Assembly: GCA_034440635.1 (NCBI GenBank)
Contig: JAOTON010000333.1
Location: 930,001 to 994,000, forward strand
Direction: 5' to 3'
Length of the DNA: 64,000 bases
Source: Lepas anatifera
Lineage: Eukaryota > Arthropoda > Thecostraca > Lepadidae
In this document: in pieces, positions 1 to 64,000 of the stretch
Numbering within the stretch: the stretch's first letter is position 1
Layout: the number at the start of each line of letters is the position of its first letter
The notes under the pieces: generated by a model
Told to the model about the DNA's origin: nothing
The model's database searches: none
The model's input: only the letters and a program-made list of their open reading frames with translations
Position numbers and translations under genes: made by a program

Positions 1-215
1 CGGACCGGGGGCGCCATCCGGACCAGGGGGCGCCACTTATGACCGGCAAAAGCTATCAGGTGGGCGCCATATGGTGGGCGCCGACTTTCGCATCCTGGGG
101 GGGGTGGGAAGCGAAATTTCAGGGGGGCACCATCGACCTTTCAGGGGGGCGTCGAGGGTCGATCGGGGGGGGCGCGTGCCCCTCCTTGCCCCCCTCTGGA
201 TCCGCCTATGCCAAG
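1..215. mobile_element. Short palindromic-ended GGATCC repeat, family A (cut by window edge)
   Basis: GC-rich repeat ending in TGGATCCGCCTATGCC. The same sequence recurs at 3355-3630 and 19779-20035, where the other end reads as its reverse complement (GGCATAGGCGG, then TCAGGA). Shared internal landmarks are 'tcaggtgggcgcc', 'gcaccatcgacctt' and 'gagggtcgat'. The inverted ends suggest a non-autonomous DNA transposon. No coding capacity; the ORFs across it on both strands are incidental to low stop density. Confidence 0.6.
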
Positions 216-902
216 GCTTCATATTTTACTCTCTCAGGACTCACCTTTTTAAGGGAAAACTGCGCTTCATGAGGCTTCTACTTTTTTGGACGTAATGCTA
301 TTGACTACTAAACCCCGCAGCCTCCCTGAGCCTAACAGCTGGCGGCGGACGCGAATGCGTGGGGGTGGGAAAGTTTGTGCCCGATGTCGTCGATACCTGC
401 TCTTGTGCACAATGTTTCGTCGCCCATGGTGGGTTCCGGGACAAATAGAATATCAAACCTGGACTTTTCCGCTATACTTTATTGCATGGCTACTGGCTAT
501 CTAAGTTCAAATGTCATTATAATGGTGTCATATGCCCTCAAGTTTGAGTGAGACGCCTTCGTCCCCGTGGCTGGTTGTTATCTAAAGCCTAAACATTTAG
601 GTTTGGTGTATTAACATACTGGAAGCAGGCGCTTCGCCACATAATTTTTACTGGGAGATGTACCTCAGACTGGCGATAACCGTGGGGAAGGAGACGAACT
701 TTGAGCATATTTAATGTCTGATAACGCTTACGACTACGCATTTCACTAATATATTTAAGAATGTCCACACAGGTACCAGGGAGGAAATTCAAAATACCTT
801 GGTTGAGTCTAAAATATTTCTTGATGGACCTCCCCATGATTCGCGAGCTGGGAGATACGTTCCTCGTCCCCCGCTTTTGACGCTCATGATTGGAAGCACA
901 CA
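216..902. other. Intergenic or 5' intron sequence, nothing recognised
   Basis: No exon-like block, RNA gene or repeat that I recognise. It lies upstream of the first identifiable SHMT exon and could include the missing first intron. Confidence 0.4.
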
Positions 903-1484
903 TTTAGGGTAGAGTGGGGTAACGCGCCCACCTGGGTAGACGCCTACTTCTATGTCAGGCTGATGTAAGAACTGTAGCCTCCATGTAATATTTTTTGGTA
1001 GCAGCCTTTCTGATCCGGTCCTGGGCATGATTAGACGCGCCCAGTAAACTCCGGTATTTTTCAGAAATATTTGTTGTTTTTTGCCTCTCCGGACATAAAA
1101 ACAAGCCATCTTAAAGTTGCGATTGTACTCTATGCGATGTAAATGTGCTTACCCTACCAACTTTGTCACTAAATTGTCTTACAACGTAAGTATAATGATA
1201 TTACTATTTGTTCACGTGAAAAAAGTTAAAATATACGCTGGGGTTTTATGACGGCCTTTTAATCCGGGGCTTGGGCGTTTTACCCGCTATCGGGGTAAAA
1301 CGCCTTTATGGTCTCAGAAAAATAAATTTCGCATACTTTGCATCGTGTCAGGATCATCAATTTCTATCTGAGTGTAGAAAACGATGGAAGAACTTAACGA
1401 AAAAATAAAGCAATTCCGTCCTGGCAGGATGGGTACGACGAATTCTCCTTAACGTATGCGTCTTCCCCACTCTACCCTACGTGG
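903..1484. mobile_element. MITE with AGGGTAGAGTGGGG inverted ends
   Basis: The left end reads TAGGGTAGAGTGGGG and the right end CCCCACTCTACCCTA, forming an inverted pair about 580 bp apart. A perfect hairpin sits inside at about 1264-1304 (arms GGCGTTTTACCCG / CGGGGTAAAACGCC). No ORF of interest. The ends resemble the GTAGGGGAGAGTGGGG ends of the nested complex at 43584-48570, so these are probably related non-autonomous DNA transposons. Confidence 0.55.
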
Positions 1485-1849
1485 AGGCAGGATTTTGCAC
1501 GCTCTCTCAGCCAAGCCCAGCCTACTCCCGTTCGCCTTCGGCACCATTTGGCCTCGTAGTTGTATTGCCGTAAACCTCCAAACAAAAGAAAATAAGAAAA
1601 CACACAAAACATTGGCAATTGAACACTCGCATGCAAATAATTGTCCTCTTAAAATCACCAATTGTTTATGAATGGTCACTTGGGTAGCCCTGGTAGGCAT
1701 GCAATAGCCTCAGCACGTAAGAAACCACCGTTGACGTTGAAAACTTCACCAGGAGGTGACACCTACCAAAATCTAGGCGATGAAAATCAAACGTAAAACT
1801 GACCTGGTGTAGATTTGAACTCGCAGTGTTTGGACCCGAATCCATGCAG

Positions 1850-2006
1850 CGGTGACTGCCGGCAGGCGGCACGCGGCGCGGCGGTGCGTCTGGCGACCAC
1901 GTGGACCGGCCAGGAGCCGCTTCAGCAGGAGGACCCAGAGATGTGGGGTCTGATCCAGGAGGAGAAGGACCGGCAGGTGCACGGCCTGGAGCTCATCGCC
2001 TCCGAG
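1850..2006 (+). CDS. SHMT2: SHMT exon 1 of recognised set (N-terminal part)
   Basis: Encodes WTGQE..., [20 protein letters not shown] and LIASE, the canonical start of the SHMT fold (substrate-binding Glu in LIASE). The donor GAG|gtcagt at 2007 ends in phase 0. There is no in-frame ATG: a stop at 1800-1802 precedes only a TTG at 1815, so this exon must be entered by splicing. Candidate acceptors are cag at 1824-1826, 1847-1849 (used here) and 1863-1865. An upstream exon carrying the ATG and any transit peptide should exist. The 3' boundary is sure; the 5' boundary is not. Confidence 0.88.
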
Positions 2007-5000
2007 GTCAGTCGCTGCCCTCTGGTTTGGTAACCAGTATCGGATTGGCATGGGGGTGTTGTAGGGCAGCATGGCGTAAAATACACATTGGATGAGTGGA
2101 AGATCGAATGTTTGGCGGAGGGGGTGAAAATAACACGGCTGCTTTGTGTTCATTGTGATCTATGAATCTTCCGTATGAATGTTTGACTTTGGAGCACATG
2201 ACTTTTCTGTCAAAATGATCGTTTCTCACCGGACTTTACGGTTTGACTCGATTGTGACTTGATGTGAGAAAAAGTGCCAAAGTTAGCCTTTCCAGTTCTG
2301 GAAAGGAAAGACTGCATAGAGGGAACAAGTTTTGCCGGCTCAGGAAATGAGTGAGAGGTGAAAATCGCAAAGTGTTATAGTGAGGGAATATTTTTGTTTT
2401 TAACTTGATATGGTGTGGCGTTCCGCTAAAAAAAGGTATTGGGACGCGGGCCCAAACCTCATCATTTTTTGTTGATGGGAAGGGCAGAGGCTCGTATTTT
2501 TTTCATTGAACTCATATTCCGTTTAGTTTTATGGTCGGTTTGCCCGAAACCCCTAAACACCATGATGAATTCATACTCCACTTCCGTTATTTCGAAGTTT
2601 CTGCCCCCCTGAACGCAGTGATCTGTCATACGAGGTGGACGGTTTTGAATGCCACCGGACGACAGAGATGCGGCCTCGACACGCTTCAGCCCGTCGTAGC
2701 TCGTGGAATATCCAACTCGGTGGATATCGGCGTCGACGCTTGAAGGAGTGGGGAAGGGCAGGATGCAGTATCACATTCGGGATGATGGCTGTTGAGTTCT
2801 TCAACTGAAAGAAACTGTAAACAATGCAGGGGTTTCATAATTATATCTGGGGTGTCTTGCCAGAGCTGCATCCGAAAAACTTTCTGCTAACTTACTGGCG
2901 GCCAATGTTTCGAAATGACGTGAAATATTAGGTTAATGAATGCCCGGGGTGAACTCGTTGGGAATATGTGAAAGTGCTAGGTACATTATTTCCTTTTAAA
3001 AAGTGAAGGATATTACAGTGGTATAATATTTCCAGGGCGGCTCGTTGTCAAATACTTTAAGGGCGAGTATCAAGAAACCTGGTCTGTTTCTTTTATAATG
3101 ATATGGACCGCTTCATCCAGAAATCAGGTTGGGAAGGGACACATCAAGCGGTCCAATTACACTGTGCAAAATAGCCAGCCGAAGAAATATCGTCAGGTTT
3201 AACCCTCGAGCGTTTGGATAGAGCCACGGTCTTGCGCCGACCGCAGTAACCCCTCACCCCTCAGAACCAGAACATAACCACCGTCGCTTCTGCCCTCTCT
3301 TTATTGTAGCTCTATCGCTTTATCACCTCATAACGTCGAATAGAAAGTCGGCATATCCTGGCATAGGCGGGTTCAGGATTGCCGACGAGGAGGGGGGGCA
3401 TCCGGACCTGGTGGGGTGCCACTTTTGGACGGTAAACCCTGTCAGGTGGGTGCCAAATCCTATCTTGGGGGGCGACGATACTCGCATCCGGGGTTGAGGG
3501 GCTGGGAAGCGATATTGCAGGTGGGCACCATCGATCTTCCTGGGAGGCGCCGTGACCATTGCAGGGGTGCCGAGGGTCGATCTGGGGAGGGAAGTGCCCC
3601 ACTGCCCCCTAGATCTGGCTATGCACTCCAGTTGGAAGTGTTCACCTTGGTAAAGCTCATGTCGCCCGCTGCTGAATCCTTAAGCTGCAATAAAAAGAAC
3701 GCATCTTCGGGTTTCGTATTAGTTTATTTACAATTTTTAACACAGCAATGCGCGGCCCTGGCCCGGAGCCTTATATAACATGGCTCCGGCCGTGTCAGAT
3801 CGGTCTGTCTCAGCCGCGCCTGAGCTGCGAAAAACGCTGCAAACAGGGCCATGTGCGCTGACGAGCTGTTCAGAGGCGGCTGCAGGCACCGGCGCTGGGC
3901 GGGTGGCGCCCTCTTGGCTTGTGGACGGTGCGGAGGCCTGTGGACGGTGAACGCTGTGAGCAGTGACAGCAGACAATGTTCCCCGTATTGTGCGTGCCTG
4001 GATCCGCCCCTGACCGCACCTGTCAGCCTGCTGCCATTAGTTGCTGCAGAGCCGGCGAGCTGGCCGCGCACGCGGGAGGGGAGGGGGGAGTAAGATTGCC
4101 GTCCGGTCTCATGACGTCATGACTGCGCAGACTGGCAACTCAGTGGCGGTGGGACAGGTGTACGGAGTTTTGCCAAGGCGGGGTTTCGTTTCGCGCAGCC
4201 TCGCAGTTTCTTAACGTGGCACACATTCTAGGGAGTGTATCATCATTGGGAAATGTGTACTTTAATGCTTATGATAGTCTGGCATAAAGGTGTTGCGCAG
4301 CTGGGCTGGTGGAGCTGCTTTTTTTACATTATCGCGACTCCTTTTGCTAGGGGAATGCTTTAAATTTAATCTCACTGCCACAACTTGGGTGTCGCTTGGT
4401 CACTTCAGCCACATTGCCGGCCCCAACCTCGGTTTTATTAGGAACTTAGTACGGTCTCCCGCAGCAATATTTCATTGTCTTGATAAGATTCCCATTTCAG
4501 CTCAACTGGCTGATCCAAGTGGGTGGGTAAAGGGGCCGTGGCCCCCACCAAAGCGTAAAATAATATATTTTTTCATTCCAAAGGATCAAATTGCTGCTGT
4601 TTTGTAATATAATATACTTTCGCAATTTTCCTTGATTTAGCCCATCCCCAAACGTTGCTTTTGCCCCTCCAAAGGTTTCTCCTTGATCCGCCAATGTTCA
4701 GCTTTACCATCATTCCGCCCTCGTCTTGAGTCGCCATTTTGCTTCTTCCTGGGCGCGACTTCAATATCACCTAGGGCTTGTTCCAGCGCCTCCTTAGAAA
4801 AAAGATGAGAGTAGCTTGGAGTAAGTGGGAGCAGGCGCAAAAACCGGTGTCCGCTGGACCGATTTCGGATGTGATTGGATGAGATATCAGCTGATTGCGC
4901 CTGATCAGCGCCAATATGGCGGGCGTGGCGCAGCTAAGAAACTAATCGAATTTGATTAAGGCCTCTGATACTCATTTAATGTATTTTAGTGAAAGTGGAA

Positions 5001-8000
5001 TACAGAAAAACAACGTAATCAAAACCTTTAGCTGCCCACAAACGTCGTTTCTCCCTGTAAAACAACTTATTTTAGTTTCTCAATTGAAATTCGTGTGCCA
5101 CAATTGAGCTCCTCCAACCTCCTCTGAAAAACCACCTTTCGTTTGAGAGGAGGTTGGATTAGATTTGAGATGAGCTTTGGCGAGCTTGAGGGAAGTTTAA
5201 GGAGGCGCTGGACCGGGCGAGAGGAAGTTGGAGAAGCTTTGAGGAGGTTAGAGTAGGTTTGAGGAGGCGCTGGAACAAAATCCGTAACTGCCCATGGGCA
5301 GCGGGCACCATTGCCAAAGCCGCGCCCGCACAAACCAGGGTAAGCGCTGACTTCCCCTGCCGCTGTCTCAAGCGCAGGCCCCCTCCCCTGCCGCCGCCGC
5401 AAGCGCAGACCCTCCCCTGCCGCTGCCGCAAGCGCAGACCCCTCCCCTGCCGCTGCCGCAAGCGCAGACCCCCTCCCCTGCCGCTGCCGCAAGCCCAGAC
5501 CCCTCCCCTGCCGCCGCCGCCGCCGCCGCCGCTCATGGTCGATCGTTGCCGTGCAACGGGACGAGTTCTCAACGCGTCGCCCGGAGCGGGGCGAGACGGA
5601 TGAGCCGTCACTGCGCCCGAAGCACTAAAGATCATCCACTGTTGCTGGGCAAGGGCATTGCAACCGAACGATGCACAATGGAGACTGCGCCACATTTAGC
5701 GCGCCAAAGATCGCAAGTCTTCATTCGCTTGGGAACCACTCAAACCCAATAAGATATTCCAGCAGTATTGGAACATGTGATGGGGGACGGAGGGAGGGGG
5801 CAACCTCAATGCTGAGGTGGGGGAGGGGGAGAGTAGGTGAGCAACCCTGCTTTCAGAATTGCCTGTCACAGTCACATATCTCCTACATGGGGCGCAGGCG
5901 TTCGTATTTTTTCAGATTGGCTCTGTTCTGGCCGCTTTCCTGGTCTCGTTGGGGTCCTGCCTGACCGTCTGTTTCTTATTTGTGGCGACCTGAGAATTGT
6001 ATCAGACTTTGAAACTTTGTGGGGCCATGGTTTCTACTCCCCGTGTGCCCAAACTGGCGTAGCTTAACCGATACTTGAAACTGTTGTGAAATTTTTGGAA
6101 AATTTGAGTTTTGATTGCTGTTCTTTTTTTTTGCTATGACCTTAAAACTCGGTAGGATCCTATATCACTCTGCAGTCTGCTCTTAGTAAGAGGAGCTGAT
6201 AGACAATGCTAAGATGGTCAAAATACAGTTTGTTTGACACCGTAAGTTCCAGAGAATATCCAACCGATTGAAATGCTCAAAACATATAAAAGTTGTATCA
6301 CAGTCAAAGCACGGTTACATGAAGCCAGCCTAATCGATTTATAAACGACTACGCATAGTTTCAAATATAACGCCAAACATTTTTAAAACGTTTTGGGCGT
6401 TTTCCCGAAGGCCTGTGCCGGGTGGAGGAGCCGCCACCCCCTTGGTGCCGGTACCGCCGTCTTCTGCTGGGTCCCCGCAGCACGAGAACGGGGACGGTTG
6501 GAACGTGTGTCCATCATTGCATCTCTACGGAATCCCCTACACACTTATCGGTAACAGAGGAGCGGGAACCGAACATTATTGCTTAAATGGAGGAACTTGA
6601 GTAACGTAAGGAAGTGGATAATCGGTAACACGCAACGAAATTCTAAACTTTAAGCTCCTCAACCTTGGCGGTGGCAGCTTTCTTCACGCACCCCGTGAAT
6701 CCCCAACTATACTACAACACCCTTGGCTCGGCTTTCCTGCCGTAGCCACGACCATTCGTTTGCAAGTGTTAAAACATCTCGTGACCCATTCCTTGAAATG
6801 ACCACCCCATTGTTTTGAGACATTAAAGGGAATGTGGTACCTTGGTCGAATCCTGGATTGTAGTGTAATTAGGGGTACTTTTAGCCGAAATCATGAAAGC
6901 TTCCACGATTTCTCTGAAAAATGTACAATAAGCTGAATACTTTTATTTTTAAAATGCGCCTATAGGGAAAACATAAATATCTGCCTGTAGATGGTGTCAT
7001 GATCTGGCAACCACTACCATATTCAATAGGCTTCAAGTGCCTAGATGGGCTGATACTCACCGTGACGTCAGCATATGTTATCATACCAACAACTGACAAC
7101 TGTGGCCTGCTGCTTAGGTTACATGTAGGATACATTTCAGGTAGTTTTTAGCTTTCCTCTACGGCAACTTTGAGGTAGAAGACAAATGATACATTGAATA
7201 CCGGGTTTTCCGGCATGCTTTACAACTTGGCTGTCTCAGTTAAAATCAGGTTATAAAGGTGCCACATTCCCTTTAAAGTAACCCACCCTCGCCTAAAAAT
7301 TCTAAATTCTCCCACACAATTTTGGGGCGGGTAAAGGTGCCATGCACAGAATGCCTTGTAAAAAAGTACATAACTAACCAATTCTTAGAGGAGCAAGCCA
7401 ATGCCTTCAAATCAAAAGAAGGGACTCTGCCGACCAGTCCCCTGGACGGACCTGCAGACTTTGCCGACCAGTCCCTGGACGGACCTGCAGACTCTGCCGA
7501 CCGCTCGTGGACGGACCTGCGACTTTGCCGCCGTTCGCTGGACGGACCTGCGACTTTGCCGACCAGTCCCTGGACGGACCTGCACTTTGCCGACCGTCCC
7601 TGGACGGCCTGCGACTTTGACGACCAGTTCGCTGGACGGACCTGCGACTTTGCCGACCAGTCCCTGGACGGACCTGCGACTTTGCCGACCAGTTCGCTGG
7701 ACGGACCTGCGACTTTGCCGACCAGTTCGCTGGACGGACCTGCGACATTGCCGACCGTCCCTGGACGGACCTGCATTTGCCGACCAGTCCCCTGGACGGA
7801 CCTGTAGACTTTGCCGACCAGTTCGCTGGACGGACCTGCGGACTTTGCCGACCAGTTCGCTGGACGGACCTGCAGACTTTGCCGACCAGTTCGCTGGACG
7901 GACCTGCAGACTTGCCGACCAGTCCCTTCGGACCGCGACTTTGCCGACCGTTCGCTGGACGGACCTGCGACTTTGCCGATCGTTTGCTGACGGACCTGGA

Positions 8001-11000
8001 CTTTGCCGACCAGTTCGCTGGACGGACCTGCATTTGCCGACCGTTCGCTGGCGGACCTGCACTTTGCCGACCGTTCGCGGACGGACCTGCGACTTTGCCG
8101 ATCAGTTCGCTGGACGGACCTGCGACTTTGCCGACCAGTTCGCTGGACGGACCTGCGGACTTTGCCGACCAGTTCGCTGGACGGACCTGCAGACTTTGCC
8201 GACCAGTCCCCTGTACGGACCTGCAGACTTTGCCGACCAGTTCGCTGGACGGACCTGCAGACTTTTCCGACTAGTCCCCTGGACGAACTTGCAGACTTTG
8301 CTGCCTCGCCGTTAAGTGGCGGAGACGGATGGAAGTCATTGAATAATACCGTCCAGGAGGTCATTTTAAATGCATTGTTAAAGGGAATGTGGCACCTTGG
8401 TCGAATCCTGGAATTTAGCGCAATTAGGCGTACTTTTAGCCAAAAACAATGAAACCACTCATGATTTCTCGGAAAAATGTTCAATAAGCTCAATGTTTTG
8501 TTTTTAAAATACTTCTCTAGGAAAATAAATAAATATCTGCCTGTGGATGATGTCATGATCTGGCAACCACTGCCATGCTTGAAATGCTTCAAGGGCTTCG
8601 ATTGGCTGATGCTCATTGTGACGTCAGCATATGTCGTCACACCAGCAGCTCACAACAATGGCCGCCCGGCGACGGGCTGATGAGGGGGCTGGTGTCAGGT
8701 AGGTTTTAGCGTTTTTTCTGCGGAAATATCGAGTTCCAAGACAAATGCTAGATGGAGTACCGGTTTTTCCGACTTGCTTTACAACTTGGCTATCTCAGTT
8801 AAAATCACGTTATGAAGGTGCCACATTCCCTTTAAGACCTGACACACAAAACAGATTACCTCAATGCAGGTGGAAAAGGACGGGAGTGTTGCAAGTGAGC
8901 GGTTCATACAAAGTAACTGTGCAGACGATGCAGATGGGCGTTGTGGATGAGCTTTACGATTGCATTCTACTTGCGTTTCGATGGCACTTGCTTGCATTAT
9001 TCCTGGTGCGGAAACGTCGTGCTCAGGTCTTCGGCCCTGCGTGCTGACACTTTCACACAAATTAGCATATTACTAATAGTTATTCCAGTGTGGTCCCTTG
9101 GTGACAACGCCCGTGCGCAGTGGTCCGGTACATGGGACTGTTCAGCCCTCCCTCCCCCCCCGACTGCAGCTAGTGTAGGTGAGACTGCTAGGTTTTCTTG
9201 GCTATCTGAGGCCAAGTTGACTGCAAGAGTAAAAAAGAAGAAGGAAGACTATGCATGGGGCTGGTCTCACACAGATGAGAAGCCCCGGCGAGCCCTAATC
9301 TGTGCCAGATGGTCTTCAGAAACGAGTTTCTGCTTGCCAAACCTATTTCTAAGTATCAAATACATCAAATAAATAAATAAATAAAATAAAATAAATATAA
9401 GTATCAAATAAATATCAAATGCAGAATAGTATGGATCTTCTCGCAGCCAGTTTGATTCGGCGAAACACGTGGCATCCCTTCCTCCGCCTCATCGAGTGAA
9501 GGGCGTGGGAACAGCTCGATAGCAGCCCTGAGGGTAATGGTTCTCAATGGTACCGGAGTTTTCCCGACGCTAGCTGTAGCCTAGCTTGTAAGCTGTGGCT
9601 TGTTATTCACTTGTACCGCGCCGCCCCTTCGCGGGCCTCCGTGTTGTGGCCTGGGGTTTTGCTTGTTAGGCACTAGTGCACCTGTGACACGGTTGGGTGG
9701 GGCGCGTAATGAGTTCAACTTTCATTTACGAGTTTTTGCGTCGGCTTCAGCTTGCTGGTGCCAGAAACAGAATTTCGGAGCGTGGTTATGAAGTGAATTG
9801 CTGAGTTAGGGCCCCGCATGGCATGCGGTGTAGTGCACCAGAACAGTGCCGGATCTAGTCGGTAGGTTTGGGGGCAAGCCAGAGTCAAGGAGTAAAAAGT
9901 TACGCGGTGAGAGTATTCCACAATTCAACTAGACAGTAGGTTTTGAGGGTAAGCCTAAGAGTCGAAAAACACAAAAACATTACAGGAAGTCCGGTCAAAA
10001 AGGAGGTTAATAGCTTTGGGGACGACGAAAACAATTTTACCCCGATATTTTCCGTTGTGGGGATACTAAATGCCTTTCCCCCTCCCCTGGATCCGCCACT
10101 GCACCAGAATGCCGTTGGGTTACTGCTTTCTGAGCGGGGGTTTTATTTGGAAAGACAGCGCCCCCGGGTTTGCATGTTGCAGGCAGCCCCAGGCCGGGGC
10201 CAGTGCTGGGCCTGAGCCGACTGGGACAAATTTAGCAGCCATGAGGAATCCGGGGCACGATAACACGCCCCTGCTGAGCACACTGCCAGCGCATGGCGTC
10301 GCCCTGCAGGAGGCTGCCGCTGTCAGACCTCCAGGTCTCGCCGGCCAGGCAGGGAAGCGCTGCCTCGAAAAACGTTTCCGGTTGGCCCCGGGGATTTTTT
10401 TTTGTTACGGGAGGAGAGTGGATGGAATCATCATGTCAGCTTCCTTCTCAAATTGTCTACACTGTAGTCAGCACGGATGATCCGATGGGTCACACCAGAA
10501 ATCACTATGTCCCGCTGCTCCTGGCTGTGCGATGAGATTGCTGATTCCAGGAAGACTGAAGACATAATTGTTGCTTCGGAGACTCACGAGGACATGGCAG
10601 TTGCTTCGGTCCGTAGTTTCCTCGCCTGATTCTGGCTCTCGGGGAGGCTGTGGTCATTTCATGGTGTATGAAGGGTGCCTCAGTGGCGTAGGGTACTATT
10701 TTGCGTCATTCCTGCCAGTCGATCATCTGAAAACAGACTACCTAGTTACTGCCGTACATATTAGTTATAGGCACCTTTACAACTATCCAAAACTTAGAGT
10801 AAGGCGAAAACCAGGGTCATTACATACGCCTTACCGATCAATCAGCAGATCATTTTGGTCTGCACCTTTTCTAGTAGAAATGGTTCAGGCCCTGTTCCAG
10901 TTTGGGAAGACAGGTGTAGACGCCCGTAACGAGACATAAACAGTCTGTGACAAAAAAACCTCAGAAGAATGGATAAGTGAAGGTGTTCCGGGCGTATTGA

Positions 11001-14000
11001 TTTGCCATTATGTTTGAGTCATACAATGCCCCAGGTGCGACTCCGAAACCTTTTGGAAGAGCCTGGATGTGTCGCAATCAAAGAAGCCCATCGAGTTTAT
11101 GAGCTATCTCCATCGCGGCATAGTCCCGAAGGTCCGCCTTTTCCTTCGCCTTCGACTGCTCTAATCAGGCAGCGCCCCCAGTTTGATCTGCTCAGCGTCC
11201 TGAGTTTAAAACCTTCGTTTATTACACATTCAAAAACATTTGTAGAGGTGTGTGAGCAAAAATACGCCTCTTGGGAGCGAGAGACTAAGCAATTTCAACA
11301 AACTTGTCAGGAGTCTTTCTATATTGGAGTTGCGCCCTTCTCGCCAGGAGTTACCTGTCGTGTTTCTGTGTTAACATGCGGTTAGGCGTCACACAGTGTG
11401 CGTTGTGTTGCAGAATTTTGTCAGTCGGGCCGTTCTGGAGTCGATGGGGTCATGCCTGCACAACAAATACTCAGAGGGGTACCCCGGCCAGAGGTGAGTG
11501 TCCACGTGAGGTCAGCTGGGTGGTCGTGTGGCTCACTCACCGCTATATATCGGTTCATTTTGTATGAGGGTCAGTGGCGTATCCAGGACAGTTCGGGGGC
11601 TAGGTGTTTGAGCCTCCCTGCCATTGCCTCGAACAACCTCCAGCTTGCATAACTATAGGCACTCTCGATTTCGGGTGAGGGGTTTGAGCCCCTTAGCCCC
11701 TTTGTATTCGCCACTGATGAGGTGACTCCTGATGAGCACGCTCGCTCAACTACAGGGGGCATTGACGTGGGTGCTCATGTTCGGAACCTTCCACCGGGTC
11801 AGACGTGCATGGGAGGCGGTTTCGCCGCAGAGATAGAACCCACGTCAATCCATACACTCCCAATTTGGTGCCGAGCAACGAAATCGAAAGGCTACTCCTC
11901 CCCCTTCCACGTACCCGTGGCTCTATGTGTATGATCTATGTATGCGTATTACACCTGCGGTGCATCCGTGACCCTTGCCGAGCTGTGCGCGCGACTGCGG
12001 CCTCGCTTGGTGCGTTTGTCTGCGGATTTCGTTGAGGCAGTGGGGGGGAGGGGGCATTAGCGCTTTGGTAGATGAAATCGATGCACCGCACCAGCATGAT
12101 AAATATGAAAAGCTGAAAAATGGTTGGTTGTTCGGGTTTTGGGGTGCGCCAACCATTTCGGTAATTTGACAGTCGTTACGTTTATATGTGCTACGTAATT
12201 ATGCATCTGTGTTAATGTGTTAGTGTGGAGAGAAGACATAATGTTCGGACAGTTAATCAATCATAAGACGGATTGATTACATACATGCTCGGTATGTAAT
12301 GTTTATGTGCTTACTTTTGACTGGAATTGAAACCATAAAGTTGAACTGAAACAGGTCCGGGAGCACTTGAAATCTCGTACAGTTTCTCAAATCACTTTGT
12401 AGAAAATGACAGAAGTGTCAGCGTTCTGGTGCATCGTTGCTTGCTCTGGTATGTTATGGCAAGCTGCTCGAATCTTCATGTTTTTAAAAGTTTCCGATAA
12501 ACTTCCGCCGAGTGGTGCACACTGCTGTGCCGTTGGTTCGACACGCTCTCAGCAGCCGTTTCCCGCCCGGTCTCCGGTCCGTTTTGTGTCGGCCGGCGGC
12601 GGCATGAGACAGACCTGGGGGGGGCATTGTCTGCGGCGGAGCTGCTGCTGCCGCTGCCGCAGACGGCATAGGGCGGCGGCACAGACGGGGGGACAGCGCG
12701 GTCGATAGGTGAACGGCCGGCTCCCACACCGCCGTTCTGGCCATCTCCGCACTTAGAGGCGCCGAACTAGTTATCTCCACACCCAGAGGCGCTGTTCTGG
12801 TCATCTCTGCACCCAGAGGCGCTGCTTTGTGGCCATTCCCGCACCGAGAGACGGCCCTCTGAGGCCATCTCTGCACCCAGGGCCGCCGTCTGACCATCTT
12901 CGCACTCGAACGCTGCTCTGTCTCCCCACCCAGAGACGCCCCTCTGAAGCCATCTCTGCACCCAGAGCCGCCCCTCTGACCATCTCCGCACTTCGAGACG
13001 CTGCTCTGGTCATCTCCACGCCCAGAGACGCCCCTCTGAGACCATCTCTGCACCCAGAGGCGATGCTTTGTGGCCATTACCGCACTCAAAGGCGCTGCAG
13101 CCGCCGCTCTGTGGTTACCTCCGCACCCAGAGGCGCTGCAGCCGCCGCTCTGTGGCCACCTCCGCACCCAGAGGCGCTGCAGCCGCACCCAAAGGCGCTG
13201 CACGCTAGCTGTCTCCCAAGACTGGCCGCCCTACCCACTGGCTGTTCCCCAGTCTCAATGACATCTAGCTGGGTGTGCAGCATTTACCACCTGGGGCACC
13301 TTCATATAAGTGTCGTACAGCTTAGTAGAGCTTAACACAGTTGGTTCTGGATTTGAATACCAAAATCCTACCTGCATTCCTGCAATTGCGCGCTAGACTC
13401 GATGCTATTTCTTTGAAGCCCTTCCGATGACGGGACGCCGGGTATTTCAGTGAGCCAGCTGGGGTGGCGGCTACCTTGCCAGTGTTTTTGCAGGCCGTCT
13501 GTGGCTGACGAGCGAGTCTCGGCTGACCTTGTCTACACGTCTGCGGGCGTCGGGGCGGCCTCGGGGTAACCCGGGGGTGTGGACCATGAGCTGCCGTCAA
13601 CAAGTGGGCGGTTCCCACGCGAAGCCGCCGACGTTATGTAATGTGAGGAATTGGACGATGTTTGAATTGGGGCTGACACGATGCAGCATCGGGTGGAACA
13701 GTTGTAATATGAAAGCGATGATATTGGTGTACATGCCTTACTGGGAATTGCAGACACGGCTATACGGTTGTGCTCAGAAGGCCAGTGTTGTTACGTCAAA
13801 TCGCGCTATTTGCTCTTGGCACCACTGGAAGGCACTGACTGAGTCAAGGTTTTAGCCTGCCAGCGTCTGTTTCGGTTTTTAACCACAGAACTAATGCCAT
13901 TCTTCGGGTTTTAAGACACATCAGACGTTCTCAACAGGATCGATGTCTTATCATAACGGACTCTGCTAGCTCACTGACAGCACTCCAATCTCATCACCCA

Positions 14001-17000
14001 CAGCAAAACTGGCTTATACCGTCCATAACAAGGCTTCTGACAGCGATCTCCGCCAGAGGCACTGATGTGCGCTTTCTTTGGGTACCGAGCCATATTTGAA
14101 TTTCAGGAATGAAGAAGTCGATAAGGTTGCGAAAGAGGCGTCCGTGCTACCCCCTTCGCGACAGTTTAGGATACCGGCTTCAGACCTCAGAGCATCGTTC
14201 AGAACACTACAGGACGCTGAATGGCAGTCAAGGTGGGCTGCAGAGCCAGAGTGCTTTCTGAAACGTCTGCGTACTTCCATTGATAAATGGGAGTCGAGCA
14301 ACAGAAAAAGCACAAGAGAGGAGGTGGCCCTCTCTAGACTCCGCCTCGGGCACTGTTATGCCACTCATGCCTACCACCTGAATAGCTCTGCCCCCAACCT
14401 GTGTGTAAATTGTGGCAACTGCCTTACTGTCCAACATGTTTTATCCGAGGTAGACTGCTGTGACAATCTGAAAAGGCAACTGCGTCGATTCTTCCCACCG
14501 GTCTCTTTAGAGCAGTGTCTTGGAAACGATCCCGTCGTAGACATCAAACACATTTTATCTTACCTGAAAGAAATAAGTTTGACATCGTTTATAGCCCTCA
14601 CAGCGCTTTTTAGCGGTTACACCTCCGGCATAGACAATTCTTAGCTAACCAAGATCATTTTGAACTGACCTAACCTGACAATGTTGGGCACATATAGCCA
14701 AAGAAGCTGACGTGGCCTTAAACACCAATTATCATCATGGTAGGCACTGATTAAATCGCTGAATCGAAAATGTGTCAAAGTTTGTCGCATTGATGCGGTT
14801 TGATTTCCTGACTCCCAAAAGTTAAACAGTCTTCTTATCTGATGAATAATTTTGCATGGGTATGTGCCACCCTTTTCCCTTAGTCCCAGACCCCCGGTGC
14901 CGTATATTTCTTTACTGCGGCCGCTTCCAGGAATGAGGGGGGCTAACGTCCTGGAGTGTATCTGGAGTGTCGTTGGTTTGGAAATCCAATGTTTAGGAAT
15001 GCAGGCAGTAGGCACACGATCGTGTGCCGCTCCTTGTACGAGCAGTGTCATCCCAACGTTCCCATCTCTGCTCACACAGTCTTACCTGACCTTTCTCCTG
15101 GCATATCCCGGTTCGAGCTGTCCCTCTCAGAGGACATGGCAACTACGGTGCTGAAACAAGGCCGGGCGAGAGGCCATCTGGGGTGTCTGGGCCGGCTCCG
15201 GGGTTCACAGTTTGGCATTGTGGGTGCCTGCTCCGTATCGTGTGGACCAGGCGTGCGGACGACTGCACCCAGGCCATGCCCACAGCGCACTCGGGCCCGT
15301 CCCAACACCCGCCTTCTCGACAGTGCCGTTAGGCTGGGCTCATAGACAGGTGTGAACTTTATTTCAAGGATTTTCATATTCTGTCAGATAAATTTTATTT
15401 GTCTTTTCTGAGTACTTAATTTCCCTATTGTTCTTAATTTAATATTTTTATATTAATGCATGCTACTTTGGTCATGTCTGGGGATGGGGTCCCGTTTTCG
15501 CCTGCTTTTGGTGTTGGTGATGTACCCCACAGCCCCACTATTAGTTTTGGTTTATGACCTGCAAACTGGGTACACTTGCACATAACTCATTGCATTGTTA
15601 TCGCCTTTATCATTGTTTGTTTTAACTGAGTAAGAGCAGGGGTTCGCCCTGAATAACAGCTAGAATGAACCGTGCAAAAACACGGACATTAAAACGCAAT
15701 AGCAGGCACCGTGGCCTGAGGTCTTCTCTTGGTCCAAGGGTCCCTTGGTGAGCTGGCACTTGGACAGAATACGAACCTTTCAGGCTGAATGATGGGATGG
15801 TTCTGACATCCTGTCTCATGCCATCTCTGACCGTGGCGGACGCTTATATTTTTTGCTGTCTTTGCGCACTAACTGCTGATGTCATATGGCTTGGAAATGG
15901 AAAGGGAAGGAATCTAGGTTTGAGCTAGGGTAGGGTCTCCAATCTTGCCTCTGGCTGGAATCGAACCCAGGACCCCTGCAGAACATGCAGGTTGCCACGG
16001 ACCAAGCTGAATGCACGTGCTAACCGACTGCTTCATGGAGACCCGACTGACATTTCCAGAATCAAGACGTAAAGGGCTACTCAATTTAGATACCGTGCAA
16101 TGAAGCTATCAACAAAGCTAAATAAATAGATTCACAGCACTAATTACGCTGGAGTAGCCAGTTACCATCTTCGGAAACTGTAGCAGAAAACCTATTGCCA
16201 TAACTTTATTTTTATTAGGGCCACCCGAACAGGCACACTTGCCCAATTACAGGGAGTATTGGCGTGGGTGTTTAAGGATTCTCTCCACCCGGGTCAGATC
16301 GGACCCGGAGGCGGTTCCCCGCCGTGGGGCTTGAAGCCACCTGAACCCATGCTATCCGATCCCAAGACGGGGAACGAAGCCACTGGGCCACCCCGGTCCC
16401 AGTACCAGTACTGCAGCACATGCCTCGGCATTTTGTATCTTGACAGCAGGGGCATTCCAGGACAAAACGACCAAAAATATTTCAATTTGACACCACCATG
16501 TCTAGAAAAATCTGAAACTTTGTCTCCGGGGTAGTTTTGGGCCAGAAACACGCCTGTGAGAATCTTAGCCCCTCCGACCAACGGTGACCGAGTTATAGCC
16601 CGAGGCATTTTCGGGAGGTCACGTTGTAGACTCATGTTTGATGCTTCATAACTCAACAACGCATCACCTGATTAACAAGTTTTGTATATCATTGAACTCG
16701 TCTTGAATTATAGTTTATTTTGAAAAAGAAAATGTTAAAATTTGAAAATTTTTGACTTTTAATTTGTTTGACCTTTTCCTTTTGACCTAGCTTGACCTTT
16801 TCCCAGTTGAAATTGCCCTTTAGACACGTCAAAAATGTTTCTTCATAAAATATCTTTCGATAGCAAAAATAAAAAAATGCGTTCTTGCTATAAGTTCCGA
16901 ATATTTAGCACCTAAGGTAGGTATGTACACGGTTTTTGACCATTGCGGTAGTACAGCCTTATGCTTAACGCCGCAAATATAGCGATTGCTTTTGTAATCG

Positions 17001-20000
17001 GTCGCTGGAAATCATACTCCATTGTCTTTACGAAATTTTAATCGTACAAGTATCCGAATTTATGACAATTAACACGCGCCCACCCGAGGGGGTGGGCAAC
17101 CGGCCTCCTCAGGTCTCTACAGGTAGTAAAAAATACCTTTGCGCAGCGCCACCGTACTCCATCTACCTCTAACACAACATTTTGCAACTTCTGGAAAAAT
17201 AATTTAGGTCAACTGGGAGGTGGTAGGTACCGTAAATACTGAAGGCCAGCAGGCAACTCAGTGGTGAGGGGTGACCTGAGGTAGACGGTCGTCGTTATGC
17301 CTTGTGGGACTTTCAACTTTGTTTCCTTGATTAACACTTTATCGTGGAGTTGCTCGTTTGGGTGGTGGGGTCAGGGTCTCCGTAAATGTCCCTTGATGAC
17401 TCTAGTGAGACACCTACCCTAAAACCGCCTCCTTGCCGCCCCGGTAGCTCAGTTGGTAGAGCGTTGGGCTCCGGCCCGCGGCTCGAAGCATGCAGTGGCA
17501 GTGCATGTCCAGGCTTGGGATCGGTTCCGCTGAGACGCTCCGGCGCTCAATAGCTTACCCGACGTACAGGTCGGCTGGCAACTGACTGGTGAGAGGGTGA
17601 CCTGAGCGGGGCGGCCGTCCCTGTGCTGTGTGGGACGTTAAACGTTGGCTTCTAAAATCAACCCTTCATTGTGGGAGTTGCTCGTTCGATGGTGGGGTCG
17701 GGGTCTCCGTGACAAGTCCATTGATGACTTTAGTGAGACCCCGACTCCAACAATCGAACTGAGAACAACTTGTACAAAATGTATAAAAAACTGAACTGGC
17801 AACAACTTGGGCAATATTTATAAACAGAAAAACTGCAGCCATTAAAAGTGATAAAAAGGGATTCCTTGTTTCGAGGGAGACGAGGGCAAATGAACTTATT
17901 AATAATGAACCTTTCAGCCTTAAACAAAAATTTACAAAGATGTCGCGACCTTATCAATCATTGAAACAAGTATAACTTATCCTATGAGCACCACTAACTC
18001 ACACAATTCATCGTTCGGAGATGGAAAATAGTATCGATGCTAGCTGATCCAGTGAGCACAGCATATGTTTGAGAGGATTCATGCGATGTAAACAAACGTG
18101 TCTGAAAGGCTTTCATTCCCAAAAGTAATTTGAATCTGCTCATATATTCGACAAAATGTCGTGAAATTGTAACACATTCGACTTGGTCGCTTGAACAGGT
18201 TGCCTCATGATATTTTTACAAGGTGATCATTTCATAGCTGACAGAGATCCGAGAATCCCAGATAAATAATGACACAGTGCACTGGGAGTGATGCTGCTAA
18301 ATAGCCAGTTTTAATCATTACCGAATATGTTACATACAATCGTTTGGTCGTGTCGCCTTTGAGGTTGCTCAAGGTACAGTATTTTTACGGGAACTAAGTG
18401 GAAACCTAAATTTTGTGGCATAATAGGTGACAGAGAAGAGCCGTAGAAAGAAAAGTTCAGCACCATTGGAACACTCTTGTTGAGCCCAAACGGATTATGT
18501 ATCTTATAATATTGCCTAGTCAAATGTCAAAATTAACCTGCTTTGACCTAGAGCCAGGCTTAGGTCTGTATGGTAAAAGAATATTAATCAAACTGCAGTG
18601 GCGTCGACACGACAATGTAAAATACAACCTCCATCAATTCTCGACAATTCTTCTGAGTTATCAATTTACCATCGCCCCATGCATTTATAATGGAAGATCA
18701 TACCTTTGCCCTGCTCCCGTTATCGATATGAAATCCTGCTACGAAAATTATCTTGCTGGCGATCTTACTATGTAATGCGATTCTAACCACGATAGGCTAA
18801 TTTGATATGATTTATGCACCTCCCAAGTTTGAGGTTGGTTCTTGACCTGGGTTGGCGTCTGACCTGGTATGACCCAGACCTAAATTTTCCGAAGCTGCAA
18901 AATTTCGAGTTGGTACATGTACGGTGGCGCTGCGAGGTTTTTTACTACCTGTGGAAACCTGAGAGGCTGGTTGCCCACCCCTTGGTGGGCGCGTGTTAAT
19001 TGTCTAAATTCGGATACTTGTACGATTAAAATTTCGTAAAGACAATGGAGTATGATTTCCAGCGACCGATTACAAAGCAATCGCTTATTTGGGCGTTAAA
19101 CATAGGCTGTACTACCGCAATGGTCAAAACCGTGTCATACCTACCTTAGGTGCTAAATATTCGAACTTATAGCAAGAACGCATTTTTTATTTTTGCTATC
19201 GAAAGATTTTTATGAAGAAACATTTTTGACGTGTCTAAAGGGCAATTTCAACTGGGAAAGGTGCTGGTCAAAGGAGGTCAACATTAAAGTCAAAATTTTC
19301 AATTTTAACATTTTTTTTTCAAAATAAACTATAATTCAGACGAGTTCAATGATATACAAACTTGTTAATCAGGTGATGCGTTGTTGAGTTATGAAGCATC
19401 AAGATGGTCTACAACGTGACCTCCCGAAGTGCCTCGCTTAACTCGTCACCGTTGGTCGGAGCTGAGATTCTCACGGCTGTTTCTGGCCCAAACTCCCCGG
19501 ACAGTTTTTTTTCTAGACATGGTGGTGTCAAGCCTGTCTCTCCTGAATCCCCAGCAGCGGTGCATTGCATTATATAAGCACATACTTGTCTCTTGTAATA
19601 AGTGCATTTGCACCCAGAACAAAATTGGTGCGAGGAAGGCCATTACGTCGTCGTTCAAACACCTCGTTTCCTGCAAAACATCAATACATAACTGTATTTG
19701 CTCCGCCAGAAGGGGCGTTATGAGGGTTCCTATCGTAGCGCACATGTGTCGAAATAGGAAGTGTAGTCATAGGAAGCATGGGCGGAGTCAGGATTTTTTT
19801 ATCGGGGGGGAGGGGGAGGGGCCACTTTTGGGCGTTAAAACCGATGAGGTGGGTGGTAGATTCTATAGCGGGGGCTCCGATACTTTCGTCCTGGGGAAGG
19901 GGCTGTGGAAAGTGGCGTTTTAAGCGGTGCCATCGACCTTCGGGGGGGCGCCGTAACTATTTCGGGGAGTGCGAAGGGTCGATGGGGGGGACAAGTGCCC

Positions 20001-23000
20001 CCACTGCCCCCCTCTCCTGTGGATCCGCCTACGATGGGCAGCTCCTGAATCCGCAGCAGAATTAGTCCTGCCTAGGACTGTTTGATGGCGAGGCGTCTCG
20101 ATCTCGAAGCACAGTGAGTGATCTGAATATATTAGAGGCCTTAAGTGATGAGACTAAATAGACGGAGCCATGTGAAAAACACATGCCACAAGTAACTGTA
20201 TCTACCGTTAACTGCGTTGGATTCCGAGTTTTTAGCAGTAGCCAATTATAAACAGCAGAAGTTTCCATGACTCCAGTTCGTGGTGATGGCTTTGCCTTTT
20301 CAAAGTGCACTGGGAAAAGGGCGGTTGCGTTCTCAGGTGGGTTTTCCGCTCCGTTCGCCGATAGGGCTTAGATCAGAGGTTGCATGGTTGGTTTGCGTTT
20401 TTAAGATCACAGCTCTGGGAAAACCGGGGACTGCACCCATCCGCCACCTGTATGCGGGTAGCTGTAACTACACCTTGCAGTCTTTCGGAATTACATTCTT
20501 CCGGTTGATAACCGAAAACTGATTTTTCAGTACCGAAGAATATATATTTTCATCAGGTAGCACTTCTAGCATATTGCATATTCAGTGAATTAAACATGAC
20601 ATGTTTAAGCATAATAAACACTTTTGGGTACATTACATAGGCACACTTCGACCTCTGGCTGTGGAAATGCCTTTCAGAAATAACAAATATCAACGCTATA
20701 ATCATTCCGAACACCTCCCCTCTTATTGACAAACCTGCGATACCGAAACGTCTTTCTCAAGGCTGGAAATTTCTTCTCGACCCAGGGGAGGGGAGGGGTT
20801 CTGGATTTGTTAACACTAGCACGGCAATGCAAGCCCTATACAAAGTCTCAGGAGACACAAAATTCAGGGAGGGGGTCCCGATCCCCTTCCCACTCCTCCT
20901 AAGATTTCCACATGTTCAATGAATATAAGTATCGGAGATACGTTTAAGATGACCGGGTACAGATTTTCTAAATTGAGGCATTTATTTTGGAGTGGGCAGA
21001 TATATTCAGCACAGCTATATTCAGCTCTGTTTGCAGTCACTGGATTGGCCCAGGATACTTTGGCTTGATTTCCTCTCATCTTGGTTTAAGCAAAGCTTCA
21101 AAGCTCTCGTGCTAAACAATATTGTCACCGTTACCTGTTTGAGTGACGATAATGGAACGAATGACGTTAGAATTACACCGTGGAATGACCTTTAGAATGA
21201 CGTTAGAATGACACTTCAGAACGAATGACGTTTGAATACCTGTTGGAATACCTGTTTGAAGACCTGTTTGAATACCTGTTTGAATACATGTTTGGAATAC
21301 ATGTTGGAATACCTGTTGGAATACCTGTTGGAATACCTGTTGGAATACCTGTTGGAAGACCTGTTGGAATACCTGTTGGAATACCTGTTGGAATATCTGT
21401 TTGAATACCTGTTTGAATGCCTGTTTGAAGACGTGAATGCGGCACGGCCACGCTCACGTCTTCTTCCTCCCCGAACATTCCTCTCATTAACGTATTGGTC
21501 TTGCCATTGAGCTTGGAACTCGCAGACATTTTGAACCAAGTATCAGACTGATTTCGGCAGGGAGTCCGGGATGCCAGAGGAACCTTAGTGGGCTGATTAG
21601 GTCACCACTCCTCTTCTTTTTATAATGACTTCTCATGTTAACCCTCGCCCCACCGGGGACCCATCGATGGCCCCCCTAAGGTTTTTTTCGGAATAACAGA
21701 ATAACGATGAGACGCAGCGCCGCGGTTAAGGGCTTTATCTCTCCCCCATCAATTTCCCACCATCCCTGAACATTTTTTCCCCATGTCACCCAAGGTCAGG
21801 TCACCAGGCGAGGTCAACCAAGGTCACCTCACTTCAAATTTTGAGCTCTATAAGAGCTACATTTCTTAGTCGATCGATTTGAAACTTCCTACACTTCATG
21901 ACCCTTCCAGGTTCTACAAGGTGTATATCCGGGATTTTTCGATTTCGTGACCTGAGGTCAGGTCACGAGGCGACCTCTCCCATTGAAAAAGCATGGGGAA
22001 AACCTGTCTTGTGATCTAAAAGTCACAAAAACGATTGCAAACGCTCACATTGCTCAGAAAAGCGTTCTTGGACACCCCTTCACGAATCTCAGGAGCCATA
22101 TTTTTGCTTTGACTTTTCCAAGGTCATCCAAGGTCACCAGGGGTCAAAAACAGTATTTTGACAATAACTTTTGACCTATTTAAGCTAGAGCGCTGAATCA
22201 AACACCATTGTGTTTGTCTTGTCACTGGCTTTCATTTGATATACGGCAATGTCACTTTCTGACCTTTCGTGGCCTCAGGTCATATTAGGTCATGAGGTGA
22301 CCTCTGGAGGTCAAACCACTGTCGGGAGGTCATTACGTTCCACATAGCGAGAAAAGGTCTGTCAATTTTCTACCAAATGTACTTTACCAGATCTCAATAG
22401 CACTAATGACATAGAGTTATGCCCAGTTTTCTTAAGCATTGCATATTTGAGTGAAAATAGCCTATCTTGACCTAACTTGACCTCTGGAGGTCAAATCATT
22501 GACCTGAGAGCTTAAACATGTGAAGTAATTTCGTACTGAATTCACGCGAGCTTTTCATTGCACTTTGCAGATTTGCGCTAACCACCATATTTTCGGAGTT
22601 ACATGGGGGGCCATCGATGGCCCCCGGTGGGGCGAAGGTGGCGCCGGACCCCCGGTGGGGCGCGGGTTAACATTGAGTCGTTTTGGCGGCGCACTGTGTC
22701 GCTTCCGAAGACATTTTGAAAACGACTGGAAGCCGATGTCAGCTGATAGAAAGGTAATGTTTTCTGAGCAGGTTATTTAACCCGGAAGCCTGGAAGGATG
22801 GATAGCTACTCGAACTTTTCAATGTGGCGATCTCTGGTTAGGAAAAGGAAAGGTTCACGACTTGTGTTTTGCATTAGCTTACGTTTTCCTTTTTTAAGTT
22901 TTCGCGAAGTCCTGAAAAACCGAAAACCAAGGCGGCACCGAAAAACCGAAAGTGTTGTTTTCGGTGCAAGGTGTAACCCAACACAAGATAATAATTTTGC

Positions 23001-26000
23001 ATTATCTACGGGGCGGGACAAATTGTATCGTATTCATATCAAACATGGATCAAATTCATCATTATTGCAAGTACCCCATCGAAATACAGGTTTTAATACA
23101 ACGTCGATTTAATATAAAATCCAAGACTTCTGTCGTCGAACTACCAATATTTTTAGCTGGAAATTCAGAGCTGCGGCTGCCAAGATCGCTGACGGCTGGG
23201 AAGCCTGCTCATCGCTTTCGCTTTTGCGCAGCATTCTTGTCATGGTCAGCGTTCCCCACCTAGACCCTCGAAGGCAGCCAACGCGCTGGGTTTGAATGGG
23301 AAGCCTCGGCTGTCGCTATGGCGCCTGCAACAGGGCGGATTGGGTGTCTGATGAAAACGCCGCGGCGATACCACATCGTCGGATCCGATGTTGCATCAGC
23401 CGCAGACCGGCGACTCGCATGGCGTCGGGAGGTTTTGGAGCTCTGCCAGCTTCCGGAGCAGCTCCGGTGACGCCCGCGGCTTCGTGGTATTTGTGGGTGT
23501 AAAGGCTTTCCTGTGCTGTGCCGAATATGTTGCGTTCATAGACGATACACTTTTGTGCGGGGGAAAGGCAGCGTTGGTACTGCCGCGCGTGAGGCGGATT
23601 TTGATGGCGGATAGCTTGGGTTCGAGTCCCGGCGTTGGCTGGGGAGGACGGGTTCTAGGTTTGACAGGCACTGCGGCTTTTTGCACATGGCACGATGTGT
23701 GACGGCCCCTGGCATGTGTCCCGACCAGCCCAAGGCCGGGGGCTCGGCCGATCGATAAACAGAGGGTGGACGGCCGGAGGGGAGCCTCAACGGGTGAATG
23801 TGGCTATCGGGCGGGCCGGAACATCTCCCGTTAGAATAGTAACGGGAAGCAGGAAGCAGCTGGACATGCGAATAAAGCCTGTTATAGCCATACAGCTATA
23901 CCGTTTTACCATCCCCTATAAATAAATAATTAAAAAAACACTGTAAACATTTATATTTGAGTGTCAGACGCTAAAACTCAAATAATTTGACCGCCAGTTT
24001 CTTGGGCCCTATGGCGGCACGGAGGTGTCCGTCCTCCAGGTGCTGGGACAGTGTAGGACACTGACTGCTCCCGCTGCGGCAGGTACTACGGCGGCACGGA
24101 AGTGTCCGCCCTCCAGTCACTGAGACAGTGTAGGACACTGACTGCTCCCGCTGCAGCAGGTACTATGGCGGCACGGAGGTGTCCGTCCTCCAGTCACTGA
24201 GACAGTGTAGGACACTGACCGCTCCCGCTACGGCAGGTACTACGGCCGCACGGAGGTGTCCGTCCTCCAGTCACTGAGACAGTGTAGGACACTGACTGCT
24301 CCCGCTGCAGCAGGTACTACGGCGGCACGGAAGTGTCCGTCCTCCAGTCACTGAGACAGTGTAGGACACTGACTGCTCCCGCTGCAGCAGGTACTATGGC
24401 GGCACGGAGGTGTCCGTCCTCCAGTCACTGAGACAGTGTAGGACACTGACCGCTCCCGCTACGGCAGGTACTACGGCGGCACGGAGGTGTCCGTCCTCCA
24501 GTCACTGAGACAGTGTAGGACACTGACTGCTCCCGCTGCAGCAGGTACTATGGCGGCACGGAGGTGTCCGTCCTCCAGTCACTGAGACAGTGTGGACACT
24601 GACCGCTCCCGCTGCGGCAGGTACTACGGCGGCACGGAGGTGTCCGTCCTCCAGTCACTGAGACAGCAGTGTAGGACACTGACCGCTCCTGCTGCGGCAG
24701 GTACTACGGTGGCACGGAGGTGGTGGACAAGGTGGAGACGCTGTGTCAGCAGCGAGCTCTGGAGGCCTACCGACTGGACCCGGCGCGCTGGGGTGTGAAC
24801 GTGCAGCCCTACTCCGGCTCCCCGGCCAACTTCGCCGCCTACACCGCCGTGCTGAAGCCGCACGACCGGCTGATGGGCCTGCACCTGCCCGACGGCGGAC
24901 AGTGAGTGGTCAGGGCGCACCCAGACTCCGTCTTAGAGGTGGTGATCGAGGGCCCAAACTACCGGCTGCTAAACATGATTTGGTTAACGAAGGACTATCG
25001 ATCTCTGATCGATGATTGGCCGCACAAACTGTTCTTTATCGTTCGGTATATTTTCTGGTGCTACGGTTCCTGTGTGAAGGTAAACCGGTCATTATGTGGT
25101 GGTGATATTGATGTTTTTGTTGCTGTATGCTCAATAAAATACTTCTAATAATGTCATTGGTGGTCTTTACTTTATACTACTAATTATAATTTACCTTACC
25201 TTTCTTTTATAATTGTTCTACATATGTCTGACAATAATGACTGTTTTTAGTAAACGAGACTATATGAATTTCAATATCGATGGGTAATGGGTTGGGAAAC
25301 CAAAAACTTGAATTCACTTTTTCTTGTACCGTACCGGCAGATATTGAACGGCATATGATGTAAGCTACCATTCTTCTGAAGCCTCTTAGAAAGAGCACGA
25401 CTTCTTGTGGGTGCTTAGAGATGTGCTTGTGATATACAGGTAGGATTTGCTTTATGTTGAGTCAGATGTTGTCAAACACCAGCTCTATGTTCAAGGGTAC
25501 GCGGAATCGATCGTTTCGACAGCGATAATTTGTTTACGTCTGGCGTCTCTTATATCGGTGAGACCGCGGAAGTCTATGCCACCTCACTGGATACCGCACT
25601 GGGTATGATGAGGCCGTCAAAACCATGAAGGCATTCAGCGGAACCTAGAAGTGGGCTCTGAAAAACTCCTTTATCTAGGTCCTGTGCATCTCTCAAAACC
25701 GGAAACTATCATGGGCGTCTAGAGCAAGCTGAATCTTATAGGATTCTAGGTGATGCAATCGGCTGATGCGGACGTTCCGCGCAAAGCCCGAACCTTCGTG
25801 GAAACTAGTCGCCCCCCCATCGCCGCAGCATCCATTTGGTGCTCCACGCTTGTGTGTTGTATAAACCCAAATAAACAAGTAGAATATCCGTGGATGCCTT
25901 CAATGAAAATCCCATGGATCCCAAACATCTTAAGGAAATGATACGTGTTGAGGACACTGAACTCATTCAGTGAGCAGTGCTAGATGCAATTGATATGCAG

Positions 26001-29000
26001 GAAATATGTACCACCTAGATTATTTGTACAATTTTCTTAGTACCAGGGCTGGAGAGGGATCCGGCCCTAGCGTGCACTGGAAGGGGGTTGGGGGCCCTGG
26101 AGGTTTAGAAACCAAGAGGATTAGGGGAAGCGGCCGCTCGGGTGTTTTTAGGGCTATGGTGGTCTTTATTTTAGCTAAATGCCATGAGCTTAGCTCAAAT
26201 CTTAAAGTTTAATCGATTTAATAAAAGTCAAATCCCAGCCACGCTTGGAATCTGTTGGGGGTTTGATTATGCAAAATAAGCAGGAAGTACACCAAAAGCG
26301 GATGCAGATCAAAGAGGGTAGGGCCCGTACAGTGTTGTCTGAAATTTTGGAGTCAAGGCCATTCAAGGGTATGACCTATGAAGTCACAGTATTACGTATT
26401 CTCATGATGTCCACTACGACTAGCACTATGGCAACCGTTGAACGGTAAACGGGGGTTTGGCCTTGACCTTTGATCTTTGGAATTAACCTCTGACCTTGAC
26501 CTCAACATTGAGTAACCTTGACCATGACTTCATGGCATGATATACCGCATACTGGACAACGCCATCTGACCGGAATCGTCGGGGTCAGTGACCTTATTGC
26601 TAGTTTGGCCTTTAAATTTAACATTTGACCTTAAACTCAAGCGACGTGAGTTTGACATATCATCCCGATTACGTGGCGTTGTGACGTCACCACTTGGTCT
26701 ACAGTGCTGGCGAGGCAGTGCGACCGTGCGATTGCGATGATCTCAAATTGTAGGCCTGACTTAGAGAGTCACACAGTTATTGACTGATTTTCACAGCTAT
26801 TTCACCATTGTTTCAAAATCCTTTGCCTTGAACAACCTTTTGCTATGTGATTGCTAGGGTTACTCAGAAATTGGGGTGGGGGTGGCCTTGCGTCCCCAAG
26901 CCACCTTATATCCGCCACTTTCCGGCCACCTCGGAAATATCGGTGGAGAGGTCTTCTAGCCTCCTCCTCCATTTTAGGTTGTTGTTTCGCACACAGTTTA
27001 TTTCACTGTCTGGGTGGCAAAGCTGACTATAACTGGCTGCATAGCAATTAAATGAACGTTTACAATTGGTTAGATATTAGTCTGCAATGATTGCAGTCGG
27101 TCTGCCCACTGGAGAAGGCGTTTTTTGCTTTAATTTTTATGTATTACAGGCTAATTCTTTAGTAAACCGCGATAGTTGTGGAGCGAGCTACTTACCACAC
27201 TGTTAGAATGGGCAAAATTTTAGAAGAATAAAGAAAAACATTTTGGATTTTTCTGTGTGGGAACATTTACTAAAGCTTCCTCTTAACAAAATGGCCGTAG
27301 ACGCTGGTGATTCCTAAAACCCCGCCTCTTCGGTAGTTCCACACCCACCTCTGACGAGTTACTACCGCCTGCAGTTGTAGTAGTTGATCCATTCTTCTTG
27401 TTATCCCAGTGTACCCGAACCTTAAACGAGGACGCAACTCACCGCGGTCCTCCCTCTCACTTCAGCCTGACCCACGGCTTCATGACGGACACGAAGCGGA
27501 TCTCGGCTACCTCGGTGTACTTTGAGTCGATGCCGTACCACCTGCACCCGAAGACGGGCTACATCGACTACGACAAGCTGGCGGAGACGTCCCGCCTGTT
27601 TCGGCCGCGGCTCATCATCGCCGGCACCAGCGCCTACTCGCGCCTGCTCGACTACCCCCGCTTCAGACAGGTGGGAAGGCTGACTACCCCCGCTTCAGAC
27701 AGGTGGGTAGGCTGACTACCCCCGCTTCAGACAGGTGGGTAGGCTGACTACCAGCGCCTCAGACAGGTGGGAAGGCTGCCTACCCCCGCCTCAGACAGGT
27801 GGGAAGGCTGTCTTGTGCCTACCCCGCTTCAGACAAGTGGGAAGGCTGACTACCCGCGCTTCAGACAGGTGGGAAGGCTGACTACCCCCTCTTCAGACAG
27901 GTGGGAAGGCTGACTACCCCTCTTCAGACAGGTGGGAAGGCTGACTACCCGCGCCTCAGACAGGTGGGAAGACTGCCTAATGCCTACCCTGCTTCAGGCA
28001 GGTGGGAAGGCTGACTATCCCCGCTTCAGACAGGTGGGAAGGCTGACTACCCCCGCTTCAGACAGGTGGGTAGGCTGACAGATTGACACATGGTAAATTG
28101 GAAATGGTGATTACCCATGCTTCAGACTCGTGGGAGAAGGGGGACTCTACCCCCGCTTCATACCGCTGAGAAATAAGATTATCCCGCTTTTGACTGGCAG
28201 GAAGCCTGACTACCTTAACACGCGCATTGACGGGGGGCGGGTACCCGCCCCCTCGAGTTTTTCGGAGATAGCAGAAAAACGGCGGCGCGTAGCGCCGCCG
28301 TACTTGGTATACCTTTTCCCTCATCATTTTTACAACTTCTGTGAAAGTTTTAAGGTTAGGTCATTTCAGGTCAGGTCACCAGTACAGGTCAAGTGACCCG
28401 ACCTAAAAAAAGTTGAAGATAGCATAAGTCGGAGCAGGGTGAACTTATCCGATTGAAACTCATATCACATAATGGCCCCACCGAGTTCTCTAACATATGT
28501 TCCGGTATTTTTGATATCGATGACGTAAGGTCAGGTACGAGGCATGACCTCTCCATTGGAAATACATGGGAAAAATGGTTTTTACGGAATAACTCAGTAA
28601 CGGATGGCGATAGAGCATTTATTTTAGCTGCATTAGACTCGCCTGGGCTTTGCGGTTCTAATGATATGCATTTTATATAATTTGACCCTGACCTGACCTC
28701 AGGTCAGGTCAAATCCTTGATTTGACCTAGCAAGGTCAAATTATATATTATTTGATTCGGCTTGCTGAGAGGATTCATATAGTTCAAGTCGTTTTGCTCT
28801 ATCTGTACTTGTTCAGATGAAATGGCCGAAAAACTGAATTTTACATGTTACCCCTATGGCGGGCATGTTTTGACCTCTCGTGACCTTAAATGTGACCTGA
28901 CAAAAAAATGGTTCAAATGTTTTCGATGGAGAAGTGGATGGGCAGCCCAACGCCGTTTACCGTTTTTCGCTACCTACCGTGGTTCTCGAGATCTTAGGGG

Positions 29001-32000
29001 GGCGGGTACCCGCCCCCCGTCAATGCGAAGGTGGCTCAGACCCCCGTCAATGCGCGTGTTAAGAAATTGCCGAAACAGAGTGTGCGGAAGTGAGGCACGA
29101 CATTCACGGTAAATTGCTGGGCCTTCGCTCCGCTTTCCAATGCTGCCGCCTGGCGGGAAATGTGGCGTGAAGGCTGTCGAGTGGGTTGCGGTGGTGAAGG
29201 GTTTTGGTGTCGCGTCTAACTAGGGTTTTGTGGCTAAGTGTTTCAGCTGAAACCATTGTGAGCGGTTGCGGGTGAGGACGTTCTCTACCGTAAAACGATA
29301 ATTATCAAAGCCCCTGCTGCAACCGTGTGATGACTTTCGAATCACCATCTTACTCAGATAAAAAACTGCTGAATTGTTCGGAAAATAACTATCAACAAGC
29401 CCTCTCCGTGAAATCCTCTTTCAAATTTGCAACGTCATTCCGTCAGTAACGTCTTGATCGCCCGCTCCTCTCCCCCACAGATCTGCGACGGCCTTCTGGA
29501 TCGCTCCGTTCACCCGTGTTTGACCGCCCTCCCAGATCTGCAACAGCGGTATGATTCACTCCGTTGACCCGTGTTTACCACCCCCTCTCGCAGATCTGTG
29601 ATGACGTCTCGGCCTACATGCTGGCGGACATGGCGCACATCTCCGGCCTGGTGGCGGCGGACGTCGTGCCCAGTCCCTTCGACTACGCTGACCTTGTCAC
29701 CACCACCACGCACAAGACTCTTCGTGGCGGCAGGTCGGGCTGGAGATGAGCATGCCGCGCGCACTGCGTCATGCGATAGCCACTCTTTGAGTGATCGCGA
29801 CGCAGGAGGTTTTCAACATTTTTGAAGCAGACTTACTACACTGAAACATTTTCTTGCTCATAGTGGTTGCATGTTAGAAATGAGGATTTTAATTCGTTGG
29901 GTGTACCCACATCCTTAAATTGATGAACCTATCGAGGTCATTTATAGTGTGCTTGGCTTAATATTTTCTGTTTTTATTAAGTCATTGAGCACCTTTGCAA
30001 TGTGTTTCGCTCATCGATTACTCCATCGAATACCATTAGATATATACACAATTTAAATAGCCCCTGTCCGTTTCGTGATGGGCCGTACTCCGCCTACAAC
30101 ACAATTTGGACTTCTCTTACCGCGTGACAGAGTTGGTCTGATCTTCTTTGCTCGTATCACGTGACAGAGCCGGTCTGATCTTTACTCTTACCGCGTGACA
30201 GAGCTGGTCTTATCTTCTTTGCTCGTATCACGTGACAGAGCCGGTCTGATCTTTACTCTTACCGCGTGACAGAGCTGGTCTTATCTTTTTCTTACCTTGT
30301 AACAGAGCGGGCCTGATCTTCTTCCGGCGCGGCGTGCGCTCTGTGAACGCGAAGACAGGGAAGGAGGTGATGTACGACCTGGAGGGCCGCGTCAACCAGG
30401 CGGTGTTTCCGGCGCTGCAGGGAGGCCCGCACAACCACGCCATCGGCGCGGTCGCCGTCGCCCTCAAACAGGCGAGCGCCACTGATTGGAAGGGAGCACC
30501 GGGGCTAAGGAAGGCGTGATGGGGTGTCGTTATACAACACTGAACCACAGTATTAAAGGGAATGTGGCACCTTCACAACGTGACTTTAACTGAGATAGCC
30601 AAGTTGTAAAGCAGGTCAGAAAACCCGGTACTCCATATTTCATTTGACTTGGAACTCGATATTTCCGTAGAAAAAAAGCTAAAACATACCTGACACCAGC
30701 CCCCTCAGCCCCCGTCGCCGGCGGCCATTGTTGTGAGCCACTGGTGTGACGACATATGCTGATGTCACGATGAGCATCAGCCAATCGAAGCCCTTGAAGC
30801 GTTTCAAGTATGGTAGGGGTTGCCAGATCGTGACATCAGCCACAGGCTGATATTTATTTCTTTTTCTAGAGGAATATTTTTAAAAACCAAATATTGAGCT
30901 TATTGTACATTTTTCAGAGAAATCGTGAGTGGTTTCATTATTTTTTACTAGAAGTACGCCTAATAACACTAAATTCCAGGATTCGACCAAGGTGCCACAT
31001 TCCCTTTAATATATACACTCTTTTAAGATGACTATTTACAGCTATGACTAAATTACCATTGTTCTGGACATTGGCGGATCCAGGTGTAACTTCTGGAGGG
31101 CCCAAACCAACATTTTGGGGGCAAAATTGGGAAAAATCGCTGAAAACAACACTTTTGAAGAAAACGGCTAAAATTTGGTCCTTTGGGGTTGGGGAAGATA
31201 CTGCTTTAGGCTTTGGAGGGGGCCATGGCCCCTTTGCCCCCCTCTTGGATGTGCCAGTGGTTCTGGAAGATTTGGTTGATGGTGACAATTTGTATTCGCT
31301 CTTACCCACAAAACCCTGATACACATCAGCTGTCCTGGGTCAACTCTTGCTATTTTCATCCTCCTACACTGCTTCACGAGTCACCTCAGTAGCCACACAT
31401 AATCTTACAATCGCCTGCTCTCCGCACAGGCGCAGACGCCAATGTTCAAAGCCTACCAGACCCAGGTGCTGAAGAACTCGGCGGCGATGGCGGCCGCACT
31501 GAACAAGCTCGGGTTCTCGCTGGTCTCGGGAGGCACCGACAACCACCTGGTGTTGGTGGACCTGCGCCCCAAGCAGCTGGACGGCGCCAGGGTAGAGCTG
31601 GTCTGTAACATGTGCAACATCACCGTCAACAAGAACTCGGTGCCCGGCGACAAGTCGGCGCTGAACCCGGGCGGCCTCAGGCTGGGTGAGATCCAGAGGA
31701 GAGGATGTAGAACCTGCCGCTGCCGGCTGGTGACGATATCGGCAGTGTACTGTTTCTTGGTTATGTTTTCTTTCAAAGGTGCGGCCTCAGCTAAATGCGT
31801 CACAAATTATTTGTGGTTATTGAGGAATGATTGAATGTCAAAATGACCATTTTGAAAGGCGCGAATGAAACGTTCCTGATCATTTAACGCAAAATGTTCG
31901 AATCTTAATCTTTGTAGTTTTAGACATGTGAGTTTAGCTGTGGCGCATTCGCTCCAGATACTTTGTGTCTTGAATTGTGTTTCGTATTTTAAGAGATGAT

Positions 32001-32992
32001 GATAAGTCGATGAGTTAAGATGATAGACATTGTAATCATTACCTCCAAGACTTTTGCATTTGAATCGAATGTGCTCCTCTCAGCAAACAACTACAGAATT
32101 GCGGGGTCTGAAACGTTCAACGCTTGAACCCTATATGAATGAATACGAGACAGTTGTCTTTGTTGAGGAGTATCTCCCACGGATTAGCCTTTGCATTCTT
32201 GCAACTCGTTGGCTGACATTCGGGTGCATTGCCTATGGGTCGGAAATCCTCGTTCTTTGGCATCAGTCTGTGAACTTGCATCCTGTATAAATCCTGACAG
32301 GTCCGGGCTGTGCTGACTATCACTGGGTGGCACACCTGGCCCGAATTCTGATAGTGGTGTTTGTGGATGTGTTGGCAATGACCGGGTCGTGTTCGGCAGG
32401 TGCCCCGGCGCTCACGTCCCGCGGCATGACCGAGGCCGACTTTGAGCGCGTGGTCGCCTTCATCAGCGAGGCGGTGGAGATCGCCGCCGAGCTTAAAGCC
32501 AAAACAGGCAAGTCCCGGCCAGCGCTGACTTCTCTGTAGTATGCTTTGCTACCTTTGATCTCTCTTTCTCTCTCTCTCTCCTCTCTCTCCTCTCTCTCCT
32601 CTCTCTCCCTCTCTCATGCGTCAGATTTGTAATGCAAACATGCTTTACTGTAGACTGTCCCTAACATTGCTAGATCCGATGTACTCAAACTTGGCCTGTA
32701 TTGGCTACGTCTTTGTAAACTTGGCCTGTATTGGTTGCGTCTTTGTAAACTGGGCCTGTATTGGCTGCGTCTTTGTAAACTTGGCCTGTATTGGCTAGGT
32801 CCAGAGTCGAGCGTTCTGTCATCGCTGTTGGCTAGCGCTTTATGGCTTGCGCTTCTCACAGGCAAGAGCTTGAAGGACTACAAGGCCGGGCTGGCGTCGG
32901 ACGCCGACATCGGGGCCAAAATCGGCGACCTGAAGCGGCGCGTGCGGGAGTACGCTGGCAAATTCCCCATGCCTGGCTTCGACGACCACTGA
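1850..32992 (+). CDS. SHMT2: Serine hydroxymethyltransferase gene, full recognised span (9 exons)
   Basis: Interconverts serine + tetrahydrofolate and glycine + 5,10-methylene-THF using PLP. The exons are 1850-2006, 11414-11493, 24701-24901, 27466-27670, 29594-29733, 30306-30471, 31430-31685, 32400-32507 and 32862-32992; phases agree at every junction. Conserved landmarks run in family order: WTGQE and [77 protein letters not shown], the PLP-lysine motif [54 protein letters not shown], and C-terminal FPMPGFDDH. About 480 residues, a normal length. Wording is closer to the mitochondrial SHMT2 form than to SHMT1, but many invertebrates have a single gene for both compartments, so the paralog call is an inference. 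The first coding exon with the ATG is not identified. Introns 6 and 8 use GC donors. Confidence 0.96.
2007..3354 (+). other. SHMT intron 1, first part, nothing recognised
   Basis: Start of a 9.4-kb intron (2007-11413). No repeat or exon-like signal recognised in this stretch. Confidence 0.4.
3355..3630. mobile_element. Short palindromic-ended GGATCC repeat, family A
   Basis: Full-length relative of the repeat at 1-215. It opens with CCTGGCATAGGCGGGTTCAGG and closes with CCCCTAGATCTGGCTATGC, with the same internal landmarks in the same order. Non-coding. Confidence 0.55.
3631..4505. other. SHMT intron 1 segment, nothing recognised
   Basis: GC-rich, CpG-rich stretch around 3740-4150. The ORFs there (for example 3724-4071 on the minus strand) have low-complexity Ala/Arg/Pro composition and match no family I know. 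No promoter elements recognised. Confidence 0.35.
4506..4700 (-). mobile_element. Short palindromic-ended GGATCC repeat, family B
   Basis: Reverse-complement relative of 31068-31262 and 63796-64000. The ends read CTGATCCAAG on the left and TTGATCCGCCAATG on the right; the interior includes 'ggggccgtggcccc'. Non-coding, about 190 bp. Confidence 0.55.
4701..5361. other. SHMT intron 1 segment, weak GAGGAGGTTGGA-like repetition
   Basis: 5110-5275 repeats imperfect 'gaggaggtt(g/a)ga' blocks. Nothing else recognised. Confidence 0.35.
5362..5532. repeat. GC-rich tandem array, about 30-bp unit
   Basis: About five units of the form CCCCTCCCCTGCCGCTGCCG followed by CAAGCGCAGA, ending in a (GCC)n run at 5513-5532. 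The opposing ORFs here are translations of the array (Arg/Gly- or Pro-rich) and not genes. Confidence 0.8.
5533..6832. other. SHMT intron 1 segment, nothing recognised
   Basis: No exon, RNA gene or transposon end recognised. Confidence 0.35.
6833..7276 (+). mobile_element. TTAA-flanked MITE, copy 1
   Basis: About 444 bp. It begins TTAA|AGGGAATGTGG(T)ACC and ends GGTGCCACATTCCCT|TTAA: terminal inverted repeats of about 17 bp with TTAA at both edges, the target duplication typical of piggyBac-type integration. The interior includes 'tgatctggcaaccactacca' and 'gtgacgtcagcatatg', shared with 8378-8835 and 30553-31009. No transposase, so non-autonomous. Confidence 0.8.
7425..8305. repeat. 33/34-bp tandem array (minisatellite), about 25 copies
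   Basis: The unit is approximately GGACCTGCGACTTTGCCGAC + CAGTTCGCTGGAC (33 bp). Variants have GCAGAC (34 bp) or CCCTGGAC. It sits between two direct copies of the TTAA MITE. It generates long stop-free frames on both strands (up to 455 codons on minus) that are artefacts of the unit. Unlike a CRISPR array there are no variable spacers: the whole unit repeats. Confidence 0.92.
8378..8835 (+). mobile_element. TTAA-flanked MITE, copy 2
   Basis: About 458 bp, in the same orientation as copy 1. Left TTAA|AGGGAATGTGGCACCTTGG, right GAAGGTGCCACATTCCCT|TTAA. Better preserved than copy 1. Confidence 0.85.
8836..11413. other. SHMT intron 1, last part
   Basis: Contains an AT-rich (ATAA/AAAT)n patch at about 9367-9415 and a GGATCCGCCACTG repeat end at about 10085-10102. 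Nothing else recognised; the ORFs are short and unrelated to known families. The polypyrimidine tract before exon 2 is modest. Confidence 0.4.
11414..11493 (+). CDS. SHMT2: SHMT exon 2
   Basis: Begins after acceptor gttgcag and ends CAG AG|gtgagt in phase 2. Encodes [20 protein letters not shown] and EGYPGQ, continuing LIASE into the conserved SEGYPG substrate/cofactor loop. 80 bp. No tandem duplication at either edge. Confidence 0.97.
11494..12732. other. SHMT intron 2, first part
   Basis: Start of a 13.2-kb intron. A GTGGCGTATCCAGGAC repeat end lies at about 11573-11590. Nothing else recognised. Confidence 0.35.
12733..13210. repeat. Degenerate about 30-bp tandem array
   Basis: Repeats CATCTCTGCACCCAGAGGCG followed by CYGCTCTG(G/T), with many substitutions and length changes. 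It becomes a roughly 38-bp form near 13100-13200 ('ggcgctgcagccgccgctct'). It yields overlapping pseudo-ORFs on both strands (for example 12484-13203 minus) of Gly/Ser/Arg-rich repeats. Confidence 0.85.
13858..14644 (+). pseudogene. Non-LTR retrotransposon fragment: RNase H domain and C-terminal zinc motif, frameshifted
   Basis: From 13858 to 14095 the frame reads an RNase H core with [18 protein letters not shown] (catalytic Asp in ITDS) and [14 protein letters not shown] at about 14094-14096 and a frame change break it where the family usually has SHxGIxGNE. The other frame (14078-14644) resumes [12 protein letters not shown], then [16 protein letters not shown] and a Cys-rich [14 protein letters not shown] block, the usual end of RNase-H-bearing LINE polyproteins (I/Jockey-like). 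It lacks reverse transcriptase and endonuclease, so it is a 5'-truncated dead copy. Clade assignment is an inference. Confidence 0.82.
14645..15954. other. SHMT intron 2 segment, nothing recognised
   Basis: No element or exon recognised. The ORFs at 14641-15377 show no family resemblance. Confidence 0.35.
15955..16046 (-). mobile_element. tRNA-like SINE head (minus strand)
   Basis: Read on the minus strand, an A-box-like AGCAGTCGGTTAGCACG is followed about 55 bp later by a B box GGGTTCGATTCC. A pol III internal promoter pair with loose spacing and no clean cloverleaf suggests a tRNA-derived SINE and not a functional tRNA. Confidence 0.5.
17215..17412 (+). mobile_element. SINE tail copy (5'-truncated)
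   Basis: Shares with 17560-17748 the run from 'ggcaactcagtggtga' through 'gacctgag', 'tgtgggac', 'gagttgctcgt' to 'ggtggggtcagggtctccg' and 'gatgactctagtgag'. It lacks the tRNA-like head and directly precedes the headed copy. Confidence 0.65.
17438..17748 (+). mobile_element. tRNA-derived SINE, full copy
   Basis: The head GCCCCGGTAGCTCAGTTGGT carries a near-perfect pol III A box, followed by GGGATCGGTTCC as a B-box-like site. The body is 'acaggtcggctggcaactga' onward, ending near 'tgatgactttagtgagacc'. The tail recurs at 17215-17412 and, reversed, at 55135-55312. The head-to-tail structure and dispersed copies identify a tRNA-derived SINE. Confidence 0.8.
19532..19778. other. SHMT intron 2 segment, nothing recognised
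   Basis: Short spacer between the fold-back element and the next family A repeat. Confidence 0.3.
19779..20035 (+). mobile_element. Short palindromic-ended GGATCC repeat, family A
   Basis: Starts ATGGGCGGAGTCAGGA and ends TGTGGATCCGCCTAC. The interior matches 3355-3630 ('gccacttttgggcg', 'gtgccatcgacctt', 'gaagggtcgat'). Non-coding. Confidence 0.65.
20036..21225. other. SHMT intron 2 segment with one dispersed repeat
   Basis: 20785-20905 resembles 39500-39640 (shared blocks around 'gctatacaaag', 'ccaaaatccaggg' and 'gatctccac'-like ends), a dispersed repeat of about 130 bp. Otherwise nothing recognised. Confidence 0.4.
21226..21432. repeat. 12-bp tandem array (TTGGAATACCTG)
   Basis: About 17 near-identical 12-mers with T/G swaps ('tttgaatacctg' and 'ttggaatacctg'). 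Because 12 is a multiple of 3, it is open in several frames and creates spurious Tyr/Leu/Glu or Ile/Pro/Thr repeat peptides. Confidence 0.95.
21638..22670. mobile_element. TTAA element, family C, about 1.0 kb, rich in AGGTCA half-sites
   Basis: The left edge TTAACCCTCGCCCCACCGGGG-type end and right edge CCCCGGTGGGGCGCGGGTTAA-type end form inverted repeats with TTAA at each border. Next to both ends is the sub-terminal CCATCGATGGCCCCC. The interior holds about 20 AGGTCA/TGACCT hexamers counted by eye. Relatives are at 45000-47648 (interrupted) and 61624-62598. No transposase ORF. Confidence 0.82.
22671..23565. other. SHMT intron 2 segment, nothing recognised
   Basis: No exon or element recognised. 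Confidence 0.3.
23566..23640 (+). mobile_element. Possible tRNA-like SINE remnant
   Basis: A clear B box, GGGTTCGAGTCCC, lies at about 23618-23630, but no convincing A box precedes it. It may be a decayed SINE head. Confidence 0.3.
24006..24700 (+). repeat. 77-bp tandem array duplicating the SHMT exon 3 acceptor
   Basis: Units of 77 bp (one of 76, last of 80) each end in a C/T-rich stretch plus (g)cag and then restart GTACTAYGGCGGCACGGAGG. Acceptor-like junctions fall at 24083, 24160, 24237, 24314, 24391, 24468, 24545 and 24621, before the true one at 24701. The first 22 bases of exon 3 (one substitution) are part of the unit; the exon then diverges from it. The unit length is not a multiple of 3. 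Entry at 24314 or 24545, which would keep frame by distance, meets a stop. Confidence 0.95.
24701..24901 (+). CDS. SHMT2: SHMT exon 3
   Basis: Acceptor ctgcggcag; AG from exon 2 plus G gives Arg, then [40 protein letters not shown] and [10 protein letters not shown]. It carries the cofactor-contacting YYGG and the SGSPAN segment. Ends GGA CA|gtgagt in phase 2 (His completed by exon 4). 201 bp. The 5' edge is the last copy of the upstream 77-bp array. Confidence 0.97.
24902..27465. other. SHMT intron 3
   Basis: About 26460-26800 contains a TGACC-rich dispersed repeat whose reverse complement recurs at about 39960-40300 ('gatctacagtg', 'gcgaccg(t/c)gcgattgcga'). A TATCCGCCACT repeat end is at about 26908. 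The remainder is unrecognised. Confidence 0.45.
27466..27670 (+). CDS. SHMT2: SHMT exon 4
   Basis: Acceptor ctcacttcag; C completes His of DGGH, then [38 protein letters not shown] and [20 protein letters not shown]. Ends CGC TTC AGA CAG|gtggga in phase 0. 205 bp. The last about 21 bases (DYPRFRQ) with the donor are repeated twelve more times in the adjacent intron. Confidence 0.97.
27671..28080 (+). repeat. 32-bp tandem array duplicating the SHMT exon 4 donor
   Basis: The unit is approximately GACTACCCCCGCTTCAGACA + GGTGGGAAGGCT. Donor-like CAG|GTGGGA/T junctions fall at 27703, 27735, 27767, 27799, 27837 (CAA|GTGGGA), 27869, 27901, 27932, 27964, 28002, 28034 and 28066, downstream of the true donor at 27671. 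Decayed copies run on to about 28170. The exon-derived part of each unit is the last 21 bases of exon 4. Use of the in-phase decoy at 27767 meets a TGA. Confidence 0.95.
28215..29062. mobile_element. TTAA element with GGGTACCCGCCCCC ends
   Basis: Left TTAACACGCGCATTGACGGG, right CCCGTCAATGCGCGTGTTAA: perfect outer inverted repeats with TTAA borders and sub-terminal GGCGGGTACCCGCCCCC palindromes at both ends. The interior has many TGACCT/AGGTCA hexamers, for example at 28360-28400 and 28685-28740. 848 bp, no transposase. It shares the TTAACACGCG terminus with 43667-44669 and 45450-47102. Confidence 0.85.
29063..29478. other. SHMT intron 4 segment, nothing recognised
   Basis: Unique-looking sequence before the exon 5 acceptor copies. 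Confidence 0.35.
29471..29593 (+). repeat. Three-copy repeat of the SHMT exon 5 acceptor
   Basis: C-rich tract + CAG|ATCTG occurs at 29481 and 29536 and then at the true exon start 29594 (spacing 55 and 58 bp). Between them GATTCACTCCGTTGACCCGT and its variant GATCGCTCCGTTCACCCGT show the units are duplicates. About 10 exon bases (ATCTGYRAYR) are included. Both decoys would shift the frame. Confidence 0.85.
29594..29733 (+). CDS. SHMT2: SHMT exon 5 (PLP lysine)
   Basis: Acceptor ctcgcag; encodes [35 protein letters not shown] and [10 protein letters not shown]. The lysine codon at 29714-29716 is the Schiff-base residue by family knowledge; Asp and His of ADMAHISG contact PLP. Ends GGC GGC AG|gtcggg in phase 2, a weaker but acceptable donor. 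140 bp. Confidence 0.97.
29734..30100. other. SHMT intron 5, AT-rich part, nothing recognised
   Basis: No repeat or exon signal until the acceptor array. Confidence 0.35.
30114..30305 (+). repeat. Alternating 34/37-bp array duplicating the SHMT exon 6 acceptor
   Basis: CTTACCGCGTGACAG|AG or CGTATCACGTGACAG|AG followed by (C/T)(T/C)GGTCTGATCTT occurs at 30131, 30168, 30202, 30239 and 30273, with the true site at 30306. About 18 bases of exon 6 (AGCGGGCCTGATCTTCTT) are echoed in each unit. Spacing is 37, 34, 37, 34, 33. The 30273 decoy lies 33 bases upstream, keeps phase and is stop-free, so it would add 11 residues that repeat the exon start (AGLIFF). Confidence 0.93.
30306..30471 (+). CDS. 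SHMT2: SHMT exon 6
   Basis: Acceptor ttgtaacag; AG + A gives Arg, then [20 protein letters not shown], the acidic/Gly-rich loop and [20 protein letters not shown] ending in KQ. 166 bp, phase 0 at its end. The donor is CAG|gcgagc, a GC donor: no GT within reach keeps the conserved ALKQ-A-TPMF continuity. Confidence 0.95.
30553..31009 (-). mobile_element. TTAA-flanked MITE, copy 3 (inverted)
   Basis: Same family as 6833-7276 and 8378-8835 but in opposite orientation, inside SHMT intron 6. Ends TTAAAGGGAATGTGGCACC and GGTGCCACATTCCCTTTAA. 457 bp. Confidence 0.85.
31068..31262 (+). mobile_element. Short palindromic-ended GGATCC repeat, family B
   Basis: Begins CATTGGCGGATCCAGG and ends TTGGATGTGCCAGTGG. 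The interior matches 63796-64000 ('ccaaaccaacattttggggg', 'gaaaacggctaaaatttggt'). 195 bp, non-coding. Confidence 0.65.
31430..31685 (+). CDS. SHMT2: SHMT exon 7
   Basis: Acceptor ctccgcacag; encodes [59 protein letters not shown] and NPGGLRLG. The arginine in GGLRLG is the substrate-carboxylate-binding residue by family knowledge. Ends CTG G|gtgaga in phase 1. 256 bp. Confidence 0.97.
31686..32399. other. SHMT intron 7, nothing recognised
   Basis: No repeat or exon-like signal recognised in this 714-bp intron; canonical gt...cag. Confidence 0.4.
32400..32507 (+). CDS. SHMT2: SHMT exon 8
   Basis: Acceptor gttcggcag; G + GT gives Gly, then [20 protein letters not shown] and [15 protein letters not shown]. 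108 bp. The donor is ACAG|gcaagt, a GC donor with the otherwise ideal AAGT context. Splicing here gives KTGKSLKDY with exon 9 in phase; the nearest GT (32511) would break it. Confidence 0.95.
32559..32615. repeat. (CT)n microsatellite
   Basis: Nearly pure CT/TC run with occasional CC in SHMT intron 8. Confidence 0.95.
32687..32799. repeat. 30-bp tandem array, about 3.7 copies
   Basis: Unit AACTTGGCCTGTATTGGCTG + CGTCTTTGTA. It lies in intron 8 but, unlike the other SHMT arrays, contains no copy of a neighbouring exon edge. Confidence 0.92.
32862..32992 (+). CDS. SHMT2: SHMT exon 9 (C-terminal, stop)
   Basis: Acceptor cttctcacag; GC joins the preceding G for Gly, then [31 protein letters not shown] and the family C-terminus FPMPGFDDH, with TGA at 32990-32992. 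131 bp. No AATAAA was recognised nearby, so the 3' end of the transcript is not placed. Confidence 0.97.
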
Positions 32993-35900
32993 TCTCCGCG
33001 GCCCAGACAGAGCCGATGGAGAGTGCCGGCGTACCCGGGTTCCGGTGATGATGAAGTATGTGCGTAGCACGCTGTGGGGCCTCCTCCTCGCGGATCCCAC
33101 TTTGTAAGCCCATATGTGATGGTATCAGTGTCAAATCGGCACCTTCTAGTGTTCTGGAGTGGATATGATCGGCCAAGTCAGATTTCTTAGCAAAGTGATC
33201 TGGCCCATCGCTCGACTAGATTATTTTTTTGTGAAACAAACTATTTATATTCGGACAATTTATAGCTCACCTTACCGTTTCGATATGGTGTTGGTGTACT
33301 AGTGTTTGCGTCTTGGCTTTGTAGCTGCTAAAATCCTGCGCATGCATGACATTGCATGGACGAGTGCAGGCCTGCTGGGTGTTGCACTTGTCGGCCCAGT
33401 GCGGCGGTGATGTAGGGGTCCATCTAGAGGGGTGCTCGTGTGGGCGCACCGGGGAGGCGCCGGGCAGGATCTCAGGTCGTACCATACGGGGTGTCCCTCA
33501 GGGGAGATGCTTTAGTCCTTGAGGAATCCGGGCGGGTCTGCTGCGCCTGCTGATCCAGTGACTGTTTCGGAACCGTCTTTGTTGCGCCTTTTAAGTGCTG
33601 GTCGCTTACTTACCTTGACTGCGGTGGAAGCTCTCGAATCTTCGCACCATTTTACTTACATTGTACCCTGGATTTTACCTCTGTCTTCAACGCGAGTACC
33701 GGTTTATCAGGCATCACTTGAGTTTAGCGCTTTGCTTTTCTCTCATTGTGTTTGCAATATTTTCCTAGACCTCATAATTATTAATCCAATGCCAAGTCCA
33801 AACTGCCATGACCGGGCGTTCTGTGAAGATGGTCCACGAGCGCCCGTGTGTGATGCCATCTCGTGTACACATTTGATACTAATAGTGTAGGGGCTGCCGT
33901 CGGAAGGCCAGGGCGTTCGGGTGGAGTCGGATCCAGTGCAATGTAGCGCATCTAGCCTGTGCTACCTGAGCTTAGAAACCGTAGTATAATGGGCATGGAT
34001 ATCGTCATGGGTGCACGGAGTTATTCTGTACCAAAGGCAAATGTTTCCAATCAGTAATTAGATAAAGCTCGGTCTTGTACCGGTTCTAAATCTGCCGGAA
34101 ACATTTTCATAGTAATGACAAATGCCATTTTGCATTGCAGTATGTGCCCTACCGTCATGATGTTAAATGGAGCACTTTTGCACAGCCCGGGATCGTGTCC
34201 ACGCCCATTCATTTCTGCGTAGTAGTACATTAGGCAGCGCGGATCTGCCCTCTCTGGTTACCAGCCATTGGCGTTCCAGCTAGCGTAGTTGTGTAGTGCA
34301 GCAGTTACCGGGCGCAGCGCGTGACGGCGGGGGAGGGGGTTATGTCGTGTGTGGCTTCCCGCGATGAACGCCATTCCCACGTGATTGCGGCGCGAGTTAC
34401 CAGCGGGATGAAACACAGCACGCGTGTGTTCGCTCAAAGAGCAGGGGATGAGGTTCACTGGACGTGCAGTGTGTTGGGATGGCCTAGCGTAGTCAAGCGT
34501 CAGAACCTGCAGCAATGCTGGCGCGGATTCTTAGTAGCGTAGCTGGGGTTGCGCTCCTGCCATTCATGCGCCTGATCTCCGTGAATCTCCAAGAACAGAT
34601 ACACGACAGCAGAGATGAATGGGGTTTTCTATTTTGTTTGTCGCTGTGCCAGTCGGGTACCCTGGTACATTTCTGGAGTACTAGCTAGTGTGCACGTGAC
34701 TATAGTAACTGACGGAACTTTTTCCTTCCCGGAGACACGTGACTTCGATCTTTGGCACGTGACGGACTCAACCTGTCGCCCTCGCCGCTTGCCACACGGA
34801 ATATCTGTTTCGACCCATGTTCTCTGAGACCGATAGCTCCCTGTGCTTCATGCGCTTCAGCTACGCGAGTTTTGTGCTGTGCTTGATGCTTTAGCTGGTA
34901 AGGGTGCCGAGTATTGCAGACCAAGCTGACTGAATACGGTGAATTCCGGGAAGTGATCGTGGTGTCTTTTTCGATGAGTTTTTGTGTGACTAGCACGCTC
35001 CTTAGAGGTATAAAGATCATATCGTGGAGTGAAGAACTGGTGGGAGTGAAATCACTCTCCCCCTCCGGCATCGATATTGTGACTGTCTGCGCTGAGGCTA
35101 GAGTGCCGTGGGCGTGGGTTAATGTGTGTCTCGACTAGTTTCAGTGCAAATTGCAAGAAAATCCAGGAACATTTCCTCAGTCTGATAAAGAATCGGCAGA
35201 ATTACAGTCCCCGACTGACGTCTTTCCTGGAACAGGACTTTTTGACACCATCAGGTCAAGTCAAGAAGCCAAATTTTAGTCATTCTGCCATTGGATTATT
35301 GAAAACTTATCTCATGAGTATTTGCCAGACGCTACAACCTTAATGAAACCTGTCTGATACGAGCGTGTATAGGAAGAGTGTGAGATTTGGACCAGGTACA
35401 GCTCACCCACCCTTACACTACGCGTGGTAGCGTTCTGACGGCCAATCACACCGCTGCACGGCCGTGACGTCACCCTGCCTGGTGATTGGTTACCGGCAAG
35501 TCCGTCATCCCTCATCTGCTCAGTTAACTTAAAGCAGCCGCTTACCTCTGAACCTGGGGGGAGGATGTTCTAGCTCTGGGCTTTAGTGCTGGTTTGCTGT
35601 CCATGGATGGTCCGGCGATGGGTGTAGTGACTTTACTGTACTTTGTACATATGACCGATTTTTGCGCCTATTTACCATGAGCCTAAACTAGAACCCGCTC
35701 AGCAAACAGATGATGATGATTGGGGTTTTAGGGCACGTCAGCTGCTGAGGCTATATGTGCCCAGCTCAGCAAACAGGGTGACTGGTTTCCACAGTACACT
35801 TTAATCAGTACAGCGACGGCGATTGCACAAGGTCGGGTTTTGTAATGGGGTTTAATAATTTGGCGTGTGAATTTACGCGGTCTGTTGGCGTGTAATTTTT

Positions 35901-38900
35901 TACAGTCTTTAATTTCTTCCCGGACGCCAAGTTTTTTTCTGGTTTAGAATTAATTAAAAACCTGCCGTTCCTAGGCCGCATTTATGTCGGCAATTGTTTC
36001 CTTCATGTATGTTTTCTTTGTTTCTGTCACGTAGACTTGTAGATGACTCGGTGCGAAGAGGGAGTCGGAGGAAAACTCTGGCCCGTGACTCAATCCTGCG
36101 TTTGAAAAGTGCGCGACTCAGCTTTTATCCCAACGCTAGTGTGTCATCCCACCTATTCCAGTAGCTTTGTCTGGCTATATTCTGGTCATTAGGTTCCAGA
36201 GAAAAAAATCGATTCCGAATTCGGCTGTAACCAAGTGGCACCGATTCCGACTCAAACAGATTTCGGGCTCTGGACACTGACTTGCTGAATCGGACTCAAA
36301 CACAGAACATGAGAAAGTTGGTCAGGGAACTCGCATAGGTATAAAGAGAGCCGCTCCCGCTTATCAACGGTTTCGGACACTCTGTGAAACATAGTTTTGA
36401 CTCACCCAGTTCAGTCGGGGTCAGGATTCAGGATTCTTCCCGGATGGATCCTGTCCCCATTAACGCCTGGTTAGCCTGAAATCACCTACAAGTTTGGCTC
36501 AGGAGCGAAGCCTTCACTGCTTCTGCCCTAGAGTGTGACATAGAATAGACACCTGAATGGATACCACATCAAATCTAAGTCATTCAAAGATTGAATTAAA
36601 TTGGCTAGGAAGCTCGGGTAAACTCAGGCACGATTATGGATTCGGATTCCGACTTTTGTGGATTTAGTCTTGTTCTTATGTAAACTGGATCGGAAATGAG
36701 CATGGAAACGCACGGGCTCGGATTTACCGGGAGAATGAGACATGGATCGGACTGGATCCGGATTGCCTTGGCCACGGCTCTACTCTGGGATCGTTAGACA
36801 TGTGTCGAGATCAGCGTCATTGGTTTCTTTCATGGGCTGCCGTAGCTGTGAGGACAAAACCTGCTGGCCTGCGGCTGTGCATTGTGTCCAGTGGCGGATA
36901 CAAGGGGAGCAAGGGGGCTCAAGCCTTCCCCCTCTGAAATATGTGAGTACCCATAGTAATCACATAAGAGGATATGCGAGGACAAGTTGGAGTAGGGTTG
37001 AGTCCCCTAGCTCCCTCCCCAAAATGAAATAGTGGATATGGCACTGATTATGTGATCTGTCTTACACAGAAGGGTTCGAAAATAAATCATGGAACTTGTG
37101 ACTTTGTGATTTAGTGCCAGACACACAGAGCACCCGTTTTGGCACGCCTGTTACCAGGCTTCCAGTGAACATCCCCAACGCTGGTCCACGCTGCACTGCC
37201 TCGCTTCGTCAGCTGTTTCACGCTCGGGCACGGCCCCATCTCATAGAGGCTCTGCTTCAGGATCTTCTACAAATTCGTCATTGGACTCAAATCTGGGTGC
37301 TCCCCTGCTAGGCCTGCATGGCCCAGAACCCCGGCATGTGTAGTTGGTACCAATCATGGGGCATCTTGGACTTTGTGTCGGCTCCCCATGCTGCATGAAG
37401 ATAACAAGCGACATCCCAGACACTATTTTTCTCCACATAATTGAATCCGTTCAAGCGAAACGCCCAGCAGCAAGAAGCAGGGTTTTGTTTAGGATCTCAG
37501 CGATTAAGTACTCGGATTTGGCCGTCTGTTTCTGCGGCGGAAAATCGATATCGGATGGGCTCTGGATTTTGGTCGCTTCCCATAACATCATCTTCTGATA
37601 AGCTCTTACGATGAGACTTGATTGAGCTGCCGATTTCTATTTGGCCTATTCACAATTTTACGGATTCGGGGAGTGTATGATCTTGAAGATGTATGTGTCA
37701 CTCAAAATGACGTGTGCAATGCCTCTCTCCACTTTATTTTCCACGACTTTGAAGAAACGAAACTTGGTTTTGTGTCATTTTTCTATATATTGAGCCGAAA
37801 CGATTGTTTTGAAATCTTGGTACTCAAAACGTGCTTAAAAATCGTTGGACAGACAATTTTGTATTTTCCTTTCTAAGTGAATATATTTGCGAATAGCACT
37901 GGCCGTTTTCCCCGCTGCCTTCGTGTGAACAATCTTGGTCACTGGGCTGACGCGTAAGGGCTAATCGGATAGCGTCTTTTTAGCCAGCATTACTCACGAA
38001 AATATTCCCAGCCAATTGTTGATGAATCAACTTGGAGACCCCTTCAGCTTTTTTTTGGTGCCTTTAGCCTATGTCATGCGGGCGCGGAAACGAACCGGTC
38101 TAGCGACGAGCCCCTTCCCAGACATCCACGTTTACGATTCCCAATTGACGGTGGTCCGTCTGCTTTGATGTCGAGCATAGGCAGAGGTGTTTACCGACCT
38201 TGCCACCGGGGCACTTTATAGCCTATAGCAGCTGATGTGCCCGTAAACTGCTATACAGACCGACTTGCCACAGACACATGTTGAGCTGATCCCATCGGTC
38301 ATGTGCGCAACAAGGCCGTGATCCTTTTTTACAGTTAATTTAATCTTATGATTGCCTGAGAATAAACTTGTGGAACACAGTGCATTGGCGGTGGAGCCAG
38401 GGGACCACCGGGACATCGGCTCCTCCTAAGGATGAATTTTAACATCACCACTTTGACGTTTACTGGAAAGAAATGGATCGAAAAGTCCATGGTGCCCCCC
38501 TTAAATCTGTACCCTCCGTCGCTACTGACATCAGGCAGTCCCACCTTTCAGTCTCTTATCAAAGGTTTCATCAACTACGGCTGCTTTGATTTGTCTTGCG
38601 TCAGAGTGGGAAATCGCTTTGTAATTAGTATGCATATTTTCTTATATATACATTTAGCCATTATATACACATATATACAGCTGAATTGTGAAGTTGAAAC
38701 GATTCCTTATTTTTTCTCATTTATTTGCTTCTAACTGGCGACTGCAAGCAACACAGGTGATGGCACAGCTGGCAATGGAAATTATCACGAGCTATATATT
38801 GGTCATTGCTGATTTCGCTGTATAGTAAACATATTTAGTTGGCTCTCATGTGTTAACACACCTATAGAGTTGAACCAATTGAACCCAAAGTGAGCAACGT

Positions 38901-39185
38901 TTGTAAAGAAACAAAAAAGGCAATTGGTTGTTGAAATCATTCATTTGTCCGGTATTTTTAGCCACGTAGTCTTCTCGGGGGCCCCCGCCGGTGGGATTCA
39001 TTCTGAGCGGCCACTTAAGCGCATGAATTAAGTCCATAACCGTCTCCGGCTCCCGACGCGGCCAACCTACTCCGTTCGGCACCTCCACTCAGATGACCTC
39101 CGAGGTCACTCCGAACCCGACATTGTGTCACGTGACCTGGGTATCACCATCCTGACCTCTGGCGTCACCCGCACGTGCGGCTGCA
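32993..39185. other. Convergent intergenic region, no gene recognised
   Basis: Lies between the SHMT stop and the POMT2 stop. Contains a GTGGCGGATACAAGG repeat end at about 36890 and AT-rich patches near 38600-38730. TTTATT at 38720-38725 is a candidate AATAAA on the minus strand, about 460 bp past the POMT2 stop. The ORFs here show no family resemblance and no spliced pattern. Confidence 0.45.
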
Positions 39186-39285
39186 TCACGTGAGCCAGGA
39201 GTCCAGCAGGAGGTAGTTGGAGATGAGTGTCGGGCCGCTGCCGTCGCCAGGCAGTCCGTAGGCCAGCTCCCAGTTCTGCCAGTAG
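39186..39285 (-). CDS. POMT2: POMT2 exon 17 (C-terminal, stop)
   Basis: Acceptor ctgttccccag; AG + C gives Ser, then [32 protein letters not shown] and TGA. It matches the family ending (LAYG..., LDSW). 100 bp. Confidence 0.93.
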
Positions 39286-42200
39286 CTGGGGAACAGCGGT
39301 AGCGGCGGTCAGAGCTTCTATCCGCTCTGGCGGTGTTGCGTGAGGTTGGAGGAGATGGTGTCTATCAAGTGTCTATTCTGATTGGGTGTGGTTTGTAATC
39401 ATTTGTCGAGGGAAAGAAGCAAGCCACTGATCGTTGCGTAGCAATTCATCGGTGGATTTTTTTGTGTGCTTTGGGCAACGCTGGAAGTGGAAAGTGAAAC
39501 TCGACCAAAGACGGGAGGGGGCCCTGGATGAGTCAACGCTAGTACGACAATACAAACGCTATACAAAGCCTGTGGGAAACCCAAAATCCAGGGGAGGGGT
39601 GTTCTGATCCCCCAACACCGCAGGATCTCCACCCATGGCTTTGGATATCACTATAGCTCCCTATCGCATCAGGGTCTCTAAGCAAGGCAGTTACATTAAG
39701 TGCAGCGAAGCGGAAACATGAAATCGTGAATTTCTGCTCTCTCTCCACGTTTTAGTTTGTAACGTAAAATCTCTGTGAGATCATGCGACTCCCATTAAAT
39801 GGATAGTTTGAAATCATCCAACTGATATCAAAGAAATAGGACCCTTGCTTCCCGGTATTAACGAGCGAAGAGGAGAGGGAGTTTCTGAAGTCCCCCTCAT
39901 TTTCCAAGGTAGCGGGAAAATGGTTGGCGTCTGGAAAATTATACTACGTTATATTTAAGAGAATTCATGACCGCGTCGATCGGGGAAATAATTGTGGAAA
40001 TCGGTAAATAATTGTCTGATTTATGGGCTTCAAAGTCAGACCAATATTTTAAGATCGTCGCAATCGCGCGGTCGCACCAGTTCGCCTGCACTGTAGATCA
40101 AGTGTTGACATAATAACGTCATATGCCCAATCGGGATTATATGTCAAGGTCATTAACACATTTGAAAGGTCATTGGCAGCAGTATTCCGGTCACATACCA
40201 TTACTTAGTATGACTTATGCTATGATATGGCTTCTTCATAGTTAAGGCTGCTCAATTTTAATGTCACGGGTCAAGGTCAAAGGCCTATTTCCGAGGGTAA
40301 AAGCTGATTTCTCGCCCGGAGGCTGCTATGGTGCCGGTTATGTTGTACATTATTAGAAATATGTTATATTATTACGTCATAGGTGAGTGGCCTAGAATGA
40401 CCTTGATCTCACACTTTCAGAGCACATTGTGTGGGACCTTGCCTCTATGACCCTAGTCCGATTTCAGTGTACTTTAACTTTTTAGCATAAACATTTCCTA
40501 AAAGGTTTCCAGCACGGCACATATTTGACCTGTATGACGTTCCTTTGACCTTGAATATATTTACATAAATTAAAGAAACCTGGCTATAATGTAGATCACC
40601 ATCCACAATATAATGTAGACACACCCAAACGGGCGTTTTGATAGCCATGCTGTGTTTTTTGTTTTGTTTTGTTTTTTTTAGATCTCGGGGCACTTTACGA
40701 GTCCCCGTCTACTGCGCCTTGACGTCAGACCCCTCTCCACTGCGCGTGTACTGCGCGTGTTGATAATCATACGTGCCATATGACCTTAGCTGCCGGTGGG
40801 CCCTGAAACCCCAAAGAAGATGATGATGGCGGTATTAATGTGCACAACGGATAGTCTCACCTGTGAGCGTAGAACGCAGTGAATGCAGCGAGAAGTGAGG
40901 GTCTGACCAGACCTCTGGAGAGGGCAGGCACCCAGCCCTCCACCCAGCTGATAGCTCCATCAACCAACAGTCCTGTAACGCGTGCACACGAGACACACGT
41001 GAACGCCCAAATTCGAGGAACGGTTCATTCACCACGGTTGCGGTTTTTAGCCGGCTTTGCTACCGGCAGCCAGGGCTTTGGCCGCTGTTGCGTCGTGAGT
41101 ACCCCTGCGAACTGTGCCACGCGAAATCAGTTCAGACCGCCAGACGTGCACAGTATATGCCGAGGTTTAATGAGGCATTGTGATATAGCCAGGCCGCTGA
41201 AAGCACCCTAAAACACAAGTAAATGAGGTTTGACGCGTATTGGGACAGAAAACTAGGGAAGCACGTTACAAAACCCGCATCGCAAACATAGCCCGCGCGA
41301 GTCAAGAGACACAGGTATTGAATGACTGATTTCGAATGACTGATTTCGACATCCCCTACAACACTACCCTTCAGTCGGATCAGCGACTGCCTATCGCCAG
41401 TGGCCCCGCACACTGGGTTAGCGCTCTGTGTTCTACGTCTACGTCGGCTGACCTGTTATCATGGTACTGAAGAAGAAGGCGGGTAGATAGTGGTGAAAGT
41501 ACAGCACCCGGTTCATGGTCCAGAAGGGCAGGTAATGGAGCGCCCAGGCCAGCAGCAGGTACCCCACCCCCTCCTGCACGCGAGCAACTCCTGTCGAGGT
41601 CAGGTAGGTAGTGGAGGGTCGCGTCGGATTGCCAACATGTATGTCACACTCTCAGACACACGAACGACTCCTAATCCTATAGAGGTTAGGTAGTGGATGT
41701 TCGGGTTGCCAGCAGGTCAGTCACACCTTCAAACACACTAATCACTCCTGTCAAAGTCACGCAGGTAGTGGAGGGTCGGGTCGGGTCGCCAGCAGGTGAC
41801 AACAGGTCACACCTTCAAACACCAGCGACTCATACCGAGGTCAGGTAACAAATGGAGGGCCCTGACCACAGGCACGCACCCGCTGTGCACAAGCAGCTCG
41901 TGCTGAGGTCAACACTGGGTACTGCAGCAGCTGCTTGTTGAGACATTTTCAGCTGTGAGAATGATATTGATGATGAAGTTATTAAGCATACGAGCGTTGC
42001 CTTGCGAACTGACATATTGAATTACCTTCTGCTATATCATTTTTGTCACTTTTTATCAGAGTAGTAAAAAAGCCATCCGAGCCTATATCGGCTGATCGAA
42101 AATATATTTCAGGATGTATTTCAATACACAGGAACAAATAGAAGGTACACATCACGATATAAACATATCTCAACACGTACTCGCGCAGGCGCAAAAGTAC

Positions 42201-45200
42201 ATATTGGCAAGGCTGCATCGACTGAAAACATCTAGAATTTTTACATACTATACATCAATCTAGACTGAAGGAATTTTCTGGCGGCTTCGGGATTCTATCA
42301 AACTAGACGCAAATACCATAGCGATCTTATCACCCTACTCGTGTTGAGTGGAGTGGGTTCCTTAAAATTGAGGTGGAAACAGCGTCCCGCTTAGCCGTAT
42401 TCTCACCTGAGACCTGTGAATATCTCAGAGCTTACCTCCTAACTGTCAGACAGCATAATGTGCATGGTGAGCTTTGCTTACCCGGGTGCACTGTGCCGCG
42501 TGCCCGCTCCATCCTCTTGCTGATGACCAGGAACGGCAGCAGGCACAGCACCAGGAAGTTCAGCAGGTACACGTGCGGGCTCCCGATGAAGTATAGACCG
42601 TGGATGTGGTTCAGGATACCGGGGCAACCCTGCCGCCGCGAGTGACCCGTGTTACGGCGGACAGTAAGACATGGGCTCGTGAACGAAGCTGGCATGTCGG
42701 ACGGCTTGTGCTTTTTGTTTTAAAGTTATTTTCACTTGTTTCAAGTTCCTGGATGTGAATTCAACCAGCTAGGCAATTTGGCTAGTTCGCTGATTTGACA
42801 GTGAATAACTAAATCTGTCCATACGCCAAATGCGCCAATTCTTGTTCCTCATTATCATTTGGTTTATAGGGCGCGTCCACAGCGACGGTCATTTTGCGCC
42901 CAGCGCCAACTATTAAGATAACACTGAAATAACAGGCAATGTGGCTACTGATGGTGAAAAACAGCTTTGCCCCTCGATAAACGACTGACATTTTCTTAAG
43001 AAACGATGTTTTCACGATGTGCGTTCTTTCGCTCCCTGATGCCGAAGATCGGCTTCGCCCGGGTCTGCTACTGGCAAGCCGACAACACTCCCAGCGCTCC
43101 AGCTGCTCACTCGGAAGAGAATGGGCCACATCCAGGCCTGCGTGCTGAACAGCTTCTGCGCGGCACCCTCTCCCTCGAACTCGTTGTGGCGCAGCTGTCT
43201 GTTCTGGAAGAACATGATGTTGTGCAGTTCGATGATCCGCTGCAGCGTCGACTGCTGCAGCTGCTGCTTCAGGTCCCCGCTCGGCACTGACGGCGGAGGC
43301 GGAGGAGGAATACTCCGGAGGTGTTTATAAGGCCGGAGTGCACTGTGACTGGTGCGGAAACATGGGCTGCCTATCATGCACAGTCCGGCCAGGGAAATAG
43401 TCCGGGTTCTCCGGGTCAGCGAGGATGCTTTGTCCGGGTTCATCCGGTCAGCGATGATTATCTGTCAGGGTTCGTCCGGTCAGCGAGGATTGTCTGTCTG
43501 GGTTCATCCGGTCAGCGAGGATTTTCTGTCTGGGTTCATCCGGTCAACGATAATGCATTGTCTGCCCGTGATTTTTCGTCTAGGTAGGGGAGAGTGGGGA
43601 GACTTGGGACGAAAATTGAAGGCTGATTTTAAAAATTGCAGAAAATCAGTGACTGATTCCATAATATTAACACGCGGCCCGCTGGGGTCCCTTGCATGAC
43701 GCGCCCCGCTTGGGGGCGTTTTTCGCCCCTCCGTATCTCGTTCCCCACAAAAGCTAAAGGGAAATTACGGGCGGCGTTCGATAGCTCTTGACAAGACAAA
43801 GAGAGTCTATAAGAATAATTTTTATGTCAGGTGAATATTGAGGTCAGCATAGGTCAAAGAAGGCTCCATAGGCTTACAACAGAGCAGTGTACGTTTCCTC
43901 TCTAGATCTATCCTCCGGGGAGCTAGAGCAAATCTTCATGCATCATTTGATTCCTCTCATCGCGGCGAATCAAATGATGTATAATACGACCTTGCTAGGC
44001 CAAATAGTCAAAATGACCTGACCTCGACCTAGGTCAGGGTCACAAAGTGACCTGGTGTGGTCATGTTGCATATCAATCGACTCCCGTGACAATATAAGCA
44101 CAATGCAAGCAAACTGGGAGTTTTATCACAATTCAGTGAGAAGTTATTGGCAAAACTATCACTCTTTGCTCCCGTGACCTGAAATGACCTTCGAGAGGTC
44201 AGATGTTCAAAAACTCAACTTTATGGTCAAGATCGTGGCAAGAATAGACAGTTTGAGGATTTTCAGCTGTATCTATCTAGTATTTACTGAAAACAAGCCC
44301 ATTCTATTTTTTACCATTGACTTACAATGGGGTGACCATAAAAAATTGACCCCACCTTGGGTCAACAATATCAAAATTCCGAGATAGCAGACTTGTAGAC
44401 CCTAATGACTTTATCATATTGTGGAAGTTTCAAACTGATCAGTTTGCTAATGTTCCTGGGCACTGCTTCAAACTCGTAATTTTAGGTTTTAAGGTCGGGT
44501 CACTTGACCCTGAATAGCCCTTGACCTGATAAGACCTTAACTAAAAAATTTGTTCACATGTGTAAAATTGACCAGGGATAAGGTACTGTAAGTTTCGTTG
44601 TTCTGTGTATCTTCGTTTTTGAGCTATTTGGGGAAAACCAGGAGGGGTGAATTTCCCAGGGGGGGTTAAAAACTATACCGTTAGATAGAGGAGACAACTG
44701 TCCTTTATTATGAGATGCCACAGGTTCAATACTCAAAATGTATTTGAACAGCATAGCGAAATATAAAAAAACCTGAGGTGAAGAGTTGGGACAGGCCCAG
44801 GAGAACTCGGACACACTGCGGGGAGAAGTGAGACGTACGGGGGAGATTTGGGACATGGGTCAATGTGTGATATAAGCTACAATTGAAAACAAACATGCCG
44901 TAGTTATGTATTAAAAACGTTATGTACGTAAAACAGACTACGTGAAACTTTTTTCAAGAAAAGGCTTGTAATTGAAGCACTGTTCTGGGATAAAACTGCA
45001 TTAGCCCGCGCTCCACCGGGCGTCCGGCGACACCTTCACCCCACCGGGGGCATTGATGCCCCTCTAATTCAAAAAATATGGGGATTAGCACAAATCTACA
45101 AAGTGCATTGCAAAGTTCATGTGAAGTTAATATGGCTTTACTTGCATGCTATAATGCTCAGGTCAATGGTTTGACCTCCAGAGGTCAAGTTGGGTCACGA

Positions 45201-48200
45201 TAGGCCATTTCCATTAAAATATGTCATGCCTAAGAAACCTGAGCATAGATCTTATGCCATTAGGGCCATTAAAATTTGGATAAAAATGTCAGAATTGTAT
45301 CCACTATGCAGAACAAAATGACCTCCCACCAGTGGTTTGACCTCTAGAGGGCAATTCTTGCCCTAACATGACCAAAGGTAATGGAAGGTCATAAAGTGAC
45401 CTTTCCGTGTGACAAATGAAAGGCAATGTTGAGACATTCATAATGGCATTTAACACGCGCCCCGTTGGGGGGGCGAAATTCGCCCCTCCTGGTTTTCCCC
45501 AGATAAAGCAAAATGAAGAGACGCAGAACAAAGAAACTTACAGTACCATATTCCTGATCAATTTTACACATCTGAAAAAAATTCAGTTAAGGTCATGTCA
45601 GGTCAAAATTCAAAAACAAAATAAAACACCATTTTGGGACTCCCTCTCCCCCACTTTATTACTCATTGGGCCAAAAGAGCGAAAATTGTCTATTGACAAG
45701 ACTGCGACTTGGCACAAGCAAATTAAATTCACCCCAATTTGAAGTTCAAGCGAACAACTCTCCCCACTGTGCTTGCGGCGAAACAAAAGAGGACACACCA
45801 CACTTCATGCTCCATTGTCAATTATTCAACCACGCAAGAGTAACAATGTTTCACGAAATTCTCTCTAAAACCAACATTAACCTTTCAAACATGGATAAGC
45901 AATCAAAACTGAATATTCTACTGCATGGCTCTCCATTAAACAAATCAAACTCCAAAAAAGTAGCCTCAACTGTCTTTAAATTTATCCGAAACACAAAACG
46001 ATTTGCATAGCTGCGCCCGGGCCGGGCGGAGGTGACGGTGAGTGGGCGGCACACCCAATCATTTGTTACCTGAGCGGTGGCACTGGGTGATTCCCTCTGT
46101 GGTGGTGCGGTGTGTTGGGGACCAACCGTGCGAGAGGCGCCTCGCATAAGCATTCGTGCTTTTGCGCCAATCGCGAAAAATGTATTATGTGCTGTAGTGT
46201 CTCTTGATGAAAATACATGTCTGTCTGTCTGTCTGTCTGTCAAGGAGCTGTCCAAGGTCAAGTGACCCGACCTCAAAACCTTAAATCACGAGTTTGAAGC
46301 GGCGCCCAGGGAACATCAACCAGCCGATAAGTTTGAAACTTCTGCAATATGATAAGGTCATTAGGGTCTACAAATTTGCTATCTCAGAACTTTTAGATTG
46401 TTGACCTAAGGTGGGGTCAAGTTTTTGGACACCCCATTATAAGTCTATGGTGAAAAATAGAATGGGCTCTTGTTCAGTAAATACTGAATAGATAAAGCTG
46501 AAAATTCTCAAACCGTCTATTATTACCACGATTTTGACCATAAAGTTGGTTTTTTTAGCATCTGACCCCTTAAAGGTCATTTCAGGTCACGGGAGCATAG
46601 AGTAATTGTTTTGCCAATAACTTCTCACTGAATTGAGATAAAGTTCCCATTTTGCTTGCATTGTGCTTATATTGTCACGGGGAGTCGATTGATGTGGAAC
46701 ATGACCATACCAGGTCACTCTGTGACCCTGACCTAGCTTGAGGTCAGGTTACTTTCGCTATTTGACCTAGCAAGGTCATATTATACATCATTCGATTTGC
46801 CGCGATGAGAGGAATCCAATAATGCATACAGATTTGCTCTAGCTCCCCTGAGGACAGATCTAGAGGGAGAAAAGTACACTTCTCTGTTGTAAGCCTATGA
46901 AAACTTCTTTGACCTATGCTGACCTCAATATTGACCTGACATAAATATTATTCGTAGAAAATATATTTGTCTTGTGAAGAGCTTTCGAATGCCGCTCGTA
47001 ATTTTCCTTTAGCTTTGGTGGGAAATGAGATACGGAGGGGGGGCGAAACCCCTCCCCCAGCGGGGCGCGTCATGCAAGGGACCCCAGCAGGGCGCGTGTT
47101 AATTTAGAGCTCTAGCTTGATTAGGCCAAAAGTTATCGTAAAAATACTGTTTTTGACAGTGGTGACCTGTAATGACCTTAGATAGGTCAAATACAAAAAG
47201 CCACCCCTGGAATCCGTAAAAGAGTGGCAAAGAATGATTTTCTGAGCAATCTGAGAGTTCACAATAATTTGTGTGGATCATAAGACAGCTTTTCTCCATG
47301 TTTTTCTATGGGAGGGTTCACCTCGTGACCTGACCCCAGGTCGCCAAATAACAAAATCCAGGATATAAAGTTTGTAGACCCTGGAGGGCTCATCAAGTAT
47401 AGAAAGTTTCAAGTCAATTGGTTTCGAAATGTAGCTATGGTTGAGCTCAAAATTTGTAGTGAGGCGACGTTAGTTGACCTCGTCTGGTGACCTCACCTAG
47501 TGTGGACTGGGGTAGAAAATTTGAGGAATGGTGGGGAAATGATGAGGTGAGGGGTAGGCACCTCAACTGCGGTGCTGCATTTCGTCGTTTTTCTGTTATT
47601 TTGAAAAAGCCTTAAGGGGCCATCAACGCCTCGGTGGGACGAGGGTTAGCATAAATTCAACACACACTTTGCATGCTCAGGGTATGTGCACTTCGCCAGA
47701 GCCGGAGGGGAACGAGACATATTTCCCCCCATATTTGCAGTCTGGCCACAGAGGAACATAGTCCATCTGACCATTCGGCCCCACATCACTTCAGTCATGA
47801 CACAGGTCACAAACGTGCGAACTTTGCCCGGGGATAACATCCGTGCTGGGCACACACACGCAACCACTGCACTTCCCGCACGTATCCACTCCTCAGCGGA
47901 CCTATCCAAACGCATGACACATGAAGCATAACAAAATGCTAAATGCTATGATCTTAATAAAAAATGAAATGCCAGTTAGATTTTAAATTGCAAAGTGAAA
48001 TGGTGGGGGCCCGTCTGACTTTAATGTGTGTGATGAGAATAAAGAACTGTACTAAAGGAAGGTACATTAAAAGTTATGATATTTTTGAAATCCTTCGCTG
48101 GTAAATGACAATCTAATAACCTCCTTCCAGAGACTATAATCAATCGCATTACATATATTCTACATTTGGGGAAAAGTGGGGACATTGCGGTGAGGACTGG

Positions 48201-51200
48201 GGCACTGTGTCTCAGTTCTCCCCAGGTCGCCATTTTTAACAAAATCTTCCTGAACTGGCATTCTATCGATCCCAATGTTGTATATTTCAAGGCATTACGT
48301 CTGCATAGTATACAGAAATACAAAAGCACAAGAGTCATATCACAGTTCTAAAATCATGCAAAAAAACTTAGCATACCCTCAGAAAAACAAGTTTTTTGTT
48401 GACACGTATCGTGACCACCGCCAAGCGAAAAAGGGGAAGTATCACCATAGTGATGTGCAAGCGGTACGATAGCACTGGGACCAGCAAAAAATAATCGAGA
48501 ATATAAGCAGCTGGCGGAGAAAACGGCTCTGTCCTACTTCTCCCCCGTCCCAGTTCTCCCCACTCTCCCACGTGGGGCAATCTCCCACATGGGGAAGCCG
48601 GAAGTAACCGCCAGACTGAGAGCATCCCCTTTAAGTGTCACGAAGGACACTGCCCCTCCTACTGACTCCGGTCCTTGAATGGTTCCGTTAACCCCGGTTT
48701 CGTGCCAGAGACTGGCGTTCGTTGGGGCCATATGACCTTAGCCGTGACCTCGACGTTGGACCTACGCAGTGAATGTTACCCTACAAATTATCCGGACGAG
48801 AGGGCTTAAGGGATACGGAATACGGAAAAACAGTGGTGACATACGAATCTCTTTGTAGGAGATTATAACACCCCAAAGGAGATCGCGACGTTCCTGAAGA
48901 TGCCCAGGAACACAGTTTGCGACATAGTAAAGGAAGATCATGATGTTTGCGTCTTTCAAGCAGGATCAAACGAATAAAAGATGGAATTACCGATGTACGA
49001 CAATTTGGTGACTTCCAACACAAAGAAATCGCCTGAATACCTTGGGCGGCTACACCATGAGAAACACCAAGGTATGTATCGAGCGTAGGAGGAAACAGAA
49101 AATCCTTCCAAGCAATAGCTTCCAAAGGCACTCTTGTACGTCTTTTGAGATGCCTCGAAGAGGTTGAAAATTCAAAAGAAGAGTTCCGACGCAGGGGCCC
49201 ATCCCAGCAATCAATTTGGGTTGGCTAAGAGAAGGCTGCGAGTGGGCTAGGCGGGATGGCCCGCGCCCATCCGTTTCCAGCTTAACCTGACTTTAAATCT
49301 GTTCCACGGGTGTGTAGGCTGAGAGCTGGCTTCTCGGACGTAGCCGGGCCAAGCATCTTGATCGGGCATTTGACCGGCGGACAGAACCAGTGGTGGTCGG
49401 AAGTGCGAAATTGACCGGTAGGTAGACGCTCTACCACTGTCCTGGTCTCCACTTGGGAGGAGCATGATTGTGGTATCGTTGCCGAGTTGTCTAAGGCGTT
49501 GGGTTAAGGTGCCGGTATGTTCGGGGGTGTGGGTTCTTAACCCGCCGTGGCCAGTTTTCTTCGAGGGTCACGTACAAGCTATGCATGCTAATAAAATACA
49601 ATGTCACTTGCTGGTTACAGTTTTACTAGTTACATCCCACCATTCTCGGCGCTGTAAAAGTTTCATACACAGCACTTGCCGTCATCTCTATTAGAATGCA
49701 TGCGCCGGCACAGCACAGAAGAGCATTCTATGAGCCAGCAATCTTGGATGGATTGAAGCCTTGGGCAGGTCTGGGCATGGTCCGGGGCATTATTTTGTCC
49801 CCGTACAAAATTGGCCCGTGCCCGGGCTTCTGCCGGACCAATTTCGCCAGAAATAGCTAGCCCGTAGCCGGTGTTGTTTGATCCGGCCCCGGACCAATTT
49901 TTGTTGGGTTTGTGCCGAGACGGACATCTCCAAAGGTGACCATGACGTTTATGAATGTGGCAAGAAATACAGGCTACGCATTGTAAAGGAGTATCGTGAC
50001 GCCATTGCCCCTCGTCACAATACCAGGACAAAAAAGGACCAGCAGAACAAATTGTGTCATCCTACAGGCATGGGGCGCCAGATTGGCTCCAGCATGAAGG
50101 GGTTTGCGAAATTCCTCCAGCGACTTCACATTGAGTAAGCAGTGAGTCCGGGCCCCGACAGGGTGATTAAAGATATGTATCTTACATCAATGTTCTGCAC
50201 CGGCTCACACCGCCCCCAACTGCCAAGGCTGGACTGTTGCAGGTCGACATTCAACGTGGTGGAGCGGACGGGCTTCTGACTTCCCAGCTCCACAACCTGA
50301 ATCAGCTGGGCAGTCACGTGACGGGATTAAATGAGAATATTCCCAACTAGCCCACTCACACAATGCGAATGAGTCTCTCCAGCGAGCATCCTAGAGGTGA
50401 GGCAGAGTGAAGAGCTTGAGGCCATCGAGCGTTTCTGTAACTACTTCTGCTGCAGGATGGAGGTGACCGAGGCTGAAGACGAGATAAAGAGTAGATGACT
50501 CCTAAACAATGCGTCACGAGGTCGGCAGAACAAGCAGTCAAAGCCTGGCTCTCTTCCTGTGGTGTGTGAGGCTGAACAACTACCTACTGTCCTCCCCTAG
50601 TCCGGCCGTAGCCCAGTCCTCGCCCTCTGGTCGAGGTCAGCACTTACTGGTGGGGTTGGTATTTTCGTCAATCTGCCACAGCTGTTCCAGATCCTCCAGT
50701 TTCACGCCCTTCGGATCACACACCACCTCCCACATGCTGAAACCCCTGAAATTAGCAAGACGGTGTCAGTGTAGGGAATTTACATATTTTAATTTAGACA
50801 AGGTTATTATTATAACAAATGGGCATCCACAGAGAGCTTTCGGGTCATCATTTGGGTCGGTTTTGCAAGGGACCTTGAAACATGTTTAAAGTATATTAGA
50901 ACTTAAGCATGGTTGGGCGGGAATGCTTATTGCGTGCCCATGCTCCTTGAATCTGAAATGTGGGACCTCGAATTGAAAGTGCAAGGTTATAGCCAGCTTT
51001 TTTATTTTTTCTCGATAGATATTACACACTATCTGAATTCTTGAATTCAGAATTCAATCAAGAATTCGGAGTTTTTTCATTTTCACTGGCCTCCACCCGC
51101 TGATAGCATTCTTCACTTAGCGGGATTGAACTTTTTGAACGCAAGTTGAAAGGTCGAACTTCCCGAACCAGACACAACTCCTCCAGCTTGTCGGAGGAAA

Positions 51201-54200
51201 CAGGCTGGCTTCTCACCAGCCCGGCAGTCTACTGGAGCCCGCCCGGAGCACGCATCCCGTTCTGTTGTTCTGCAATCTGAAGGAGGTGCTGACCGCCTGC
51301 AGCGGTGTGACGCCCTCCCTCGCCTCCGGCGAGTTGATCAGGACCCGCCACACGCCCCCGGGGTGCTGCGGCTCCCCGAGCTGTAGAGATGGACACGAGC
51401 GTCAGGGTGCTCCCATAGGCGTCACTGTGTGAATAGTGCGTAGCTACGCTACATGAAAGCTGCCATCTCTGCAGGCCAGGTAGTCTAAGGTGATGTGTTC
51501 CGGTAACTGGACATGTGTCTGAAACTACCCCATGCTGTGCCAATGACTTTCTGAAGGTAACTTGGCCTGTTCTCAAGCATACCTCTAAGACGCACCTACC
51601 CCAAACACCCGGTTCTGAGACTAGACCTCTGTTATGACATCCGCCCTCCTGAGCTGCTCACATCTCCGTAGCCGGTGACCTGGAAGGTTTTGGGGGTGAT
51701 GGGAGCCCAGATGCGGTGAGTGTGCAGATGGCGCTCCGTGAAGATGTTGTAGAGGCGCACCAGGTCGCCGTGCAGCACCGGCTTCGGCACGTAGCCCGGG
51801 CTCTCGAAGCTGTCGAACTGGTCGTCGTCCACCCGCTTGAATCCCCTACGAACGGCAGATACCTTAAACATGATGTGGATCGGCGTCGATATCTCAAGTG
51901 AGCAGTGGGATTTGGTTTTCTGAATCCCCAGCAGTGAGTGCGGGCCAGCGCAGCATAGGTATGGGGAAAGCTCGGTTTGATTGCAAACTCGTTATTCTCC
52001 ACCGAGTTCAGCTGCTCAGTAAAAGTTGTCTTTGGTAAAGACGTTAGCTTCGTCAATCAACTAAGAAGGCCACAGCTGCTTGGCGAAGTTTGAGATTTCT
52101 TCGAAACGTGACCAACAGCGCCATTGTTATGAACAGGCATGTTCACCAGGTTAGTGCTCACCACACGTTCAGCTCGTCGATGTTGTGGTCCAGTGCGACC
52201 ACCTGCTGCTCGGCTCCAACGTCGGCCGGGTACATGTCGTACGACGTACCCAGGTAACCGGTGCGTAGCTGCCGTGGCTTCATGGTCACGTGCGAGCCAT
52301 ATGCAACCTCTGAGGAGTCATCGGGGTTAACGGTCGGATCTTAGACCTAGGTCCTATGGCCAAAAAGCGATCCGGATCGGACTGCGGATCCGTTACACCG
52401 TGGTGTCACCCAGCCCATCGGGTGTTTTCCCACAGCACTATAGTGCTGAAAATGCTAAAATGCTGGGAAAATGATACTGGGTAGAGTCTAGGACCTCACA
52501 GTACAACGGATCGGCGGTTCCATCCGCATCGCAATTTCGGCCATGGAAACGAAGTCGCTGAGGGCAGAGCGGTTGTAGCCGTGCGAATGAAGCTTTACAA
52601 TGGATACTGATACTGGTAGTGATTGAGGTTTCAGGGCACATCACCTTATCAAGGCCAAAAAGTGTCCGGAAGGCTTAAAATGGACATGCCATGTACTGTG
52701 TCGGAATGCAATGGGGAAACGTACAAATAACGAGTTGTTACGAATTCAAAAGTCGGAGTTTTGCTAAAAAAATGGCGTCCTACCTGCTGGTCTGGTCAGC
52801 TCTTCAAAATCGGGAAACGAGAGCCGGAATTCGGCGGAGAACATTCCGATGCCGAGCTCACTGAAACGGAGGGTGTTGGCATGATCAAAAACCTAGACAG
52901 CCGAGGCATTGTCCATTTGCCATAATGAAGGATATTTTTTCTGGTGATATTTCTGCACAGGCGCAGCCATAATTAGAGCTATAAAAACAGAGCACTGCCA
53001 TCTGTGTCCGACTAGACATTGAACTAGTGCATACTCTGGCGGATCTGTTGCGGGAAAATCCAAAGTCGAAAACAAAAACGGGATGACAAATGTGGCCACA
53101 AGACACTTGTTTTTGCTACCCAAGGCCTAATGTCTATACTGAAATTGACTGATTCTGTTTGAAGTTGAGTGATGAACACGAAAACCGTGCTGATAAACTA
53201 AAACGGAGCCGGGGCAAGGAGGTCGACAGCTTCAGTAGAGGGGCAAAAACATAGTTTTCCCTCAATATTTTCCGTTTGAGGGCACGTGCCTTTTTTGCCT
53301 TTTTGCCTTTTGCAAATGCATTTTTGCCCTCCCGCCTGGATCCGCCACTGAGTGCATATAGGCTTCCATCGCCAAGTCTAGCCAGGGTAATAGAAGGGGG
53401 CCTGGCCTCCTCGCTCGAAGATCTATGGCCATGGCGGGATCTATGCTGGGCAGACCGTGGCGAACCTTTCAGTCGCCTTTAGAGCTGTCCATTTCAGTTT
53501 TTAATTGCGACGAACATTTGTGTCGCGGTAGTACAAAGTCAGGCCTTTCACATGGGTTATTTAGATGCAATCCTGCTTACCTGGCACCCTTGCTGAAAAG
53601 AGAGAAGTGTACATAGAAGGTGGATATGTAGATGATGATGGGAACCAGTATGAGACCAATGGATCTTGCTAGTGCGTGCTTCACGATATCAAGCTGAAAC
53701 ACAGAAATGCCTCTCAAAAGTCAAAAGGGGAATGAGCTGGCTCTAGAGTATGTCATGACCAGAACAATAAATATCTTATCCGGCCCATTTGCGAAGTTTC
53801 TGACAAATCCAGATTGGTCTGTTTGCACACCATTATTAATTATGTAAGGAAATCTAATCCATATCCACAAACGCGGCTAATTCAACAACAAAGTTTGGAA
53901 TAAAGATTCATATATAGATTCAAAAAGATTCAAAGTACCTGGCCAATCCGACTCAATTCGGTCCACGAGTCCGATTAGATCGGATATCCATCCAGCTACT
54001 CAATCTAATCCATATCCAATCCACTTGTGCTGGGCACCATCTTCAAAACCGCAAGCTTTATTCGTGAACAAGCGTCAAGACCAAACACGCCAGCGCCAGC
54101 GCCGCGTCCCCAGGGCGGCTTCACCCCTCACCAGGCTGTTGGCGGTGTCACAGTATCTGTGCCAGAGTTGGCCGGCCGCCTGCGCGCCCACAGTCAGCGT

Positions 54201-57200
54201 CACGAACACGCCCACGTACTTGACGGAGAGCGTGCAGCCCAGCGCCACGCCGGTGGCCACCATCCAGCCCCACCAGCCTCGGCTGAAGGCTCTGCCGAAC
54301 AGACACAGGTGGTGGCTCTGCGGTGGCAGGGGATAGGGAAGAGTGGGAGGAGGCGGTCAGCATCACCATGGAGCTGCATGTTTCGAAGGTGATGGATGCT
54401 CTATGTCGGCACCGGCCAGTGTTGTCGTTTCGGAAGATTAGTACATTTAAAGCGAGGTCATGACCACTAATGCTTTGATATTCTGAGTGGGGATAAAACA
54501 ACTTACATTTGTCTTAGATGTATCTGCTACTTTGCATGAAGTGTAATTCAGTGATCTGGTGTAGCGCTTGCATTGTACGCAATATGACATAGGATCTCTG
54601 TGAGACCACACTTGCATCCTTTCAAATACTACTGACTAGAGTAACCTCAAAATGTGGCTATACAGCTCAACATGCCATGCAGCCCACCTTTCGCTGTAAG
54701 ATGCGAACTTGACGCTGCAGTAGAAGGAGATGAGTATGAACCACAGCAGGATGGGGTCCAGCAGCACCAGCCGGTTGAAGGAGTTGGCCGCGCAGTCTGC
54801 CGCGCCGCAGTCACACGTGAGCTTCAGCGGTCTGGCAGGGTACAAGTGGATCCAGAATATTGGAGTTGGGCCGAGCTTTCAAGCAAGGGAGCTCAGTCGT
54901 CCCAGTTTGGCGTCGTTACCTTATTTTGGAGTAAGCAGGGACACTTGATTGCAGTCGTTTAAATTTGAAGTAATAATGACACATACAATAAAACAAAATA
55001 AAGAAAAAACCTCGTTGAACTGTAAGCAAAACATGAAGACTCAATTGTTTATGTTATTATTATTAATATAAATGATTTGTGCAAATAAATGTTGGGCATT
55101 ACAAGTTGGGCTTTTTCGAATGGAAATCTGGGTATAATCCATGAGGGACTTGTCTCAGAGACTCCGACCCTACCATCTAAACGGGTGATACCCCCAATGA
55201 GGGTAAGTTTGAAAGTCCGCGTTTATCGTCCCACAAAGTACGGGGACGGCTGCCCCGCTCAGGTCGCCCTCTCACCAGTCAGTTACCAGCCGACCTGTGT
55301 GGCAGATATTAAGCGCTGGAGCGTCACAGGAAAATCTATCGTAAACCTCAAACCATACACTGCCATTAAATGGTTTCTTAGGAGCTGGACAGGGCCCAGT
55401 GCTTGACCAACTGGTCTCATGGGCGGATATTTTTCTGTAAATGTTCAGGCAGCGGAGCGCAGTGGCGCAGCCAGGGGGGCACAGGGGGCACGTGCCCCCC
55501 ATCGGTGCCGGGGTGCCCTTTTGATTGCCAGGTTGTGTGCCCTTTTTTGGCCGTGCCGCTCGAAATTTAGTGCCCTACGTCGTTGAGCCTAGATGGAACT
55601 GGACTACATTTAGCGATTTGAACTATTGTTTGACAATTAAGTGCCTTTTTGGTCAGTTAGGGCATTCTGTCGCCTTTCCAAGCACCCAGGAAGAGTATAG
55701 GCACGTAATCCGTTTCCAAATAATGCCTCATCGTCGCCAATAATCGTATGGGCAGAGCTAAACTGGTGCCCCTTGAGCTCATCTGGTGCCCCTGAGCGCT
55801 GGTCTTGAACCCTGGAACTGATCATGTGCCTTCTGAGCTGATCTGATGCCCTCGTAGTCAATCTGGTGCCCCCCTGAGAAAATAATTGTGCCTTCTGAAT
55901 CTATATAATGCTCTCTGAGTTAGTCTGATGCCTCCGAGCTTGCCTGGTGCCCTATTAGCTGTTTTAGTGCCCTTGAGCTGATCCGGGCCCCTGAACTTAT
56001 CTAATGCCTCCCGTAGTTTATCTACTGTCCAGGGCCGCAGCCAGGGGTCACAGGGAGCACGTGCCCCATCGGTGCCGGGTGCCCTTTTGATTGCCAGGTG
56101 GTGTACCCCTTTGGGCCGTGCCGCTCGAAATTTAGTGCCCTACGCCGTTGAACCTAGATGGAACTAGGCCACATTTAGCGATTTTAACTATTGTTTAACA
56201 ATTAAGTGCCTTTTGGTCAGCTAAAGCATTCTGTCGCCTTTCAAGCACCCGGGAAGAGTATAGGCACGTAATCCGTTTCCAGATAATGCCTCATCGTCGC
56301 CAATAATCGTACGGGTGGAGCTCATCTGGTGCCCCTGGAGATGATCATGTGCCTTCTGAGCTGATCTGATGCCCTCGTAGTCAATCTGGTGCCCTCCCTC
56401 CCCTGAATAAATAATTGTGCCTTCTGAACCTGTAATGCTCTCTAAGTTAGTCTGATGCCTCCGAGCTTGCCTGCTGCCCGATTATTAATGCCTCCCGGAG
56501 TTGATCTACTGTCCAGGGGTGCAGCCAGGAAGGCACAGGGGGCACGTGCCCCCATCACTGCCAGGGTGCCCTTTGATTGCCAGGTGGTGTACCCAATTTG
56601 GGCCGTGCCGCTCGAAATTTAGAGCCCTAGCCGTTGAACCTAGATTTAACTGGACTGCATGTAGCGATTGAAACTATTTTTGGCCAACTTTATACCTTTC
56701 TCGGTCAGCTAGGGCATTTTGTCGCCTTTCCAAGCACCCGGGAAGAGTATGGGCAACTAGTATGTGTCTACCTATTGCATCATCGTCGCCAATAATCGTA
56801 CGGGTGAAGCCAATCTGGTGCTCCTTGAGCTCATCTCGTGGCCCTTGAGCTGATTACTTGCCCTCTAGCTGATCTGGTGCCCCTGAGTCAATCTAGTGCC
56901 CCACTGAGCAAATAATTGTGCCTCCTGAACCTATATAATGCTCTCTGAGTTAGTCTAATGCTTCCGAGCTTGTTTGGTGCCCTGATAGCTGATTTAGTGC
57001 CCTTGAGCTGATTCGGGCCCCGAGCTGATATCATGCCTCCCCAAGTTTATTCTGTATCCTAAGTCAATATGGTGCCTCTTCAGCTGATTGGGTGCCCCTC
57101 AACTGATTATTGATGTCTCCTTAGATGGTCTGGTCCCCTGAGCTGGTTTGGTGGGTCCTGAGTCCACCTTGTGTCCCTGAGCTGTTATGTTGCTCCCTGA

Positions 57201-60200
57201 GCTGATTTAGGCTCCTGCCATAGTCTGGGGACTGGGAGCTGATCTGGACCCCGAGCGGATCGATCTGGTGCCACCTGAGTAATGCCCCTTAGTCGATCTG
57301 GTGCCTCCTGAGCCCATATGATGCTCCCTGAGAAATCTGGTGCCCTTTCAGCTGATCTGGGCCTCCTTACGTGATTTCATGAGCAGATCTAAAGCCCTGA
57401 GCTGAGCTGGGCCCACAGAGGCTGATGAGGGCCCCTGAGATGGTATGGGCTTATGAGCTGATTAAGTGCCTCCTGACTTGATCTGGTATTCCCAAGCTGG
57501 TCGGGAACACTGATCTGATTGTTTGTCGCCGGAGCTGATCTGGTGCCCTATGGGCATCGTTGTCCCTGAGCAGCTCTGGGGCTTTTGAACTGATTGGGCC
57601 CGGGCTGGTGGGGATCCCTGAGCTGATTTGTGCCCTGACTTGAACATGCCCTGTGCTGATCGATCTGGTGCACCCTGAGCAGATATACTGCCTCCTGAAC
57701 TTAACTAATGCCCCTGAGTCGATCTGGAGCCTGCTGAGTCATCAGTGTGTCTCCTGGGCCCATCTTATTCCTCTGAGCTAGTCTGGTGCCCCATGGATAA
57801 TATTATGCCCTTTAAGCTGACCCGGGCCTCCTAGGTTAATTACGTGATTTCCTGAGCAGCTCCCAGGCCTTGAGCTGAGCTGGGCCCACAGGGGTTGGTG
57901 AGGGTCCCTGAGATGGTATGGGGCTCCTGAGCTGATTAAGTGCCTCCTGACTTGATCTGGTATTCCCGAACTGATCTGGGCCCCGAGCTGGTCGGGGACC
58001 ACTGATTTGATTGTTTGTCCCCTAGGCTGATCTGGTGCCCTATGGGCCGATCTGGTGTCCCTGAGCAGCTCTGGGGCTTTTGAACTGCTTGGGCCCCGAG
58101 CTGGTGAGGGATTCCTGAGCTGAATTAGTGCCCCTGACTTGATCTTGCCCCGTGACCTGACTTGAGGCCCTGAACTGATCTGGGGCCCCAAGGTGATCTG
58201 GGGCCCAAGAGCGGATCTAGGTTTTGAGGGTACCTGAGCTGGTCCGTGCGCTGAGCTTGTGAGAGCCCCTTAAGTTGGCTTGAGGCCCCCTGAAGTGATC
58301 TGGCGCCTTAAACTGTTCTGGGGCTTCTTGAACTGGTTTAAGGCCCCATGAGTCTATCTGTGGCCCATTGAGCTAGTCTGTGACCTCATCTCTGGGACCA
58401 ATGAGCTAGTCTATTCCTGGGTGAAGCATGAGCTGCTCTGTGGCCCTGATCTACATCAGGGACCCCTGAGATGATCTTGAATAGATGGATAATAAGAACA
58501 CAAGGCCAACTCCCATCATCTTGGGGCGGGGTCACTGAGCTAGTCTATTCCCTGGAGGCACATCTGGGGGATGGGGGAAGTTGCTCTGGAGGCCTCTGAT
58601 CCACACTTGGGGGCCCCAGAGCTGGTCTTGAATAGATTGGGAATAAGAACCCAATGGAAACTCCCTTGTAAAACGGAGCTAACGGGGAATGAGAAATCTC
58701 TTAAACGGCTTGTGATACCTAGGCACCCCTGGTTATATAAATTGCTTATTATACTGGTGGATTCTGGGAAGGGATGATAAAAGGCATGTGCCCTGAGCTC
58801 AGAGCACAGTCCCTAAACCAGGATTTCTACTAATTAATTTAGATGAAGAAATAGTTTTCACAATTTTCAGCCCTGTCACACCATCCCCATCCAAACCACC
58901 GGCCTGTTCACCTTTTATTTACTCTTAACTGGGACCGAGCCTTGCGAATATGGAACTTAATAAACGCGTTCAAATGTATCTCCCAAATTTTTCCGGCAGC
59001 AAAAATGTGTTCTTCCAAAGACACTATACTACTCCTCGTCCCACGGCGATTGTGGGAGGCAAGGAACTTATTCCGCATTCAGCTAGGGCTCACTCGTCAC
59101 GACAAAACCAGTGGGCATAACAGAAAATTTTCGACTCCAATATGCCTTAACCTGCACATTGTAACAGATATCACATGCTCCGCTGATTTCTCTGATGTTA
59201 AGTACTTGCATGAGTTGGCTGCCCTTAAATCTATCCAAAAGTATTGTTTTGGCTACTTCCATGACATTTTGGTGATATTTCGTTCTTTTTCGGTTTTAAT
59301 CGAGTTTTCCTTCTCCGTCAATGATTTCTTTGCATTTTTATTGAACCAAAGATGCCCAAAAATTATATAAACAAAGAAATAGTAAGTTTTTAGGTTACGT
59401 TAAAAGTGCCCTTTTTCCCGGGGTGCCCCTCAAAGTTGGTGTCCCCCATACGAAAGCTCTGGCTGCCCTGGCGGAGCGTTCAGTCGACGAGAGAAACAGC
59501 AGCTCCTATCCTCAACGACTGACGGCAGGTTAGAGCGGGTCCGAACAGACCGCAGATGATGAGCAGCGCCGTGACGTAGGAGGCGGAGAGCGAACCACCC
59601 AGCTCGTGCACTGTCAGGAATGACGTGACCACCTGGAGGACGCCGAACACCGCCATTCCCTGCAGCGACAGCGAGAGTCTGTCACTCTGGGATTCCGTAC
59701 ACTTTCTGCACCGTGATGTAAGACTAAACTTGGAAGTGGTGGTTGCGTACCCATACACGTGTAACATCATACTCGTACACAAATATAGTCTATCCTTAGT
59801 TTTCAAACCGATATTAAATATTTCCTGTGAAATGTTGCATCTTTAGGTGAAAACAAGTGCATGCCGTCGATAAGATCGCGGTGCAGTCGCTAGTGTCCGG
59901 ACTGCGCGTCTCACCAGCCTCATGTAGATGTACCACAAGTCGCGGGGGCACACGTAGGTTTCGTTGGGTGTGATCGGACTGGAGGTATTCTGTCCCACCA
60001 GGTAGCCGATCCCGGCTACCAGCATCTGGCAACACCGCCGCCGCGTCACCTTCACTGAGCGCGCTGGAGGGTATACAGAGGGTTTCTGTTGCCATTGCGA
60101 TGGTATCTAGAGTACTTATTATGTTTGTAGTTATTTGCTGGATTCGGAAGCGCATGAGCCGCTGGATCTGAATGAATCTTGCCTGTCTGATAATTATGCG

Positions 60201-61056
60201 TTTTTCCGTCTGAAGGCACAATTGCCCATAGATAATTGATAATGGCGGGGGCATGGCTGTTTTGTTACCTGCACGGGCAACAAAACCGCCATGAAAGCTC
60301 TTCATGTTCTCCATGGGCAATTTTTAAACGACCGTCAAAATATTAGCTAGGAAGTCGGACACTGTCAGGCATAATCGCACGGGCGGATATAATATCACCA
60401 TGGATTCTTCGCTTTGTTTCTATCACATGGGTTCTTCGCCTTTCATGCACAAAAGCGAACACTTTTCTCCACGCTTTGTTTATTTCATATTAATCTTACC
60501 TTTCCGAGGGGAGGATGAACATCAAAGAAGAATGTGCCATTGAGGTAGCGTTGTGAGAACATTAAGAAATGGTTTTCATCCCACCTGAAAATAAATGGTT
60601 TCATTATAACGTTGACGGAAGAAGTTAGCTGACCGGAACGCCAGGTTGACAGCGTTTAAAGACGAACGCGGGAAACGCCTGCAACATCCTAAAGAATCGT
60701 GATGCGGCCAAAATGTTTTAAAACTGCTCTTTAAAACCTCAGCTGTTTTCAAAATCACTGCTACGTACTTGCTCGCAAACAATACAGAACATTTTGAAAT
60801 AAAAAAAGATGGGCAATCTAGCTTGTTAGATGTTTTCCATAGCTATTTCAATACGACGCCAACACAGATCAGCACATGGGTCAATCAAATGACTGGTGAA
60901 AGCATCTGGCATCAAAACCTGCGGCGGTGAGACGGTACTCACGTTGCCACGGGAGGTGCGCCTATCTGCCAGAAGCGCAGGGCTGCCGTTGCTATGACAA
61001 CAGCTAACAAACAGCCCCACCAAGCCAGTCGGCCGACGCTGCATCCGCCCAGCCGC
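39186..61056 (-). CDS. POMT2: Protein O-mannosyltransferase 2 gene, recognised span (17 exons)
   Basis: ER multi-pass enzyme that, with POMT1, transfers mannose from dolichyl-phosphate-mannose to Ser/Thr of proteins such as dystroglycan. In minus-strand order the exons are 60943-61056, 60500-60584, 59915-60025, 59551-59659, 54688-54796, 54132-54291, 53581-53693, 52784-52860, 52162-52309, 51662-51845, 51217-51380, 50648-50745, 43111-43286, 42482-42629, 41453-41590, 40861-40972 and 39186-39285; all phases agree. Family landmarks in order: luminal [51 protein letters not shown] then the MIR region ([14 protein letters not shown]), [50 protein letters not shown] and C-terminal LLLDSW. About 714 residues are encoded; POMT2 is normally about 750, so only the N-terminal start exon is missing. 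Sequence order and wording favour POMT2 over POMT1. Confidence 0.94.
39286..40860. other. POMT2 intron 16
   Basis: 39500-39640 resembles 20785-20905 (dispersed repeat). About 39960-40300 is an inverted relative of 26460-26800, with TGACC/GGTCA-rich flanks to about 40570. Otherwise unrecognised. Confidence 0.45.
40861..40972 (-). CDS. POMT2: POMT2 exon 16
   Basis: Acceptor gcgttacag; G + GA gives Gly, then [20 protein letters not shown] and [16 protein letters not shown], a late transmembrane stretch. Donor CACAG|gtgaga, phase 2. 112 bp. Confidence 0.92.
41453..41590 (-). CDS. POMT2: POMT2 exon 15
   Basis: Encodes [37 protein letters not shown] and FFFSTMIT, containing the strongly conserved HYLPF...RVLYFHHY block of the C-terminal transmembrane region. 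Acceptor cctcgacag at 41591-41593; donor ACAG|gtcagc. 138 bp. Its 5' edge is echoed in the array at 41591-41905. Confidence 0.96.
41591..41905 (-). repeat. About 77-bp tandem array duplicating the POMT2 exon 15 acceptor
   Basis: On the minus strand the unit contains CCTCCACTACCT, a TGACCT stretch, an (A)G junction and GAGTTGCTCGCGTG-like sequence, the first 14 bases of exon 15. Copies of this exon start align at 41590 (true), 41670, 41747, 41831 and 41899 (spacing 80, 77, 84, 68). The copy at 41747 keeps a full ACAG|GAGT junction and 41670 keeps TTAG|GAGT; the two most distant have lost the AG. Confidence 0.85.
41906..42481. other. POMT2 intron 14 remainder, nothing recognised
   Basis: Unique-looking sequence; no element recognised. 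Confidence 0.35.
42482..42629 (-). CDS. POMT2: POMT2 exon 14
   Basis: Acceptor cggcggcag; encodes [20 protein letters not shown] and [20 protein letters not shown], matching the YLLGNPVVWWLN-type helix start. Donor CCCGG|gtaagc, phase 1. 148 bp. Confidence 0.93.
43111..43286 (-). CDS. POMT2: POMT2 exon 13
   Basis: Acceptor cgccgtcag; A + TG gives Met, then [37 protein letters not shown] and [18 protein letters not shown]. This is the start of the C-terminal PMT transmembrane domain (family pattern: E-H-x-x-M, x-x-x-N, then S-x-P-W-x-W-P); an insert EGEGAAQK is unusual. Donor CGA|gtgagc, phase 0. 176 bp. Confidence 0.92.
43404..43570. repeat. 32-bp tandem array, about 5 copies
   Basis: Unit GGGTTCATCCGGTCAGCGAG + GATTGTCTGTCT at 43404, 43436, 43468, 43500 and 43532. 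It is about 120 bp into intron 12 beside exon 13, but I see no exon 13 sequence in the unit. Confidence 0.92.
43667..44669 (-). mobile_element. TTAA element, family H, intact about 1.0 kb
   Basis: Left TTAACACGCGGCCCGCTGGG; the right end is CCAGGGGGGGTTAA after GGGGAAAACCAGGAGGGG. Compared with 45450-47102 the whole body aligns in reverse orientation. TTAA at both borders, TGACCT/AGGTCA-rich interior, no transposase. Confidence 0.82.
45450..47102 (+). mobile_element. TTAA element, family H, carrying a LINE insertion
   Basis: Left TTAACACGCGCCCCGTTGGG, right GGACCCCAGCAGGGCGCGTGTTAA-type end. Removing about 45606-46245 leaves a body collinear with 43667-44669. Inserted inside the family C element. 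Confidence 0.8.
45606..46245 (+). pseudogene. 5'-truncated LINE 3' end with (TGTC)n tail
   Basis: An ORF at 45666-46010 ends in [12 protein letters not shown] and a Cys/His motif [17 protein letters not shown], typical of the C-terminus after the reverse transcriptase in several non-LTR clades. A GC-rich 3' region follows and then a (TGTC)5 run at about 46220-46240. The interruption of an otherwise collinear TTAA element defines the insertion. No reverse transcriptase core remains. Confidence 0.72.
48571..50647. other. POMT2 intron 12, 5'-proximal part
   Basis: Apart from a tRNA-like segment at 49475-49553, I recognise nothing here. Confidence 0.35.
49475..49553 (+). mobile_element. tRNA-Leu/Ser-like pseudogene or SINE head
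   Basis: A strong A box GTTGCCGAGTTGTCTAAGGC (class II-like) and a degraded B box GGGTTCTTAACCC. The B box TTCTTAA in place of TTCGANT and the weak acceptor stem argue against an active tRNA. Confidence 0.5.
50648..50745 (-). CDS. POMT2: POMT2 exon 12
   Basis: Acceptor ctaatttcag; TG + G gives Trp, then [20 protein letters not shown] and [12 protein letters not shown]. This matches the third MIR repeat and the W(N/Q)(V/I)(E/D)(D/E) stretch that follows. Donor CACCA|gtaagt, phase 1. 98 bp. Confidence 0.95.
50746..51216. other. POMT2 intron 11, nothing recognised
   Basis: A short inverted GAATTC-rich patch at about 51033-51070; otherwise nothing. Confidence 0.35.
51217..51380 (-). CDS. POMT2: POMT2 exon 11
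   Basis: Acceptor catctctacag; encodes [38 protein letters not shown] and RLPGW, MIR-domain sequence with the conserved TGCVL. Donor GGCTG|gtgaga, phase 2. 164 bp. Confidence 0.94.
51662..51845 (-). CDS. POMT2: POMT2 exon 10
   Basis: Acceptor gccgttcgtag; TG + G gives Trp, then [38 protein letters not shown] and FQVTGYGD. It holds the canonical MIR motifs H-G-D-x-(V/I)-R-L and L-H-(S/T)-H. Donor GAGAT|gtgagc, phase 0. 184 bp. Confidence 0.95.
52162..52309 (-). CDS. POMT2: POMT2 exon 9
   Basis: Acceptor actcctcag; G + AG gives Glu, then [20 protein letters not shown] and [20 protein letters not shown]. This is the first MIR repeat; the usual YLHSH is YLGTS here, losing the His pair. Donor GTGTG|gtgagc, phase 2. 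148 bp. Confidence 0.95.
52310..52783. other. POMT2 intron 8, nothing recognised
   Basis: No repeat or exon-like signal recognised. Confidence 0.35.
52784..52860 (-). CDS. POMT2: POMT2 exon 8
   Basis: Acceptor ccgtttcag; AG + T gives Ser, then [20 protein letters not shown] and LTRPA. It corresponds to the luminal G-x-G-D-x-F-x-S-x-F-Q-x-x-L stretch of the family. Donor GCAG|gtagga, phase 1. 77 bp. Predicted from phase and position because the exon is short. Confidence 0.85.
52861..53580. other. POMT2 intron 7
   Basis: CCTGGATCCGCCACTGAGTG at about 53333 is a GGATCC repeat end. Nothing else recognised. Confidence 0.4.
53581..53693 (-). CDS. POMT2: POMT2 exon 7
   Basis: Acceptor gtgtttcag; encodes [20 protein letters not shown] and [17 protein letters not shown], the helix ending in the conserved (V/I)HF...LxxSG luminal entry. 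Donor GCCAG|gtaagc, phase 2. 113 bp. Confidence 0.94.
53694..54131. other. POMT2 intron 6, nothing recognised
   Basis: No repeat or exon-like signal recognised. Confidence 0.35.
54132..54291 (-). CDS. POMT2: POMT2 exon 6
   Basis: Acceptor tgttcggcag; AG + A gives Arg, then [40 protein letters not shown] and [13 protein letters not shown]. It contains the hallmark TG(V/A)xxGxxxxxK(Y/F)xG(L/V)F of PMT enzymes. An alternative acceptor at 54318-54320 gives the wrong phase. Donor CCTG|gtgagg, phase 0. 160 bp. Confidence 0.95.
54688..54796 (-). CDS. POMT2: POMT2 exon 5
   Basis: Acceptor ggcgcggcag; G + AC gives Asp, then [20 protein letters not shown] and [15 protein letters not shown]. It carries the conserved R-x-x-L-L-D-P-x-L catalytic-region motif. 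Donor GAAAG|gtgggc, phase 2. 109 bp. Confidence 0.94.
54797..55134. other. POMT2 intron 4, distal part, nothing recognised
   Basis: AT-rich from about 54960 to 55090; no exon or element end recognised. Confidence 0.35.
55135..55312 (-). mobile_element. SINE tail copy (minus strand)
   Basis: The reverse complement matches the body of the SINE at 17560-17748: ACAGGTCGGCTGGTAACTGA, then gagagggcgacctgag, and further to 'gtgggacgat'. The tRNA-like head is not evident. Confidence 0.7.
55760..58450. repeat. Degenerate about 19-22-bp tandem array inside the hAT element
   Basis: Dozens of variants of GAGCTGATCTGGTGCCCCT, differing in the last bases (TGGTGCCC, TGGGGCCC, TGGTGTCCC). Two larger blocks also recur, for example 57350-57630 versus 57820-58110 ('gagcagctctggggctttt'), giving a higher-order period of about 480 bp. 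Confidence 0.85.
58942..59370 (+). CDS. Unassigned ORF within the hAT element
   Basis: 142 codons with an ATG and an Ile/Phe/Leu-rich C-terminus ([19 protein letters not shown]). I do not recognise a domain. It lies just inside the right terminus, where a relic of transposase could be expected, but none of the hAT dimerisation-domain landmarks can be read. May be chance. Confidence 0.2.
   Translation: MRIWNLINAFKCISQIFPAAKMCSSKDTILLLVPRRLWEARNLFRIQLGLTRHDKTSGHNRKFSTPICLNLHIVTDITCSADFSDVKYLHELAALKSIQKYCFGYFHDILVIFRSFSVLIEFSFSVNDFFAFLLNQRCPKII
59551..59659 (-). CDS. POMT2: POMT2 exon 4
   Basis: Acceptor gtcgctgcag; encodes [20 protein letters not shown] and [16 protein letters not shown]. This is the second transmembrane segment region (family: LGGSxxAAxxTAxLxxxD). 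Donor CTGCG|gtctgt, phase 1, Asp completed by exon 5. 109 bp. It starts only 72 bp past the hAT target duplication. Confidence 0.94.
59915..60025 (-). CDS. POMT2: POMT2 exon 3
   Basis: Acceptor tgttgccag; encodes [20 protein letters not shown] and [17 protein letters not shown], continuing HPPLGK into GYLxG and ending in Y-x-x-M-R as in POMT2. Donor GGCTG|gtgaga, phase 0. 111 bp, 37 whole codons. Confidence 0.94.
60026..60499. other. POMT2 intron 2, nothing recognised
   Basis: No element recognised. Confidence 0.35.
60500..60584 (-). CDS. POMT2: POMT2 exon 2 (DE motif)
   Basis: Acceptor ttattttcag; AC + G gives Thr, then [20 protein letters not shown] and DVHPPLGK. The Asp-Glu pair in WDExHF is the essential luminal DE motif of the PMT family. 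Donor GGAAAG|gtaaga. 85 bp. Confidence 0.97.
60585..60942. other. POMT2 intron 1 of the recognised set, nothing recognised
   Basis: 358-bp intron with canonical gt...ag; no element recognised. Confidence 0.35.
60943..61056 (-). CDS. POMT2: POMT2 first recognised exon (signal-anchor helix)
   Basis: Acceptor cttcctccccag; encodes [20 protein letters not shown] and [17 protein letters not shown], a hydrophobic first transmembrane helix followed by R-F-x-x-I-x-x-P-P before WDE. Donor GGCAAC|gtgagt, phase 2. There is no in-frame ATG and an upstream in-frame TAA, so at least one 5' exon is missing: either in 61057-64000 (not recognised) or beyond the window. Confidence 0.9.
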
Positions 61057-61623
61057 CTGGGGAGGAAGAACGGCCAGCTTTACTCACGCACTCCAGTGAA
61101 CGTCATAACGCTGTTGTTGTTGTTTTTGTTTCTTGGGAGGGGGGCGGACCAGCTGCTCAGGTAATATGGTGTCTCCTACTCTCCCTGTTGGAAAGGTGTT
61201 TGGTAGATACGATTATGCCTTTCTCAGGGAATCCGCCGGGACTTGAACCCGAGCTAGCCGCCTGAAAACCTGGTATGCCCACCACTTCAGCACCATAGTC
61301 ACGCCCAGTCCCTGACAAGTTCAAGTTTAGCAAGAAAAATAATGCCAAATGTGAAACGTACAATTTCTTGTCGTTATTCAGGTTTTTTCTGCCTCAGCCA
61401 TTATTGATGGTGCTTTAAGGGTTCACGTCGATATGATATGATAAGGGAGAACTCATTTTCCTACAAGGAGACGGAAAAAGTGAAGTGACCGCAAAATGAC
61501 CATTGCAGTTGACACAGCCTAGAATTTACATGTGCAGTGGACATTTTTATGTATTTCCTGTAGTTTTGCAAACGATGATAATGTACAAGGCACCGCTTGA
61601 GCACGATAGGAGAGGTTCTGTGT
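61057..61623. other. Upstream POMT2 region with tRNA-like segment
   Basis: Apart from the tRNA-like block at 61224-61305, nothing recognised. The missing POMT2 start exon could lie here or further right. Confidence 0.35.
61224..61305 (-). mobile_element. tRNA-like SINE head (minus strand)
   Basis: On the minus strand, TATGGTGCTGAAGTGGTGGG (A-box-like) is followed by GGGTTCAAGTCCC (B box). The spacing fits a tRNA-derived head; no clean cloverleaf, so a SINE or pseudogene. Confidence 0.5.
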
Positions 61624-62598
61624 TTAACCGGCCCCACCGGGGTCGGCGCCACCTTCGCCCACGGGGGCCATCGATGCCCCCTCTAACTCCGAAAATATGG
61701 GCGTTAGCGCAAATCTGAAAGTGCAATAGAAAGCTCGCGTGAATTCAGTAAGAAATTACTTCGCATGTTTTAGTGCTCAGGTCAATGGTTTGACCTCCAG
61801 AGGTAAATTAGGTCAAGATCGGCTATTTTCACTCAAATATGCAATGATTAAGCAAACTGGGCATAACTCTTATGTCATTAGAGCTATTGAGGCCTGGTAA
61901 AGTACATTTGATAGCAAATTGCCAGTACTTTTTCCGCTATGTGGAACGTAAAGACCTCCCGCCAGTGGTTTGACCGCCGAGGTCACCTCGTGACCTAGTA
62001 TGACCTGAGGTCACGAAAGGTCAAAAGTGATCTTGCCGTATATCAAATGAAGCCAGTGACAAGACAAACACGATGGTGTTTGTTTCACCGCTCTAGCTCA
62101 ATTAGGTCAAAGTTATTGTCAAAATACTGTTTTTGACCTCTGTGACCTTGGATGACCTTGGAAAAGTCAAAGGGCAAATATGACCCCTGGGATCCGTGAG
62201 GGTGTCCAAAACGTTGTTCGGCAGTCTGAGCATTTGCAATCATTTTTGTGGCTTTTATATCATGAAATAGCTTTTCCCATGCTTTGTCAATGGGAGAGGT
62301 CGCCTCGTGACCTGACCTCAGGGCACGAAATCGAAAAATCCCGGATATACACCTTGTAGACCCTGGAGGGTCATGTGTGGAAGTTTCAAATCGATCGACT
62401 TTGAAATGTAGCTCTTACAGAGCTCTAAAGGTGAAGTGAGGTGACCTTGGTTGACCTCGTCTTGTGACCTGACCTTGGGTGACCCGGGGTAAAAATTTCA
62501 GGATGATGGGAAATGATGCAGAGGTAGAGCCTCAACGCGGTGCTGGCCTCGTCGTTTTTCTGCTATCCCAAAAACCTTCATCTGCCCCCTGCGGTTAA
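61624..62598. mobile_element. TTAA element, family C, about 0.97 kb
   Basis: Left TTAACCGGCCCCACCGGGG, sub-terminal GGGGGCCATCGATGCCCCC; right end CCCCCTGCGGTTAA (decayed). The body is the reverse complement of 21638-22670, with the same landmarks ('ggtcaatggtttgacctcca', 'tgtttttgacc'). TGACCT/AGGTCA-rich. Confidence 0.8.
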
Positions 62599-63795
62599 TA
62601 TTCACCTGAATTAAAGCCTAGCTGGTACAATAATTGCGGGTTATTTGTTTTAGGAAGCTACAACTTCTGATCGGTGGTACCTGTGAGGGGAAGGGGGGCT
62701 AAGGCAAGCTAAGAAATATGCTATGTCTGATTTTGAGTGAGATTGGACTTTCATCCGAACAGGCGCAGCAAAATGTGTTTCAAGTTGTGTTCTTATCCAG
62801 AGAAGCCACACAATGAGAAAATATCCCTATCATATATGGACCTTACTCTTTTACTGAAATTAATTAATATGTCACAGGGATGGCCGTTAATGATCGGAAA
62901 ATAAAGTAACCTAGACTTGGACCAGAACCCCTGTGCGCTCTTGTGGTTCTGTATGCCGCTAAGCTTGAAGCAAGTGCTCGGAGACTGCAACTAGTTGCAA
63001 AACCAAGGAGACTGCAACCAATCGGTAGTTAACCCGGAGGAGAATGCAGCTCCGCTGGAAGCTACCACCACGGCGACCTTATGTGGGAAGCTAGCGCTGA
63101 GGAGACTGTCCGGGCGGTCTACCAGCATCTGCTAGTAGTGGGGTGTCTTCCGACTGAATACACTGAAAAAATATTTGACCACCCATCACCCTCTGACCAG
63201 CTGTGCTACCACATTTTGACGTAAAACCGGCACTAAACGACATTGGAACTAACCAAACACGTCGTAATCTCGAACACCTGCGGCCGGTACGACGTTGAAA
63301 TGTCGTTCCAACTAGTGCAGGTGGTGGTAAATGATGACATCATGTCGTCTGGAGGTAGTTCAGCAGAACGACCCTGCTACCACCCCCTGATTTTGCAGCG
63401 TGGGTTTCACGCGGTGCGCGCCATCTTGAATTTGTGGCGTCCCTCGATCGGCCGCGGTGACACGTTTGAACCTTTTTTAGAGAAAGTGAAGTGAATTTGG
63501 TAGTTTGCTGGGCCTGAGGCAAGTGTGAACGACGATGCTTTTCTCAACACAGTCTTGTCTTCTATCGGCGGTGCCAGGAAACAGCTGATGCTGGGGATTT
63601 ACACGTCTAAAATCGGTATGTAGGCAATTGTAGTGCATTCAAATTCACACAAGACGTTCGAGACGGCAGTGCTTGTACGGACTAGGGTGGCTATTGCCAT
63701 TTGCATGTGCCATTACGATTGCCATTGTCATTGTCATTGTATTCTTGTTGCCTGGGGCCGGTCCACTGATCGCAACCAACAATATACCTGGCCAC
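62599..63795. other. Unassigned region upstream of POMT2
   Basis: An ORF at 63243-63494 (83 codons) matches nothing I know. A (GCCATT)-like run lies at 63713-63742. No promoter assigned. Confidence 0.35.
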
Positions 63796-64000
63796 ATTGG
63801 CGGATCCAGGAGCAACTTTTGGTGGGGCCAAACCAACGTCTTTTGGGGGGGCTAAATTGAGAAAAAATCGTGAAAACAGTATTTTTACAGAAAACGGCCA
63901 AGATTTGGTGTTTTGGAGGGGGCCAAAAGATGCTATTTTAGGCTTTGGTGGGGGCCCCGGCGCCATTTGGCCCCCTCCTCCCCCTTGGATCCGCCTGTGC
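63796..64000 (+). mobile_element. Short palindromic-ended GGATCC repeat, family B
   Basis: Begins CATTGGCGGATCCAGG and ends CCCTTGGATCCGCC near the window edge. Same interior as 31068-31262 and, reversed, 4506-4700. Confidence 0.7.

Follow-up and report, generated by a model that had tools for sequence, protein, structure and literature searches.

Minisatellite arrays straddle five splice junctions of two neighbouring genes in a window of 64,000 nucleotides of the barnacle Lepas anatifera (the whole stretch analysed, contig JAOTON010000333.1, positions 930,001 to 994,000). They are likely to be the barnacle counterparts of the 'mirages' of lancelets, namely tandem duplications across a splice junction in which the extra copies are tolerated on the intron side and the decoy splice sites drift as passengers. 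The phenomenon itself seems to be a known one, met here in a further group of animals, and the arrays probably arise from DNA slippage without doing harm. What is new is the presence of boundary minisatellites in a barnacle, the lancelet and human cases being already known.

Host genes and splice junctions

The two host genes were modelled as follows.

1803..32992, forward strand: SHMT (mitochondrial-like) gene, spliced frame of 496 residues
1803-2006 (5' end uncertain), 11414-11493, 24701-24901, 27466-27670, 29594-29733, 30306-30471, 31430-31685, 32400-32507 and 32862-32992, forward strand: SHMT exons
39186..61056, reverse strand: POMT2 gene, from tblastn and exon models, with 15 exon pieces (A-O) and at least two more exons not located

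The splice sites taken as true (used) in both genes were deduced from the reading phase together with the conservation of the proteins. In protein searches the best match of each product was a barnacle protein, with 85% identity to Pollicipes pollicipes SHMT (83-85% for the two species-named barnacle matches) and 54% identity to Pollicipes POMT2. The alignment of SHMT with five relatives has no gaps at the four array-bearing junctions. The length of POMT2 at its array-bearing junction is exactly matched by one of five relatives (Amphibalanus), the other four being longer by 1, 8, 8 and 28 residues, and this variation is a point against the origin proposed below. The POMT2 acceptor initially placed at 41573, a model that gave a frameshifted tail, was dropped in favour of 41590 on the basis of the reading phase and of the length of the Amphibalanus protein; junction scores and coverage nulls were computed with 41573, and the two positions fall within the same array.

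Tandem arrays at five junctions

Gapped alignment across the 45 modelled junctions of SHMT and POMT2 gave scores of 62-148 at five of them and of at most 24 at the other 40, so that exactly the five junctions named in the initial annotation exceed the threshold of 60, which was chosen after the scores were seen. The affected boundaries are one donor and four acceptors.

24009..24722, forward strand: array at the SHMT exon 3 acceptor, TRF period 77, 9.2 copies, score 134
27650..28079, forward strand: array at the SHMT exon 4 donor, TRF period 32, 13 copies, score 148
29480..29601 (ends approximate), forward strand: weak array of three copies at the SHMT exon 5 acceptor, score 62
30114..30320, forward strand: 34/37-bp array at the SHMT exon 6 acceptor, TRF periods 34/71, score 110
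41550..41871 (ends approximate), reverse strand: degenerate array at the POMT2 exon M acceptor, score 78, computed with site 41573

TRF at score 50 recovers the arrays of SHMT exons 3, 4 and 6; the exon 5 and POMT2 arrays are not reported by TRF down to score 30, but both are detected by the gapped junction-crossing alignment.

In the exon 3 array eight decoy acceptors (gcag|GTACTA), spaced by 76-80 nt, lie upstream of the true site at 24700/24701, and the array ends after including 22 nt of the exon. The exon 4 array, which starts 21 nt before the end of the exon and overlaps it by 15-21 nt, contains the true donor at 27670/27671 and 12 decoy donors at a spacing of 31-38 nt. Upstream of the true start of exon 5 at 29594, decoys are found at 29481 and 29536 (spacing 55 and 58 nt), with an exon-side overlap of merely 5-8 nt. 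Five decoys at 30131, 30168, 30202, 30239 and 30273 precede the true start of exon 6 at 30306, with a spacing of 33-37 nt and an overlap of 15-19 nt. For POMT2, where the first exon base is 41590, there are three extra copies, spaced by 77-84 nt and with 64-72% identity, two of which keep the AG; the exon-side overlap is 13-38 degenerate nt. Thus the earlier figure of 10-22 exon bases per unit is correct for three of the five arrays and fails for exon 5 and POMT2. The claim that the unit copies the AG or GT of the junction stands for 29 of the 30 extra copies across the five arrays, the exception being one POMT2 copy. The true exon does form the terminal copy of its array, but by construction.

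The extra copies are 61-97% identical to the true copy, and longer periods of 71, 102 and 165 were found by TRF within some arrays. Direct repeats were read by eye at the edges of three arrays: GAC on both sides of the exon 4 array, CTTCT at both edges of the exon 6 array (30111-30115 and 30318-30322) and, at the exon 3 array, 19 nt that nearly repeat the edge of the exon. Each unit includes the edge of its own host exon, and those of exons 3 and 4 carry AG|GT. Comparison of the units in all 10 pairs gave no convincing relationship (uncorrected P of 0.035 at the lowest), and no copy of them was detected by blastn at E 0.01 elsewhere within the window, in agreement with the initial view of unrelated units rather than a spreading sequence, and of separate events at exon edges of two unrelated genes. 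The five arrays are separate births, differing in age.

Proposed origin and precedents

A short segment that straddles a splice junction by chance would be duplicated in tandem, by slippage (the birth step that we infer) or by end-joining between short direct repeats, and would then grow as a minisatellite through unequal exchange. The extra copies would lie on the intron side, so that the coding sequence would be unaltered provided that splicing takes the exon-proximal site, as we assume. The decoys would drift, presumably neutrally, and persist as splicing mostly ignores them or mis-spliced products with stop codons are lost. This origin is favoured by the clear separation of the junction scores, the direct repeats at three arrays, the ungapped SHMT alignment, the lancelet precedents and the decoy features described below.

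The initial annotation considered anchoring on exon boundaries to be undescribed, which has to be corrected, since minisatellites on intron/exon boundaries have been published for lancelets (PMC3087553, PMC3902484) and for human paralogs (PMC2812944), as seen in the parts of these papers considered here. The term 'mirages' was applied to tandem repeats across the intron/exon boundary in lancelet Adh3 and globin genes; RT-PCR suggests regular splicing despite them (PMC3087553), their length is reported to be unstable (PMC3087553, PMC3902484), and similar repeats are found in lancelet PGBD5, with TnC also cited (PMC3902484). The barnacle arrays resemble the mirages of Adh3, BflGb6, BflGb9, TnC and PGBD5 in that tandem units cross the boundary, donor and acceptor sides are both affected, and AG or GT is present in many, though not all, units. 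Unit length depends on the gene in both cases (31 to 84 bp here, 10-160 bp in lancelet; PMC3087553). They differ in belonging to a barnacle instead of a cephalochordate, and in consisting of five arrays in two neighbouring genes.

Human segmental-duplication paralogs also have minisatellites (approx. 30-bp units) at exon-intron boundaries, with 27 intron modifications described; those repeats (PMC2812944) are exon-derived and paralog-variable, and go together with novel introns and alternative transcripts, whereas the barnacle copies are added within introns that already exist. An intragenic duplication likewise copies splice-site sequence where introns are gained by the tandem genomic duplication of AGGT-bearing segments, but there the duplication is exonic and a new intron results (PMC3443670). 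The tandem AG|GT of the exon 3 and 4 arrays recalls the dual-specific splice sites of UBC, whose repeats, however, are coding monomers that are stochastically spliced, the internal sites in the barnacle being predicted ones (PMC10809524). A zebrafish genome listing contains 43 exact tandem repeats overlapping intron/exon boundaries, 42 of them with 3-5 bp units, and one of 191 repeats with 18, 24, 27 or 30 bp units falls on a boundary (PMC2901318). No such arrays were found in the titles and abstracts of the open-licence barnacle and crustacean literature among the matches listed; in the parts considered, a prawn lectin paper (PMC7536079) deals with coding repeats rather than boundary arrays, and a lancelet VCBP paper (PMC2632668) does not treat boundary repeats.

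Is there an excess at junctions?

The existence of a junction excess depends on the null model used, so that the systematic anchoring put forward initially is at best a candidate, suggested by some tests in this window and not by others. A reading with a substantial chance of being correct, if short of even, is that there is no bias: minisatellites would be so abundant in the introns here that some come to lie next to exons by chance, and coding constraint would stop them at the exon boundary, a view compatible with the proposed origin for each array. It agrees with the finding of comparable repeats at 54 of 900 random positions distant from exons (within exons a score of at least 60 was obtained in 4 of 420 tests), with circular shifts (mean of 3.3 junctions in repeats against 5 of 45 observed, P(≥5) 0.25), with the random placement of whole arrays (2.6 expected, P 0.09), and with an ungapped test in which 3 of 45 junctions reached at least 21/30 against a null rate of 7.6% of 3000, i.e. 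no excess, the two weak arrays being missed.

The opposite indication comes from tests that count arrays or their founding units, with P values uncorrected for the choice of a window that was picked for this pattern. Distinct arrays touching junctions are 5 against 2.2 expected in circular shifts (P 0.033). Founding-unit nulls, computed at threshold 60 with unit lengths assigned by us, gave 0.35-0.96 expected against 5 of 13 arrays: 0.41 when each array is collapsed to its founding unit (P 8e-6), 0.96 with the largest higher-order unit as founder (P 0.001), 0.35 when the array end is required 8-45 nt inside the exon (P 3e-5) and 0.91 with GC-matched placement (P 3e-4). Counting just four or three arrays raises these P values to 2e-4 to 0.009 or 0.005 to 0.06, respectively. 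The 13 arrays derive from 14 repeat runs, because runs 17248 and 17604 are halves of one two-copy duplication. At threshold 50 the five matches persist (15 runs); at 70, 80 and 100 there are 4, 3 and 3 (17, 18 and 15 runs). A joint test for junctions in a repeat with the position 40 nt into the exon outside it gave 3 against a mean of 0.48 and was left out of the enrichment argument, its probability having been computed for 5. Neutral placement alone does not obviously account for 5 of 13 arrays at junctions, another point against the proposed origin.

Decoy splice sites and alternative readings

From the sequence, the decoys look like passengers. The AG or GT columns are intact in every copy of four arrays, yet 30-62% of the other adjacent column pairs match them, and this column-pair comparison gave no signal of preferential conservation in any of the five. 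The exon-like and intron parts of the units diverge alike (0.92/0.89, 0.92/0.97, 0.64/0.68, 0.80/0.76 and 0.64/0.71). Used singly, with the rest spliced normally, 26 of 27 SHMT decoys are predicted to lead to a premature stop, the exception being exon 6 decoy 30273, which would insert 11 residues and leave a full-length frame. These features, along with the loss of one of three AGs in one of the two most diverged arrays, make it unlikely that the arrays would be retained for useful extra splice sites, be it for regulated, noisy or evolvable splicing or for buffering of the true site, as the near-complete retention of AG or GT and the open frame of decoy 30273 would otherwise suggest. Some decoys may yet be used, since the human paralogs with boundary repeats have alternative transcripts and novel introns (PMC2812944, in the part considered); this is a further point against the proposed origin, and it slightly raised the weight of useful decoys and slightly lowered that of passenger arrays.

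That the assembler created or miscounted the tandem copies appears very improbable. Copy numbers do rest on a single assembly, and the BflGb6 mirage of lancelet was seemingly misassembled in the draft genome (PMC3087553), but copies that differ from the true one at 3-39% of sites, and the longer periods, indicate that the repeats are not mere duplicated reads. An introner-like or mobile element inserting at splice junctions would explain why several junctions of two genes are hit; it is hardly credible given the lack of shared sequence among the ten unit pairs, the lack of any unit elsewhere in the window, and the presence of the own host exon edge in every unit.

Significance

Finding in a barnacle the structure known from lancelet and human suggests that the mirage-like duplications proposed here may be a general process and not a peculiarity of lancelets. 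In practice, boundary arrays are also liable to mislead the prediction of barnacle genes. It is a tentative and, on the whole, rather doubtful proposition that barnacle minisatellites do arise or persist preferentially at splice junctions, as may those of lancelets, with exon edges acting as recurrent founding points of arrays in unrelated lineages and splice sites being duplicated faster than chance. If it held across the genome, such a bias would supply alternative splice sites directly by mutation and, according to the model of the lancelet globin paper (PMC3087553, in the part considered), new introns as well.

Tandem arrays at splice junctions

Five splice junctions of the mitochondrial-like SHMT gene and of POMT2 lie within tandem arrays, and these are exactly the five named in the initial annotation. 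For each of 45 junctions, a query of 60 intron and 25 exon bases was aligned to roughly 500 bases of neighbouring intron, and the best gapped local alignment reaching 8 bases to either side of the junction was kept. The scores were 134, 148, 62 and 110 for the SHMT exon 3 acceptor, exon 4 donor, exon 5 acceptor and exon 6 acceptor, respectively, and 78 for the POMT2 exon M acceptor, while the remaining 40 junctions scored 24 or less. TRF recovered three of the arrays; the two weak ones (SHMT exon 5 and POMT2) went unreported by it even with a score of 30. The arrays contain decoys, namely extra copies of the splice site on the intron side of the true junction:

SHMT exon 3, + strand: eight decoy acceptors gcag/GTACTA, 22 exon bases in common
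SHMT exon 4, + strand: twelve decoy donors cag/gtggg, one with caa, 15-21 exon bases in common
SHMT exon 5, + strand: two decoys, 5-8 exon bases in common
SHMT exon 6, + strand: five decoys, 15-19 exon bases in common
POMT2 exon M, - strand: three copies spaced 77-84, 13-38 degenerate exon bases in common

The units appear unrelated in sequence, as the initial annotation held: the ten pairwise comparisons were at shuffle level, except one at an uncorrected P of 0.035, and none of the units was found elsewhere in the window (E 0.01).

The SHMT model (+ strand) joins nine exons in frame into 496 residues, with an uncertain 5' end, and in a protein search showed 85% identity to Pollicipes pollicipes SHMT and 83% to the Amphibalanus amphitrite protein. 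Fifteen POMT2 exon pieces (- strand) were placed by tblastn with a human POMT2 sequence as the query, and the joined protein had Pollicipes (54%) and Amphibalanus (53%) as its best matches. By the matches of both proteins, the window comes from a barnacle. The 45 junctions are those of the placed exons, the models lacking two or more POMT2 exons and the SHMT 5' end. A POMT2 acceptor at 41573 was replaced by 41590, as required by the phase of the preceding exon, and with the latter the Amphibalanus protein is equal in length at this junction. At the same array-bearing exon L/M junction (about 41590, 42482) five aligned relatives have 0, 1, 8, 8 and 28 extra residues. From the modelled exon ends, two of the eight SHMT introns appear to have GC donors:

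30471/30472, + strand: putative GC donor after SHMT exon 6, CAG/gcgagc
32507/32508, + strand: putative GC donor after SHMT exon 8, CAG/gcaagt

The two genes are convergent neighbours (1803-61056), and their linkage seems to be conserved in barnacles, because the matches of both list a contig of the same length in each relative (56,197,492 bases in Pollicipes, 930,323 in Amphibalanus).

Other repeats and elements are also present:

7408-8316: large 34-bp minisatellite in SHMT intron 1, periods 95, 351 and 385 (TRF)
17269-17750: two-copy direct duplication in SHMT intron 2, copies 326-328 apart, identity of the pieces 75-88%
55800-58668: stretch of almost 3 kb between POMT2 exons made up of degenerate repeats, periods about 18-20 and longer
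28215-29062 and 21638-22671 (approximate): putative pair of MITE-type insertions, judged by eye from numerous GGTCA motifs and from inverted sequences at the termini (TTAACACGCGCATTGACGGGGG... and GTTAACCCTCGCCCCACCGGGG...)
13839-14641: open frames that we take to resemble RNase H and the C-terminal part of a non-LTR retrotransposon

Possible excess over chance

Whether junctions carry arrays more often than expected depends on the question asked. If repeat coverage is considered, 900 positions were drawn at random at distances of over 150 bases from any exon, and 54 of them scored 60 or more; circular shifts of the junction set (15,750) placed a mean of 3.3 junctions in repeats (P of five or more, 0.25), and random placement of whole arrays gave 2.6 expected junctions (P 0.09). 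A simpler ungapped test detected 3 of 45 junctions against a null rate of 7.6%, and counting distinct arrays gave five observed versus 2.2 expected (P 0.033).

The founding-unit null seems the appropriate one: an array grows from a single founding unit, whose position should still be marked by the outer edges of the array. With 13 arrays collapsed to their units, 0.41 are expected at junctions (P 8e-6), or 0.96 if the largest higher-order period is taken as the unit (P 0.001). GC matching matters, since exons have 62% GC versus 47% for non-exon sequence, and it gives 0.91 expected (P 3e-4). Counting only four arrays, P ranges from 2e-4 to 0.009; with three, from 0.005 to 0.06. All these founding-unit values overstate the case, because we assigned the unit lengths ourselves and selected the window for showing the pattern.

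Origin and consequences

The copies differ from the true one by 3-13% at exon 4 and by as much as 28-39% at exon 5 and in POMT2, and the arrays were therefore probably born at different times. Slippage between short direct repeats is a usual model of minisatellite birth. Read by eye, direct repeats appear to flank the exon 4 (GAC) and exon 6 (CTTCT) arrays, each pair lying about one unit apart after array collapse; the exon 3 array appears to be bounded by a near-repeat, 19 bases long, of the exon edge. Slippage between such repeats may have founded the junction arrays. With a founding segment straddling the junction, further copies would land on the intron side, and coding sequence would be unaffected provided that the exon-proximal site is the one used.

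Use of a single SHMT decoy would lead to an early stop for all decoys of exons 3 (8/8), 4 (12/12) and 5 (2/2) and for four of five in exon 6, the exception (30273) keeping the frame with 33 additional bases and a duplicated AGLIFF stretch. The splice dinucleotide is unbroken in 29 of 30 extra copies, with full retention in four arrays and 0.83 in POMT2. Within the same arrays, 30-62% of adjacent column pairs are retained equally well, and divergence is alike in the exon-like and intron parts; on this sequence evidence the behaviour of the copies is that of an ordinary minisatellite. Against this reading stand the human paralogs, in which exon-intron boundary repeats go with alternative transcripts (PMC2812944).

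Relation to known systems

The five-array observation is confirmed with small corrections, and the phenomenon, which the initial annotation did not know to be described, is a known one for which the animal group is new. Boundary minisatellites are in print for lancelets, as the 'mirages' spanning intron/exon boundaries (PMC3087553), and for human paralogs (PMC2812944); a paper on PGBD5 (PMC3902484) describes repeats resembling mirages and cites TnC. The lancelet globin authors proposed that mirages can found new introns (PMC3087553), boundary minisatellites with units of about 30 bp account for 27 intron modifications in human segmental duplications (PMC2812944), 43 exact repeats overlap intron/exon boundaries in zebrafish, one with a 30-bp unit (PMC2901318), and tandem duplication is among the reviewed routes of intron gain (PMC3443670). 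No barnacle report of such arrays was among the literature matches listed. The chief interest of the present arrays is that they hint, in a way open to testing, that minisatellites may be founded preferentially at exon edges.
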